Assembly: GCA_017506865.1 (NCBI GenBank)
Contig: JAFCMP010000512.1
Coordinates: 682,001-746,000 of the forward strand
Length of the DNA: 64,000 bases
Direction of reading: 5' to 3'
Source of the DNA: Tribonema minus
Lineage: Eukaryota > Sar > Xanthophyceae > Tribonematales > Tribonemataceae
Both the position numbers and the translations under genes were made by a program. Position 1 is the first letter of the stretch, and each line of letters starts with the position of its first letter. Positions 1 to 64,000 of the stretch are shown here, one piece after another. The notes under the pieces were generated by a model. It did no database searches and was not told the DNA's origin. It saw nothing but the letters and a program-made list of their open reading frames with translations.

Positions 1-466
1 TGAGGGCTCACAAAAGCATGTGCATACCACGCAATGCGATCTGCTACTTCTCGCACATTTGCTTAGGTTCAAACTCTGTAGATATCTCAACTCTGCTGTA
101 CAAAAACACTGGTGAGTGTTGCGTTGGCGCTGGTGGCATCCACACACATATGTAGTCATTTCGAGTTGTTTGGGGTGACGTAATTCAGCTTGTGGCATGT
201 AATTGTCCGGGCAGAATAGGTAGCATGGCATATTCTTGAGTACGGCATGCACCTAACTTGTCAATGTTTAAGTGGCCTCAAGTTAACTTCAACTGTTGAC
301 TTGAGCGTGCATCAGTGCGCTTTTGGCGCAGTGGAGTAGTAGCTCAGTAATGTTCAGCAGTGTGCAATTACATCATGGCAGCAGACTGACATTATGCCAT
401 TGTGCTTAAACCGCATCACAAATACTTGATGCTCATTCAACTGCCCTCGACCTTCTTTGTTTTCAG
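1..466. other. Upstream/intronic sequence, no exon recognised
   Basis: No exon is supported here. The stretch ends in a 3' splice site (tttcag at 461-466), so at least its right part should be intron of the SPIN90-like gene. Earlier exons probably lie outside the window. An ACTTCAA-type word occurs near 285. Confidence 0.5.
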
Positions 467-3389
467 GTTACCCGAATAGCAGTGACCCCTGCCTCCTGCG
501 CAGCAGCATCGCGCTCATACAGGTAAATTCAACTCTGAAACAGCAGCTGAAGTCTGTGTTAGTGCATTCAAATGCAGACCATTCAACTCTGCCTGCTGCA
601 GCCAGCCATCGAAACGCTCGCATGTAATCATACCAGCCCAGTTTAAGCTGCTGACTTGGTGAGTCACCATGAGTGAGAGGGTGCAAATCAATCGCAGTTC
701 TATCACACAGCGAGGCAGCTGTCACACACCCTGAACCTCCATGCATGGGGTTAATGGCCGCTGATGCGCGGTGGCGAGCTGTGCTATTCGATTGATGTGT
801 GTGCCGTCTGCGATGCTCACCTCATGTACTCGCATTCATGAACAGATTATGGTTCAGTGACAGTGCTCAAATTAATGTCAGGTCAGGTCGTCGCAATATC
901 CGTACATTCCGTGAGCGCGGGATTGCTGGAGAGCCCTGAGCACTGCTGAACGTACTCACAAAACCTCACAATTGAGCCTGCAGCTTACTTCAATTGCTAT
1001 GATAGTGTAACTTCAGCTTCAAGTCAAGGTTTGGCAGCTAGCGTCATGTACAGGAACTTGCCTTTCTGCCAGAGAAGAAGTAGCTTGATGTCTGCTGCAG
1101 CTGGAGCAAGCCACTGAAGCCTCCCACGCTGGTGCAAGCACGACAGCTGTTCTCCAGGTTCCTTGCGAATGCCATCATTAGTAGTGGTTCCGTTTTCTTG
1201 ATATTTGAATGGACGCCGCCTTTGCTGTCTTGCGAATGCAATCAGTGGTTTCGTGTTCTTCATTTCTAAATCGAGGCCCCCATTGCTGTGGTGTCATTGT
1301 GCAGGACATGTTGGAGCAAGAGGGCATGGGGGCCTGGCTACACACGAATGACGTCAGCGTTGTCATTGACATTATCATTACACAGTGAGTGCTTTGAACC
1401 CAAACTCTAACCCTAACCCTGAGAGGGGAAACAGTAGACTCTGTGAAGGTCCGCTGCAGTGTTTGTAGGTTGAAGAGAAGTGCTGCAGCTGTTGCGGTAA
1501 TTGTTGAGATTGCAAGCACAATGAAAGTGCTAACACAAGCAGGCACAGAGACGCCATATTTGCAATACAGGTGGATACCTCTGTAGTACCTGCACGCCGC
1601 ACAGGAAGGGCGGTCGTGGCTGAAGCCACAGTTTTCAGAAGTGAGCTCTGCATGCAGGCTCCACAAGCGCCTCAAGCAATGTACTTCTCAGTTCCATGTG
1701 CTCCATTCATCAAAAGTACACCTCATGTAGTTGAAGTGCATTTCTAGAGCTGCCGTGCGCCAAGTGTCGTACAGGCGGCACTGGAGCGACTGCCGGTGGC
1801 TATCAAGACACGATGTGACATACAGTTGCAAGCCTTGCACACGTACTCAAGCCTCAGCCGCTTCAATGATAAGTATACATCAGAGTCTGCCGTAAGACAG
1901 AGCACCGTCATAGAGTCTGCAGGCATTTGCTGGCAAGTGTGCGTATTGTACTGCACTGTAAGGGATGCACAATACTTGTGCGTTGGTAGATGAACATTAC
2001 AAGCTTGCTTCGTGCAGATGTAGGACATCTCAGTTCAGCTAGGCGCAAGATACGCCATACACATACCGTGAAGCTTCAGCATTCTGGCATGGCCTGTGAT
2101 TTTGCACTACCATATAAGCAGCTACCATCTGCATGCAAAGTTTAACTTGTTGCGTGACCTGTGGCCTGGGTATGCAGGAGTTTTGGCAGCTTCTGTCTCA
2201 CTTGCTCTCTCTATGCGCTGTTGTGTTCTGCATGCATTGCAGGTGCCTGAACAGGCCGCCAGATGATGGCTTGAGACTGGAATACATGCAGCTGTTGGAG
2301 ACGGTCCTGCGCCACTCCGTGTGGAGCACCAAGTGCCAACGATACAGGTGCGTTCACACTTCGCGTACAGAAGTCTCCAGCAGTACATACCGCACTTGAA
2401 GTACGTGAATGGTGTCATTTAGAAGTGATCATGAATGCGCATTGAGACACTTTCAGGTGTTAGCAGGGTTTATGTAGGTTCTGCCAGCAAGATGGACATC
2501 CACTATCCGGGCTTTTTGGCGCCTTACGCGTAATGACTCACAGCACGTGAGTGGTACGCTGCTGCACATGCCAGTGGGCCTGCATACACAATCACAATGA
2601 TTATGCATGCTTGGTCGTGCTGACACAAAGCTGTACGCGAGCAACTTCAGTTCACTTGCCAAAGAATGTCCAAATACTGATAATCAAGACCCCTGGCCAA
2701 ATTGAAAATCACCGTGAAGGTGAACCATTGACAAGCACGCACGTGTAGTGCGCGAACATGAGACCTGTTGATTCATGTGCGGTGGCTCAGTGGTCTGCTG
2801 CAGGCAATGCCATTGAGTGCCAGTCACTGTGGGTTTATGGGTTTCTTGTGTGCCAAAAGCGCACCTTCATCGCCATAGTGTTCCTCATGTGCAGGGGTCG
2901 TGATTGTCCGTGCGCAATGAGACTCTTTCTTTGTCCATGTAGGGTATAGTGCAGACGCATGCTTGACACAATCATCTGGGCTGTTTCATGCCCTGAGCGA
3001 GGATTCAATGAAAGAGAGTAAGGAATGGTTCAACTTACTAAGACTTGTGGCAGGTACCATTTGTGTAGTATGGTATGACATGCTGTCAGGCCTACCAATG
3101 GCACCAGTGGCGCGCCAGTCGCCGCCATTTCCAGGAGGTAATTTGTCTAATCGGTCGGTACACGTCAATTTCTTTCACGTGCCGTCCTCAAGGGAATGCT
3201 ATCGCTGTCATAAGGGTATTATTAGGCAGCGTTTTGACCTACTGTACCTCAAGTGGATCTGGCTGTTGCCGCTGTCGTCGCAGGGAAGTCGACATCGTTG
3301 CCATGCTTCTGGACTTGAGAGATCACTCCCCCCTGCAAGACGTGGCGTCGACTGCTGACATTGTGGCTGGCGTCCTACGACTCGAATGA
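467..3389 (+). CDS. SPIN90/Ldb17 leucine-rich domain protein, 5' partial
   Basis: Four exons in consistent phase: 467-522, 1305-1384, 2243-2347 and 3284-3389 (stop TGA 3387-3389). The spliced product contains GAWLHTNDVSVVIDIIIT, then LRLEYMQLLETVLRHS, then REVDIVAMLLDLRDHSP. This follows the C-terminal leucine-rich domain of the SPIN90 (NCKIPSD)/Ldb17 family, whose core reads 'yTND..vLIDIIiR.L' followed by 'LR..YL.lL..lL..T.y' and 'Y+..eI..lL'. Family members bind and activate the Arp2/3 complex to seed linear actin filaments. Exon ends leave 0, 2 and 2 bases, which the following exons complete exactly. The N-terminus is missing, presumably left of the window. I see no SH3 domain in the visible part. 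The last intron carries a fragment of a retroelement-like tail (2971-3010). Confidence 0.72.
2971..3010 (+). mobile_element. Fragment of the dispersed retroelement 3' tail
   Basis: This stretch contains ATCATCTGGGCTGTTTC, then GCCCTGAGCGAGGATT. It is a diverged copy of the tail at 9226-9322, 29073-29180 and 47181-47279. It lies inside the last intron of the SPIN90-like gene. Only the distal 40 bases of the tail are recognisable. Confidence 0.55.
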
Positions 3390-3945
3390 CATGGCTTTCG
3401 TCTTTCACGCGTCACGTATGGCAGCAGCACACTGAGGTGTCAATTGATGCACTCGCGCACTCTCGGGTGTATGAGATCTTTCGCCAGCTTCTGTCGCAGT
3501 GTCGCTCTGCCTGCGCTGCATGGAATGATGTCATGTGGCGTGAGTCGACAGCATGGTGAAAAGCGCTTCGTGAGGACTTGGAGAGCAAGCGAGCAAGCAG
3601 ACCACGCGAAGCCATGCAAGTGTCTGCATCTGGATATGTCTGCATCTGGGTATCTAATCACAGTCGTTCTGCGAGGTGGCACGTGGCACACGACTACGGT
3701 GTGTTGCTCATGATGTCTCGCTGATGCTGTCGATGATATACGTTGCGCCTCTAGGCAAGCCCAGCCTTTCCCATCTCAACCCGTCAGGCCGACTTGAAAA
3801 GCGACTCTTCAGCACACGCTCATCGGATTTATGAAAATGCACGTTCAGCAATCTCACTCCACCGCTAGAGGCCGCAAACGCTCTCGGCGCACGCGCGCGA
3901 CTGCGCTGCCTGAGCCAGGCAGCTGTGCTTGGCAATCGCGCTGCC
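3390..3945. other. Intergenic spacer
   Basis: The spacer lies between the SPIN90-like stop and the first ATG of the F-box gene. The F-box frame is already open from about 3835, so the true start could be a non-ATG codon or come from an upstream exon. I see no other coding signal. Confidence 0.4.
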
Positions 3946-6824
3946 ATGTGTCGGATGGGGGCAGGCGTGCGGCCTTTGCAGTACCAGGGAGTGGAGCCAG
4001 CAATCAAGCGGCAGCCTCGGCATGGTCTGTTGGTGCTGCCGCTGGCGACCGTGTACTACGGCGTGATACAGTACCTGTGTCCACGGGATTTGGCTGCGCT
4101 GTCCTACACCTGCTCCAGCCTAGGGGGCGTTGCCACGGTGTCGGACTATTGGCAAACGCGGTGCCAGAGCACCCTTGAGATTTGCGATCTGGTACGCTAC
4201 TCTGGCCTGGAGCTGGCGCGGGCTACGGCCCTGCGTGCGCGGGCACTGCTGGTGGCTGACGAGTGCAGCAGCAGCGATGATGCTCTGGAGCACAACCTCA
4301 TCGTGGCTGCTCTGGGCTGCAGCAGTCAAGATCAGGTACTTCAAAACAATGGATCACAGCCAAGTATTGGTGGATAAGCAAGCACAGAGCTTCATTGAAA
4401 CAATGCAGGCCGTCTGCGTGTGGCCTAGTGCTGCTGTACAGCGCCTTCATTTCCACTGCTAGGCGCTCGGCTCAGACTAGTCTTCGCGCTGCAAGGTGCA
4501 TGTCTGTCACCAGCGCGCCAAATCTAGGCTCGTCAATCCCGCTCCCACCCTTCTCATGCCGCTATTGCTGTGCAGATGGACGAGTGCCCTTCCAACACGA
4601 TCACGCCTTCGCCGTGCTTGTGCGAGATGAGCCGCTGCCGATCCTCTTCCGCCAACGACTTGCTGAAGCTGCAGTCGGCCTACGCTCCGCCAGTTTCAAG
4701 CGCGCTGAGCCACCTTTCCATGGTGGCTTCGGTGCGGTGCCAGACACGCTGTGGATGTGCTGCGGATCGCCCCTGCTACTGGAGCAGCAGGTGCGCCGCC
4801 ATGTGCATGCCCTAGTGTGGAGCAATCAGTTTCGAGGCATTCTGCCCGCGCTCCCCGATCATGTTGCTCGGCCTTCGTGGGGACACGTCAATGCTGCGCT
4901 TGCATGCACTGTACCAGCAACCGTGACACGCTGTCTAGCTTGTCTGTCTGACTTTGTAGATTTGAACAGCGTGCCACCCCTCCCAGCCGTCATGGTCAAC
5001 GCTGTCAGTGGCAGTAGCCATCGCTGCTCTCTCGGCAGTCACAATCACGCCTGCCTCGACCTTTTCGTGCATGTCGCCGCACTGAGAGTATCCATCGCAT
5101 CGCTTCCGCCGCCCGTTGAAGCTCAACTTTTCCATCTTCAACTGTCACTTGCACTTGCTCCCCCTTTGCGCGCAGCGACACGCGCTCCACCGACACTGTG
5201 GACCACCTCACCTTCCAGCTCCGCAAGCCCACCCTGTCCCAACTTCAACTGTCACTTGCACTTGCTCCCTGCGCTTGCTCCCTGCTCGCAGCGCCACGCG
5301 CTCCACCGACACCGTGGACCACCTCACCTTCCAGCTGCGCAAGGGCACGAACGTCGTGACGCGCTTCGCGATCGCGCCGTACCGCGCCTTCTGGCAGCCG
5401 GACAGCCCTACTTATGCCCCCCTGCACGCGCGCATCGCCTTCTACCATGAGTCCCTCGGCGAGGAGCCGTACTATGTCAGTCCGAAGTTCGCTGTTAAGC
5501 CCACCATGGAGCTGCAGGTGGGTTGCGCCACGCTGTATACCTACCAACCTCTTGCTGGTGTGTTCTCGACGACTGCATGTACATATTGTACAGTGCATGG
5601 AGGCTGTTGAAGTTCTTGTTGCCTCACGGTATACCAATTCCGGGCCACTGCGAGCGAGCGGAGTGTTCACTGCTGACAGGTTCAATCCTGGTGGACATTT
5701 TAGAACGTTTGGTCCTCGTGGTCTCGTCAGACTGCCACCAGAAGGCTGCCACTGCCGTCACCTAATTGTGTGGAAATGCAATCCCTGTACCGCCCCTTCA
5801 AACAGCGTCTGACGGCGAGGCAGCGGGCCGCTTTGACTGCTTGTGCGGCACGTGAAGTGCGCTGGCAGCTGCCACTTGCAATACAACCATCCTCACCAAT
5901 CTTCAGCACCCCTGCGCTTCTCCCCTCACACACCATCAGACTGCATGCTGCTGCCCAAGCTTGGTGGTCCTGCTCTGGCGCTGCGATGCTCCTCAGCAAT
6001 ACCACAACAACACACCCCCTGCCCGGCACCTATTGTCCCCGCTGTCCCCCTCCCCCCTACAGAACTTCACCTTGCTCAACAGCCGGCCATGTGCTGCTGC
6101 TGCAGTGCTTCTCAGCAATATCACAACAACACACCCCCTGCCCGGTACACCCACCGTCCCCTCTGACCCCCCCCCCCCCCCTCCCCCCCTTCAGAACTTC
6201 ACGCTGCCCAAGCCGGCCATCTTCATGTGCGACGGCGCCGCGCGCGTCGAGCTCCTCGGCAAGCAGACGCGCCAGACGCTTGGCCCCGCGGCCGGCGCCA
6301 CGCACGACGCCTACTACACCTGCCTCTCCTTCGTGGGAGTCTACGGCGCATCGCTCGCGGCGGACGTGCGCTACGAGGCCGCTGAGCGCTGGCTCGCGCG
6401 CAACGTCGCCGTCACCGTGCGCCCCGGCGCCGTGGGCGCGCTCGCCGCGCCGCTGCGCTTCCAGATGTTCGAGTCGTCGTCCTTCGAGGCGCTGTTTGCG
6501 GCGTACGCGCGCCGCGTCGCGCGCCTGAGCGCCTGCAACCACGCCTCGCGGCAGCAGCAGCGCCGCGCGCCGCCGCCGCCGCAGCAGCGCTTTGCGGAAG
6601 GCGGCGGCAGCATCGGCAGCGGCGGCAGCATCAGCTTCGGCGGCGGCAGCGGCGGCGGCAGCGGCGGCGGCAGCGCGCTGGACGACGCCGCCGCCGCCGT
6701 GCGCGCGTCGCTGCGCTTCTCGTGCGGCGCCGACGGCCGCGCGCTCGCCGCGGACGAGACGCCCGCGCAGCGCTGCCCCCGCGCCGTGCACGTCGACATC
6801 ACCGCCGTCGCGCTGCTGCCTTAG
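3946..6824 (+). CDS. F-box protein, At4g00755-like
   Basis: Four exons: 3946-4335, 4576-4790, 5292-5517 and 6195-6824 (stop 6822-6824). They total 1461 nt, giving 486 aa with all phases matching. Residues about 28-85 form an F-box-like segment (LPLATVYYGVIQYLCPRDL, then YWQTRC), the usual Skp1-binding part of an SCF ubiquitin ligase. The rest follows the plant At4g00755 family: CYWSS (family ASYWSS), TDTVDHLTFQL, a PYRAFWQPDSPTYAPLHAR stretch, EEPYYVSPKF, then ARVELLGKQTRQ and YYTCLSFVGVYG. The C-terminus adds a Ser/Gly-rich tail of GGGS repeats encoded by a GGC run. The frame chosen for exon 2 is the one that keeps phase and gives YWSS; an overlapping longer frame (4395-5450) does not. Both later introns carry ghost copies of the next exon's start. 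The substrate is unknown. Confidence 0.8.
5136..5230 (+). repeat. Ghost 3' splice junction of F-box exon 3
   Basis: The polypyrimidine/AG and the first 50 or so exon bases of the junction at 5292 are repeated 116 bp upstream, with the ghost boundary at 5176. The copy reads ACACGCGCTCCACCGACAC and then diverges. Confidence 0.85.
5960..6110 (+). repeat. Ghost 3' splice junction of F-box exon 4
   Basis: The junction at 6195 (ttcag|AACTTCACGCTGCCCAAG) is duplicated 132 bp upstream (ctacag|AACTTCACCTTGCTCAAC, boundary 6063). The intron part (CTCAGCAATACCACAACAAC) is duplicated with it. Confidence 0.85.
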
Positions 6825-7070
6825 CGGCCGCCGCTGCTGCCGCCGCCGCTGCTGCCACCGCCGTCGCACTGCTGGCGTAGTGGCGGTCGCCGCCGCTGCT
6901 GCCGCTGCCGCTGCTGCCATCAAGGTGGCGCAGTCGGCGGCGGCGGCGCAGGGATGGCGGCGCAGCGCTAGGGCAAGAGAGCTCGTGCAGCAGCGCTCAG
7001 CATGTGCTGTGGCGGCGGCGGTCGGCGCTGCTGCTGCGTGCGGCGCCGCTGCGCCAGCGAGCGCAATCAA
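6541..7070 (+). repeat. GGC/GCC/GCT trinucleotide-rich tract
   Basis: Degenerate GGC, GCC and GCT triplet runs begin inside the last F-box exon, where they encode the Ser/Gly tail. They continue for about 240 bases past the stop codon at 6822-6824. The bias opens long reading frames on both strands (for example 7094-6057 on the - strand) that I regard as artefacts. Confidence 0.8.
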
Positions 7071-8558
7071 CAACGTCCAGGCGACCACAACCATTCGCGC
7101 AAGAGAGAGGGCCGGCAGCGGCCGCAGTTTCAGGTATCCGCCGCCCTAGGATATTCCTCTGTATCTGAGTGGCGGATACACATGTAACTGGCGTAACCGC
7201 CTGCTGCCCTGTTCATAACAATCATTCATCAATCACGACCGGCGCACACTCCTGTGCGCACAATGACTGGGGGGGGGGGGGGGGGGGGGAGCAGCATTGC
7301 TCAGCGCAAGCTGCACAGGTCCTGTGGCCGAATAGCTGCCGGCCTGCATCATGAGAAGGGGGGGGGGGGCGAAGTGGCCTTATGTAGGGGGTTCCTGAGT
7401 CTTTTGTTTGTCACGCCTGCATGTTCCGGAGAGGGAAGGTGGAAGGAAGGGAGTGGTGTAGGGAGAGAGGGGGGGGGGGGGGGGGGGCAAGGGGGCGTGC
7501 GCATGCCATCGCCCACTGGCCCAGAGCTTATGCGTTAGCGCGCAATATGCTCTTGGTCGTTTGGCGCGCTGTGCTGTCGCGCATGCCTCTCCTGTCAGCC
7601 GCAGAGCTCAAGTCCAAGCCTTGTACTATATGTTGCTTTGCTTTAGGGGGCAAGGGGGGTGGGTGAGGGGCGCACGAGTGGATTCTCAGATCTGGCCATC
7701 AGATGCGAGGGGTAGGTAAGAGGGGTGGGCAGGGGATATTGGGGGGGCGTGCCGTATTCACGCAGGTGCGTAGGGGACAGGGGGGCGGGAGGGGGGGAGG
7801 TGTGTTACATTCGGATGGTTCAGGTCTGCCCTTACATGGTGCAAAGGTGGTGGCCTCGGTTGCTCCTTAGATCTGCAGCAGCGTGTGTCACAGCACAACA
7901 ACAGCACAATGAATGTTCTGTGCAACACGTGTACCACGTGGCGCGATTTTGTGCACTTTTGTGATGCTGGCATTCTGCAATCTTTGCACAGGTGGGTGAT
8001 GCTTCTCGGAATACCAGCAAGTGCTCACTGACATGCTGTAGTATGCTCACGGCTGCGGCTGTTGTCAATCAAAGACTTTCAATTGTTGTAAGTGTGTCGG
8101 TCGTCAATGATGGTGTTTTGTGTGAGCATATCAGCATATGGAGCATGACGTCTTAAGCAATTGCCATTTGCCACCCCCACCTGGTCACCCATTAAGTTTC
8201 AACTTGAAGTTGGCATTGTTTTGAGGTTCACTTCTCGCATCTGCTGCGTCAGCCATCTTCCTGCTTTCACCGTCCAGTGCCTTCTGACGGCAAGTCAGCA
8301 TTTGCAGATGACAACTAGAATGTGCTGCCATTTACTGAATGACGTATGCATATGCAACGCCCTTGACAGATGGACCCCCGAGTCGTGCTGTGATGCATGG
8401 GATTTGTGACCATAGCTCTAACAAAAAGCAGAAACGACTTTCAAACGACCCATTTAGCCATGGTTTGTGTCTGGAGGCTGATCATCTCGGCGAATACGGT
8501 ATGAATGGCCATTTTCCATTTGTATTGCGGGCATGCATTATATATCCACAAATTTCAG
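6825..8558. other. Intergenic, G-tract rich
   Basis: No gene is supported. The stretch contains poly-G runs near 7268-7289, 7360, 7470-7487 and 7740-7800, and the end of the GCC/GCT tract. Short ORFs here are low-complexity Gly runs. Confidence 0.5.
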
Positions 8559-8571
8559 AGTGCAGATACAT

Positions 8572-9340
8572 GTATACCTATCAATACGTATACATTGATG
8601 GATGGTTACATCGATCTACTGTAGATAGTACATAGCGGCAATACCTCAAAACGGGACTGGTGGACGAGGACTACACGCCGTTTCTGGGGTCCGCCGGGCC
8701 GCCGGGGAGTCGTAGGATGGACATCGTGCTGCCTGCCGACGCCTTCCTGGTGACCGGCTACGACGACCCGACACGCCACCTACCGCTCATGGTGGACGTT
8801 ACCTGCTTCGAGGCACAGGTGGCGTCGCGGGCGGCGAAGACTGCAGATGACCCCGAGCGATGCTGCCGCGACCAAGAGGCCGCCAAGACTACCCACTATT
8901 CTGGTCATTATGATCGGAATTGCTACAAACTTGCCACTTTGGCAATAGGGTCATTTGGCAGCATCGGGGAGCAGGGGCGGAAGCTGCTGGAGGCTGTGGC
9001 GACGGAGTATGCCAGCAGGATGTCAGTGCCCGGAGGAGCGCGCCCTAAAGCTCTCAAGGGCATCGCCCTGGCGCGCTTACGCTCGGCACTGTCGGCAGCG
9101 CTCCACATGGCGTACTCTGGCCGTGTCATGACACACATGGCAGAATCCAGGGGGGGGGGGCACATGGAGGAGGGCGTAGGGGAGGACCCCGAGATGCCAT
9201 TTGGCGGCGGCGGCGTTTGAGTGGTTGTCGTTGCGACACTTTCAGACTGTCATACGACATGTAGATTCCTTACAGCTAGATGCCAATCATCTGGGCTTTT
9301 TCGCGCCCTGGGCGAGAATTAATAAGAGGTACATAGATCT
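8572..9340 (+). mobile_element. 5'-truncated LINE 3' end with reverse-transcriptase-type C-terminus
   Basis: An open frame from about 8660 to 9220 has no ATG. It contains DIVLPADAFLV, LPLMVDVTC, EAAKTTHYSGHY, LATLAIGSFGSIG and LRSALSAALHMAYSGR. This layout resembles the C-terminal end of ORF2 in algal and metazoan non-LTR elements. A 3' UTR-like tail follows at 9226-9322. The insert is flanked by direct repeats AGTGCAGATACAT at 8559-8571 and 9343-9355, with looser similarity continuing on both sides (GATGGATGGT.ACAT). This suggests a 5'-truncated retrotransposition event. The RT catalytic core and endonuclease are absent. The family assignment rests on residue layout only. Confidence 0.6.
9226..9322 (+). 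repeat. Retroelement 3' tail, copy 2
   Basis: The tail runs from GTCGTTGCGACACTTTCAG to CGAGAATTAATAA. It is nearly identical to the copy at 29073-29180 and related to those at 2971-3010 and 47181-47279. It directly follows the LINE-type frame. Confidence 0.8.
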
Positions 9341-9355
9341 TTAGTGCAGATACAT

Positions 9356-9708
9356 AGATGTATCATCGATGGATGGTCACATGTCACAGATGGTCACATC
9401 GACCATGTGACTGTACATTAGATCTCGATCTCGGTTGACGCATTTCTGCGGATCCTTGTGGTGTGGTTCCCCTTCCCCCCCCCCCCCCTCTTCTTCTTCC
9501 CGCGGGGACACTGTAACTGTGAGGGAGCAGAGTGTGCAAGCAATTGCAACATATACCTCAAGGCGGCGCGAGTGGACAACAGCGGTGATCACCTGTTCAC
9601 CAGCTACTGTAGCTAGCAAGCATGCGCGCGAGGCAGTGATTTCACAAATCACCTCAAGCGGCGAAAATATCGCAGCCTAAAGGTGTGCTTATCATCTGAA
9701 GTACAGAC
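9356..9708. other. Intergenic spacer upstream of the xylanase
   Basis: The spacer holds the right half of the direct-repeat region and a C-run near 9476-9488. No coding signal. It presumably contains the xylanase promoter, but I recognise no element. Confidence 0.4.
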
Positions 9709-12700
9709 ATGAGAGCCGATTTGCTGCTGCTCGGAGCGATTGCGGTGCCCGCAGCCGCTAGGAAGAACCTGCTGAAGAACCCTGGGTTTGAGAGCAGCGC
9801 CAACGCTGCAGGCTGGAAGTTGCGGCATGGTGACGAGCTGGGAGCGTGTGCTGTTGGTGCGCGAACTGGAGCGAGAGCTGTGGGCTTCATCCCGTTGGAC
9901 GATGCCACAAGTGAGTTTTACCTCTGATCTGACAATGTGTAGTACGACACTCATGTGCCAACAACATCACTAACAATCACAAGCTGGGCACACCTTAGTG
10001 TAAACTGCTGTGCGCAGCACGAATTTCAAATCTGATTCTGTCAGGTAGTATTACGAGTCACTCCATGAAAAGGGTTTCAAGTCGCTTGCTATCTTGTTGA
10101 TTCACATTTGGGTTACTTTTCAGCTGGCAAACGACAAGAATAGTAGAAAGTGGTGTTGGCGAGGCGGCCACTCCACAACATGGCTCTCGGACTGCTCACT
10201 GACAAGGATCGACAAGGATCAGTGATTCAGAATCAGACTCTCGGATGATGCAACTTGAATTCAAAATTAAATTTTAGAAACGGAGCAGTCGCGCATGTTC
10301 TACATGCCTAGGCAAGCCATCCACAATCTGAGGGCATTCAGCGTGTTTGCCGCCGCAGCAACGCTCAACACTAATGCCGCACCGGGATCATGCAGTGCAG
10401 TGCGGCACGTAAACTGATCGCAGCTTTGCGGCAGCGCACCTTGAAGTTTGGGGCAAAGCGCACTTTGGGGCCAACGGCTTTGGGATAACTTGAAAGTACC
10501 TTTGCGGCAAGGCATGACTGTGGGGCAAAGCGCAATTGCCTGTGTACGCGAGGTGTTGATGCAACTGCTCGAGCCAGCTGGAGCCTGCCTCCGTGTCCGT
10601 CTGTAATATGATTCATTGCTGCAAAGATGCCAATCGTACTACCGTAACGGTCCCCAAAGCTTGCCTACTCATGGGCGTGATACTGCAATGATCATCGAGG
10701 CTGCATGTGCAAGTGCAAGAGCTGAGGATCCAAGACCGGCTGCCAGCCATTCACACACTCTTGACCTGCTAATGAAAAACGAATCAAAGATCGTTGAGCT
10801 CTAGGTGTCGGACAAGGGATCATCGTTTAACTTTGAGTTAGCCGCGAGTGCTTTCCACCAATGACCGTGGTCGCCGCTGCTGCAGTCATTGGCCACGAGT
10901 CAAACAGTGCCACCGTATCCACCAGTCAAAATTACTTCTGTGTGCAAGCTTTTAGCGTTCGAGGCTTCAAGTTGGGTGTTCAGACTGAGTATGGACAGGT
11001 CGCAGTGACACGTGTTCGGTAGGCCAGCTCCAGCCGGCAGCCCAACAGACTGAGTGTGACAGACTCTGAGGTCCAGCAGCTGGTGACAGCGCTCTTGAAT
11101 GCGCGTAGTGCAGAAGGCGATGAGCGGGTTTTGAACCAATCCATGCGGCGACATGGAGGCTCCAGGTTGTTTAGCACGAGCTATCCGTAGCGTTCTCCTT
11201 TCCTCACCTACTAGTAGTTCGAGCAGTAGCATAGCAGGTGGAGCGCGGGTCAGAAGTCTTGTCTGACCCCCTAGCTTCGCCGCGCTAGAGGGTAAGCCTC
11301 CTTTGTCTAGCTCCAGCTGCCCAGTTTCCTTTCCGTCCCGGGTCGTCCGTCGTACTAGTAGTGTTAAGAAAGAAATCTATGCCGTACGTAAAAGGTTCAT
11401 TTTCTTCGACATATTGACATAAGAGACCCGTACCCTAATTCCGGGGCACCACGAGTCGGTTCCGCGAGCGCGCGCGCGTTCTTTTTTTAAATTTGACACT
11501 GTTCACGCCAAAGGTACAGGTTGCTTAACAAGACCTCATGTATGCACACAGGGCTACAAAAGTATGCATCCATTCGGCTTGAAAAGCTCGAACGGGTTTA
11601 AAAAAACAGAAATCAAATCAGTTCTTCCTAAGCTAGCACCAAGATGGCGATGGCGTTAGGCTAAACCCATGCATACTTTTACCAAGGGCAGCAGGGTCTA
11701 TCCATCAAGCCCATCAGCGCCGCAAACCATGGTGATGCAGTGGAGTTGATAAGTTTTCAGCGTGCGCAACTTTTTTAGTTTTCTTGAAAAAGTGATCATT
11801 GCGCGCGCTGTCACAGCGGCGACGCGGGGCAGGTGGTACCTAGCATGAATGTCTGTTGTCGGCATGATATTGATAGCAACGCAGCGCACCGCCTCTAGCA
11901 GGAGTCGTTTGCATCAACGCTGCTGTCGAACCCGAGAGTCCTCAACCTGAAGAATGGTTTCTTAGCCGCTAGCACCCACGTTGGGGTGAGCCGCTCGGTA
12001 GGTAAGAATGAATGAATCTAAGGCGACTGGGACACGTCTCGCTGCCTCCTGCTATGGAGTACATCACGCGCAGCACCACATGCTCGCAGGTTAGGGTTAG
12101 CCAACCCTAACCGACCGCGCTCACATAGGTCATGCCCCGGAATTAGGGTACGGGTCTCATAATATTATGACAGTAGTACTTCAAACATCTGTCCCTGTCA
12201 ATGTCCGTCCCCAGCACCCATGTGGCTTCAGAACATGAGCAGCGACAACAGCCGTTCCGAGAGTCTGCTCAGTGACACGCCAGCGTATGTCATGCCTGCC
12301 GCTCAAGTGCCACTGTGGCCAAAGCTTGATCTTTGTGCATTTCACCTGCTGGTATCATCTGACAGATGCCCTGCCCACTGGCATTCGGCATACACTCAGT
12401 AGGCTACGTCACCCTGAAAGCGGTCAGTGCACTGGCAGAGCAGTAGCTAAGTGTTTGGGTGCAGCAAAAGCAAGTGCCAATACATCTTTGTGGTGTGACC
12501 CGCTCCCGTGGTTTGCTAGCCTACTACCTAAGGATCGTAGTTCACGCAAATTTGATTTCAATACTGATACCTCACTGGCCTGTGCCTGCAGCAGAAGTCG
12601 CCAAAGCATGTCTGCGCTTACTGAATGTGACCCGGTGGAAAGTGCCTTGAAGTTCCGTATGTTGCTGTTCCGGCATGTATGATGCGGTCCCCACATTATT

Positions 12701-15700
12701 GGCAACACGCACACTTACTAATAGTCTACTAGTGTTACTAGCACTCCCATTCCTGTCACCCCAGTCCCAGTGTTGTAGTACGTTTCTTGCGGCCATTGAG
12801 CGGGCATCAGGTTCTGCTGCCGCCTCATTGCCCACATGCGCCTGAGGTCCTCAACTTCAACTTCAACAGTGCTCAACCCCCCCTTCCCTCACAAGGACAC
12901 CCCCCCCCCCCCTCTTGACACCCCCCAGGCCTAGTCCAGCGCCTCTCCGGCCTCCAAGCGGACACCCCCTACCACATTGTCGCCTACGTCTGGCTCCCCC
13001 AAGACTCGGTGTGCGGCACCGCGAGCGACAACATCAACTGCCCCTTCCTTTCGGTCATGGTCGACGGGGAGCCGGCAGGGGGGTCGGGGGCGATGCTGAG
13101 CGCTGATGCGGGGGCGTGGAATGCGGTTTCGGGCGCGTTTTACTTGACCAAGGAGCAGGTGGGGGCGGACGTCAGCTTTGCGGTGACGCACTTCACGCCC
13201 GGGGAGAGGGTGAGTTCAGATGGGGTACAGGTGCAGTACAGTAGGAGTTCAGTTGTAGACTGGCGGACAGCACAGAACAGACTGTAATAGCTTGCAGTCA
13301 CGGTGCGGTTGGAATGTGCTAAGGGGGAAGTTGACCGCGTGCAATACCGTGCGTCAGGGTTAGATTTACATGAAAAACGAATCACAAGATCGTAAAGCTC
13401 TAGGTGACAAGGGATGGTTAGCCGCAAGTGCCTTCCACCAATAATCGTGGTCGCCGCTGTTGGCCCCAAGTCAACATTAGGGCGATAGCTATGTGACGAA
13501 CAGACGGAGTCGGGGCAGGCATTGCCCCGGCAGTTACCCACTCAAGTTGATGCGGGCAGCATCAGTACAGTACAGTAAATGCAAATGCATACTTCGAAGT
13601 ATTATACAGGGCGAAGCAAAGTCACAAGTGACGCTTTGTACTTGCAGCCTGAGTAGAACTGGTGGATGCTACGAGGTATGAGTCCCCATTTCCCCCACTC
13701 CTCATCTTGTCTGCAGCCTTCGCACAAGGCACGAGTGTTACTGGAGGCGTATACTTCAAGTATGTGGCACAGACATCCAGCCGCTGCTGTGCGTGTGCAA
13801 GGACCACAAGAAAAGCTTGTGTGTAGTGATGCCGTGTCACTGGCAATTACCGTATGCTTACCTGTGAAGCGGCCAATGATGGACATGTGTCACTGTCGTC
13901 ACGTGCGGCGCACCGCAGCAGAAATGTCAGCGATGGTAGCACTAGCGTTCTGCAGCGTTTTGCTGCAATTTGCATTGCTCGTGTTATCTAGCGCCAATGC
14001 GTGCCACAGTGTACATGCTATGGCCAGCACTGCATTGGGATGCAGCCCTGCGCAGAGCATGCATTACGGCGTCCAATCAACAAATGCGCAATAGAGCTAG
14101 GGGTAGGGTGAGAAGTGCTAGGGTCAGGGATGGAGTGAGCGAATGCCGGTGACGCCTTGCGTTACTCGTATACATACATACGGGTGCCATTTTCTAGCAT
14201 CTCCCAGCGTACTTCCGGTGTTCACGCGTTGGCTGCAGCCCACGCCTATGGACACAATGATGGTCCCAGTCGCTTTCTGCTCTCGCGTCATTGTGCCTTT
14301 GAGCAGAAACCCAGGGAACGAATAGAAAGGCTTAGAGCCTGTGTGCCTCACGCTCGTTGTCAGGGCTATATGCTGCACAGCGAGGATCTGGAACTGGATT
14401 GACTTTGCAACCAATCTGCAATGAAGGCACTCTGAGATGCCTTCTCTGATAGCTGCCCAACTGCCATAAAAGAGGCGCTGGTGTACTTCAAGTTTTACTC
14501 AAATTGGTACTTCAACCAACTCGAATGTGCCAGCACCAGTGCACTTAGTGGCTACATGCGTTGTGTTTATTTTCTTCATCCATTGCGCGCATGCTGACTC
14601 ATGTGTGGGCGCAATCTGCAGGTGTGCGTCGACGATGTTGGGGTCTTCAGGTCCAGCATAGAGGAATTCCGCGCATATAGCGACAAACTCATCAGCGCCA
14701 ACCACAAGCGCGACGTGGTGCTGCGGATCGGTGAGCCATCAAACTTCAACTTGAAGTATGCTGACCATACTTGAAGTTGAAGTATGCTGTTGTTTCATGG
14801 CTGCCTACTGCTGGTGTCGATGTGCGTTGTGAACCAGTGAAACGCAATAAAGGCTGTGAGCCTGGTCAATATCGCTGCTGATGATTCATGCATGTGAGAA
14901 ATGCAGATCAGGCCTAGCTGTGGGCCTCTGTTAATATTGCGCGTCATTCATGAGCCAGTGACTGGGAGCACAGTGCCAGGCCCTCGTGGACTGGGACTCG
15001 AGGCTTGCAACTTGTGAGCCATGACTCGTTTGCAACTGACTCGAGTACGTGATCATCATTGTAAAACAGGCAAAGGCGGAAAGGGCGGCGAGCGCGTTCA
15101 CATCATGCAGCTTGTGACTCATGACTCATGAGTCATGACTGGTGTACAACTGACTTGGGCGCGTGCGCATCATCGTAAAACAGGCAAAGGCGGGAAGGGC
15201 TGCGAGCCCGTTGGCATCATGCAAACTCGTGACTCACGACTTTTGACTCATGAATCATGCGCAACTGACTTGAGCATGTGTGCCGCATCCTACAACAGGC
15301 AAAGGCGGGAAGGGGAGAGAACCCGTACGCATTGTGCAGACCAAGCGCGCCTTCCCCATTGGCACGGCTGTCAACGCGGCATCCTTAGATGGGACGCCTG
15401 ATGGCAAGAAGTACAAGTGAGTTGTGCGCTGATTGGTGACTGTGACGAGGGGGAGTCACATGTTGAACCTGTAGCATCAACTTCAATGGCAGTGTGGCGA
15501 CGCAGCATTGCGGCACACAGAAGAAACGATGTGCTTTGGGCACGTCCAGCTCACGTGCTGTGCGCAGATTCAGCGCGCGTGGCTGCAGAGAGTGCTATCA
15601 GCTTCAGCTGTTCTGTGCGCAGCGGCGTTGCACACTTTGCGCAGCATCATATGACCGGAAGCATCAATGCTGACTGTGAGCGCAGCCTGCGCATCGAAAC

Positions 15701-18700
15701 ATGGCTCACTGACTGCTGAATGCAACATGCTTATAGCCTGACTGTTGGTATCTGCAGCCCCTGCTGTCATTCCTTACATGTGTACGTCAAAACATTTTCA
15801 GTATATGTGTTGATGTAACTTGCAGTTATGCTGTACAGCATCTAAGGAACTCTCGTAGGCTTGCACCTCTCTGCGCCTGATGACTGCGCTCTTGTGTACT
15901 GTCCTTGTACTGACATATATGGTAATTGAGCTTCGTTGTGTACTGTTACTGTTTGCAATGGCAGAGCGTTCATCAAGGAGCACTTCAACTACTGTGCCGA
16001 CGAACAGCAGCTGCTTGGAGCCTGGGGAAGCAAGATGTGGAAGACAGATGTGAGCTTTTAGCAGGTGCCGGTCGTCTTGATGAATGACGATGATGCCACT
16101 TTACTATAAATGCTGCGCTGCTCTGAGCTGCAGAGCTGCTCCACAGAAGGCAGGTCAAGTCGCACAACCTTGAGTAGGCCGCTGTATTGTGCCCAAGCAA
16201 GGCGTTGCACCAAAGGGCTGCAGCTCTGTCTGCTGTGTGTTGGTAATTGCATCCATGCACACTTACCTACGCACAGTTTCTTGACTTCCGCGATTCGCTG
16301 GGCTACAAATGCACAGCCTCTAGTTGGTTGGCCTGAGCCACTCAACACGTACACGCCGCAAGTCTCTCCAACTTCAGCTTCACACACTACTGTGGAGCGT
16401 CTCTTCTGATTGTGACTCCATACATGCCTACCTACCCCCCCCCCATCAGGTGCTGGACTTCTGCGATTCGCTGGGCTACAAGACGCGCGGGCACGCCGTC
16501 GCAGGCGAGCTCTCCGACTGGAGCAACGACAGGTGGCTCGCGCAGATACCGCGCGATGGGTCGCCCGGCAGCACGCAGGCGGTGAGCGCTGTGCTGAGCG
16601 CTGCTCTACTTACACTTCAAGCTGCTGCTCTATTGAAACGTCAAAGTTGAAGAATGCATGTTGGAGTTTAATTGGTATCAAGCGCAATGGGTCGCCCGGC
16701 GGGTCGCCCAGCAGCAAGCATGCAGTTGATGCTGCTGTATTGAGCGCTGCTGTACTTATGATCTTGTATTCATAGCAGCCCCAAGGTGGGCTTGATGCGT
16801 TGGATAAGATTGCAAAAACTAAAATCGGACGGGCCCTTAGAGCCCTGCGTTGCAGGCTTGTACTAAACTCATGGGGGGCAGACACAGCGGCACCCAGTCT
16901 GAGCCACACCTATCGTAGCCGATGTCTCCATCTCTTGAGCGAAAACGCCGGAGGACCGCGGTTATGCCTCTAGTATACATTTGGGCCAGAGGCGCCCGGT
17001 CCTCGATTCCTTGCCTAAGCACGCCGCTGACGTGCCTGGCCGAGGTTCTCTTTCTTGCGTGTTCAAGCAAACGATCTACAGTGTGCCCTGATGCTATCCG
17101 TATCCCCATGTTCCAATATCCCCTGCTGCTGCCCAAAGCCGTATCCTCACCACACGCGACTCCGCAGCTCCTGCTCACAGCCAGCATCTCCCATCCCCTT
17201 GCTGCCTGATGCACCCTCGCCGCCATCAGCGCCACCGCGAGCGCTGCCGCACCTCTCGGTGCTAACGAGCAGAGAAAGAACAGCGCTGCTGTACAGTTGC
17301 CGCGCCACAAAGCCGATGGCTTGGTGCATCTTACAATATTAGAGCTGTAGAAGAGTCATACAAAACCGAGCATTTGCAATCAGAGTACGGGCACATCGCG
17401 TCACGCGCGCCGGTGCATGCACGGGCGGCCACGTGATCATCATTGTATACATGAGCTGGTTATTGACAAGTCTGATAGACCTGTCAACAACTGCTGTATC
17501 AAGCGCTGCTACACAGTTGCTGCGCCACAATGCTGATGCTTGATGCATCCTACAGTTTGAGTCCTGTAGAGGAGTAATACAAGACCGAGCATTTGCAAAT
17601 AGAGTGCGAGCACATCGCGTTGTGGATGCAGCGGTGCAGACATGGTGACCACATGATCATCGCAACCAAATCAGTCAAGTCTGGTAGACCAATCAACAAT
17701 TGGCGTGCCGCGCTTGCCCCTCAGCAATTCTACGGGCGCATCAAGCTGTGGATGCAGCACTACCGCAACCGTGTCGTGGATATTGAAGCCGCCAACGAGA
17801 TGCTCAACTCGCGCTTCTACGAGTACGTGCTTCCCTGCGGAAAAGATGGTGAGCTCTCATTTTGTGTACATAATGCGTAGTTCGACATTGTTGATTGGCA
17901 CACTTCAATAAAAATCACAATTGAGATATTCAACACAAATTTCGTTTCTACCAGCAAGATGCGCTTTGTAAGAGTTCATGCTTCCTCGTGGGAAAATTGG
18001 CGAGTTTTGTTTCCAGTAAAAGTTGTGTAGTCCAACAACACATCATAATGAACTGCTCAACTCGCGCTTGTATCAGTACGTGATTCCATGTGGCAAAGAC
18101 GATGAGCTTCCTTTATTACAAATAGGGAGTGCAATGGCACACTTCAACAACCCAATGCTCAAACTGATAAGTTCAATGGCACGTTTCAACAACTCAATGC
18201 TCAACTCAACTGCTTCAAACAGCACTTGCACTTTCATCAATGAGTACATGCTAGGTATGAAGGGAGCGTACTTCAATGGCGCACTTCAACAACAGCACTA
18301 CCGCACAAGTACTTCACACTCTCTTCAAAACGCCATCTCAGTATGTTCTGAAGCTGGTGCTCACACTGTCAGACATCTGTCTAAAGAGCACTGCCTGTGA
18401 GGTGCGATGTACCACGCATCGCTGCAACCTCACAAAATGACCATCTAGCAGGCAATATCCTGCGGCACGGTGTAAGCGCTGCTGCCTCTTGCTCTGTGTC
18501 GCGGCACTCACCGTTCGCGTTGCAGCACCCAGCGTCCATTGCGGTGATTTTTTTGCATGCTGCAGGGTCGTGCCTAAGCATGAAAGTGCCTTAGTCGAAC
18601 GCTCCTTTGAGCACCAAGGGATGCTGAGCCACGATATGTTCCACGCGCATCAAATGAATTCACGAAGGCTATTTCGCAAAATTCATGATTGAGCCAGTCG

Positions 18701-21700
18701 CCGCTGAAGCATGGTGCTTACAGGGGGGGGGGTCACGGTTTAAGATTCAAGAGCGCTCCATGTAGGGGGGGGGTCACAACATGAGAGCGCTCGACGTAAC
18801 AGCGGTCATAGCATAAGAGCGGTTTGAAGGCTGGACACCAATGTTAGAGTCATGGTACTTACTTCAACTTCTGTTGGGATGACGTGCCACTCCGTGCATG
18901 TGTGACTTTCCACCTGCAGCCTCTTTCACGCATGGTGTGATTGTGCCGCCAGTTGCCGCAAATTGTGGCACTTACTTCAACTTCTGTCGGGCTGACGTGC
19001 CACTTCCCGTAGGGCCGTGCATGTGTGACTTTCCACCCGCGTGCCCCGACAACCTCTTTCCGGACAAGAAGATACCCACGCGCGCCTGGATGCAGAAGTA
19101 CGCCAAGAGTCTCGCACCCAACGACCGCATCGTTATCAACGAGGTATGTATGTACTTTGCTTTGTAGGGCAGTTGCAATAAACGAGGTTCGCGCTTACTT
19201 TGAAGTATGTAGGGCTGTTACCGTAGCACTTGTACGCGTTAAGGTCTGTGTGAGTCATTTCAGTACGTCGAAGAACGCACGTGCGCCTGGATGCAGCAGT
19301 ATGCCAAGAGCCTCGCACCCAACGATCGCATAGTCATAAACGAGGTACGTACTTCAAGGAAATGCAGATGGTCAAGCTGTAGAAGGTACTGCTCGTCAAC
19401 CTGAAGCAGGAAGATTACTTGCTATGAGTTCTGAGGAAACGTGCAATTTAACAGACCAGGTACTATTTTTTGAAGCATGAACCTAGGACTGTCACGTTTG
19501 CAAATGCGCCAAGGTCTCTGTGGGTATTGACATGCGCTGTGGAACCTGCAGACTTCATCATTTGAAGTTTATGGTGACGCAACACGCCAAATGGATATGC
19601 TGCGGTCTATGCCGTCACTCACAGTGCATGCACGATGACTCAATCCTCACGAGGTTTGAAAGTCTTTGTAGGTAGGCCGCAGCATAGCATCGCTGATCTG
19701 ACACACCGTGCAAAGCGCCATTTGCGTGTTTACATAATCTGTTTTTTTTCGCGCCCATGTGCCATTGGTGCAGCATGAGAGATGCTCCTTCTCTTGCTGA
19801 TGCCTGAGCTCACAGTGAATCCTAATGACCTGAAACGTGCCAGCCATGCTTTACACAAACGGTGTGTTAATGAGGCATCGCGTGAGATTCGGTGCTGGGA
19901 ATCGCCATGCGGTGTAGCAGATTGTTAACCTGCGCATGTGCTCATGACCGAGTACTTTATACGCTGTGTAAAATGCGTCAGAAGTGCTGGCACGTCACTT
20001 CTCTGCGATACAACGTCAAGTTATGCTGAGCTCTGCTGGTCAGCATCGCCCGTTGAAGTTGAAGTTGAAGTTTGCTTTCTCAAACCCCCTCTCCATTATC
20101 GCCTTGCCTTGACAGTACTGCGCGTCTCGAACACCAACCTCAACTGGTGCTGAGCTCCGCTGGTCATTGCCCATTGAAGCTGAAGTTAGAATTGTGCTGA
20201 CTCTCCATTTTTGCCTTGCCTCGACAGTACTGCGTCTCCAGCAACAACTGCGTGCCGGAGCAGAGCACCCCCGCCACGTTTGTCAAGTTTGTCCGCGACC
20301 TCAACTCGCATGCGGACGGAGCCGTGAAGGGCGTGTCTGACCAGGTGATGATGCTCATCACTAATGGGTTCTTGCTACATGACATAACATCATAATCCAA
20401 GTGTGACCACGACTGCCGGGGTCGTGCAGTGGGCAAGTGAAGCTGCCATCAATCTCTGAGCAGTGTAGGCAGGATACGCGTTCTGCGTGCCCAATGCGCA
20501 ACCTTAGCCCTTGTTCTTCGTCCCTGACACTTGAGCTTGCAAGCAGCAGCCCTGGAAGCGGTTCACTTACTCTAACCCTAACTCTTGTGTGACTGAACCC
20601 AAGGCTGTTGAGGCACTGACCCTGCTTAGCGGCAGAGGCTGAGCAGCGCACTTCATCCTGCAGGCGCTGCATTGAGCCGTGTTACGCGTCGACATACTCT
20701 TGTCGGCGACACTGCTGCAGGGTGCCCGCTTACTCTCCTGATATTCACCATGATCTCTTTTCTGCAAGCTGTCGTGCGACAGTGTCATGGTCGTGATCGC
20801 TGTTGTGCTGATCGCATGCTCTGCTGCTTATTGCAGGCGCACTACTACCGTGGCGGAACAGTGTCTGGCTTCGACCTTCTCATGAAGTTTGACTCCGTCA
20901 AAGCGCAGCTCGGCAAGAACTTCAGCTTCTGGGTGAGAGCGCACTGCCTCTCTATCTACATCATATTATTGCATTGCTGTGAAATGGGGTTTGGAAGTAT
21001 TATCGCCTCTATGCAGCTACTTAGTAGTCAAACCTGAGGAAATGTGGCGTCAGCGCGAGCGTGATTCCCAGCAGGGATCACACCAGTTGCGTTGTCTTTT
21101 TGGCTAATTGTACGTGTCGAGCAGTGTGCACAATGCCCATGCAACGTTTCGCTGCGCCTGAACCTTGCGGTGCTTGGCGAAAATCAGGCTCGACACAAGG
21201 TCAACCAAACTTCACTTGTTGTGTACTCCGAGCCTGGACACCCCCATGTTCTGCACTTTGCGGCCGTATCAGTCAAGGTCCCATTGGTGGTTCACAGGAG
21301 CCTGAACTGTGTTTCATGCCAAGCCTTAGCAGTTTACTGCCCAATACTCTCTTACTTCAACGTCATCCCACAGGGCAAGGGCTTAGTGATATGAAAGAGT
21401 CGTGGTTGGGAGCCTGCATGACAGCGTCATCACCACCGTCACTGTTGAGCATCACCACAGTCGCCCAGGATTGCGTAAAGATCGAGAGCCTGCATCACCA
21501 CCACCCTTACCGTTGAGCATCACCACATACGCATCACCACCGTCCCCAGTTGAGCGTCACCACCATCCTCAGCGTTGAGCGTCACCACCATCCTCCCTGT
21601 TGAGCGTCGCCACCATCATTAAGTGTTGAGCACACCTCCGTGCTCACTGTTGAGCATCACGACCGTCCTCCCTGTTGAGCGTCGCCACCATCGTAACTGT

Positions 21701-24700
21701 TGAGCATCCATCACCGTCAGCCCTCAGTGATGAGCGTCACCACTGCTCTCAGTGTTGAGCATCCACCACCGTCTTCAGTGTTGAGCATCATCACTGCTCT
21801 CGCTGTTGAGCATCACTTTCATCCTCTCTGTGAAGCGTCACCACTCTCCTTACTCTGCAATTGCCTCCCCTTGCTTTGCATTGTCTACTACCGTGTTTGC
21901 GCCAGATCTCTGAGTTCGACATTGATGACCCATTCGATGACACACGGGCTGCTGGCTACGAGCAAGCGTGAGTCTGAAACTCCAAGTCAGACTCCTATCT
22001 TGGCTGAAGCAATGAGCTACACCAGTGTCTTGCTTATGCCTTACCTATGTCAGAGGCAGAATTGAGAAGGACTGTGATGGAATTTACGCATGTGGTGTCA
22101 TGGCACAGGGGGGGCAAACTTGATCTGACGTGTGGGGGTCACGGGCCGGGGGCCTACGAAGAATGTCAGCGATGCACGGCCTCTTTTTGTCACCGGCTGG
22201 ACAGCAATGCTTGGCATGTTTTGAAATTTCAAGTCTGCTTGCAAGGAATGGCCTGGTTTGGCCGTGCAGAGGGCATGCAGCCAGTACAAGCTGGGAAAAC
22301 TTATCGGGACGAACGCACTTGCAACGTGGTGCTCTCATGTGTTGACCAGCGTATAGATGAAACGAAGGTTGTAGGCTAATACCTACTCTGACCGTAGGGT
22401 CCCTTGACTCCTTTCTGCTCCAATTGGGCATGCGGCATTGCGCCAACAGTGTGCACACGTGCGGCAGGGATGAGGCACAAAGCTTACCGTATTTACGCCG
22501 TGCACAGCACTTGACTAGCAGCTTCGGGCAACCGGATCAGCTCCCAGGCCGAACATCGTTCACTGAAAACAAGGCAGCCGCAGAGTAACCTTACATTACT
22601 TCTTTGCAGGGTAAAGGTATCCTGGGGCATGCCTCTGTTGCACCTTTGGTGGTCATATGCCAACGGTGAATGTGTAGTTGTGTGGCACTCACCTCTTGAT
22701 TGGCAGCTTTGAGCGATCGAATCAGCTCCAAAGCTGGACATCATTGACTGAAACGCTTACCGGCTGTGAATGTGGCACAGAGTGGCCTCAAATCAGTTAT
22801 CAGCCGGTTACGGACGTTCTTGAACTCAAGCGCTTGCAGCATGCCTCTGTTGCACCTTTGGTGGTCATATGCCGAGGGTGCATGTGAAGGGGGGACGGGG
22901 TGAGAGGGGGGGGGCGTAGATGGTCTCGACGTTTCCCACACAGTCCCATGGGCCTTGCACTCTAGATGCGCAGTGACAATATCAATGATACTAATTTATG
23001 CTGTTTATTCTGGTGATGTACTCACGTCAGGATGCGCGCTTTCCTGGCCTCGCGCGCGCTCGACGGCGTCATAATATGGGGGTTCTGGAAGGGAGAGCAG
23101 TGGCGCAAGGACGCGTACCTGGTGGACTTGGGTGAGAACCCATGCAACTGATGTAGATTTTCTGCATATACTAAAGAAAGTACAGTGTGTGGTTTGAAGC
23201 ATAGTAACTCATAAAATGTGTGAATGACGACATACGTTACGATTGCGCTCTAAGCTCTCCCACAAATGTGGAGGTTGGTTTGCAGACCAGTAGTCAAGTG
23301 CAGTGCTGCCGTGTGTGAGATCTCAGTTGTGCTCAGGCAAGCGCTCGGGTGCTAGCTACTCCGCGCCATGTCTCCGACTCAGATTTCAGCGCAAAGCAGT
23401 CAGCAGTGATAGGTGGTAGCGTGACAGGTTCAGCCATGTGGAACTTCAACATGCACTTCAACACACATACGTATCGTTCTTCTCGTACGAATGCTGATGG
23501 AAAAGCATGTGTGGATGCATATTTCTTTCTGTGAATTTGCCGCCATGCGAGCCTCGAGAGGCGCAAGTTTCTGCCGTGCTGCGCAACTGTTCCTGTTGCG
23601 CTGTGCGACAGAGACTCGCGCAGCCCTTTTGAGGATTGTGCACCCAGGTATTACCGACTTCGTACAGGTACCGCGATGCGTTGTATCAAGAACACCTGGG
23701 CGCGGAGTACGTGGCAGCGCGCCTTCCGACGTGCGCGCTTGCTCTGCCCCCGCTTTCTCCAGCCTCAGTCGTGATGGCGTTAATGGAAACGAATCAAAAG
23801 ATCGTAGAGCTCTACAGTAGATGACAAGTTAATATGACGTGTAGTAAGCATCGCCAACGAGCAGGCTGGATAAGTGCGCACGGAGCGTGCATTTTAAGAC
23901 GTTGCAGCATTCTCAATCACGGGGCTGCTGCATGCGTGCACTGCAGTTTTGCAACTCTGCACCGCACGTTTGTGCGTGGAGCTTGCATATCTTATAACTG
24001 CATGATGTCATACTTCTGCACACCTGTTCTCAGGACTGTTGCACGTGCGCGCAGCGTTGTGGCAACGTCTGCAATGCGCAGTTCAAGCAGTGACGCGTGC
24101 GTGTTGTGACGCGTGCGTGCGCAGCACGAGGCCTTCAGGGGAAATAAAATCCAGCGCGCGCGCCTGGTGCGTGATCTAGTCACCACGCACAAACGCATGC
24201 AGTCTTTGTGCTGACCACTTTGTTCCTTCTGCAGGGAAATGGCTCAGCCTGCAAGTGAACCTGAAGCAGCTTATCTGTCTTGTGCAATGTACTGCGGCTG
24301 GGGTGGCAAAACGCATTTGAGGGCTGACCACGTGTCCTGTAGAGTGCGAATGACTGAGAGTCGCAATCATCGTTTACCCGAACTTGATCGCACCTGCTGC
24401 TGACCGTTGTCACCACCGTCCCTCAATGACTTACTCTTTCAATGACTAAGTCCTCTATGACTCTACACTCAATGACTGGATCCTCCATCACTCAGTTCAC
24501 TCTGACTCATTCCTCGGTTACTCAACGACTCTATCCTCATTCGATCTTCAATGAGTCAATGATCAATGACTTGATCCTCAACGACTCGCTGACTCAGACT
24601 GGACGTTGACGCCTGCGGGGCAGCGCCTGTTTGGCGCCAACGGGCTGCTCACAAAATTGTGGAAGACCACCGTCACAACGAGCGTCAACACACAGGTGAC

Positions 24701-25746
24701 TCAGCTTTGTAAACGCAAGTTCGCGTGTGTGGTTGGCCTGCTGAGTGCATGTGCCTGGTTGGCTCACTGCTTTGGTTTACTTCAAGTATAAGTGGCCTGA
24801 GGAAGTGCAACTGGACAGGGCAGGCGAACTCAATGATGCTACAACAGTCAGCAACACACACCAGCCATCAACGCAGGCGCTAATCAAATACCCACTTTGA
24901 ACAACCGTCGCGCGGTGCCATGTATTGGTCCCCATTGCTAGCGCCTGCAAGCTCTGACACTGTTTTAATCACAGAAGGCGAATCTGGGTGCAGACCCTTC
25001 TGCGTACTTCAACAGATGCCCATACCCAGATTCAAGTAGTGGTCCCAATTGTGTGCACTTTCAAGAAATTAGACGCCTCTTTTACGCTGTATTCAAACTG
25101 TCGGTCGTAACCATTTTGCCCGCTTCAGCAAGCTTCGCCGTGACCATCTCGCCCTACTTAGCTTGGCAGGTGTGCCAGTGGCGGCGCTCTCAACGCAGAA
25201 ACAGTGCTGCTGCAAGGCGTCTCTGACTCGTGATCGCAGTACTGCAAGTGCCAAATGCGTTTAGTTGACCCCCCCCCGCGCCCCCCCCCCTTGCCAGTGG
25301 TGCTTTTTCCAATCCCTCTCAGCCTGAGGTTGGTCATCGGAATTACCACAGCAGAGCATTTCACCTGGCTCACTCACATGTCAACTGCATGACTTGTGAG
25401 GTGTAGTGACCCAACGAGGCTGCACGCATGCAGCATCCTCGCACAGCTGCGTGCCGTACTGGCCCACCGGGTCCTTCCGCATTGGCTGTGACTCATGACT
25501 CACCTGACTCATGACTCCTCTGACGCATGACTTGTCTGATTCGTGACTCCTTTGACTCATGACTCCTGACTGCAGTCCGCGCCAGCGTCGGTGAAGTTCC
25601 GCGGCTTCCACGGGCAGTACAGGGTGTACTGGGGTGAGGGCGGCAGATGCTCAACAACCATCAATGTGCCCGTTGGCGCCAGCGCCGTGACCATAGACGC
25701 AGAAGGGTGGAAGTGTGACAAGGGCGCACCTCCGCATGCCCCATAG
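9709..25746 (+). CDS. Secreted endo-1,4-beta-xylanase, CBM22-like + GH10
   Basis: Fourteen exons in perfect phase: 9709-9910, 12929-13209, 14622-14730, 15299-15416, 15965-16049, 16450-16581, 17725-17848, 19013-19143, 20228-20344, 20837-20932, 21906-21967, 23031-23131, 24598-24695 and 25576-25746. They total 1827 nt, or 608 aa. Residues 1-17 look like a signal peptide. A CBM22/CBM4_9-like module follows (NLLKNPGFESS, then HIVAYVWLP). The GH10 barrel starts at FPIGTAVNAASL. The acid/base glutamate is E334 in AANEML and the nucleophile is E468 in ISEFDI. RGHAVAGE and DGVIIWGFWKGEQWRKDAY are further GH10 landmarks. The C-terminal FRGFHGQYRV segment is typical of plant-type GH10 proteins. The enzyme should cleave xylan outside the cell or in the wall. 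At least five of its junctions carry ghost copies in the adjoining introns. Confidence 0.9.
10770..10905 (+). repeat. Dispersed repeat B, copy 1
   Basis: Shares GAAAAACGAATC, GAGCTCTAGGTG, GACAAGGGAT, CCACCAATGACCGTGGTCGC with 13370-13480. Shorter parts recur near 23785, 41594 and 51110. The internal short inverted repeats (CCACGGTCATTGG type) may form a small hairpin. The class is unknown. This copy is intronic in the xylanase gene. Confidence 0.7.
11423..12158. mobile_element. Inverted-repeat element (MITE-like DNA transposon)
   Basis: The perfect 26-bp terminal inverted repeats lie at 11423-11448 (starting GAGACCCGTACCCTAATTCC) and 12133-12158. They enclose about 736 bp with no transposase. 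The immediate flanks could be read as a TA target duplication if one terminal base is included on each side, but that base is mismatched between the arms. Inside are a second inverted pair (ACAAAAGTATGCAT near 11550, ATGCATACTTTT near 11670) and a palindromic telomere-like motif at 12089-12112. It sits in xylanase intron 1. Superfamily not assignable. Confidence 0.72.
13370..13480 (+). repeat. Dispersed repeat B, copy 2
   Basis: About 110 bp aligned to 10770-10905: CATGAAAAACGAATCACAAG, then AAAGCTCTAGGTGACAAGGG, then CCTTCCACCAATAATCGTGG. Intronic in the xylanase gene. Confidence 0.7.
15061..15235 (+). repeat. Two ghost 3' splice junctions of xylanase exon 4
   Basis: Boundaries at 15070 and 15184 precede the real one at 15299, so the spacing is 114 and 115 bp. 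All three read acag|GCAAAGGCGG(G)AAGGG. Exon similarity lasts about 45 bases and then passes into TGACTCATGAC-rich intron sequence that is also repeated. Confidence 0.92.
16240..16320 (+). repeat. Ghost 3' splice junction of xylanase exon 6
   Basis: gcacag|TTTCTTGACTTCCGCGATTC with boundary 16277 copies the real catcag|GTGCTGGACTTCTGCGATTC at 16450, 173 bp downstream. The shared segment continues through GCTGGGCTACAA. Confidence 0.9.
17270..17660 (+). repeat. Tandem repeat of about 227 bp in xylanase intron 6
   Basis: The unit containing GCGCTGCT.TACAGTTGC, then GAG.CATACAA.ACCGAGCA and the ACATCGCGT segment occurs twice, starting near 17275 and 17500. It lies just upstream of xylanase exon 7. 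Confidence 0.75.
17965..18110 (+). repeat. Two ghost 5' splice junctions of xylanase exon 7
   Basis: The real exon end is 17848 (TTCCCTGCGGAAAAGATG|gtgagc). Diverged copies lie at about 17971-18006 (GGGAAAATTG|gcgagt) and 18050-18108, which starts CTGCTCAACTCGCGCTTGTA. The second copy retains about 50 exon bases but its splice donor has changed. Confidence 0.85.
18851..18930 (+). repeat. Ghost 3' splice junction of xylanase exon 8
   Basis: ACTTACTTCAACTTCTGT, GACGTGCCACT and CGTGCATGTGTGACTTTCC are shared with 18970-19032, about 115 bp downstream. The copy lacks the real splice-site AG (19011-19012). Confidence 0.8.
19258..19350 (+). repeat. Ghost 5' splice junction of xylanase exon 8
   Basis: Copies the last 70 or so bases of exon 19013-19143 plus the donor: GCGCCTGGATGCAGCAGTA, then AAACGAG|gtacgt. 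The offset is about 200 bp downstream. An additional short copy (AACGAG|gttcgc) lies near 19182. Confidence 0.9.
20020..20160 (+). repeat. Ghost 3' splice junction of xylanase exon 9
   Basis: Boundary 20116 (gacag|TACTGCGCGTCTC) precedes the real boundary 20228 (gacag|TACTGCGTCTCC) by 112 bp. The intron part (GCTCTGCTGGTCA, GCCTTGCCTTGACAG) is repeated as well. Confidence 0.9.
21440..21845 (+). repeat. Minisatellite in xylanase intron 10
   Basis: About 18 degenerate units of roughly 21-22 bp with core GTTGAGCATCACCACCGTC. They lie between exons 20837-20932 and 21906-21967. Confidence 0.88.
24415..24600 (+). repeat. CTCAATGACT-type minisatellite
   Basis: Degenerate decamer-like repeats (TCAATGACTC, CTCATTC, AACGACTC) run right up to the acceptor of xylanase exon 13. 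A related GACTCATGACTC run precedes exon 14 (25485-25570), and another lies at 15000-15260. Confidence 0.7.
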
Positions 25747-27577
25747 CAGCAGTTTCGGGCGCGAGCACAAGTGCGCTAAGTGGGGCTAGGGTAAGGGTCC
25801 CCCAAGCCCTTCCTGAGACGGCGCTCGCGTTTGATGGCCACCGGTGATCATCTGATGCCCGCTTCTGTTCTGAGGCTGTGTGCTGCTTGCGGCTTGACAC
25901 AATGGTGAGCACTGCTCACCTCGCTGCCGAAAGCAGCAGCTGCTCAGCGTCCGCCGCTGCTCATTATGTCTCAGTGCTCAGCAAGTGCGCTTGCGCCCGT
26001 TCTCGGCGCACGCCATGTGGGGCGTGCTCTTCGCTCCGGTGCGACAGTGTCACATCTGTTTGAGCGCTGGATGAGAGCAATTTTGTTTGAAGGTAGCGAG
26101 TGCATCACACGACGACAACCATGTAGCGTGCCTGTTTCACAAGGTTGGAAGAGAGGACACCCCTCACCATCAGCACCAATGAGCTGGCGGAACCTGCTAC
26201 TGGTACTACCATAGTGTCGCTGCGCATAAGCGCGCAGCTTGTCTCACCCCCTGCCGACCTAGCTGCGCTGCGAACGGTACTGCAAGTGAAATGGGCGCTT
26301 GCGGCCGCATTGCGCGCACTGCTTGCGCTACCTTGGTAGCGCACAACTATTGCTTCATGCTTCATGTATCCGTAAATTTGTACCTGTTTGGCTCAGTGAT
26401 TGATGACAGTTACGGAGCCGGAACAACAGGTTTCGCAGTAGCAAATGTCGGCGCTGATCTGGGCATTTTGTGCCACGTTCAATGAAACGCGAACGCATCC
26501 TCGTGTCACTGACGCGCACTGTTCTCTTGCCGTGCTGATCGTTTTCTGTTGTGCATTTGCGTCGTCGGCTTAACGCACGCGTGCAGCCTGTTGTTGCAGT
26601 GCACGCATGCGCTCTGTGCACGTCTCCCGCCTGCACGACAGAATACACGAGCACCAGTCAAGGCACATTCCTCCTGGCAAGTCTTGGCGCTCATGAGAGA
26701 ATGGAGGAGGCATTGCGCGGAAGCGTTGCAGTCGGTGGCCGTGACGTAAATTGCGCCATCTCAGATGACGCCGAGATTCACAGGTGCAATGCCATGCCAG
26801 CTGTACCCGACTCAGCTTCTGGACCAGAGCGCACGGCAATTGTTAACTGCAGCGATGTGCTTGCACCAGGTCAAGCAGCAGCACGCGAGATTCAATGTAC
26901 GACAAACACTTCAAGTTGTCGACCGCCTGTGGCTACCACGTGTCCCTCATGTGGCAAATGGCAGCAGCCTCAGCACTGGAACAGCCACAGCAGTGAGCAA
27001 TCAAAGCTTGAGTCGAAGGCAAGTGCTGCGGCATTCGCACGCTGTCGACGCCCACCTCTGCTGGAACAGCGCAACCCGTGAGCAGCATGCCAAGAAAGTC
27101 CAGCCAGCACAGCATAGTATATTGTCCGAACATCATGACCGCGGCGAACTGTACATGAAAACACATCTGTGCTTGAGGGATGCTGCCCTTGAGGTGCATG
27201 CATGATAAGCAATGTGGTGCTAGCCCATGAACTTCACCATGTGCACATGGAATGCATGCCCCTTGAAGGTGATCGTGCGGGCAACAGCTCATATTGCACC
27301 GTTTGCATCTGGTCAGGTTGGACGGCCTATAGATCTAGACCCGCAGCAGTTCCTCTTGACTCGTTGACTCGCCTACGTAGATGGGAGAATAAACAATTTC
27401 TTTGGGGGGGGGGGGGGCGGGCCGTCTATAGATAGACACGCCATCGCCGCCTTGCCGCACGCTGAGAAATTTCAGCTGCGGGAGAGATAGAGGTATCATC
27501 CCTGTGAGAGCAGAAGCACTGTCGCGTCCAATCACCCTGAGCACGAGTCATCCGCGACACACCTTCTGGATCAAGAC
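25747..27577. other. Intergenic region between xylanase and lipase
   Basis: No supported gene. The longest frame, 26551-27081 (+), has no family resemblance and Cys/Ala-rich composition. A poly-G run lies near 27405. The lipase promoter should lie in the right part, but I recognise no element. Confidence 0.45.
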
Positions 27578-30500
27578 ATGGCTTCGAGGGTGCAATTCGG
27601 TAAGCTGTAGTTCATGTTCGGCCTGATGTGATGTCGCTGACTACAGCTGGAATCGCTTGACTGCTGACCTGCAGTGTTGGTTGAGCTATACAAACTTAGT
27701 CCACCATGTGCGTGAAGTCAGTATCGCCAGATCGCCGCCCCAGACAGATGGACTGCTGAGAGCTCGCTCCGCGACGGCGTTAAACTTTGCTATCTGGCAA
27801 TTGACATCCTTTGCTTGCTCGTCTGGTGCCTTCCGCAGCCGCGCCCTCTCACGGAGCAGCTGCGTCCTTCCGGCAGCTCGTGCACCCCGGTGCAGTGGAT
27901 ACGGGCTCGGTGAACAAGAGCTTGCTGGCGGAGGATGGCGGGCGGCTGCTGCTCCGCGCGGCGCACACGCTGCCAAAAACGACGCTGGACTCGGATCTCA
28001 AGGATGTCGCTACTGGTGACTTTGGCCCTCCCCCTGTCACGGGGGTCGACGCTATCAATCTCACCTCGGTAAGCCGCGAGGGGCTAATAGTTTACTTGCA
28101 AACACTCACTTTTCAGAAGTTGCCACTATGGTTCACTCAGTCTTAATGACATGTTCATATACTACGTATACTATAGTCTAAAATCGGCGCAGCGGCTGTG
28201 ACAGACTGAGTCCCGACAGCGCGCTCTCGCTGACAGGTGCTGCCATGATCAGTTGTAGATTAAATCGTCTGATACACGGAGTAGTCTTTTGATCACCTGT
28301 CACACCGCGGCGCACCGTGACGCTGAAACTGAATCATCTGATGCTGTACCACGGTGAACCGTCACGGTGACTGACCATGCGCACATTGCGATGAACATGC
28401 AGCTGCTGCTGTACTCCAAGCAACATATGCCGTGCGCTAAAGTGCTCGGCAGTTACAGACAACACCAGTGACTTACACTACTACTACTGTGACAGTCACT
28501 GTCACACTGTGGCACATGACATTTAATCGGATTGTTAAACTGACTCGGAGTAAACTTGCCAGATGACTTCAAGAACATTGCCAGACTTTGTTGCAGCGCG
28601 GTGGCTGCGAGCGCAGGGCAATGGCACGGCCAAGTTGAACACCGCATCTCGCCGGCATCATATGTCATGACAGCATCGTTGTTTGATACTAGTACTACTA
28701 GTAGGCTGCTGGCTGGTCCAGGAGTGCCACAGTGCAAAAGGTCCACTCAGTCTGGCACAAACCTTAAGTTCACTCAGCAAGACTCAGTGCACAAGACAGC
28801 AATTATTCTGGCAGCACAATGTTCCGTAATACTGTTGGCAAGGTGCAATCCCTTATGCGTAAAATCACCCACTATCTGATAAGATTACATAGCAGTAGTG
28901 TTATTGTCATGAATAAGTTGAAGCTTTTACTACTAGTGTAGCTTTCGGTTGGTTCACGTCTGACTCAGCGCATTCATGCGATTTCTGAGTTGCACGTCAA
29001 GTTGCACGCAATGAGCATTGCACCTGCAAGTACTACTAATAGTACTTGATGCTTTTTTGATGCTTTTTTTTTTGTCATTGCGACACTTTCAGACTGTCGT
29101 ACGACATGTAGATTCCGTACAGCTAGATGCCAACTTGAATCATCTGGGCTTTTTCGCGCCCTGAGCGAGAATTAAAAAAAAGTACTTGACACATCATGCT
29201 GGCCCCTGGGTGGCCACCGTTTATCGCTAGGCTTCTACTAGTTGTCACAGTGACTGCGGTAGCAGCTTCAACACTAACGCTGGACACAAGCGCTTTGCCT
29301 CATATCACGTACTACGCATTGCAAAGTTACGTCGTCCCTGTTCGACCTTCACAAAGTTGCACTGCTGCAATTCAAGTGTGGCTGCTGCACTGTGCCATTG
29401 GAGAGACTTTGGCATGCCCGTCACTTCAACTTGCCAGTAGCGCCAAATGCGGTCGCGACTCGGCAATGCTGCTAGCATATCATGGTGCATCGCCTGCAAC
29501 TGCGTGGCACGGCACACAGTTGCCAGCCTCTCGAACTGCAACTTGAACTCCTGCAAACGCCGCGTGCGCACCGCAGGTGCTGGACACCTCGATCCTGGAC
29601 AACTTCAACTTTAAGTTGCTGGCCTCTCAAACTGCAACTTGAACTCCTGCGAACATTTGCTTTTTTCAGGTGCTGGACGCCTCGATTCTGGACAAGTACT
29701 TTGCGCTGTCGGGAGGGTGGCTGCCGCCGCGCACATTTGGCTTTGAGCCTGGCAAGCCCCAGGCAAGTCAAAGCATTGTGTTACTGCCAGTGGGTGGCAC
29801 GCACTGAGAAGTAATGGCGCCCACACGCTTGAAGTTGGTGTTGAACTTATCATTCTAGTTGCTTTAAAACGTCGCTGTCGGACGGCGCAATGAGCGCCGA
29901 CAATGATTCTTAGCTTGTTCGATTTTTGGAGAAGTTGTGGACTTTCCATTGAAACAGTCACAGTGACTATTTTTGACCGTGCAACAACTTTGAATGGAGT
30001 CACTGTGTTGATAATTGGTGTCGCCGTTAGCTTACTCATGGGTTTCGCCGTTAGCTTACTCACGCAGTGTCCTAACCCTAACCCTAAGACCAGCCAGTGT
30101 CTACTAGTAGGTGCTGGACGCACTGCCAGTAGTGTGCCCTCTGGCCTTTTGCCTTTACATCTATGATATAGCTTGCAGGTTGGGAGGGTTGACAACTTGG
30201 AGGCAGTGTTTCATTCTGGACACGCCTCTCAGCACACTCTTCAACAATTGCCTGGCCAAACCTAGGAGACATTTTGAGAGACATCATATACCCTGCCAAG
30301 GGGGTCAGCTCTTGCATTTTAGCTGCACCACAGACCACGTAAATGCATGGTGGTTTTTGTTTGAACTCCCATTGAGAATAACCCACACACCTGGACAACA
30401 ACTACACCTGTGGGGACATTCAAGGTACTAGAAGTTGCAACCGTACAACGAGGTTTGGCCGCGGCTGTCTGAGCCGTACACACTTCAACTTGTCATTGCA

Positions 30501-33500
30501 CCAGGCAGTGCTTTACCACACCCTCAACCCCCTTGCACTTTGTGTAAGGTGACCGCGCTCTGCTCACTTGAGCCTTTGACTTCACGTTCACCTCCTGACG
30601 TGTGAGGCGACCCTGAATATAGCCAAGTAGCCCATCAACAACGCCTGGACGCACGTGTCTTCGCTGGCCTGCACGTATGTATGTATGCAGGGTCAAATGT
30701 CCATGACCAATGCCTTCGCGCTGGGCAAGCTGGCGCAGCTGGTCTACTGGGACAAGCGCTACATCACGCAGTGGGCGAGCCAGTGGGGGTTCGCCGATGA
30801 TGAGGATCACCTCGCCTTTGTCAGGTGCGCACAAAGTGCCCATGATGTAAAAATGTACCTGAAAGCACAACCGTAAACCTGTGACTGCCGCCTGATGATA
30901 GTCCGCGGCACTGATGTGATCCTGAGTCGAGAGCTGTTGCCTGCGCTGACTGATTCTGTTCGTATGTGGTGCATGTGTGCTAAAATACGAGCGCTCACGC
31001 GCTCTCCTTCACTATAATACGCTACTATCCTTCACTATAATACGCTACAAGCTTATGCAGCGTTGCTGCACCACACCTGATGGCAACCATTTGATTGAGC
31101 GATGATGACCGCCATATCTCGAAAGGCCTTTGAGCTGCGAGCTTGTGGCACCTACATACCTCTCAAGTACAATACTCTGAAGTACAAACTACATATACCT
31201 GCGCAGGAATGACGAGAGGTAAACGATAGCTTACCCGGTTTGTAAGCCTGTTGCTGGTCATAACAGCTGCTCACTTCTACAATTACAAAGTACATATTGC
31301 GACTGCATGAACAGTATGAACTCTGTGTGGTGCCCAAATTAAGTAGCAGCTAGTCATACATTCACATTCACAAACGGCCTCTACGAAGGACCCGCTCATT
31401 CACTCACGCAAACGCGATTGCCGCACATGCGTGTTCACTCATGCATTGCACTGTGCATGACGATGTCATCATCCTGACTCCATGGAGCCATTCATCCTGC
31501 AACGCTTGCCCGTGATGCGTTGTCGTTTGTTGCTCGCTGCTGCAGCATGGGCGATGTCAATAAGTTGAAGTAGCAGTCACTCATGATGCATCATCAGGTT
31601 TCAAACGAGACCACCTGACTCGCTGTTGCGCAAACGCCACTGCCGCGCACGCGCATCGCTTATGGCATTCCTTTGTATTATAATAATGAACATTTCTTTG
31701 TCATCTGTTGACCGCTGCTGGCTTGTATTATCTGTGTTGCTCGCTGCTGCAGCATGGGCGATGAGACCAACAGCGGCGGCACGCAGTGCCTCATGCTGCG
31801 CGACAAGAACGTCATCATCATCGTGTTCCGCGGCACGCGCCCAGTCTACATGCAGGCACGTGAACCAAGCACAAACTTGAGGTTGACCTGACGCAAGTGC
31901 AAGTACAATCTTGAGGTTGATCAGGTGCCCTGATTGTGTGCAAGCAAGCACGCATGCTCTCGAAGTGCATCATTGAAGTATGCTGGCATGTGACGTGCCA
32001 GAAGCATTGTGTGACGCGGCGCGTAATTTGAGGGGCTACAAGACTGCCTTTTTGAGGTTTTATAATGGGCCATCATTGAAACCAGCCCCTTGCTGAAGTC
32101 TACATGTTTTGCCTTTACCTGTTGCGCCTGACAGAGCTTAAGCCATGCCTCCTGCTGTGTTGCACAGGCACTGCGTCACCTGAGGCTTGTTGAACTCCCA
32201 GAATGTACACGTGCTAATTTGCTGCCGCAGTCTTTGTGTCCACCTTTTGCGCAAACACAGCTCCCTATTGCCCACTCTGATCGCAGCTGTCAATGCTAAT
32301 TCCAATCTCACTGCCTCGCTGCAAACGACAAGGTTTGCTGAACTTCAACTTCAACCACGCTGTTTGCGTTACGCTCAACACCTGCCTGCAGGACTGGCTG
32401 GCTGACCTGGAAAAGGGCGCTGATCTGGTGCCTGTGGACTTTGGTGAGTCACTGCCCAATTAGTTCAACATGATCTTCAGGAGCACTTTCAAAGGGCCCA
32501 TAGACTTCAGTGAGTCCCAGTCCATTCAATGTGAAATTCAAGAGTATCTTCAGGATGGTGCAGTGCGCGCCACAACCCAGTGTTCATGCGATAGTGCACA
32601 GCTCTGGTAAATGCATTCACGCCGCAAAGCTGGCCTTCAATTACTAGGTCCATCATGATAGACAATGCACAATCAAAGTGTTGCGCGGCGATTACCCTGC
32701 GTACTTGTCCCTATTGCCGTGATTCGCCCCGGTAAATGCATTGATGCAATGCAGGTGGCATTCAACCAAATTAGGATTATCATGATAAACAATGCACAAT
32801 CATAGTGTTGCGTGAGTATCACTCTGCACACTTGCCCCCTATTGCCGTGATTTGTGTGCGCAGGGGGCACCACGGTCAACATTCACATCGGCTTCAACAA
32901 GCTGCTGGGGAAGGTGATGGGTGCGGTGGCCGCTAAACTCAAGGAATGGAAGCGCAGCAATGGGACCAATGAGCCGGAGGTGCGCGTCTCACCAGCTTTC
33001 AGCTTCAAGTATGAGTTTAACTGTCAAGTCGATGTTTGTTGTTGAAATTGGCATTCACTTGCGTCCCAGCGCTGGGCTTGCTGTAGCGCCGTTCGACACG
33101 GTGCTGACTTTGGTGCGACACCGCCAGCCGGGTTGGCACAGCTGCATGCCTCGATGACCTTTCCAACATGAGATACAACAGTATGCTCCACTCTATGTCC
33201 ACGCGTAGCAACCTTGCATTTGAAGCCAACGATTAGCGGTACCCGCATCTCATCCCTACGCTGCCGGCATGCAATATCAATATATATATATATGCCGTAT
33301 CACTCAGGCCCTGCTGTGCTGACACCGCTGCTGCTTCCCCCTGTCACAGCTGTACGCGACTGGCCACTCCATGCGCGGCATGCAAACTGTCCTGCCTCAT
33401 CACTCAGGAACTGTCTTGCCTCTGAGTCAGGATTTAATCAGCTGATCGCTGCTGCTTCCTCCATCACCGCTGCGCGTGGTTTGCTGATTCCCTCATCACA

Positions 33501-36500
33501 ATCACAGCTGTACGTGCCCGACCACTCCATGCGCGGCATGAAAATGTCCTGCCTCATCGCTCACGACATGTCTTGCCTCCGAGTCATCGCTCAGGACTTT
33601 CAAATCAGCTGATCGCTGCTGCTTCCCCTCATCACAGCTGTACGTGACCGGGCACTCCCTGGGAGCAGCATGACATGTCTTGCCTCAGCACTCAGCAAAT
33701 GTCTTGCCTCATCGCCCAGCAAATGCCCTGCCTCACTGCTCAGCAAATATCTTGTTCCTGGCTCATTGATCAGCAAATATCTTGTCTCATCACTCGCGAT
33801 TTAATTCGCTGATCGCTGCTGCTGTACAGCTGTACGTGACTGGGCACTCCCTGGGGGCAGCGCTCGCCACCCTCTGCGCGGCGCGCCTGACGCTGGACCC
33901 GGAGTACAACGACATCCTGCCTGTGTACTCGGTGTACACCTACGGGTGCCCGCGCGTCGGCGACAAGGTCAGCCCAGCCCCACTCCATTAGTTCAAACCC
34001 TAGCCCCACTCACAGAGCCAGACCTGTCATACATGGTGTTGAAGTGGGCAATGGGAGAGTCACAGTAGCAATGAATGCAGCACTGCTCAACATATACACT
34101 CAACCACTCATTACACCGAGCCAGTGCGTTCCGTGTATCATAACAGCTGCGCCCGTGTGGGCAATGGCATGTACCACGAGTTGGCAGGTAGGTTAGGTAC
34201 CTATACTGCTTTGTGCTCATGCAGCATGCGCAACGTTAAGCCTCACCGCATGACTCATGAGGTACGGTGGACACTTGGACCCTGCCGCACACTTGCAGAG
34301 ACATCATTGCCCGTTCCATTTGATTTAGTTACAACCAGCTCACACTCAACTCGCTCGTGCGCGTGGTGTGGCTATCAGTACCGCTTGCTACCCTGCTTCT
34401 TTGACTATATGAATGTCAGTGAAGGACCGTTGTACAGGAGCCATCATCCAAATGTCAGTTGTGAACATTGAAGTTCTACGCTTCACAACTTCAAACCATG
34501 CCCTCACTGGGCCCCTCTCCCTGTGCTGCACCTCTGTGAGACGCAGTAAAAGCCCAGTGCTCTTCAGCCAGACATCGACTATGCCATCAAACTTCAAAGT
34601 GGACTTCAATCCAGTGCTATTTTGCCAGACATCAACTGTGCTAGTGAACTTCAAGGTGGGCTTCAACCATGCGACGCCCCCCCCCCCCCCCCCCTTCCCC
34701 CTCTTCCCCTTCGTGCTCTGCTGCAGCTGTGGAAGGAGCTGTACGACAGCCACCTGGTCCTAAACAGGACTACGTACCGCTTTGTGAACAACAACGACAT
34801 AGTGCCACGCGTGCCTCTCGACATGCCAGATGGAATCCTGGGCATGTATCGCGTCGTTGTGCCGGCACTGGAGCCCCTGGGCAACTTGCCGTTCATGCGC
34901 GACATTGGCAACTTCATCAAGGTATGTTGGCATCCATTAGATCGCTGATGTATACTTCGGTGGCGACTTACATGAGCGATTTTGGCAAGTTCATCAAGGC
35001 ATGTTGTTGTTCAAGAGGGTGCTGACAAGTACACATGTGCGATGTCATGCGCAACAGCGGCGCCTTCATCAAGGCATGTTGGTACCTATTCAAGAGGGCG
35101 CTCAAATGATGCTCACATGCATACATGCATGCGGCATTGCCGGTCACGTGCAGCATTCATCAGGGTATGTTGATATTTGAGACGACGCTCAGAACTACAT
35201 GTATGCGGTATTGCTAGCCATGGGTGACATTGGCAACCGTCATCAAGGCATGTTGTTGTTCAAGAGAGTGCTGATGAGTACACGCATATATATGCAAGTA
35301 AGCATGCAGCGATGTTTTGAGGTAGATATGCTTTGCATGTCGAAGTGGCGCGGGTACTCCAACGAAGGCAATGGTGATATTCAATAGGCTCGCCAGTGAC
35401 AGCAGCGCTTTGCAGTGCGGTCGGTGATTGCGCCGTGTATGCGCGCACCTGCAACTTTCCTCGCTTTGGGGTATGCAAGTGTGCGCCTATGCGTTTCACT
35501 TGTGAACCATCATGGCAGTACACCGCCTGACCCCAACCCTAACCCTACACTGCAGCAGCTGCGCCACACTCGCGACGCAGCTCCCACACCTACATTGATC
35601 AGCACCACACGCGATTTTGCACCGTTGCGCTGCCGCTGCCGCCCCACGCTGGTCTCAGCTTGCGTCGCTGCCACGCAAGAAGCACTTGTGCCAAACTGAG
35701 CCACAATGCTCAGCTGTACCCTACAAAACCAATGCACAAGCGTCTCCCAAACAGTTTAATCACATTCATTGTCACCGTGATAATCCCTGCCAGTCACGAC
35801 ACCGGGGCGAATGCCCAAGCGGCTCTCAAACATTCAATTCATTGCCACCATGATGATCCCAGCCAATAACGACTCCGGCGTGCTCAAACTCGGGTTTCAC
35901 CGCTTGTGACCGCAGAAAATTCCCGTTCCGAGCTGGGCCGCAGACTGGATGCCCGTCAACGCGGACGCACTTACCTACGAACACGTTGGGGTGCAGTACT
36001 ACATTGACCGCCACGGCCACGTGCTCGATGACATTGATGCGCTGCCGGTGAGTCACTTGAGCGAGCACAATTAGGGTTAGGGTTAGCAAATCGTGAAGGG
36101 ACAGGGTCGCAGCATCTGAGTTGGGGCCTGTCGCCGAGCAATGTCAGTACTAACTTCGACGTACTGTACACTGACCGCCACGGCCACGTGCTTGATGAGA
36201 TTCATGCGCTGCCGGTGAGCCACCTGTGACCATGCAGGGCAGGGGTATGAACCAGTTCAAGACCAGGCGTTCAAGCTTGCGTGAGCAACATCCATGCAGT
36301 ACTGAAAGTTTGTATTTGAAGTACTTAGTAGACTTGCTCCAAGAAGTAGTGCTACATTGACCGCCACGGCCACGTGCTCGATGATATTGACGCGCTGCCG
36401 GTGAGCCAACTGCGGTTAGGGTTAGCAGCATATGTAGGACTAGGGTTGCGGGTGGTCGCCGCGTGATGTTGAAACTCACTACTTCAAGAAGTATAACCCT

Positions 36501-38042
36501 TGACACTAACTTTGATGTCCATTGACCGCCACAGCCACGTGCTCGATGACATTTATGCGCTGCCAGTGAGCCACCTGAGCGCAAGTAGGGTTAGGGTTTG
36601 GCAAAGTGTGTAGTCTAGGGCTCGGGCAGCATCCGAGTTGAGGCTTGCCGCCATGCAGTGTTGGTGCCAGTTTTGAGGTCCATTGACCGCCACGGCCGCG
36701 TGCTCGATGACATTGATGCGCTGCCGGTGAGCAACCCGAGCGCAACTAGGGTTAGGGTTAGCAAGATGTGTAGGGGCTATATTTGGGGGTGGTTGCGGTG
36801 CAGTGCTGGTACTAATTTTGAGGTCCATTGACCGCCACGGCTGCGTGCTCGATGGCATTGATGCGTGTGGGTGAGCCACCTGTGGCCATGTAGGGCAGTG
36901 TTGTAAACCGGCTTAGGGCTAGGGGGCAGGACTTGTGAGCGTGCAGTTTGTACCTCAAGTACTTGAAGTGCTACACTGATTGCCGCGGCCATCATCGATG
37001 CGCTGCTGGTGAACCATCTGCCTGTGAAAGAGCGGTAGGGCCAAGGAGATGGTGAGGCTTCAGATGACGTCCAAAGCAGGGCTGGAATTCACTGAGTGGA
37101 TGCTGGCATCGGAGAAGCAGCAGATGACAGAGGTGCCAAAAACGAAGCTTTCGCTTGACTGACTGCAAAAACTTATTACTGGTTTGGGCTGCATTCTCCG
37201 ACGTCAAAGAGCGCACTGTGCTTCACGCGTTTCTGCTGTCACTTCATTCAGCAATTGAAGTGTGCCTCGCGCTTGGTCGCCACGCCTGCAGAAGGTGTGC
37301 TAGGTAGCCGTGAGATAGCGCTGCCAACCATGCCATCAGCGATCACTTTGGCGCACAATGCACATCATAGCAATTTGGTCCACATTCACATTAAAATGAG
37401 TATTATGGCACTTGTGCTCCGCTGCAAGGTCAAGTGTCAGGTGATGCATAATTCTTCAGCTGAAGTATCATATGTATCCCCCCCTCCCCCTCTCCGTTTC
37501 TGTTGTGCGTCCGCAGCGCGTTGTGGATGGCATTCTTGGAGGTGGCCTGTTTGCGCCCGACCTGATAATTGACCACTTCATGGTACGTTTTACCTTGTGC
37601 TGGCGTGTGCAATCCCGCGCGCTAGCAGTGTACGTTGAAACACTGTGTCAGCACAGTGCTTAGCTATGTGATATTTGCTGCTTGCCACAATGGACGCGCA
37701 AAACATTGTGACGGCATCTACCAACTGTGCCGCATAGCAATGCGACTAGCGGCCTTAGCTTTCGTGTCACTAATTGACATGCGTGCCAATTCTAACAGCG
37801 CACTCTTTACAGGCCTGCTACATGCGCAGCCGACACTTCAAGTAACTGGTCTTCAACCCTGGCCCTGACTACGCAACGCTGCGCAGGCGAGCTATATGCG
37901 CGGCCTGGAGTTCACGCTCATGGGCACTCTGCTCAGCACGGCGCTGGACAAGGTCACTGGCATTACGGCGGCCAATGGCAAGGTGACAGGTGTCAGCGAC
38001 CTCAAGCCGCTGCTCGAGAAGTCCTCCCACTTCGCCGTCTGA
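27578..38042 (+). CDS. Class 3 lipase (alpha/beta hydrolase)
   Basis: Twelve exons in phase: 27578-27599, 27839-28068, 29670-29762, 30691-30824, 31753-31855, 32392-32443, 32864-32979, 33830-33967, 34727-34921, 35916-36047, 37517-37582 and 37887-38042. They total 1437 nt, or 478 aa. Strand/oxyanion motif IIIVFRGTR, then DWLADLEKGADLVPVDFG. The nucleophile elbow is LYVTGHSLGAALATL (Ser257). VYTYGCPRVGDK follows. The likely triad partners are Asp320 in NNNDIVPRVP and His384 in YEHVG, as in triacylglycerol lipases of Pfam Lipase_3. No signal peptide is evident, and the substrate is presumably acylglycerol or another lipid ester. Two introns begin with GC rather than GT (29763 and 31856); phase requires both. 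Five junctions carry ghost arrays, one of them six copies long. The 7-codon first exon (MASRVQF) rests on phase and donor quality only. Confidence 0.88.
29073..29180 (+). mobile_element. Short retroelement tail copy with target duplication (SINE-like)
   Basis: The copy runs from GTCATTGCGACACTTTCAG to GAGCGAGAATT and an A-run. It is flanked by AGTACTTGA at 29041-29049 and 29181-29189, which fits a 9-bp target-site duplication. The inserted unit is only about 130 bp and has no ORF. It may be a SINE sharing the LINE tail or an extremely 5'-truncated LINE. Lies in lipase intron 2. Confidence 0.78.
29500..29640 (+). repeat. Ghost 3' splice junction of lipase exon 3
   Basis: ccgcag|GTGCTGGACACCTCGATCC (boundary 29577) duplicates ttcag|GTGCTGGACGCCTCGATTC (29670) at 93 bp spacing. 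The preceding CTCTCGAACTGCAACTTGAA is duplicated too. A further fragment (gtag|GTGCTGGACGC) lies at 30108-30122. Confidence 0.9.
31380..31570 (+). repeat. Ghost 3' splice junction of lipase exon 5
   Basis: TTGCTCGCTGCTGCAG|CATGGGCGATG at boundary 31546 copies the real junction at 31753, 207 bp downstream. The intron part (GCGCAAACGC..TGCCGC) is included. Confidence 0.9.
33320..33685 (+). repeat. Three ghost 3' splice junctions of lipase exon 8
   Basis: Boundaries 33350, 33508 and 33638 precede the real one at 33830. Each reads cacag|CTGTACG(T/C)G followed by a diverged CACTCC segment, the codons for the GHSLG nucleophile elbow. Interleaved minisatellite units of CTTGCCTCATCGCTCAG type extend to 33780. 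Confidence 0.92.
34955..35260 (+). repeat. Four ghost 5' splice junctions of lipase exon 9
   Basis: The real exon ends GCAACTTCATCAAG|gtatgt at 34921. Copies end near 34999, 35076, 35164 and 35247, reading TTCATCAAG|gcatgt, TTCATCAAG|gcatgt, TTCATCAGG|gtatgt and GTCATCAAG|gcatgt. Three of the four carry a GC instead of GT donor. Confidence 0.9.
36048..37020 (+). repeat. Six ghost 5' splice junctions of lipase exon 10 (tandem array)
   Basis: The real donor is at 36048. Copies of the last 50 or so exon bases (TGACCGCCACGGCCACGTGC, then GCGCTGCCG|gtgag) have donors at 36215, 36401, 36566, 36727, 36871 and 37009. The spacings are 167, 186, 165, 161, 144 and 138 bp. Several units also contain a TAGGGTTAGGGTTAG tract, so the array unit is exon end plus donor plus telomere-like tract plus intron. 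Confidence 0.95.
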
Positions 38043-40575
38043 GCGCTGATGTTCGGAAGTGTCAGCGGAGTTGAAGTTTTGATAATTCAGGAGCACCCAC
38101 AAGGGACACCTCTGCTGCTATTGGCGAGAGGTAGCCGAGCAGACTCGGCTCACTTTGGCATGTGATGATCGGGGGGAGGGAGAGGGGGCGGCAGGGCCAT
38201 GAGCCTGTTGTTTGACGGAGCACGTAGCGAGGGACGGAAAGAGACCAGCTACGCATTGACATTTGTATATTGAGGTTGTACCATAGAAGGCAGCCATGCT
38301 TAGGCGCTGCCGGAACGCAGTAGGATGCTTCAAGTTTTAGCAAGTTCTAGCAACATTGGTGATGCCGTGCTGTACATGTAGTAGGGCACGCACTAGGAAT
38401 GGCGCAGGCACAGCCTGCCCGCACTGCGGCAGCCTTCGAGGCGTTGCCCATGCACATTTTGAGCTGCATCAAGCATGTTGAGTATGATGCAAAGTGCTCT
38501 GTATGTCAAGGTTGTTAGGGTGCCCTTTGTGGCCACAGTTTTGATCTACTTTGATGGCCGCAAGCAGCGCCATTGGCAGCTTGAGACCCTGCATTCGCAG
38601 CTTTGACGCTTGAGAGCACTGCCGACCTCCCCGAAGTCTGAGGAAACTGTATAATACGGGTATGTAAGCATGTAGCCATTCGAAGCCCCCCTCTCTGCGG
38701 AGGTAGTTTTGAGAGTTCGAGGCACTGTGATGCCCAAAGTCTGTAGTGGTAGTTAGAAACGGAAGTCTCCTTTGCAGTGACAATGTATATTATTCAGTCG
38801 TGCACATCTCCACATGTCAGTGCTTCATGCCTGCTGCGCACATTGCCCTGTGATGCTTGTGCAAGCAGGTACCATACCTTCATTGTTCACAAGTACCATG
38901 CCCCTGCAGCAGAGTTATTATGGTTGAACCACACCCAAACGCACTACCGCCAAGCGGCTAGCTCAGGAGGAGAAAGTTAAGGCAGTGTGTAGCTCTGACC
39001 AGCCTGAGCGGGCACTGAGATATGCAACTGGACGTGTGGAGTTGCTTGTTTGCAAAACCACCTCACGATAAGCGGCTGAAGGTCAGTCTGATGACGCAGT
39101 TTTGACTCGGCACGCCATGCACTATAATGGAGCACGTACACAATGCCGCTGGTCTGCTGAGCCCCAGATTTGCAAACCATGCCGGACACAGCACGCACCT
39201 ACTCACTTGGGAGTATATAGTATACACTGACACCAAGGGGGTACAGACCCCGTTGCTGACACCACTGCCAATCTTCAGCAGCAATTGGCGGCTACCAGTA
39301 ATATGTATACTTACGAAACAGCTCAATGCGGCGGGAACAGTGCCGGTGAGAAACACAGCCAGCACCAGTGAGTACTCAGGCGGCGGTGGTGACGACGATG
39401 ACTTTGAAAGAAGAGTTGTCGCAGCGTCGACAACAGCAGAAGGCACGCACGGGTGGCAGACCGAGCGGCAGCTCGCAGCCGTTGCATGGTGTTGAGTAGA
39501 GGCACGACATCCACAACGACATGACTTGCAGCAAGAACGTCGAAATCAGAGGCGCGTCACCAACACCCGCTCAGACGCATAGACTCAGAGTGCATGTACA
39601 CTGGTGGCATGGGAAAAACAAGCGCTGAAAGCACTACACATACCAGACAGCCAGAAAGAAGGAGGTGACGGTCCACGTTTCAAAGTTGAAGCCATATACA
39701 TTGAAGCATATAGTATGGGTCCGACAAAGTGCGGCGTTCTGCGCACCAGCCGCAGTGCCGCACTGCGCCCGCCGCCGTGCTGCAGTGCAGCTGCTGTTCT
39801 TCAAAGAGGCGGAGCGGTCCAGCTTTATGGCCGGCAAGGGCGCTGCTTGGGCGACATGTCAGTGCAACGATTGTTGCTTGAGGGCAGCGAGTCCATTTAT
39901 TCTGTGTGTCCAACTTGAACTTGAAGGGCGTTCTTGCTCAACAACTTCTGCATGCTAACAGGTGCTTCAGCTGGCGCTTTTGCGGCGCTGACAACCCCTT
40001 GGGGCGCGGAGGATGGCGGCTATACTCCGCTACCCAGCCCCATCAAAGCCCACGTTCAACAAGTTGTCTGCGGCCCAGTTTGAGTTGTCCACATGCTCAC
40101 TTGCTGCAACAGCTGCACAGACATCACAGTGTGCCATCAAAATCACAACTTTGCCGCCCATGAGCTGCTCAGTGCCTTCGCCAGCCTGATCACCAACTCA
40201 AGCAATTGCACTTGTGGCAAGAGTATGCACACCATGGTTGCAAGCATTGCTCAACTCACACTTTGCACCATGGACATTTTTCGGGCTGAGTGCGGTGCTA
40301 CGTCAGCAATATTCTGCTGTACATGCCCCCGTGTGACATGCCCTCCTCTCTTCACACATACACACACTGTCAGCATCAGCTGCTGACACGTTTGCTGCTT
40401 TTTTTAAAGAAAGAAAAAGTCAGCGCCGTTCCCGGATCCGGACGTTGATGTTTTTTGAAAGTTTTGGCGCCCGCGTTAACTCCTGCAGTGGAACACACAC
40501 ACACACCACTGCAGGGTGACCGAGGTATACCACGTAGTAGGCGTGCTATCAGTCTACACAACGTGACAAGTGCAG
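38043..40575. other. Intergenic region, possible upstream exons of the next gene
   Basis: No firmly supported exon. A frame at 39962-40062 (LTTPWGAEDGGYTPLPSP) has the same Thr-Pro/Gly style as the following gene and would join it in phase, but its donor (gttgtc) is weak. An inverted repeat CTGCAGTGGAACACACACA/CACCACTGCAG lies at 40484-40515. Confidence 0.4.
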
Positions 40576-43500
40576 ATGTATGCGAAGCGCCCGGGCCGAC
40601 AGGGGCCCGGCGGCGGCGACGCCGCCGCGCACGCCTCTACAAGGCCTGACCGACGGTGAGAGCTCTCGAGTGCTCGGAGCCGAATCTGTCATGTGCAGGC
40701 CTGGGGACGGTCACCGTCGCCAAGCACCCCTGTCGCAGCCACCAGTACATGTATTTTGCGATAAGCACCCGCCCCTCGGCATCAGATCCAGCAGAGGTCC
40801 AGTCAAGATCGTCGCCTTTCACTTGTTGTATACAGCAAGCCCAAAGTCACTTGGCAGCGTGTTATACATCGACATGCTGTTTGCGGGCTTGCCCACTACT
40901 CTATGTCATGCAGGACCAGCACGAGCTCGGGGATAAGCACACCCGATAAAGCAGGAAGCGAGGGGGGTGGGCAAGGCGTGCTAGCGACGGACGCGGAAGG
41001 TTGCACAACGCCGGAGGACTCCGCCACCACAACGCCGCACAGCGACGCTAGCACGCTAGTCAGGAAATGTGGCGTACTGGTACCCGCACAGGTGAGCCGC
41101 GCGACATGCTTTGCCTGCGTAGTTGATGGTTTCGGTAATACGCTGCTGTTTGCATCCATGACCATGCTGCACTTGGGTAGGTATCTGCTTTGCGCTAAGT
41201 GCACTTGCAGGCGCCACTGCTTTCAGTTGTCCGCACCAAGCATCCTCACTTACAGACCTCTTTACCACATGGCCGTTTTTCATAGTCACATTCACCAGCA
41301 GCAGCCTGTTGCAATTCAACGTCTGCAATCTGGCGCGTCACTGTGCATGTAGAGCACGCTGGACGCTGTGATGCACGCAAGTGCGCATGCATAGTCGTCC
41401 TGCACACTTGAACTTGAAGTATCTGACATGATGGCACCGTGCTGCCCCCTTTGTAACAGCCGGAGGAAGCGGCGGGCAGTGGCACACCTCTTACTGGTCC
41501 AGATCACCAATTGCGTCATCGGGTGCGGACGCGACATACTTGAGTGGATTGTGTCACTTCTTGCATGATTGATGGTAGTGCAGAAGTTGTGTTATGGAAA
41601 CGATACAAAATATCTTAGAGCTCTTTGCTATGAATATAGTGGACAGAGCAACGGTATGATGTTGTGGAAACAACGATGTATCGATGACGTCTGACGAAAG
41701 CTCTTGTATAAATTCAAACTGCATCAGTGACAATATGCCTCGACGCTTTCGATGGCTGAAGACATCATTTCCTCTCTTGTGGTGATGATGTGACATTCGT
41801 GCTGTCACAGCAGGGTGGAGAGCATTTTGGCGCTGCTTATCGCCTCAACTCAATCAGAGACACTGCAGCGGGCACAGGATACCATGAGGTACGTACAGCT
41901 GAACGCACTGTCAACAGAAGTGAAAATGCTGCATGCTGCGTGCAAGAAGCTCAGCACATAAACACGCTGCCTCTTGCAAATGTGACAAGACCTCTGCCAG
42001 CATGGTTGCAAAATCTGCTCAAATTTATTTCCATGACAACAATAACCCGTGGTCAAGTGTACTTGTGATCAAACAGTCTAGCTTCTTTGCAAAGTTGAAG
42101 CCCAAATTGAGCTGTTTGCTATCGATACGCTGGACACGGGAGGTACTGACACAATAGAAAACACAAAGTCAAGCCCTTTCGCGACTAAGCGAGAAAGTCA
42201 ACACAAGGACATCATGCTAAGCCTGCCAGCCTAGCACGTACGTCCCCGCAGCGGCGCACATATTCAAGTGCGTGCGCCGCTAAGCATTCTATTCACCATT
42301 GTCTTTCTGAAAGAACACATTGGCCCCATTGCCATTGCCATTGCCAATGCGCCATTGCGATGCGCATTGCCATTGCCAACGCGCCATTGCCAATGCCAAT
42401 GCGCCATTGCCACTGCCGATGCGCCATTGCCGTTCCCATAATCGCCATTGCCAGACCAGCAGATTCAGAACACACACATGATTGGACTTACCCGCCGGTT
42501 CGCCTGGTGTAACACGTGCAGATGCCTGCGAAGCGCCAGTTACAGTACGAGCAGGGACCCGACGACGATGCCGCTGCGCACGCCTCTACACGCCAAAGTT
42601 CTGACCAAGGGTGAGTGCTCGGAGCTGAAGCTGTCAATGCGCAGGCCTGAGATGTCTCAGTCAGCGTCACCAAACGCCCTTGTCGCTGCCAGCAGTACAT
42701 CGATGTCGGGAGAAAGCACTCGCCCCTGCCAGTGGAGGCATCAGCGCCAGAGTTCCTACCAAAATCGTCAACGTCCTTTTGTCACCCTCACTTGTTGTAT
42801 ACAGCAGGCCCAAAGTGTTGTACTTCAAGTACATCGACATGCTGTTTGCAGCCCGGTCTTACCCACTACTGTTGATGTGTCGTACAGGGCCGACATGGGT
42901 ATGGGGGCAAGCACACCCCAGAAGGCAGGAAGTGAGGGAGGTGCTCAAGGCGTGCCAGCGATGAACCCGGGAGGTTATAACACGCCGCTACACAACGCTC
43001 GCACGGTGGCCTGGCCTGATGGCAGGACGGGGGCCGCAGAGGTGAGCCGCTTGACATGTTTTGCCTGCACAGTCGGTGAAGTGGTGACAAGGTGGTGTGG
43101 GTTAGGGTTAGGGTTAGTGTCAGGGTTAGGGTTAGGGTTAGGACAAAAAAATTATGCGTGGCCATGCTGGCTTACTATCTGCCCTGCGCTGAGTGCACTC
43201 GCAGCCGGCACTACTTTCAGTTCTCCGCACCAAGCATCTTCACATGCGTACTCTTAACCACATGAGCATTGGTCGTAGTCTCAAGTTACCAGCAGCAGCC
43301 GGGCTCAATCTGACGTCTGCAATCCACTGCGTCACTGTGCATGTAGATGAGCAGGCTGGCAGCTGCTAATGTACATGGTCGTCCTGCGCACTTGAGGTTG
43401 AAGTTTATGGCATGATACCAATTAAACCCCTGTCACTTCCTGTGTGTATGCGGGTAGTGCAGAAGTTGTGTGATATTGGACTGAGCACCATTAGCAGTGC

Positions 43501-44610
43501 GATGTTTGTGTGAACTACTGTGTATCACTGACGCCTGAAGAACTAAACTGTGCGAACATTCAGCAGCAGTTACAATTCTGCCTCAATGCTGTCTATGACG
43601 CACTACAATATTTCCGCTCATGTAGTGATGATATGCCATTTGTCACTGCAGGGTGGAGAGCATGTTGACCCTCCGTTTCACCCCGACCCAATGCGGGATA
43701 TGACAGCGGGCACAGCAGACCGTGAGGTACGTACAGCATAATACACTCACTGTCAACATAAGTGAAATGCTGCATGAAGCAATGCTCAGTTTTATAGAAA
43801 GGCTTGCATGCCCCGCTTTGTGCTCCCAAAAATGTGCGTAGGTATGCAGCAGTGGTCTTGACAAAAATTTCAACATGGCAAACGACGCATACAATATCAG
43901 CAGTCTTTTGTTCATGTAGAAGTGTGAAGGTTTATTTACAAATGCACACGCAACCCCCTCTGCATCACCTCCAGAGGATGGGGCAAGGGACACCCCAAAC
44001 CCAGCGATGTACAGGCAGATGCGGGTGAAATGCGCAGATTGATCATGGCAAAAGAATGTAAGTTGCGCTTAAGGCGGGTCAGAACTTTTCATACATGTGA
44101 ATGTCACATGGGCGCGTTGATGTAGCCTACATATCACAGCTTGCTCACTGCCAGGTTCCATTAAGCCCACTCCGATGGTGCACATTATAGTTCTGCAAAT
44201 CACAGCCACAAGTGCAGTGCAATCAAGACACAGGATGCCAATTAAACAACTGTTGCACACAATCAAACGCCTGTATTCTTCAAAACGGACCGCCGTTTAC
44301 GGCTGATGCGCTGCATGCCTCCTGGCCTCACAATGCGATGACCTATCATGGCATTCATCTCCTTCCATGATGCCGTCAACTGCCCGCGCAGGCCAACAGC
44401 AATAGCCCACCTGCAGCACGAGGCGATGTGCAGCGCAGACGGCGCAAGAAGCGGCGGACCGCCGCACCCACGAGCCCTTCCCCTTTGAGCCGTTCCCCTT
44501 TGAGCCATTCCCCTTTGAGCGCGAGGCTGCCAGCAGGCACATCAGCTCAGAATCGCGTGGATCCAGGGATGCCCAGCAAGCTGACGCCTGCTGATGCAAA
44601 GAATGTGTAG
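40576..44610 (+). CDS. Unknown low-complexity basic protein with duplicated exon cassette
   Basis: I do not recognise the family. Candidate exons join in phase: 40576-40655, 40914-41091, 41460-41522, 41811-41888, 42522-42610, 42888-43041, 43652-43726, 43977-44024 and 44392-44610 (stop 44608-44610). Exons 1, 2 and 4 have clear paralogues in exons 5, 6 and 7 (MYAKRP/MPAKRQ; STPDKAGSEGG/STPQKAGSEGG; QGGEHFGAAY/GGEHVDPPF). The product is disordered-looking and Thr-Pro rich, and ends with a nuclear-localisation-like RRRRKKRR run and three SPLS repeats. The ATG at 40576 follows a good 3' splice site, so it may be internal rather than the start. A further conserved block (40699-40796 and 42645-42750) may be an alternative exon, but its phase does not fit. 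Confidence 0.5.
42330..42450 (+). repeat. GCCATT/GCCAAT hexamer minisatellite
   Basis: About 18 imperfect hexamers (GCCATT, GCCAAT, GCGCCATTGCC) lie in the intron between the two cassette copies. Confidence 0.88.
43099..43142 (+). repeat. Interstitial TTAGGG tract
   Basis: Two blocks of GGGTTA repeats are separated by GTGTCA. This is among the longest of many telomere-like tracts in the window. Intronic. Confidence 0.85.
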
Positions 44611-45843
44611 GATCCCTACTACAAGGTACTTGATGATGTCGAAACCAGTATTTGACGCACTCTATTGTCTGGGATGTCGCGCGGATGTCATGCTGATGTG
44701 CATATGACCACATCTGCTGTGAAGTATGTGAGCTACAATGGCACGACAGTACAGTGGGTGATTTGTTTTTTTAAAATACGATGCAAACCACATCCACGTG
44801 CCTGATGGTGACCATGCTCACCCGCAACCTTAAGGCACTTGATCAGGGCTAGCGCCTGAACTCTCACGGCCTTAGGTTTTGAGTCAGGCTAGACTGATTT
44901 GGCCATGGCGCAACTGGTGCAACGCGTAATAAGGCTTCTAGTGCTTACACAGTCACTATTTAGGCCCGCAGCGCTCACATGAGGACTAGGGGTAATCTGC
45001 CGAGATCGCCACATTGACATAATGGGGGCGTCGCTGCAAACGATTGAGCAACATGAAGGCCGACACTTTTGTAGCGTGAAATGGTGGTGGCACCACAACA
45101 GCTATGCGTGCTGTGGCCGGGGCTGGGAGGGGTTGTGTATTTAGAGTTGAGGTTGTGGAGGTGACACTCCAACTAGGGCTTGAGCTTGAAGGTGCCTATG
45201 TAGGGCGGTGACGCTCCGCCTAGGACTTGGCGCTTGACCTAGGGGGGAAGACTCTAACCCTAGGCATGACTTGTGAGTACACTCTCAAGTAATGAGTAAT
45301 ACTCAAGAGTAAACTTGCGAGTATCGCCAGTTGCGCCACAAGCCACTCGGGCCATCAGCTGGTGCAACTGGCGGTACTAACTGGGCCAACCTCTTTGGCG
45401 CAAGGGGGTTTAGTTTAGGCGCTAGCCTTGCATATGACCCGGACGCATGCTTCATGTACATGATTTGCCTTTTTTGGCGATAAGCGAGGAATAAAACAAT
45501 GATATAAAGAAAGAGGACCACAGCATGTAGAAGTTGCTGACACGCCGTTACTCCTCAGACACTGCAAAGCGAGAGCCCAGCTGTCATGAAGTCATCTTTG
45601 GAAAAGTCGACAAGTCAATTCAGAACCCCTGCAACAGGTCACTTGAATCAACGCTAAAGTTGAGCTAAATGCGATGTGCACCTCTCACAGCCGAGAGATG
45701 GAAGGATACACACTGCTGCACCCACCTACCATATGCGCCCTCTGCTGCTGTCAAGAGTGGGAGTGCGGCAGCAGCATTGCGTTGTATCTGAACATTGATG
45801 CAATGCGACATGGCTGACCCTGGGATGGCATGCCTGATGTCTG
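44611..45843. other. Intergenic region
   Basis: No gene recognised. The sequence between about 45120 and 45300 has loosely repeated phrases (AGGTGACACTCC, CGGTGACGCTCC, CTAGGGCTTG, CTAGGACTTG). Confidence 0.4.
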
Positions 45844-47280
45844 CACATGCTTACAGCCCCCCACCCCGCCAAAAGGACCGCCAACAACTGTGGGTGAACT
45901 TGAGAGCTTCGGGGAGGACATCCAGTCATGCCCGATGGTCGACCTGGAAGCAAAAATCAAGGCTGTGGCAGAGGAGTCCCAGCCGGGACATGGCAAGAGC
46001 GTGGACGAGAGCGCCAGGTGGTGCTGATCGCCATGTTGGCGCGTGCTTACCAAAAAATGCACCAGCAAACTCCCGTCAGGGAAGGTGGATCGTTTGGGGC
46101 TGCCGACCCCGTCGCCAAGCTGCAAAGCGATATGAGCAGCCGTTTTGCTAAGACGCTTCAGATAGTGAAAAGGCTCATGTCAGCCCCGCCTTCAGCCTCT
46201 GACACATCCCCAGCCGACATGCAAATGCACGGTACGACTGCATACGAGCAGCTCGCAGGGGCGGATTTGTCACTACATGGTACAGATGTCACTCTCGAAG
46301 CAGTGCAGGCGGGGTCAAAGTGGCCTGGTGTAGAGTTGGATGCTTCGCAGGGGGAGTTGTTGCAAGCACTGTTGAGTGAGGTTGAGAAAGATGTGAAGGC
46401 GGGAATTGTCCGCCGGGACGGCATCACTTATGCCCACTTTGATGGCGAACGTGGCCTGGATAACTTTCTTCAAAGATTGATGCGCGAAGTCACAGGCTTG
46501 TGCTACAGGTGCGGGTTGAAGCACAGGTATGGCAACTGCGACGATCCCGACGCCAGGGAATTCAAGACGACGGAGGTGCAGGGCAAAGGGGGGTTTGTGT
46601 ATATCCTCAAGCTCAAAGGTGGCAAATGGTACGTTGGTTGGAGCGCCGACAAACCAAGCCTTGGAAAGCGTTTCAAGGACCACTATAATGCGCTCCACGA
46701 ACACCCGGAATGGCAGTGGACCGCCACGCACAAAATGGTCGAGATGGTCCACTTCAGGGAGGGGTGCAACCTCCTCGATGAGCTTAAAACGACGCTCATT
46801 CTGATGGTGGTTTACGGTATTGAGAATGTGCGCGGGAGCGCATTCAGTGGTGTTAAACTAGGCGAGGAAACGGAGAAGCTACTGCAGCTTCTGGTTAAGA
46901 GCATTGACAGGGCATTGTGGGTACACCCTGCAGCAGATAACTCACTGCGAGGCAGTCCAAGCGACATCAATAAAGCGATCTTCAAGTGATCGTGACTTTC
47001 AGCCACATTTATAGAAATATTACAACGGGCGGCGTGTGTCCCTCACGGCCTGTTGCCTTGGCACTTCTCTCATTCACCATCACATGTTGGATCCCATACG
47101 TGTGCTCAGTGACGTGCTGTCACTTGTCACCCTGCATGACTGCATTGCAGTGCTCGATGCTAATAGGGCTTTGCTGTGATTGGTATTGAGACACTTTAGA
47201 ACCGACACATGACGTAAATTTTGTACAGCAAGCTCAAATACCATTCATCTGGGCTTTTACGCGCCCTGAGCGAGAATTGA
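45844..47280 (+). mobile_element. GIY-YIG endonuclease ORF with zinc-knuckle-like motif and retroelement-type tail
   Basis: An intact 353-codon frame covers 45928-46989. It carries a CX2CX3HX4C cluster (CYRCGLKHRYGNC, about residue 191), then a GIY-YIG core (GFVYILKLKGGKWYVGWS, then GKRFKDHY). It ends in a segment resembling the ENVRGG-type motif (YGIENVRGSAFS). GIY-YIG enzymes cut DNA in homing endonucleases, Penelope-like retroelements and some repair proteins. A coding-like stretch in another frame precedes it (45844-46020, PPKGPPTTVGELESFGEDI). About 190 bases after the stop, 47181-47279 matches the tail of the LINE at 9226-9322. No reverse transcriptase is visible. It could be a mobile-element fragment or a host gene with a tail insertion nearby. 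Confidence 0.6.
47181..47279 (+). repeat. Retroelement 3' tail, copy 4
   Basis: A diverged copy: TTGAGACACTTTAGAACCG, GTACAGC, then TCATCTGGGCTTTTACGCG and CCTGAGCGAGAATTGA. It has the same order and spacing as 9226-9322 and 29073-29180. Confidence 0.78.
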
Positions 47281-47722
47281 TACAAAGTACATTCGCTGAC
47301 GTTTCGGAAATAGCTTCCGTGGTATCGCAACCAGTGCTGCTGCAACATGTCCAGCAGGAAGGCCAAATGTTAATGCAGGTGCATCCGTTTTTTGCAAGCC
47401 TGCATGCGCAGAGCACTACTCTTGTCAGTCTTGATGTCATTGGGCATATGAAAGGTTGAATTGGGGCAGGCGTGAGTGATTGGCGAGGGATTGGCGACCT
47501 CTGTTCATTTGAATCCATGCCGAGACGCAGTGACATAGTGACATGTGCAGTTCATCATCCGTCCTGATGGATGCTGTTTGCGCGCACACTGGCACCGGTG
47601 TCTCATTTTCTGTGCTGCCACAAGTTTGTTCGCCTTTATTCATGTGCTGCCAGAGCTGCTCGTGACATGCCTGCATGTCGCCGGTTTGTACTGGCGCGTA
47701 GCTGGCGATAGTAAACCTTAAA

Positions 47723-47948
47723 ACTGTGCCGACCAAAAAAATACTACGTAGCAGCATTGTGAATGTTTTCCAGAGGCGCACTGATGTGTGGCGTGATACC
47801 AAATGCACACCATCGGCACGAACGCTTTCGCGAGCACTGTGCCGACCAAAAAAATACTACGTAGCAGCATTGTGAATGTTTTCCAGAGGCGCACTGATGT
47901 GTGGCGTGATACCAAATGCACACCAACGGCACGAACGCTTTCGCGAGC
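47723..47948 (+). repeat. Two-copy tandem repeat, 113 bp unit, nearly identical
   Basis: Units at 47723-47835 and 47836-47948 each start ACTGTGCCGACC. I see a single mismatch (CCATCGG versus CCAACGG). This is the youngest-looking tandem duplication in the window and shows that the process is recent. Confidence 0.95.
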
Positions 47949-48800
47949 ACCCACGCGCGTTTGATGAACAGTATTGATAGCAGCGCGCTTTGCTCAGATG
48001 TGAGTGGTGACTCATTGGATATGTCAGGTCGACAATTGATAAACGTGACGATGTGGTAAGTTACAGCCTGAACCCACTTGGGTACGTAGGGCAGGCTTTT
48101 GGGGACCACGGAGGAAGCCTGGTGCAGGTGCAGCTACTACGCAATGCACTGGCCCACAGTGTTTAACCGCTTTGTCAATGAAGAAGCACACATACTCAGA
48201 GGCTCTCCCTTGATCACAGTGTTGAGAAAATGTGAAAAATGATTGGCCGCCTTGGGTGCCGTTTACGATGGCGTGCCCTGCCGTAAAGCATCACGAGGGT
48301 CCTAACTGATGTATGTGCCCTGACCTCCCCCCAACTTCATTGCGTCTCATGATGCTGGTCACCTGACAGTTTGATGCTTGGTGTTGCCACTTGAAACACC
48401 TGCAAACGCAAATGGCAGTGCCTGTTTTCAAAGTGTATTTGAAATGCAGTGCAATTAATGCGCACGCTGCACACCTTGTGGACAGATTTGCCAACCAAAC
48501 CCATGCGAAGGCGCATATTTGCCACCAAGTGTGCGCCAATGGCTATAAAGTCATGCCACTTTACACCAGCAGCGGTCGTACACATGCCATGCCGCCATAT
48601 GCTCTCATTCTTTGTGTACTGCTGCAGCAAGGTCTCTTGAAGGAGAGCTGCAATGCCCAGCATTGCAGCAAGGCAAGACGGTGCCGTGGTTCCCAGAACG
48701 ACTCACTGACAGCAGTGCTCTGCAGCGTGCATGGGGTTGAAAGCCAGCTGGCCAGGCTGCACTGCCATGGCAGGCAAGAACGTGCTGCATGCCAGTGGTG

Positions 48801-48845
48801 TAGGGTTAGGGTTAGGGTTAGGGGTAACCCTAACCCTAACCCTAA
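48801..48845. repeat. Head-to-head telomere-like repeats
   Basis: Three TTAGGG-type units are followed at once by three CCCTAA units, meeting at GGGGTAACCC. The orientation is that of a telomere-telomere fusion, but only 45 bp long. Confidence 0.92.
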
Positions 48846-49904
48846 GGCCTGCAGAGGTGCACGTTGCCGAGGCCACTTGAAGCTTATTCGAAGGCTTCGC
48901 GCCCCAGAGGTAGCATGTCTCAACATTGCTTATGTATACTTATGGGGCGCACGCCTCAACATTGCATAGAAGTATATACTTCAATATGAAGTACATGGCA
49001 TGTGAGCCTGAGTGCCGCAATTTGGCGATAAATCATCTTACCACAAGGCCTCACGGTACTTGCCAGATGAAAGTGCGCCTGGCATCATGCATATCTAGCA
49101 ACTGTGTGTTCATGTAGAGCAACTGTTTATGTCAGCAAGTGCGTGCAAACAACAGTCAGAGAACACACTGAAACAGAAAACATCAATCCTCATATCGTCC
49201 ACACCAGGTGCATTCATCAGTTTCTACCCCGTAGCAGCATGCACCGCCCCCCACTCAACCCCCCTGAAACAACCCCCTTTCACACGCGCAAGCAGGCGGC
49301 GCGGCCGCGTTGGAGGCGCCAAAAGTTACAATGGCAGCGATCAACCACACGCGCAGCGCCGCGCCCCGCTGCCCAAAACACGATACACACACACAAACCC
49401 TGAGCGCTGCTGCTGCTGCTGCCGCCGCTGTTGGGGAATGACTCTCCGTTTTCATCAAGCACAGCAAAGGGTGTCGAAAAACGGCGACTGGCGCTACAAT
49501 CCTGCTACTGCTGCCGGTGCTGCGGGCCCGCGTATGGGCTTTGCAGTCTTACAGAGGGGGAAAAGGATCTTACTAATTCACGAATGAGCTCGCTACCCCC
49601 CCCCCCCCCCCCCCCCATCCTCTACCTCCCGCAATGCAGTCAACATCCAGGTGCGTGTACCTAGTGCTGCCCCATGGGGTGACAGAATCGGGGGGGGCAG
49701 GGGGGGGGAGGGGGGGGCAGGGGGGAAGGAACCGGGGGGAGCGCTGCTGCCAATGACTCACGACTCTGACTCCCAGCCGCGCCCCTCGCATCCGCGCTTC
49801 CAGGGCAGCAGCGGGCACGCACTGCTAGCGCTAGCGCCCCTCACCCCCCCCCTCATGCCAGGGCGGCACAGCGGAGCGTCACACGCGCGCTGCGGCAGCA
49901 GTGC

Positions 49905-52900
49905 TCAGAGGGGCCCGTTGCCGTGCTTCTTGGGGAAGGAGAGAGGCTGCTTGTTGCGCAGCGCCTCGAGGTCCTCGCACAGGCGCGCGCGCGTAGACGC
50001 GGGGTCGATGACCGCGTCCAGGAAGCCGCGCTTGGCGGCGTTGAGGGGGTTGCAGAAGAGGTCCGCGTACTCGGCCTCGCGCGCCGCCACGTCCTTGCCG
50101 CGGAAGATGATCTCCACCGCGCCCTTCGCGCCCATCACCGCGATCTGATTGAGCGTTGCGGGGGGGGGGGGGGAGTAGGGTTATAATGGCAATCTGATTG
50201 AGGGTAACGCGGGGGGGCTGGGTTAGGGTTGGGGGGCAGGTGTGTGGCTGGTGTCTATTGACGTGTCATGCAAACGTCAAGTCTGATATGTACCAGGCGA
50301 CGACCTTGCCGTGGAAGATGATCTCCTGAATTGCGCAATTTAAGGTATGGTGGTGGAGAGAAGCGGGGGGGTGCGGCGAACTTATTTGTGAAGAGGGTGA
50401 TCCCAATGGCGCCGTGTCTGCGTGCTTCAAGTAGCATCTATTGGCATGCCATGCAGATAATGCGGATGATGCGTATTCAGGTGTACTCATTACACATATA
50501 CACAAGCGCCATGTGTTACTCAGAGCCTTAGCTTCAGGTGAACTAGGTCTACAAGGCAGCTGTGTGTGTGGGTCGCGGAATTGGCAAGTCACAGTTGAAC
50601 TTGTCGCGGTGCTCACCTCGCCACCTGGCCACGAGTAGTTGACGTCGCCACGCAGGTGCTTGCTGCTCATGACGTCGTATGCGCCTCCGTACGCCTTGCG
50701 GGTGATGACGGTGATCTGTTGGAACGGCAACAACATATGTGGAACGATGTACATTGCTTATTAGTCTACAGAGATCATCATGTATGCCAACCGAAAGCAC
50801 AGCAGTTAAGGAACAAATCGAAAGAAGCGTCAGATGCGCTCAGTTGGCTGTTGAGCCATGCTGATACTGGTATTGGTGTGGCTGTGAGGTTGCGGGTCAA
50901 AGGGGTCACATATAGCAATATGTTTGTACAAGTGACAGCTGCCGCAAGGAGAATAAGCACAGATGCATATTCTGGAGCTATTCATGCCCAGAAAACCTGG
51001 CAGGAGCTGTGGCTGATCAACAAGAACACATGAATCAGTGGTTTGCTTGTAGCATGCCTTATTTAGGGTTAGGGTTGGCGAATACTGGTCAATGCCACAG
51101 TGGGTACTAATGGAAACGAATCAAAAGTTTGTAGAGCTCTAGGTGACAAGGAGTGGTTAGCCACAAGTGACTAATAATGCCTCAAGAAGCTTCATGTCAA
51201 TATGCCGAACGAGAGCGCACAAGAGGCAACCACAAGACCCCTCCAAAATCAGACTTCAACTTCAATGTACAACGCGGAGTGCCGCATCTTGCGCAGCGCG
51301 CACCGCGGGCACGGAGGCCTCGGCGTACGCGTACAGCAGCTTGGCGCCATGGCGGATTATACCCCCGTACTCCTTTAGTAGTGCGCTAGGGCAGCTTGCA
51401 AAGCAAAACAGTTGTGCGCTATGGCATCTTGCAAAGCGCGCACCTTGGGCACTGTGGCCGTGGCGTGCGCGTACAGCAGCTTGGCGCCGTAGCGGATGGA
51501 TCCCCTTCTCTGACCACAGACTCGCACACGAGGCTGATTTACATCTACAGTAGACTACCACACCAATGTCGTCTAAAACATTCAAGGCATGCCATCTCAC
51601 GCACCTTGGGCACGGTGGCCTCAGCGTAAGCGTACAGCAGCTTGGCGCCGTGGCGGATGAATCATACACAATATATTGGTCACGTCGACCAACCCAGGGG
51701 CTCTAGCGACACAACAGAGGCAACACCAAGCACGTCCCTGCCGCCTCGTTTAGACTGCACTCGTTGACACATAATCCAAACCGTAGCAGCGCCCACCTTA
51801 GGCACGGTGGCCTCAGCGTACGCGTACAGCAGCTTGGCGCCGTGGCGGATGATGCCCCCGTACTCCTGGTCGGTGCCGGGCAGAAACCCCGGCACGTCCA
51901 CAAACGTCAGCAGCGGGATGTTGAAGGAGTCGCAGAAGCGCACAAAGCGCGCCCCCTTGGTGCTGGAGTTGATGTCCAGGCAGCCCGCGAGGCTCGAGGG
52001 GTTGTTGGCGACGACGCCCACGGTGCGGCCCTCCATGCGGCCTGGGGTAGGTAGGTATTATGGCACGAAGGGAGGCGCGGTGAGTGTGTGTGTGTGTGCG
52101 TGTGTGTGTCAGCAGCTACAGCAACAATGTACTATTAGACACAGGAGCTACTGCATTGAGTGGTCAATGCATACAGTACGGCCCTCCATGCGGCCTGGGG
52201 TAGGTAGGTAGTGCAGCGCGACAAGTGGGAGCAGTGAGGGTGTGCGGAGGTGCAAATTGTGCGTGTGTGTGTGCGCGTTTGTGTGTATGTGTGCTGGCTT
52301 TTGCAGCTACAGCATCAATGTAAACGCATGAACTACTACATTGAGTGGTCGATGCCCACATTGCGGCCCTTCATGCGGCCTGATATATATATAGTGCGAC
52401 AGGAGGTGTGGTGACATCGACCGATGACCCTGATAGATCACCACAGTGACCTAACTTGAACCTTAACCCTAAGCAGAGCACACCAAGGTGCCCCGCGCAT
52501 CACACAACACTGACGCCAAACTAACCCTAACCCTTAACAGCTCCTGACGACAAGCGCGCGCACACTTACCGAAGCCCATGATACAGACCTGATAGAGCAC
52601 CACCGCGCAGCACCAAGACAACCTAACCCTAACTCGCACCTGATCAACACACACACACACCTAACCCCAACCCTAGCAAGAGCACTCACCGAAGCCCACG
52701 ACAATATTCTTGGCGTAGTCTGGCATGATCTGGTAGAAGTTGTTGTCGTCGAGGACCTTGGACACAATCTCCACCATGTCGTACGGGATGTTGGGGTCCT
52801 GCGGGATGATGCGGCGCAGCGCGGGGATCGCGCGCTCGCGCGTGTCGCAGGTGCTGCGCACGGGCACCGCCTCCCTGAAATTACAAGTCAAAAGATCAAT

Positions 52901-55900
52901 GCAAGAGGGGGGAGAAGCGTGTAAGGAGGTTGAAATCTTCGAGGGGGGGGGGGGGGGGATGAAGGCGCGTGTCGCAGGTGCTGTGCACGGGCACCGGTTC
53001 CCTATAATCATATTCAGAAGGGGGGGGAACCGTGTGAGGATGGCAAAATGGGGGGGGGGGGCAGCCTCTGAGATCAATTGAAGAGGGGCAGGAAGCGCAA
53101 GTGAGGACGACAACATGTTCAGGGGGGGGGAGGGGGGAGGGGGGCTGGGGTGGAGCAACGGCGCAGAGGACGCCTCGCCAGCCAAAGCGTGTTATGAGTG
53201 TCACGGTGCATGCGCTGTCAAGCGCTGATCGAAAAAGAATTTGCTGAGGCTGTTGAGAGTGACCAATCCTGTTGAGTACATGCGCACACTCCCACGCCTA
53301 GATCCCCACACGACGATAGAAGAGCGGCAACCGCACCTGCGAATGCGATGCAGCACAGCGCTGCGCTCACAGACGTGGTTCGCAGCGTTCAACGTTTTGC
53401 TGCACTTCAAGCGTGACGCACCCCCGTCGGACAGGGGCAGCAAAGCGCACGTGCGCGCGCCGCTTTGATCACTGCCACAATCATCAAACCATCGCTCATC
53501 GCTCAGCGATCAATTGAACTTCAGGTGTGACGCACCTGTTGTTGCCTAACCCTTTCCCTAGCCCTAAGAGCTCGCACGCCGCCTCGAGCGCAGCCAGGTC
53601 ATCAGCCATTGCTCATCGCTCAGCAACCAACAACACTTCAGGTGTGACGCACCTATTGGAGAAGGGCAGGAAGTCAAAGAGCTCGCGCGTCGCCTCGAGC
53701 GCTGCCATAATCATCAACCACTGCTCATTGCTCAGCAATCGACTACACTGCAGGTGTGACGCACCTGTTGGAGAGGGGCAGGAAGTCACAGAGCTCACGC
53801 GTCGCCTTGAGCGCGGCCAGGGTCATTGACCGCCGCTCATTGCTCGCGACTAATTCTACTTCACGCGTGACAAACCATACTTCGTGTGTGACGCACCTGT
53901 TGGAGAGCGGCAGGAAGTCGAACAGCTCGCGCGCCGCTTTGAGCGCGGCCAGGTCGTTGTCGCGCGCCACGTGCGCCACGCCGCTGACGGAGCAGTGCGT
54001 GTCCGCGCCGCCGAGCGCCTCCTGCGTAACGGTCTCCTGGGTAACGGTCCTGAGGGGGCACAACGCAGATGAAGTTCAAGTAGGTGAGGACGGTGAGTGC
54101 GTGCAATATAAACCGAAATAAAGCAAGATTGGAGTTGCTCGAGGTGGTGGTACAAGGAGGCGGCCCAGTCAGACAGCGGCGGTGGGGGCTTTGAGGCAGT
54201 GCACAGAAATCTACCCGAAACATGCGGGCACATCACAACAGTGCCAGTTCCGCAGTGTGACAACGAACCAAGCTACCTATGCGTAGGGGATGACGCACTC
54301 CTGCTGACCAGCAAGTTTACGAACTACCCATGCACAATTTGATCGATCGTTGCGCGCGCACGGACGTCAGTATGAAAGCAATGAAAGAGTCTAACTCGGA
54401 ACTCACTTGACGACGTCAGGCCCGGTGACGAACATGTAGGAGGAGTTGCGGACCATCATGATGAAGTCGGTGAGCGCGGGAGAGTAGACCGCGCCACCAG
54501 CGCAGGGGCCCATGATCAGTGAGAGCTGGGGGATCAGGCCACTGTGACAGCGAGAGGAGCAACGCAAGCGGGACAAGCGAACAAGGGGTTAGACACCAAC
54601 TCTCCAGGGGGTTTGCATGGCAGTGTTGCACACTTCTGATGCAGTGCCCTTCTAGGTAACGCTAACGCCACCACATGCTGCGCAAACTTTTGATGCGTAG
54701 CGATGATGCGCTGATACAGCTCATTGTGGTGTCCATGTCCTCTGCACCGGCCTTTGATGAGCACATCTTCCTTGCATCATAGTACGGCCAGAGTGGTACC
54801 ATGACTTTGCCACCGGAGCCATGGAACGTAGCACCATACTTGGCTGCACATACTCAGTTCCTTGATGGCATCAATACGTAGGCTCGGCGGTCGGTTGTGC
54901 AAATTACGCATCCTGTAACAACCAGCCCTGCGTTGCCAATACCACTTAAAGCTTGGATTTCAAAAAACATTGAAACAAAAAAATGTTGCCCGAGTCAAAA
55001 AACTGCGTACCTGGCATCGACGTTGCGCTGGAACACCTCAGCGTAACCGGCGAGGGAGTCGACGCCCTCCTGGATGCGTGCGCCGCCCGAGTCGTTGAGG
55101 CCAATGACAGGCGCGCCGTTGTGCATCGCCTGCAGCAATGATGATGGCCAGCACAATTGTTCTTGTTGAAAAACGAGGTGTGTATATATACATGTAGCAT
55201 GCGATCAGTGCAAGTGTTGTCGCAACAACAGGCGCAAACTTCAAGCTCCGAAGTCAACGACGTACGGTGAGCCAACAAGCATGAGCTCAAGGGAGAAGGT
55301 TGTGTGCAGATACTGGCAGAGCAGGTAACAAATGCTCAGCAAGGGGTGCTCCCTATTGAGCAGGCTCGCAGAACCGTGATGCTGAAAATTACCGGACTCG
55401 AATCCTGGATCGCGTAGTCAACTGACGTAGGAGGACGTTACACCCGTACTCGAACCTTGTATCAACACAAGCACAAAGGCTACAGATGAAGCACATGCGC
55501 ACGTCAATTGAGCTAGGCCCATTGGCACATTCGTACCTGATCCATGACCTTGCAGATCTTTTCGGCGTGCGCCTGCCCCAGGGAACCTCCCCACACAGTA
55601 AAATCCTGGCTGAACACGTAAACAGGGCGGCCATTGATGGTTCCCCTGCCAGTGACGACGCCCTCGCCGTACGAGTGGTCCTTGTCCATGCCGAAATCCG
55701 TGCAGCGATGCGTCTTGAGGGCATCCAACTCACGGAAAGAGCAGGGGTCGAGGAGAACATTGAGTCTCTCCCTTGCAGTGAGCTTGCCCTTGGCGTGCTG
55801 CTTGGAGATGCGTGCCTCGCCACCTCCCATGCGGGACTGCTCCTCTGCTTCCGCCAGGCGTGCCCTGAACTGCCTCTTGATAGCGGGGATGTTGAGAGGT

Positions 55901-55995
55901 GCAGCGGGTGCTGCTGCAGTTGCCATGCACCGGATGCATGTGGCTGCAAGCTGGGATCGGGGTGCCAGGGCCGCCGCCTTTCGTGCTGCCAGCAT
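49905..55995 (-). CDS. PCCB: Propionyl-CoA carboxylase beta subunit, mitochondrial
   Basis: Eight exons in phase (transcription order): 55995-55537, 55129-55011, 54541-54407, 54049-53897, 52874-52690, 52041-51797, 50715-50617 and 50144-49905. They total 1635 nt, or 544 aa, close to human PCCB (539). Residues 1-30 look like a mitochondrial presequence ([14 protein letters not shown]). Landmarks: [101 protein letters not shown] and the PCCB-type C-terminus KKHGNGPL. The enzyme is the carboxyltransferase half of propionyl-CoA carboxylase, making methylmalonyl-CoA with a biotinylated alpha subunit not seen here. Introns flanking exons 4, 5, 6 and 8 carry ghost junctions. It is divergent from TMEM17 across 257 bp. 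Confidence 0.95.
50160..50340 (-). repeat. Ghost 3' splice junction and inner-exon copy of PCCB exon 8
   Basis: On the + strand, AATCTGATTGAGGGTAACGC (boundary 50193) copies GATCTGATTGAGCGTTGCG (real 50144) at 49 bp. At 50295-50335, GACCTTGCCGTGGAAGATGA copies exon bases from about 50090, roughly 200 bp away. Confidence 0.8.
51105..51180 (+). repeat. Dispersed repeat B, copy 3
   Basis: AATGGAAACGAATCAAAAG, then GAGCTCTAGGTGACAAGG and GGTTAGCCACAAGTG match 13370-13440. Lies in PCCB intron 6. Confidence 0.72.
51280..51670 (-). repeat. Three ghost 5' splice junctions of PCCB exon 6
   Basis: On the + strand the real exon edge is 51797. Copies with edges at 51605, 51444 and 51304 each contain GTACAGCAGCTTGGCGCC and GGCAC.G.GGCC. 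Spacings are 192, 161 and 140 bp. Up to about 80 exon bases are retained per copy. Confidence 0.94.
52165..52385 (-). repeat. Two ghost 3' splice junctions of PCCB exon 6
   Basis: On the + strand, GGCCCTCCATGCGGC|CTGGGG (edge 52194) and GGCCCTTCATGCGGC|CTGATA (edge about 52379) copy the real edge at 52041, at 153 and 185 bp spacing. The same exon also has downstream ghosts, so both of its ends have been duplicated. Confidence 0.92.
52960..53110 (-). repeat. Ghost 3' splice junctions of PCCB exon 5
   Basis: On the + strand, GTGTCGCAGGTGCTGTGCAC, then GGGCACCGGTTCC|CTATAAT (edge 53001) copies the real edge 52874 at 127 bp spacing. A weaker third copy (GCAGCCTCTGAGAT) lies near 53070. The flanking G-runs are repeated too. 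A short ghost of the exon's other end is at 52568-52585. Confidence 0.85.
53405..53835 (-). repeat. Four ghost 5' splice junctions of PCCB exon 4
   Basis: On the + strand the real exon edge is 53897 (gacgcac|CTGTTGGAGAGCGGCAGGAA). Copies have edges at 53765, 53653, 53536 and 53422, so spacings are 132, 112, 117 and 114 bp. The copies keep GGCAGGAAGTC and GAGCTC.CG, and they become weaker with distance from the exon. Confidence 0.94.
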
Positions 55996-56252
55996 GCTGC
56001 TGCTCGTTTTATCACTTACTTGCTATCTCACTTGCTCTCTGTGTGTGTGTGCTGCTGCTGCCACAATGGAAATAGATCTCGGGCTTTTGGCTGGAAAAAC
56101 GGGTACACGAAATCCCCGGAAACTCAAAAGTTCAACAATGAAGTTTATTCCCAGGGAGGAGAGAGAGTAGAGAAGAGAGAGAGTACAGAGAGAGAGAGAG
56201 AGAGAGAGAGCCAGAGGCATGAAGTCTTCATCGTCGTTGCCGCCCAGAGGCG
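55996..56252. promoter_or_regulatory. Divergent PCCB/TMEM17 promoter region
   Basis: Only 257 bp separate the two start codons, so both promoters must lie here or overlap the first exons. It contains a GA/CT microsatellite (about 56157-56214) and no recognisable TATA box. The shared control is an inference from layout. Confidence 0.5.
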
Positions 56253-59200
56253 ATGAGTTCAGTTACTTCAACTGAAAATTGCCGGTGTGAACTGTCGTGC
56301 AAGCCTGCAGCTGCCATGTTCGGATCTAGAGACAGCAGGGGTGGATATGAAAGAGTGCCTGAGCATGAAGCATCAAACGAGCACAGCGGCTCGCACGAGG
56401 GCCACGAAAGGTACCAGAGCGAGACCAGCTCCAGCCTGCCGGCGCAGGTGCTGATGTACTTCAACGTGATGTTCAGCATCATATACTTCATCATGGAGGG
56501 CAGCCTGGTGATCATGAAGGTGCGCAACACAACAGTGGGCCTGGCATGTCATTTCAGCAGCACTTGCAGAAGCAAAGGAAAGGGGCGTTGCAGCGCGCTC
56601 TAAAGTCTAGAAAAGTCGATGCTCTACGTATCCAGAGATGGCAATGCCAATGCCAGCAGCTGTTGTCTTATTGCATCAGACAGCGTAGGGCACCAGTGTG
56701 ATGCCCAGCAATGCAGTGCTGTCGTTTCGATCAGTGCACCTCCTGCATGGATTGAAAACAGCTATGTCGAGCTACACGGCTGCAGCCCGAAAGCGTGATC
56801 ATGATCACCGTTTTCCATGACCACATCAAGCGGCCAACACCCACATGAACTCATAGCTGTACTGGACTTGTCCTCATGCCAGCCCAAGGGAGTCCGTGCC
56901 TTATGTATTACGAGGGGTAGGTTTCGTTTCACTCCTATGCGACAACCTAGTCTGCGCTGCGCTGGACACTGGCGCTGGAACACAGCCCTGCATCCGTGCT
57001 CCGCGTGTATACGCCATTGTTGTACCGGCGTTGTGACTAGCAGATACATCAGTGTACATGCAGCAGCAGTCACTCACATGCACCTGCCGGGTTAGGTGTT
57101 GACGCTCACCTCTGAGCAGCACTATAGCCACAACTGAGTCGCTGCCCAACTGAGTCACAACACCGAGGTACTTTTGCAGCTGACCCAACGTCCTATGGCT
57201 GGAACGGTATCTGAGCGTCCGGGACAGAAATGACCCCTTCTCTTGTGATGGCCTCTTCTGCCATGAGGGTACATGCCCTTGGCAGCTACTGCAATGCGAC
57301 AGCGCAGCCGTGCCGCAGCATTGCCAGCGCGCGCATGTGACAAATCATTGAAGCACTGAGCATGCCATCCTGGCAGTGACGCGCGAGCTACAATAAATGT
57401 AAGGCTACAGTAGCCTTGCGTCTTGGCGGCCCCACCGCAGATGCGACAGCGCAGCGCCTTAAGTGCCCGCAATGCCATACTCTTCAAGGTCTGAGACTTG
57501 ACGATTACACTCAACCACAAGTACGTGAACTCTCAAACTACCCCTTCAGCGTGCGATCGTGTGGACATAACACTGAATGCTGCCAAGAGCTCATGCTCAT
57601 GCCGCCATGGTACTGAGCGCTGCCAACGTGGCTGCTGGAGCGCACGTACGCCTAACCCTAACCTTACCTCACCCCTTCATTGCGCGATGCTTGCAAATTT
57701 CCCCATGATGGTATGCGCTGCCATCATGGTCAACAGCACACAGAAGTACATAGGTCGCCATAATGGCGAGTACTGCCAACGCGGGAACTAGAGCGCGCAT
57801 ACTTGAGTCCTCTACAATCTCCCCCTTGACACATGCTGATTGTCGCCACGATGCTGAGCACATTCAATGTGGCTGCTGCAGATGAGCCAGTACGTGTTTG
57901 ACTCGCCTCTGCCGCGCACATACACTGATCTCGCCCTTCAGCACGCTCTGAAATGACCGCCCCCCCTTGATGCTGAGCACTGTCCACCTTAGATGAGCCA
58001 GCACTTGGTTGACACGCCTCTGCAGCGCACATATACAGAACATGCCCTGCAGCGCGTGCTGATTTATTGCCCCCCCCCATGATGCTGAGCACTGTTGACG
58101 CTGCTGCTGGCTTTGGTGCCTTTTTCACAGCGTTTTACTCATCAATACTGTTTTATCTTCGTTTTAAGACATTCTTGTGTTATGACAGATGAGCCGGTAC
58201 GTGTTCGATTCGCCTCTGCAGCGCACATACACTAAACTCGCCCTTCAGCGCACGCCGCATTACCGTTGCCTCATGATGCTGAACACTGTCACCCGCATTA
58301 CCGTTGCCTCGTGATGCTGAGCACTTTCATTGTCGCTGTTGTAGATGAACCAGTACGTGTTTGACTCGCCGTTACAGCGCACATACACTGATCTCGCCCT
58401 TCAGCACGCTTTGAAATGACCCGTCCCACCATGGTGCTGAGTCTTTTGTTTGTTATTGTCACCGTGGCTGCTGCAGATGAGCCAGTATGTGTTCGACTCG
58501 CCGTTACAGCGCATTGTGTGCGCTCCCGCTTTCATGATCTGGGCGCTGGTGGAGGTGTTCCGCCTGTACTTTGGCTACTCCGGCAACATTGAAGAAATGG
58601 TGCCACAGGTGCGTTTCGTGTGTTTGATCACTGCCCTCACAACTTTCATTGAGGAATGCTTCAAAACTTCAATTGTGAAGATGTTCAGGGCGACTCTTGG
58701 CGTACTTTTGCGCTGTGGGTCCTCAATAAGATTAACCATGTGAAGGGGGGGACGAAGGGGGTAAGTATTTAGTATTGCGCCGCAGGATTGCAATGCGAGC
58801 GCATGCATGCGCAGCCCAGCGACACGGTGAGCGAATCAAAGGGAAAGCCCGTGATTTATCCAGCGCATTCATGATCATGTCAGCTCTATTGAGGGGATTC
58901 TTCGTACTCGAAAACCCTCTGAGACGTTGGTCTTGGTCTTGCTCGGCCTAACTTCAACTTGGCTCGATGATCACAGGTGCTCGTGCATTCTTGCTTCACT
59001 ACAAGTGAGTCGCTCGCCATTGCTGCCTTTTTGGTATTCCAGGGGTGTACTCCTGACCATGTTCCTGTACGCTGCTCACGTGGATCATCCGCTTGCGCGC
59101 ACCTACGTCGATGACAATGACATTGTGTCTCTCCTTACCCCAGCTTGTGGGTACAGCATTCGCTTCCTCACACGCGCTACCACATGATACTTGGTTTCTG

Positions 59201-59873
59201 TCGCTACATGTGCGGATGATCCATGAAACATACACTGTGCAGAGCTGTAATGCTTAATCACATGCCGTGAGTCGGATGCTGACGATGTGATGGTTCCACC
59301 TACAGTTACGGTTAGCAGATAGTACTTGAGTATGCTACAGGCACTCCCTGATATCATTCGTTTCACCTGTTGCAATAGCAAACACTACTTGCGCTCGCTA
59401 CAATACAGATACTCACTCATCTCATTGAGTCATTGTACTCGACTCTGCTGCCACTTTCGCATTCCCCTCTCGCCTCACTACAGATGCCTAACCCTAACCC
59501 TAGCAGATCCTACTTTGTGCTTGCTACAGTGCAGGTGCTCACTCATCTCAACGTACCTACCCGACTTTGCTGCCCCCTTCCCCCTCCCCCCCCCCCCCCC
59601 CCCCCCCCCCAGATGACAGCATTCGTCCTCATGACCGTCTTCCCGCAGTCTCTCGTCGTTCTCTACCTCACCACATTTCAAGAATTCGTCTTTCCGGCAG
59701 ACGCGGCAATGGGCGGAACGATGCTCGCGCTGTTGGCAGCAGAAACAGTTGCCGGTGCGGGCGCGGTGCGCTCCATAGCGCGCAAGCGCACGGCGCAGTT
59801 CCACAGAATGGTCCAAACGGAAGGAGCGTCACCAGTGGCAGTTACCGTCGGCGGGCGCCCCCACCAGGACTGA
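56253..59873 (+). CDS. TMEM17: Transmembrane protein 17 (ciliary transition zone)
   Basis: Three exons in phase: 56253-56519, 58477-58608 and 59613-59873. They total 660 nt, or 219 aa (human TMEM17 has 198). The N-terminal 60 residues are hydrophilic. SSLPAQVLMYFNVMFSIIYF then gives the first membrane segment, with family wording S.L.LQ..LYFN. Exon 2 carries ALVEVFRLYFGYSGNIEE and VP, matching the family's IEAIRLYLGYVGNLQEKVP. Exon 3 supplies the last two hydrophobic segments (FVLMTVFPQSLVVLYL and LALLAAETVAGAGAV) and a basic tail. TMEM17 works with the B9/MKS complex at the base of the cilium. Its presence implies a flagellate stage. The intron before exon 2 carries four ghost copies of the exon 2 start. 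Internal ATG 56316 is an alternative start. Confidence 0.85.
57860..58415 (+). repeat. Four ghost 3' splice junctions of TMEM17 exon 2
   Basis: Boundaries 57882, 57993, 58189 and 58345 precede the real 58477, so spacings are 111, 196, 156 and 132 bp. Each reads ag|ATGA(G/A)CC(A/G)G.AC.TG.TTGA, then CGCC and GCGCACATA. The ghosts share a continuation (ACTGATCTCGCCCTTCAGC) that the real exon lacks, so they are more like each other than like the exon. Confidence 0.95.
59385..59500 (+). repeat. Ghost 3' splice junction of TMEM17 exon 3
   Basis: The unit from GCTACAATACAGATACTCAC to cactacag|ATGCC (boundary 59484) is repeated as GCTACAGTGCAGGTGCTCAC to ccag|ATGAC (59613), 129 bp apart. A CCCTAACCCTA tract sits at the copy's edge. 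Confidence 0.82.
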
Positions 59874-61689
59874 TAGAGGGAAGCAGTTACATGTACTCAT
59901 GGCATGGGCATCGCGTCGCAAGGCTGCGGCACGTGCATCGGACTCGTGCGGAGCGCGCGACGCGTCAGTCCCGGTTCGTTGAACGCTGCGCTCCATGCGA
60001 TGCGTAGCACTAGCGAAACGGGCAGCAACATGAGGCACAAAAAAGACTGCGCCCATGCGTCAGGTGGAAAGCGGCAGTGAGAGATCTACGGCTGCCAGCA
60101 GCAATTTCACTTCGCAGACGAGGTCTGTGTGCCAGGCCTAAGCCACGGGTAGATATGCAGCAGGCAACCATATACCCTCTTCCTTGCTCAGCATATATTG
60201 CATTAGCAGCAGCGGCAGTAGCAGCTGCAGCGGGAGCAGCAGCTGGTGCATGCTTCTGATCCGGAGCTGCACAGCTACGTCCTGGGTACAAGGCCAGTGG
60301 CCAAATGGCTAGACATTGGCATATCGGGGCTGCTTCGCTGCAATGCCAAGCTGACCAGTCACAGACCGGTCAGTGGATCATATCAAGTCATGAAGTCACG
60401 ATGCTGCGCACCCCATGATGCTGTAGACCAAGGCAAGCTGCACTCCAACCTGCAGGCCATGCAGTGTTACCTTGTGCATTTTTGACTACCCGACAGCGCT
60501 TTGGGCCGAGGGAGGGGGCAGCGGTGCTGCAATTGTGGCATGCGGCGCCACCATTGTGGATAGAGGGGGGGGAGGGCAGCAGTGTTGTGACTGCAAAGGC
60601 GGATCCTGATGAGGTCCGTGTACTCGCAGTGGCCACTGGTGACAAGTTGGTGCGGACTGAACTGCTGTTGCTGTCCACCGTTGTGACCACAGTGCACCTT
60701 CAGCAACCTGCACTCGTGAAATGACACTGATGATGACACGTGGACATTCAACCACTGCTTTCTGCACTGTACCATCATTGTAGATGTGGTAATGCATGCA
60801 GCTTTGCCTTGTGTGCTTCAAGATCTGCATTGCACATTGGGACGGTGTCAATGTATTGCGAGGAAGCAGTGCCATGGTGGCCAGAAGTGTACGTTCCTGA
60901 AGTGGTCCTGTATGACTTTGAGCACACTCTTCTGAGCATGATGTTCAGCGACCAGTGTCGACACACTACACCCTTGCATGCATCAGGGCAACCGCCATTG
61001 GCAACACATCCAAGTGCGCCAAAGCGCCCCTTTGCTAACCCTAGCCCTAAGTGTCATCCCTTCCCGCAACTGGCACAGCTCGGCTTGAGAGAAGAACAGT
61101 GACAAGCGACACACAGAGATTGCACACCTCACATCGCTCTGTATTGATGAAAATTGGATGGAATGATGGGGTAATCAAATAACGCCTCTTGTCAGCTTCC
61201 TTCGCATCCTCTCCTGTAGCACCACATGTTCACGAGTTGCGGGGGGGCAGCCGCGCGCGCTGCACAAATAACCCTACTTCTCTGGCAACTCTTCATCTTC
61301 ACAGTAGCACGCCTGACAGCACAGCTGCTCCCTTGACCCCCCCCCCCTTGACTGTACAAATCTCATTTGGCGGGCGCGAAGCGCAGCTCCGGCCCCCCTG
61401 TCCATGATCCCCCCTCTCAAGTACTTTAGTACTTTGTTGAAGTACTTGTTGAAGTATGGCAAGCACGTGCCCCATCGCTCAGCCTGCGCCGCTGCGCGCG
61501 CACGCGCCATCGGCAGGGGCGGCGCGTGATGTATCACGACGCAGGCGCCAGCGCTCTCTGCCACTGTGCGCCATGCCTCTGCCCCCCCACAATCCCGCCC
61601 CCCCTTGTCACTCTGTTTCTGTGGCTCTGGGCAGCTGAGGCGTGTGCACGCGTGCTGAGCGCAGTGGCGGCGAGGGGCCGAGCGCGCTG
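59874..61689. other. Convergent intergenic region
   Basis: Lies between the TMEM17 stop and the kinase stop on the other strand. No gene is supported. The frames here have no family resemblance. Confidence 0.45.
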
Positions 61690-64000
61690 CTACCGCATGT
61701 GGGTGAAGTCCATCAGGCGGTAGTCGTGTTTGACCTGCACAGGCAAGGCGTCACCCATACACATGTTTCATTAGTGCTAGCGTGCTACGTATGCGTAGGG
61801 GCGCTTGGGCGCGTGCGCGCAGCAGCAGCGAGCGCCCGTTGATTCAAGCTGCACAGCCCTTAATAGTTGCTGCATTGTGCAATGCTCGCCATATAGTGTT
61901 GACGCACAGAGAAAGGTGGCTGCAGCAGCCATGCTCTGTATACTGCAGGTGTTGCGTGATCGTCAAGTTCGCAGAGAGAGACTTGCAGACGGTGCTGGCG
62001 CGCAGCGGTCCTGCAGGTGTAAATGTCATTGCTCAGCGCGAAGAAGGAGGAACCACCGACATCACGGAGACTAGCGACTACTCATACGAAAGTGCCTGAA
62101 TACCCTGCACCAGACGAACGCTGGACGCACACTCAAATCATCACGGAAGCTAGCCAGAACCCATATAAAAGTGCCTGAATACCCTGCACCAGACGAACTC
62201 TAGACGCACACGCGACATGACTCACCAGCGTGCTGAGCTGTTTCCGGACGCCTTCGTACAGCCTCTTGAAGAGGAATATGTCTATCTGGCCGCGCAGGAA
62301 CTCTACCATGTAGAGGCCCGTGCAGCTGCCCCCCTGCCCCCCCCCGCCGCACGACAGCACCTCCTTGTCTGCAGAGGGCACAGAAAGTGAGGATCAAAAG
62401 TGTCAGAGACTGGGACGTGACTTGTTGCGAGGACCACATGCAGCTATACAATATAAAAATGATATCCCTGCCCCCCCCCCCCCGCCGCACAACAGCACTT
62501 CCTTGTCTGCAGAGAGCTCAAAAAGTAAGGATTAAAAGTGCCAGTCACTGAGACGAGATTTGTTGCGAGAACAACTTGAAACTTACAACAAAGACTGGAT
62601 GAGAGTCGCCAGAAGAACAGGTAGCATCGGTGACTGGAAAGAGAATGGTCATGTGACAGCATGAGGAGTGTGGCCGCAGCATATGCATGCATTGTCATCC
62701 TGCCGCCGATGGATGGCACCTGGTTTTCTTTGTGCAGTTTACAGGGGCAACAGCAAGCAAGTTGGAAGCAAGATACTTGCTGAAGCAAATCAACGATTAT
62801 TACTGTACGCACATGCGGCAGCTGTACGCTCGCATGAGAGGAATCGCGAGCATCAGTATGTATTTGCGGGCCGCACGTGATCGATCTGGGTACTGCACTC
62901 TGCACCACAAGCTGCTGCAGGCTGAGCATCGACACGGCTACCAGGCAGTACACAGTTGAAGTTACAGTTTCAACTGTTGGCAGCGAGCGCGCACGTTTGA
63001 AGTGCGAGTTAAAGGCTGGCAACAAGCGAAGACGCACAGTAGAACCGCCCCTGCGGAAACGTGACTACTTGATGGCAACACAACTTCAAGCTGAACATTG
63101 CGACCACCACCGCTGACGTACAGTAGATCTGAGCAGTCACCCGCATGAGCCTCCACAGCTGGTGAGAGTGGTTTGCAATGCAGTTCATGGCGTCCACGCC
63201 CATCAACGTTGAAGTCATTCTGAAGTTCAAGTTGAAGTATTCAGCAAACTGCACGCACCGTACTGGCGCCCCTGAGCGGCTGCGGGCCGCATCAGGTATA
63301 TCTGCACGGTGCATACCAGCACGCCCCCGCGCATGACCTCCAGCCTGAAGTCGCGCCAGTGCACAACGGCCTTTTGCGTGATCTTCTGATAGGGGTAGGG
63401 CAGCGGGTGGGGGTCCTCGTTGATGATCGCTGCCGCACGCAGGGGGGGGGGGAGCAAGGGGAACCCAACGGTCAAAACTGTAACATTGTGGAATACAACC
63501 TTCCTCCTGAGCGTACCTCAAGCATGGCAACGTGCCTTTGTGGCAAGCACTTCCTGTCGTGACCAAATTCAGCACAATCTAAGCTCAGCCCTTGGCTGAT
63601 GTCACCCGCTCACAACAAGCAGGCTAAAATGTGTCACCACACGCAAAATGTGTCACCACACGCACACATGCGTGTGGTGACACATTTTAGCCTGCTTAAC
63701 ACCTTTGCAGCACCTTTATGGTAGATACACACGAGCTGAACATTGCGATGACCGCGCCACCTGCTCTGTTTCATCAGTGCTTAGCTCTCGTGGGTCCAAC
63801 GCACAACTGCTGCCACTACAGCACAATAGACACACACCTGACACCTTGCGCAGCACCTCCGTGGCGGGCACGTTCGTCGTGAACCGCGACGACCGCGCCA
63901 CCTGCGGGCCGCGGCACACAGGCGGCACCTCCTCCCCCCCTCCCTCACCAGTACCCCCCGCATTCCCCTTCCGCGCTGCCTCGCCCCCCTGCCCCCCCCC
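61690..64000 (-). CDS. Protein kinase C-terminal KA1-like domain, 5' partial
   Basis: Four exons in phase (transcription order): 64000-63838 (open to the window edge), 63429-63259, 62368-62226 and 61734-61690 (stop 61692-61690). The spliced C-terminus reads SSRFTTNVPATEVLRKVS, then YQKITQKAVVHWRDFRLE, VLVCTVQIYLM, GLYMVEFLRGQIDIFLFKRL and YEGVRKQLSTLVKHDY. This fits the kinase-associated KA1 fold of MARK/AMPK/CIPK/CHK1-related kinases, whose last helix carries '..F.R..gd...FKrl...v...L'. The domain binds membranes or autoinhibits the kinase. The catalytic domain lies beyond the right edge, so the exact subfamily is open. Exon 64000-63838 has no visible upstream limit. Confidence 0.72.
62040..62215 (+). 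repeat. Two-copy tandem repeat, about 79 bp
   Basis: AAAGTGCCTGAATACCCTGC, then ACCAGACGAAC.CT.GACGCACAC occurs twice (about 62090 and 62170), just beyond the 5' splice site of kinase exon 62368-62226. Confidence 0.85.
62440..62590 (-). repeat. Ghost 3' splice junction of the KA1 exon
   Basis: On the + strand, CAGCACTTCCTTGT|CTGCAGAG (edge 62506) copies CAGCACCTCCTTGT|CTGCAGAG (62368), 138 bp apart. The duplication includes about 70 intron bases (AAGTGAGGATCAAAAGTG) and the C-run. Confidence 0.92.
63617..63697. repeat. Perfect 29-bp inverted repeat (hairpin)
   Basis: The left arm 63617-63645 (AAGCAGGCTAAAATGTGTCA, then CCACACGCA) pairs exactly with 63669-63697 around a 23-base loop. The loop itself repeats AAATGTGTCACCACACGCA. 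It lies in the kinase intron. It may be a small foldback element or the result of a replication slip. Confidence 0.92.

Follow-up and report, generated by a model that had tools for sequence, protein, structure and literature searches.

Local direct duplications cluster at intron ends in a 64-kb window of the Tribonema minus genome

Why do introns carry copies of their own exon boundaries? The question is raised by one 64-kb window of Tribonema minus (contig JAFCMP010000512.1, positions 682,001 to 746,000), which is the whole stretch of DNA analyzed here and the scope of all results. Genes were modeled from coding signal, protein homology, and phase, giving six genes with 41 exons and 35 complete introns; Pfam confirms four of the six models. 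Intron lengths in the models are 304–1957 bp, and internal exons measure 52–281 bp. A phase check that omitted the pairs starting with D1 and E1 and the pair Fc/Fd found one mismatch, from Fb to Fc. An Rfam search at gathering thresholds returned no matches. The genes, in window coordinates, are:

5292–6824, plus strand: gene A, exons A3 and A4, exons further upstream uncertain; no Pfam match among the 199 residues tried
12929–25633, plus strand: gene B, glycosyl hydrolase family 10-like (GH10), 13 exons B1–B13, both ends not fixed; Pfam Glyco_hydro_10, 1.7e-13, residues 311–454 of 503
27839–38042, plus strand: gene C, class-3 lipase, 11 exons C0–C10, start not fixed; Pfam Lipase_3, 5.8e-28
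49905–55995, minus strand: gene D, propionyl-CoA carboxylase beta (PCCB), 8 exons (55995–55537, 55129–55011, 54541–54407, 54049–53897, 52874–52690, 52041–51797, 50715–50617, 50144–49905); Pfam Carboxyl_trans, 1.4e-190; residues 32–544 aligned with PDB chain 7ybu_C (E 4e-224)
56316–59873, plus strand: gene E, TMEM17-like, 3 exons, start codon not fixed; Pfam Transmemb_17, 1.3e-25
61690–63901, minus strand: gene F, exons Fa–Fd, one exon absent from the model between Fb and Fc; neither of the two peptides tried matched Pfam

Exon ends were compared as 50-bp queries with the adjoining intron at a strict cut-off (score ≥36). Matches were obtained at 16 of 70 junctions and comprised 27 copies, referred to below as ghosts. 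The same queries gave 0/1836 matches at this cut-off in the introns of other genes (top control score 32), which rejects chance matching, and none on the reverse strand of their own intron (0/70). Junction-centered queries were positive at 19/70 junctions (control 4/1836), and 75-bp queries at a cut-off of 33 recovered 32 copies at 17 junctions; further copies at A3, A4, B8, and C3 came from junction-centered queries and self-alignment. The exon side alone is weak in some single cases (A4, score 30; C3, score 22), and A3 (score 85) falls outside the 70 junctions because its upstream intron is open-ended. Self-alignment of the window (blastn E ≤1e-3, repeat distance 40–1000) delineated 29 duplication arrays within genes, 20 of which contain a real junction (13 acceptors and seven donors) and are spread over all six genes; at 1e-2, 21 arrays contain a junction and 9 lack exon sequence. 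These numbers agree with the original prediction of about 19 junctions in six genes and make its estimate of at least 37 copies plausible. The arrays, with the real junction in parentheses, are:

5132–5343, plus strand: gene A exon A3 acceptor (5292), 1 ghost, unit 107 bp
5980–6220, plus strand: gene A exon A4 acceptor (6195), 1 ghost, unit 119 bp
14996–15341, plus strand: GH10 B3 acceptor (15299), 2 ghosts, unit 114 bp
16274–16481, plus strand: GH10 B5 acceptor (16450), ghost 16280–16308
16550–16758, plus strand: GH10 B5 donor (16581), ghost near 16693–16758
17801–18108, plus strand: GH10 B6 donor (17848), ghost 18054–18099, GT lost
18853–19040, plus strand: GH10 B7 acceptor (19013), ghost 18892–18917, AG lost
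19068–19351, plus strand: GH10 B7 donor (19143), ghost 19295–19344
20011–20248, plus strand: GH10 B8 acceptor (20228), 1 ghost
29518–29695, plus strand: lipase C1 acceptor (29670), ghost 29577–29602
31528–31763, plus strand: lipase C3 acceptor (31753), identical 29-bp junction-centered copy 31528–31556
33326–33861, plus strand: lipase C6 acceptor (33830), ghosts near 33349, 33508, and 33638
34893–35283, plus strand: lipase C7 donor (34921), 4 ghosts, 34971–34998, ~35070, ~35160, and 35219–35247
35995–36909, plus strand: lipase C8 donor (36047), ghosts 36167–36214, 36352–36400, 36520–36564, 36681–36726, and 36826–36865
51284–51867, minus strand: PCCB exon 6 donor (51797), ghosts 51605–51654, 51444–51493, and 51308–51353; exon parts 86–96% identical, spacers barely alignable
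52012–52382, minus strand: PCCB exon 6 acceptor (52041), ghosts 52350–52379 and ~153 bp upstream of the junction
52838–53003, minus strand: PCCB exon 5 acceptor (52874), ghost 52965–52996
53403–53953, minus strand: PCCB exon 4 donor (53897), ghosts 53765–53814, 53653–53702, and 53426–53468, plus a weaker one in between
57850–58513, plus strand: TMEM17-like E2 acceptor (58477), ghosts 58345–58381, 58189–58225, ~57991, and 57882–57918
62326–62588, minus strand: gene F exon Fc acceptor (62368), ghost 62468–62506, unit 142 bp
17282–17661, plus strand: array lacking exon sequence, at a distance of 63 bp from the B6 acceptor
21531–21852, 22510–22753, 22627–22889, 32606–32852, 35731–35878, 52893–53138, 59376–59589, and 62060–62211: eight other arrays without exon sequence

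The copies run in one direction, as had been claimed. Donor ends searched against the upstream intron and acceptor ends against the downstream intron gave 0/63 matches at score 28, and exon ends matched non-adjacent introns of the same gene once (1/486, score 31). The nearest copy lies 77–253 bp from its junction (spacing reported earlier, mostly 90–210 bp), and ghost distances vary, with none fixed. Exon-center queries yielded 0/11 matches at score 28. Intron tiles, each compared with one random intron of another gene, matched once in 583 at score 36; this count and the 0/1836 for exon ends reject introners as the source. Scanning viral and prokaryote contigs for the exact repeat core produced no matches.

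The 27 copies are 2–23% divergent from the real exon end, and 24 of them retain the splice dinucleotide (GT, GC, or AG), which had been described as often kept. The companion claim that most copies have lost their frame is not upheld, since 24 of 32 aligned exon parts are free of indels and none holds a stop codon. Whole-exon pseudogenes are rejected by the same figures and by the limitation of the copies to partial exon ends. Changes private to ghosts fall evenly over the three codon positions (16:15:21, P = 0.55), so the copies look dead and without clear coding constraint, in keeping with the original prediction; no exon half matched its other half (best score 18). All real-versus-ghost differences are distributed 37:24:77, the pattern to be expected of a real exon whose changes are mostly silent, and by our own estimate the third-position excess exceeds that from equal-rate silent drift of the real exon. 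A separate observation is that the lack of stop codons (0 in 409 aligned codons of the 32 copies; 2.7 expected, P = 0.06) gives a weak hint toward coding constraint, opposite to the even ghost-private changes.

In 12 of the 20 junction arrays the matched stretch is at least 85% of the repeat distance (lengths divided by offsets), and these look like diverged head-to-tail tandem units, in line with the local tandem duplication first proposed. The matched stretch is only 14–66% of the repeat distance in the remaining eight, and the C3 copy (29/29 identical) ends abruptly, with a flank identity of 0.57–0.58 (null 95th percentile, 0.62). Neither the partial arrays nor the short C3 copy are explained by simple tandem decay; flank similarity is borderline in some partial arrays (B5 acceptor, 0.63; B6 donor, 0.62). 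Median intron length is 1008 bp with a junction array (n = 16) and 536 bp without one (n = 19; P = 0.01), and array spans make up 27% of intron bases, which supports the proposed link between duplication and intron growth; array spans, exon-side extents, and the list of array-bearing introns were entered by hand, and the extents are rough. At 47723–47950, outside the modeled genes, a 113-bp tandem duplication carries one mismatch, and its near-identity indicates that the duplication process is recent.

Positive tiles numbered 212/1246 in introns versus 17/1017 outside genes, the latter meaning outside the present models and possibly including unmodeled exons or transposons. Intergenic DNA would also tolerate copies yet has few, and arrays cluster at junctions; the earlier account, a generally high duplication rate with copies tolerated only where splicing discards them, is therefore insufficient. 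Junctions lie within 20/29 arrays, whereas a circular-shift null gave 10.5 ± 2.3 with a maximum of 19 in 5000 (P < 0.0002). Arrays without exon sequence also lie near junctions (mean edge distance 45 versus 157 bp, P = 0.0002), with 7/8 at the acceptor side; the internal arrays in this test were hand-entered, and two overlapping B10/B11 arrays were merged to give eight, not nine. Within 225 bp of acceptors, arrays cover 34–40% of intron bases, and per-intron coverage is 0.13 in the 5′ half and 0.26 in the 3′ half, an acceptor-side difference that is not significant (Wilcoxon P = 0.07). Masking the exons weakens the junction focus: by manual reading, 10 arrays then pair a real-junction flank with a ghost flank, four pair ghost with ghost as leftovers of junction arrays, and 10 lie within the intron interior, while automatic labels give seven touching and 17 internal. 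The junction bias could owe something to deletions being avoided near exons. As predictors of arrays, acceptor GC, pyrimidine content, C runs, G runs, and donor composition were not significant; one of two acceptor groupings gave P = 0.01 for exon GC, and two of three groupings gave P = 0.048 and 0.005 for intron length. No tendency was seen for donor and acceptor arrays to occur together on the same exon or intron, and TTAGGG-type repeats were considered as a possible cause without result (single units, 21 and 18 versus 15 and 15 expected from composition).

Several other explanations bear on these patterns. Local duplication that is uniform and neutral and filtered by splicing, with the conserved exon merely keeping junction copies recognizable for longer, is favored by similar raw match rates (exon ends 16/70 versus random intron tiles 92/583, P = 0.17). 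The random-position comparison proposed earlier is ambiguous, because junction arrays contain 65 of the 92 positive tiles and outside these arrays only 27/461 were positive (P = 2.5e-5). Uniform duplication also fits the C6, C7, and D4 arrays (three of six aligned), where exon and intron parts diverge about equally between ghosts. Yet in a placement-plus-decay simulation with hand-entered unit lengths, 20–30% of arrays were expected to contain a junction and the detection advantage of junction arrays was at most ~1.6-fold (0.30 versus 0.19), too small for 20/29; with arrays lacking exon sequence also adjoining junctions and few arrays in the equally tolerant DNA outside genes, we regard uniform duplication as unlikely. 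In the other three aligned arrays (C8, the D6 donor, and E2), ghosts are more alike in their exon parts than in their intron flanks; at the PCCB exon 6 donor, divergence is 10–14% in the exon parts and 45–58% in the flanks. There, ghost 51605–51654 is identical at 48/50 positions beside flanks at chance level (0.55 and 0.27), and the intron-side extension scores ≤9 in 7/27 ghosts (null 95th percentile 9.65). Plain neutral tandem decay does not predict this excess exon-part similarity with short intron-side extension. Exon-anchored gene conversion or unequal exchange, by which the conserved exon would overwrite the exon part of the ghost while copy number changes and spacers drift, would produce it, but C6, C7, and D4 lack the pattern, and the first duplication and the arrays without exon sequence would still need a source; we entertain it tentatively.

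Break repair that copies a nearby stretch could leave short templated insertions, and the abrupt 29-bp copy at C3 and the eight partial arrays are what it would leave, but the 12 full head-to-tail arrays and the borderline flanks of the B5 acceptor and B6 donor speak against it; for the short, abrupt copies we hold it to be a rather improbable source. Selection on ghosts as alternative exons, decoy sites, or splicing enhancers would be in line with the retained dinucleotides, the absence of stop codons, ghost sites that reach at least the 10th percentile of real-site scores in 16/27 cases, and identity between ghosts of 0.87 over the first 10 intron bases (exon part, 0.81–0.86). By eye, the B7 ghost at 19295–19344 has CAG upstream and an open frame. 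The even spread of ghost-private changes, the variable distances from the junction, and a real-versus-ghost identity that is lower over the first 10 intron bases (0.71) than over the exon part (0.74–0.86) all weigh against such functions, which we consider very unlikely. Falsely duplicated haplotypes or read errors in the assembly are hardly credible given that most copies are 2–23% diverged, differ in spacing, and lie on the intron side of their junctions.

For the copies observed, their position and direction, the even ghost-private changes, the junction focus, and the scarcity outside genes, we favor, at a probability of about 0.6, the reading that introns grow through repeated local direct duplication of 75–250 bp focused on intron ends. 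The focus would be clearest over the final 225 bp upstream of the 3′ splice site and the first tens of bases of the next exon. A duplicated unit overlapping the junction would leave a partial exon end and a splice site on the intron side, and a ghost may survive by carrying one of an exon's two sites. Exon definition is expected where introns are long and internal exons short, a setting that the measured lengths fit; splicing would then pair the exon-proximal real sites and discard the ghosts, which we infer it ignores. Duplications within or across a whole exon, judging by their absence, would be purged. Ghosts would drift while the real exon stays constant in place, keeping them recognizable. 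Staggered breaks that are filled in and joined are a known route to small tandem duplications, and staggered nicks or breaks near intron ends are a candidate cause, the least certain part of this scheme; arrays might later grow by unequal exchange. More speculatively, and doubtful at present, splice junctions, chiefly acceptors, might be hot spots at which lesions coupled to transcription or splicing, or repair templated by RNA, near intron ends repeatedly duplicate the junction region, with intron growth a by-product of splice-site biology and not of general duplication or transposons.

Junction arrays occupy 20/71 junctions in the window (the 70 plus A3), and a limited literature search found no comparable density of junction copies. 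A single case of a tandem duplication spanning a splice junction is known in potato; there too the duplication crosses an intron 3′ end and exon start, splice signals come from the parent copy, and a small piece of old exon becomes intronic, but it was a single event that created a new intron, whereas the dead copies in this window sit inside introns that already exist, often with several at one junction. In the AGGT model of intron birth (Rogers 1989; Hellsten 2011; as described in PMC4974935), splice sites are likewise supplied by local tandem duplication; units here are instead exon plus intron inside existing introns, and no ghost forms the opposite end of its intron (0/27, distances versus intron lengths), so that no ghost-bearing intron had copies of the same exonic segment at both of its ends. 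Decaying exons of mammals, with frameshifts or stops in duplicated exons in 0.4–1.0% of genes according to the account in PMC2718932, share the decay of duplicated exon sequence in or near genes, but the copies here are partial exon ends with one splice site and occur in 6/6 modeled genes. Small tandem duplications that arise when CST-Pol alpha fills in break ends before end joining (insertions <100 bp; PMC8355091) are local, head-to-tail, and short, as 12 of the 20 junction arrays here look to be; those here are ~75–250 bp and lie at intron ends, and the abstract and introduction of PMC8355091 name no splice-junction focus. Introners (PMC9860276) are also a rapid source of intron sequence; they spread copies of themselves to many genes, in contrast to exon-end copies that match the adjoining intron only (0/1836 elsewhere).

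The decayed junction copies suggest a route of intron growth. Intron lengthening is commonly attributed to transposons, whereas in this window 27% of intron bases lie in local-duplication arrays sited at splice junctions, which raises the testable question of what makes intron ends prone to duplication. Such arrays would leave a record of intron growth that can be counted and dated. They also present a natural experiment in which the splicing machinery chooses one of up to six near-identical sites, and the dead junction copies offer a test of how splicing ignores decoy sites.

The window holds intron-rich eukaryotic genes, and 41 exons and 35 complete introns were modelled across six of them (A-F) from coding signal, homology and GT/GC-AG sites. 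Intron phases are consistent at the tested exon pairs, with the exception of Fb/Fc in gene F. Pfam confirmed four genes (GH10-like, class-3 lipase, PCCB and TMEM17-like), and the alignment of the PCCB model with PDB 7ybu, a mitochondrial beta chain of propionyl-CoA carboxylase, spans residues 32-544; the models of genes A and F are partial, and the peptides tried from them gave no Pfam match. GC rather than GT apparently opens the lipase introns after exon C1 (29763) and exon C3 (31856).

Exon ends used as 50-base queries matched their own adjoining intron at 16 of 70 junctions with a score of at least 36, yielding 27 diverged copies of exon end plus splice site ("ghosts"). None of 1836 comparisons of exon ends with the introns of other genes reached score 36, nor did any of the 70 exon ends match the reverse strand of its own intron at that score. 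Junction-centred queries were positive at 19/70 junctions, against 4/1836 in the control. The gene A junction A3, tested separately because its upstream intron is open-ended, was matched with score 85. The ghost junctions are real, and the original prediction of about 19 junctions in six genes, with copies mostly 90-210 bp apart and on the intron side of their own junction, is upheld; matches between an exon end and the intron at its other side numbered 0/63. Both ghosts of lipase exon C7 from the strict search carry GC at the position where the real site has GT. A near-complete copy of the 64-bp gene F exon Fa lies within the next intron at 63699-63760 (score 28); by eye, its donor position is apparently no longer GT.

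A blastn self-comparison of the window (E<=1e-3, repeat distance 40-1000) gave 31 arrays: 20 at junctions (including at least 8 bp of real exon; 13 at acceptors, 7 at donors), nine intron-internal and two outside modelled genes. The junction arrays appear to be mostly tandem duplications: by our division of self-alignment lengths by offsets, the matched stretch spans 85% or more of the repeat distance for 12/20 and 14-66% of it for 8/20. At lipase exons C6 and C7 and PCCB exon 4, whole-unit alignments show exon and intron parts repeating together; ghosts compared with one another there differ about equally in exon (0.28-0.37) and flank (0.20-0.45), whereas at lipase exon C8, PCCB exon 6 and TMEM17-like exon 2 exon-part divergence is 0.12-0.15 and flank divergence 0.20-0.56. 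The near-identical cores of lipase exon C3 (29/29) and the PCCB exon 6 ghost (48/50) adjoin flanks at chance level, which points to short templated copies or later gene conversion. Exon parts of the units, their extents collected by hand, are shorter than under random breakpoints (P=0.00015).

It had been proposed that local tandem duplication is generally frequent and that copies are tolerated only where splicing discards them. The full units in 12 of the 20 junction arrays agree with the duplication; the placement does not follow, since 20 of 29 arrays lie at junctions, compared with 10.5 +- 2.3 (maximum 19; 5000 trials) when exon positions were shifted around each gene. Random placement with neutral decay, constrained exons and a similar score cut put 20-30% of arrays at junctions. 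Internal arrays also adjoin junctions (mean edge distance 45 bp vs 157 expected, P=0.0002; n=8, two overlapping arrays merged), 7/8 of them on the acceptor side. Within 225 bp of an acceptor, 34-40% of intron bases are duplicated sequence; the share is 24% in the 225-300 bp bin and 0-25% near donors and in the other distance bins; the difference between 5' and 3' intron halves, compared per intron, fell below significance (P=0.07), and acceptor composition did not predict arrays. With exons masked, our own reading gave 10 arrays joining a real-junction flank to a ghost flank, four ghost-ghost remnants of junction arrays and 10 internal arrays (automatic labels: 7 touching, 17 internal); the junction share is then weaker, still above the roughly 1 in 5 placed there at random. 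Near-exon sequence may survive longer because deletions into the exon are lethal. At score 36, positive tiles numbered 212/1246 in introns, 17/1017 outside genes and 10/106 in exons, against 1, 0 and 0 in distant control regions; at score 33, 25/1017 were positive outside genes, and a single kilobase there with a 113-bp duplication supplies 10 positive tiles. Putative transposons could depress the count outside the models. The 113-bp tandem duplication (47723-47950, one mismatch) has the unit size seen in introns and ranks among the least diverged local duplications of the window.

The claim that most copies have lost their frame was not borne out: 24 of 32 aligned exon parts lack an indel and none contains a stop. 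Where an array has at least two ghosts, the changes present in just one of them fall at codon positions 1:2:3 as 16:15:21 (P=0.55), whereas all differences between real exon and ghost fall as 37:24:77 (P=6e-8). The simplest reading is drift in the ghosts and silent-site change in the real exon. Against free drift, the third-position excess exceeds, by our estimate, that expected from equal-rate silent drift, and no stops were observed where 2.7 were expected (P=0.06). The scores of 16 of 27 ghost splice sites still fall in the range seen for real ones, so position or context must separate real from ghost.

Other repeats in the window are as follows.
9225-9334, 29072-29185 and 47186-47292: dispersed ~110-bp element, copies 89% and 74-75% alike, with a 26-bp core identical in two; two copies directly follow long ORFs (8636-9220, 45904-46989), and the element looks like a retroelement 3' end.
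45904-46989: ORF containing a putative GIY-YIG-like stretch; a Pfam search of it gave no match.
10772-10882, 13370-13462, 23781-23814 and 51108-51172: second short dispersed repeat, in and outside genes.
40563-41935 and 42509-43776: neighbouring paralogous stretches, 69-89% identical piecewise, offset ~1.9 kb.
30076, 36071, 43102-43137, 48806-48845 and 51063: a few short tandem TTAGGG/CCCTAA runs, some intronic and some outside genes, the two orientations facing each other at 48806-48845; AACCCT is named as a telomeric motif of Chlamydomonadales in PMC7617258, and these runs, gene content and GC together suggested a chlamydomonadalean green alga.

Duplication across an intron-exon boundary is described for a potato gene, and AGGT duplication as a classical model, in PMC4974935; in mammals, decaying exons occur in 0.4-1.0% of genes (PMC2718932). 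Among the open-access matches listed, a scope outside which most subscription journals fall, there was no report of a genome with so many array-bearing junctions or of duplication focused on acceptor ends.

The copies are local, direct, confined to the intron side, focused on junctions and without clear coding constraint. Our candidate for the first step is a process in which break ends are filled in before being joined, by which small tandem duplications are made elsewhere (PMC8355091); exon-anchored exchange may then enlarge and homogenise the arrays. Exon definition would let exon-proximal real sites win over ghosts, because a partial ghost has only one of the two exon edges; under intron definition, ghost copies would be expected to be harmful.
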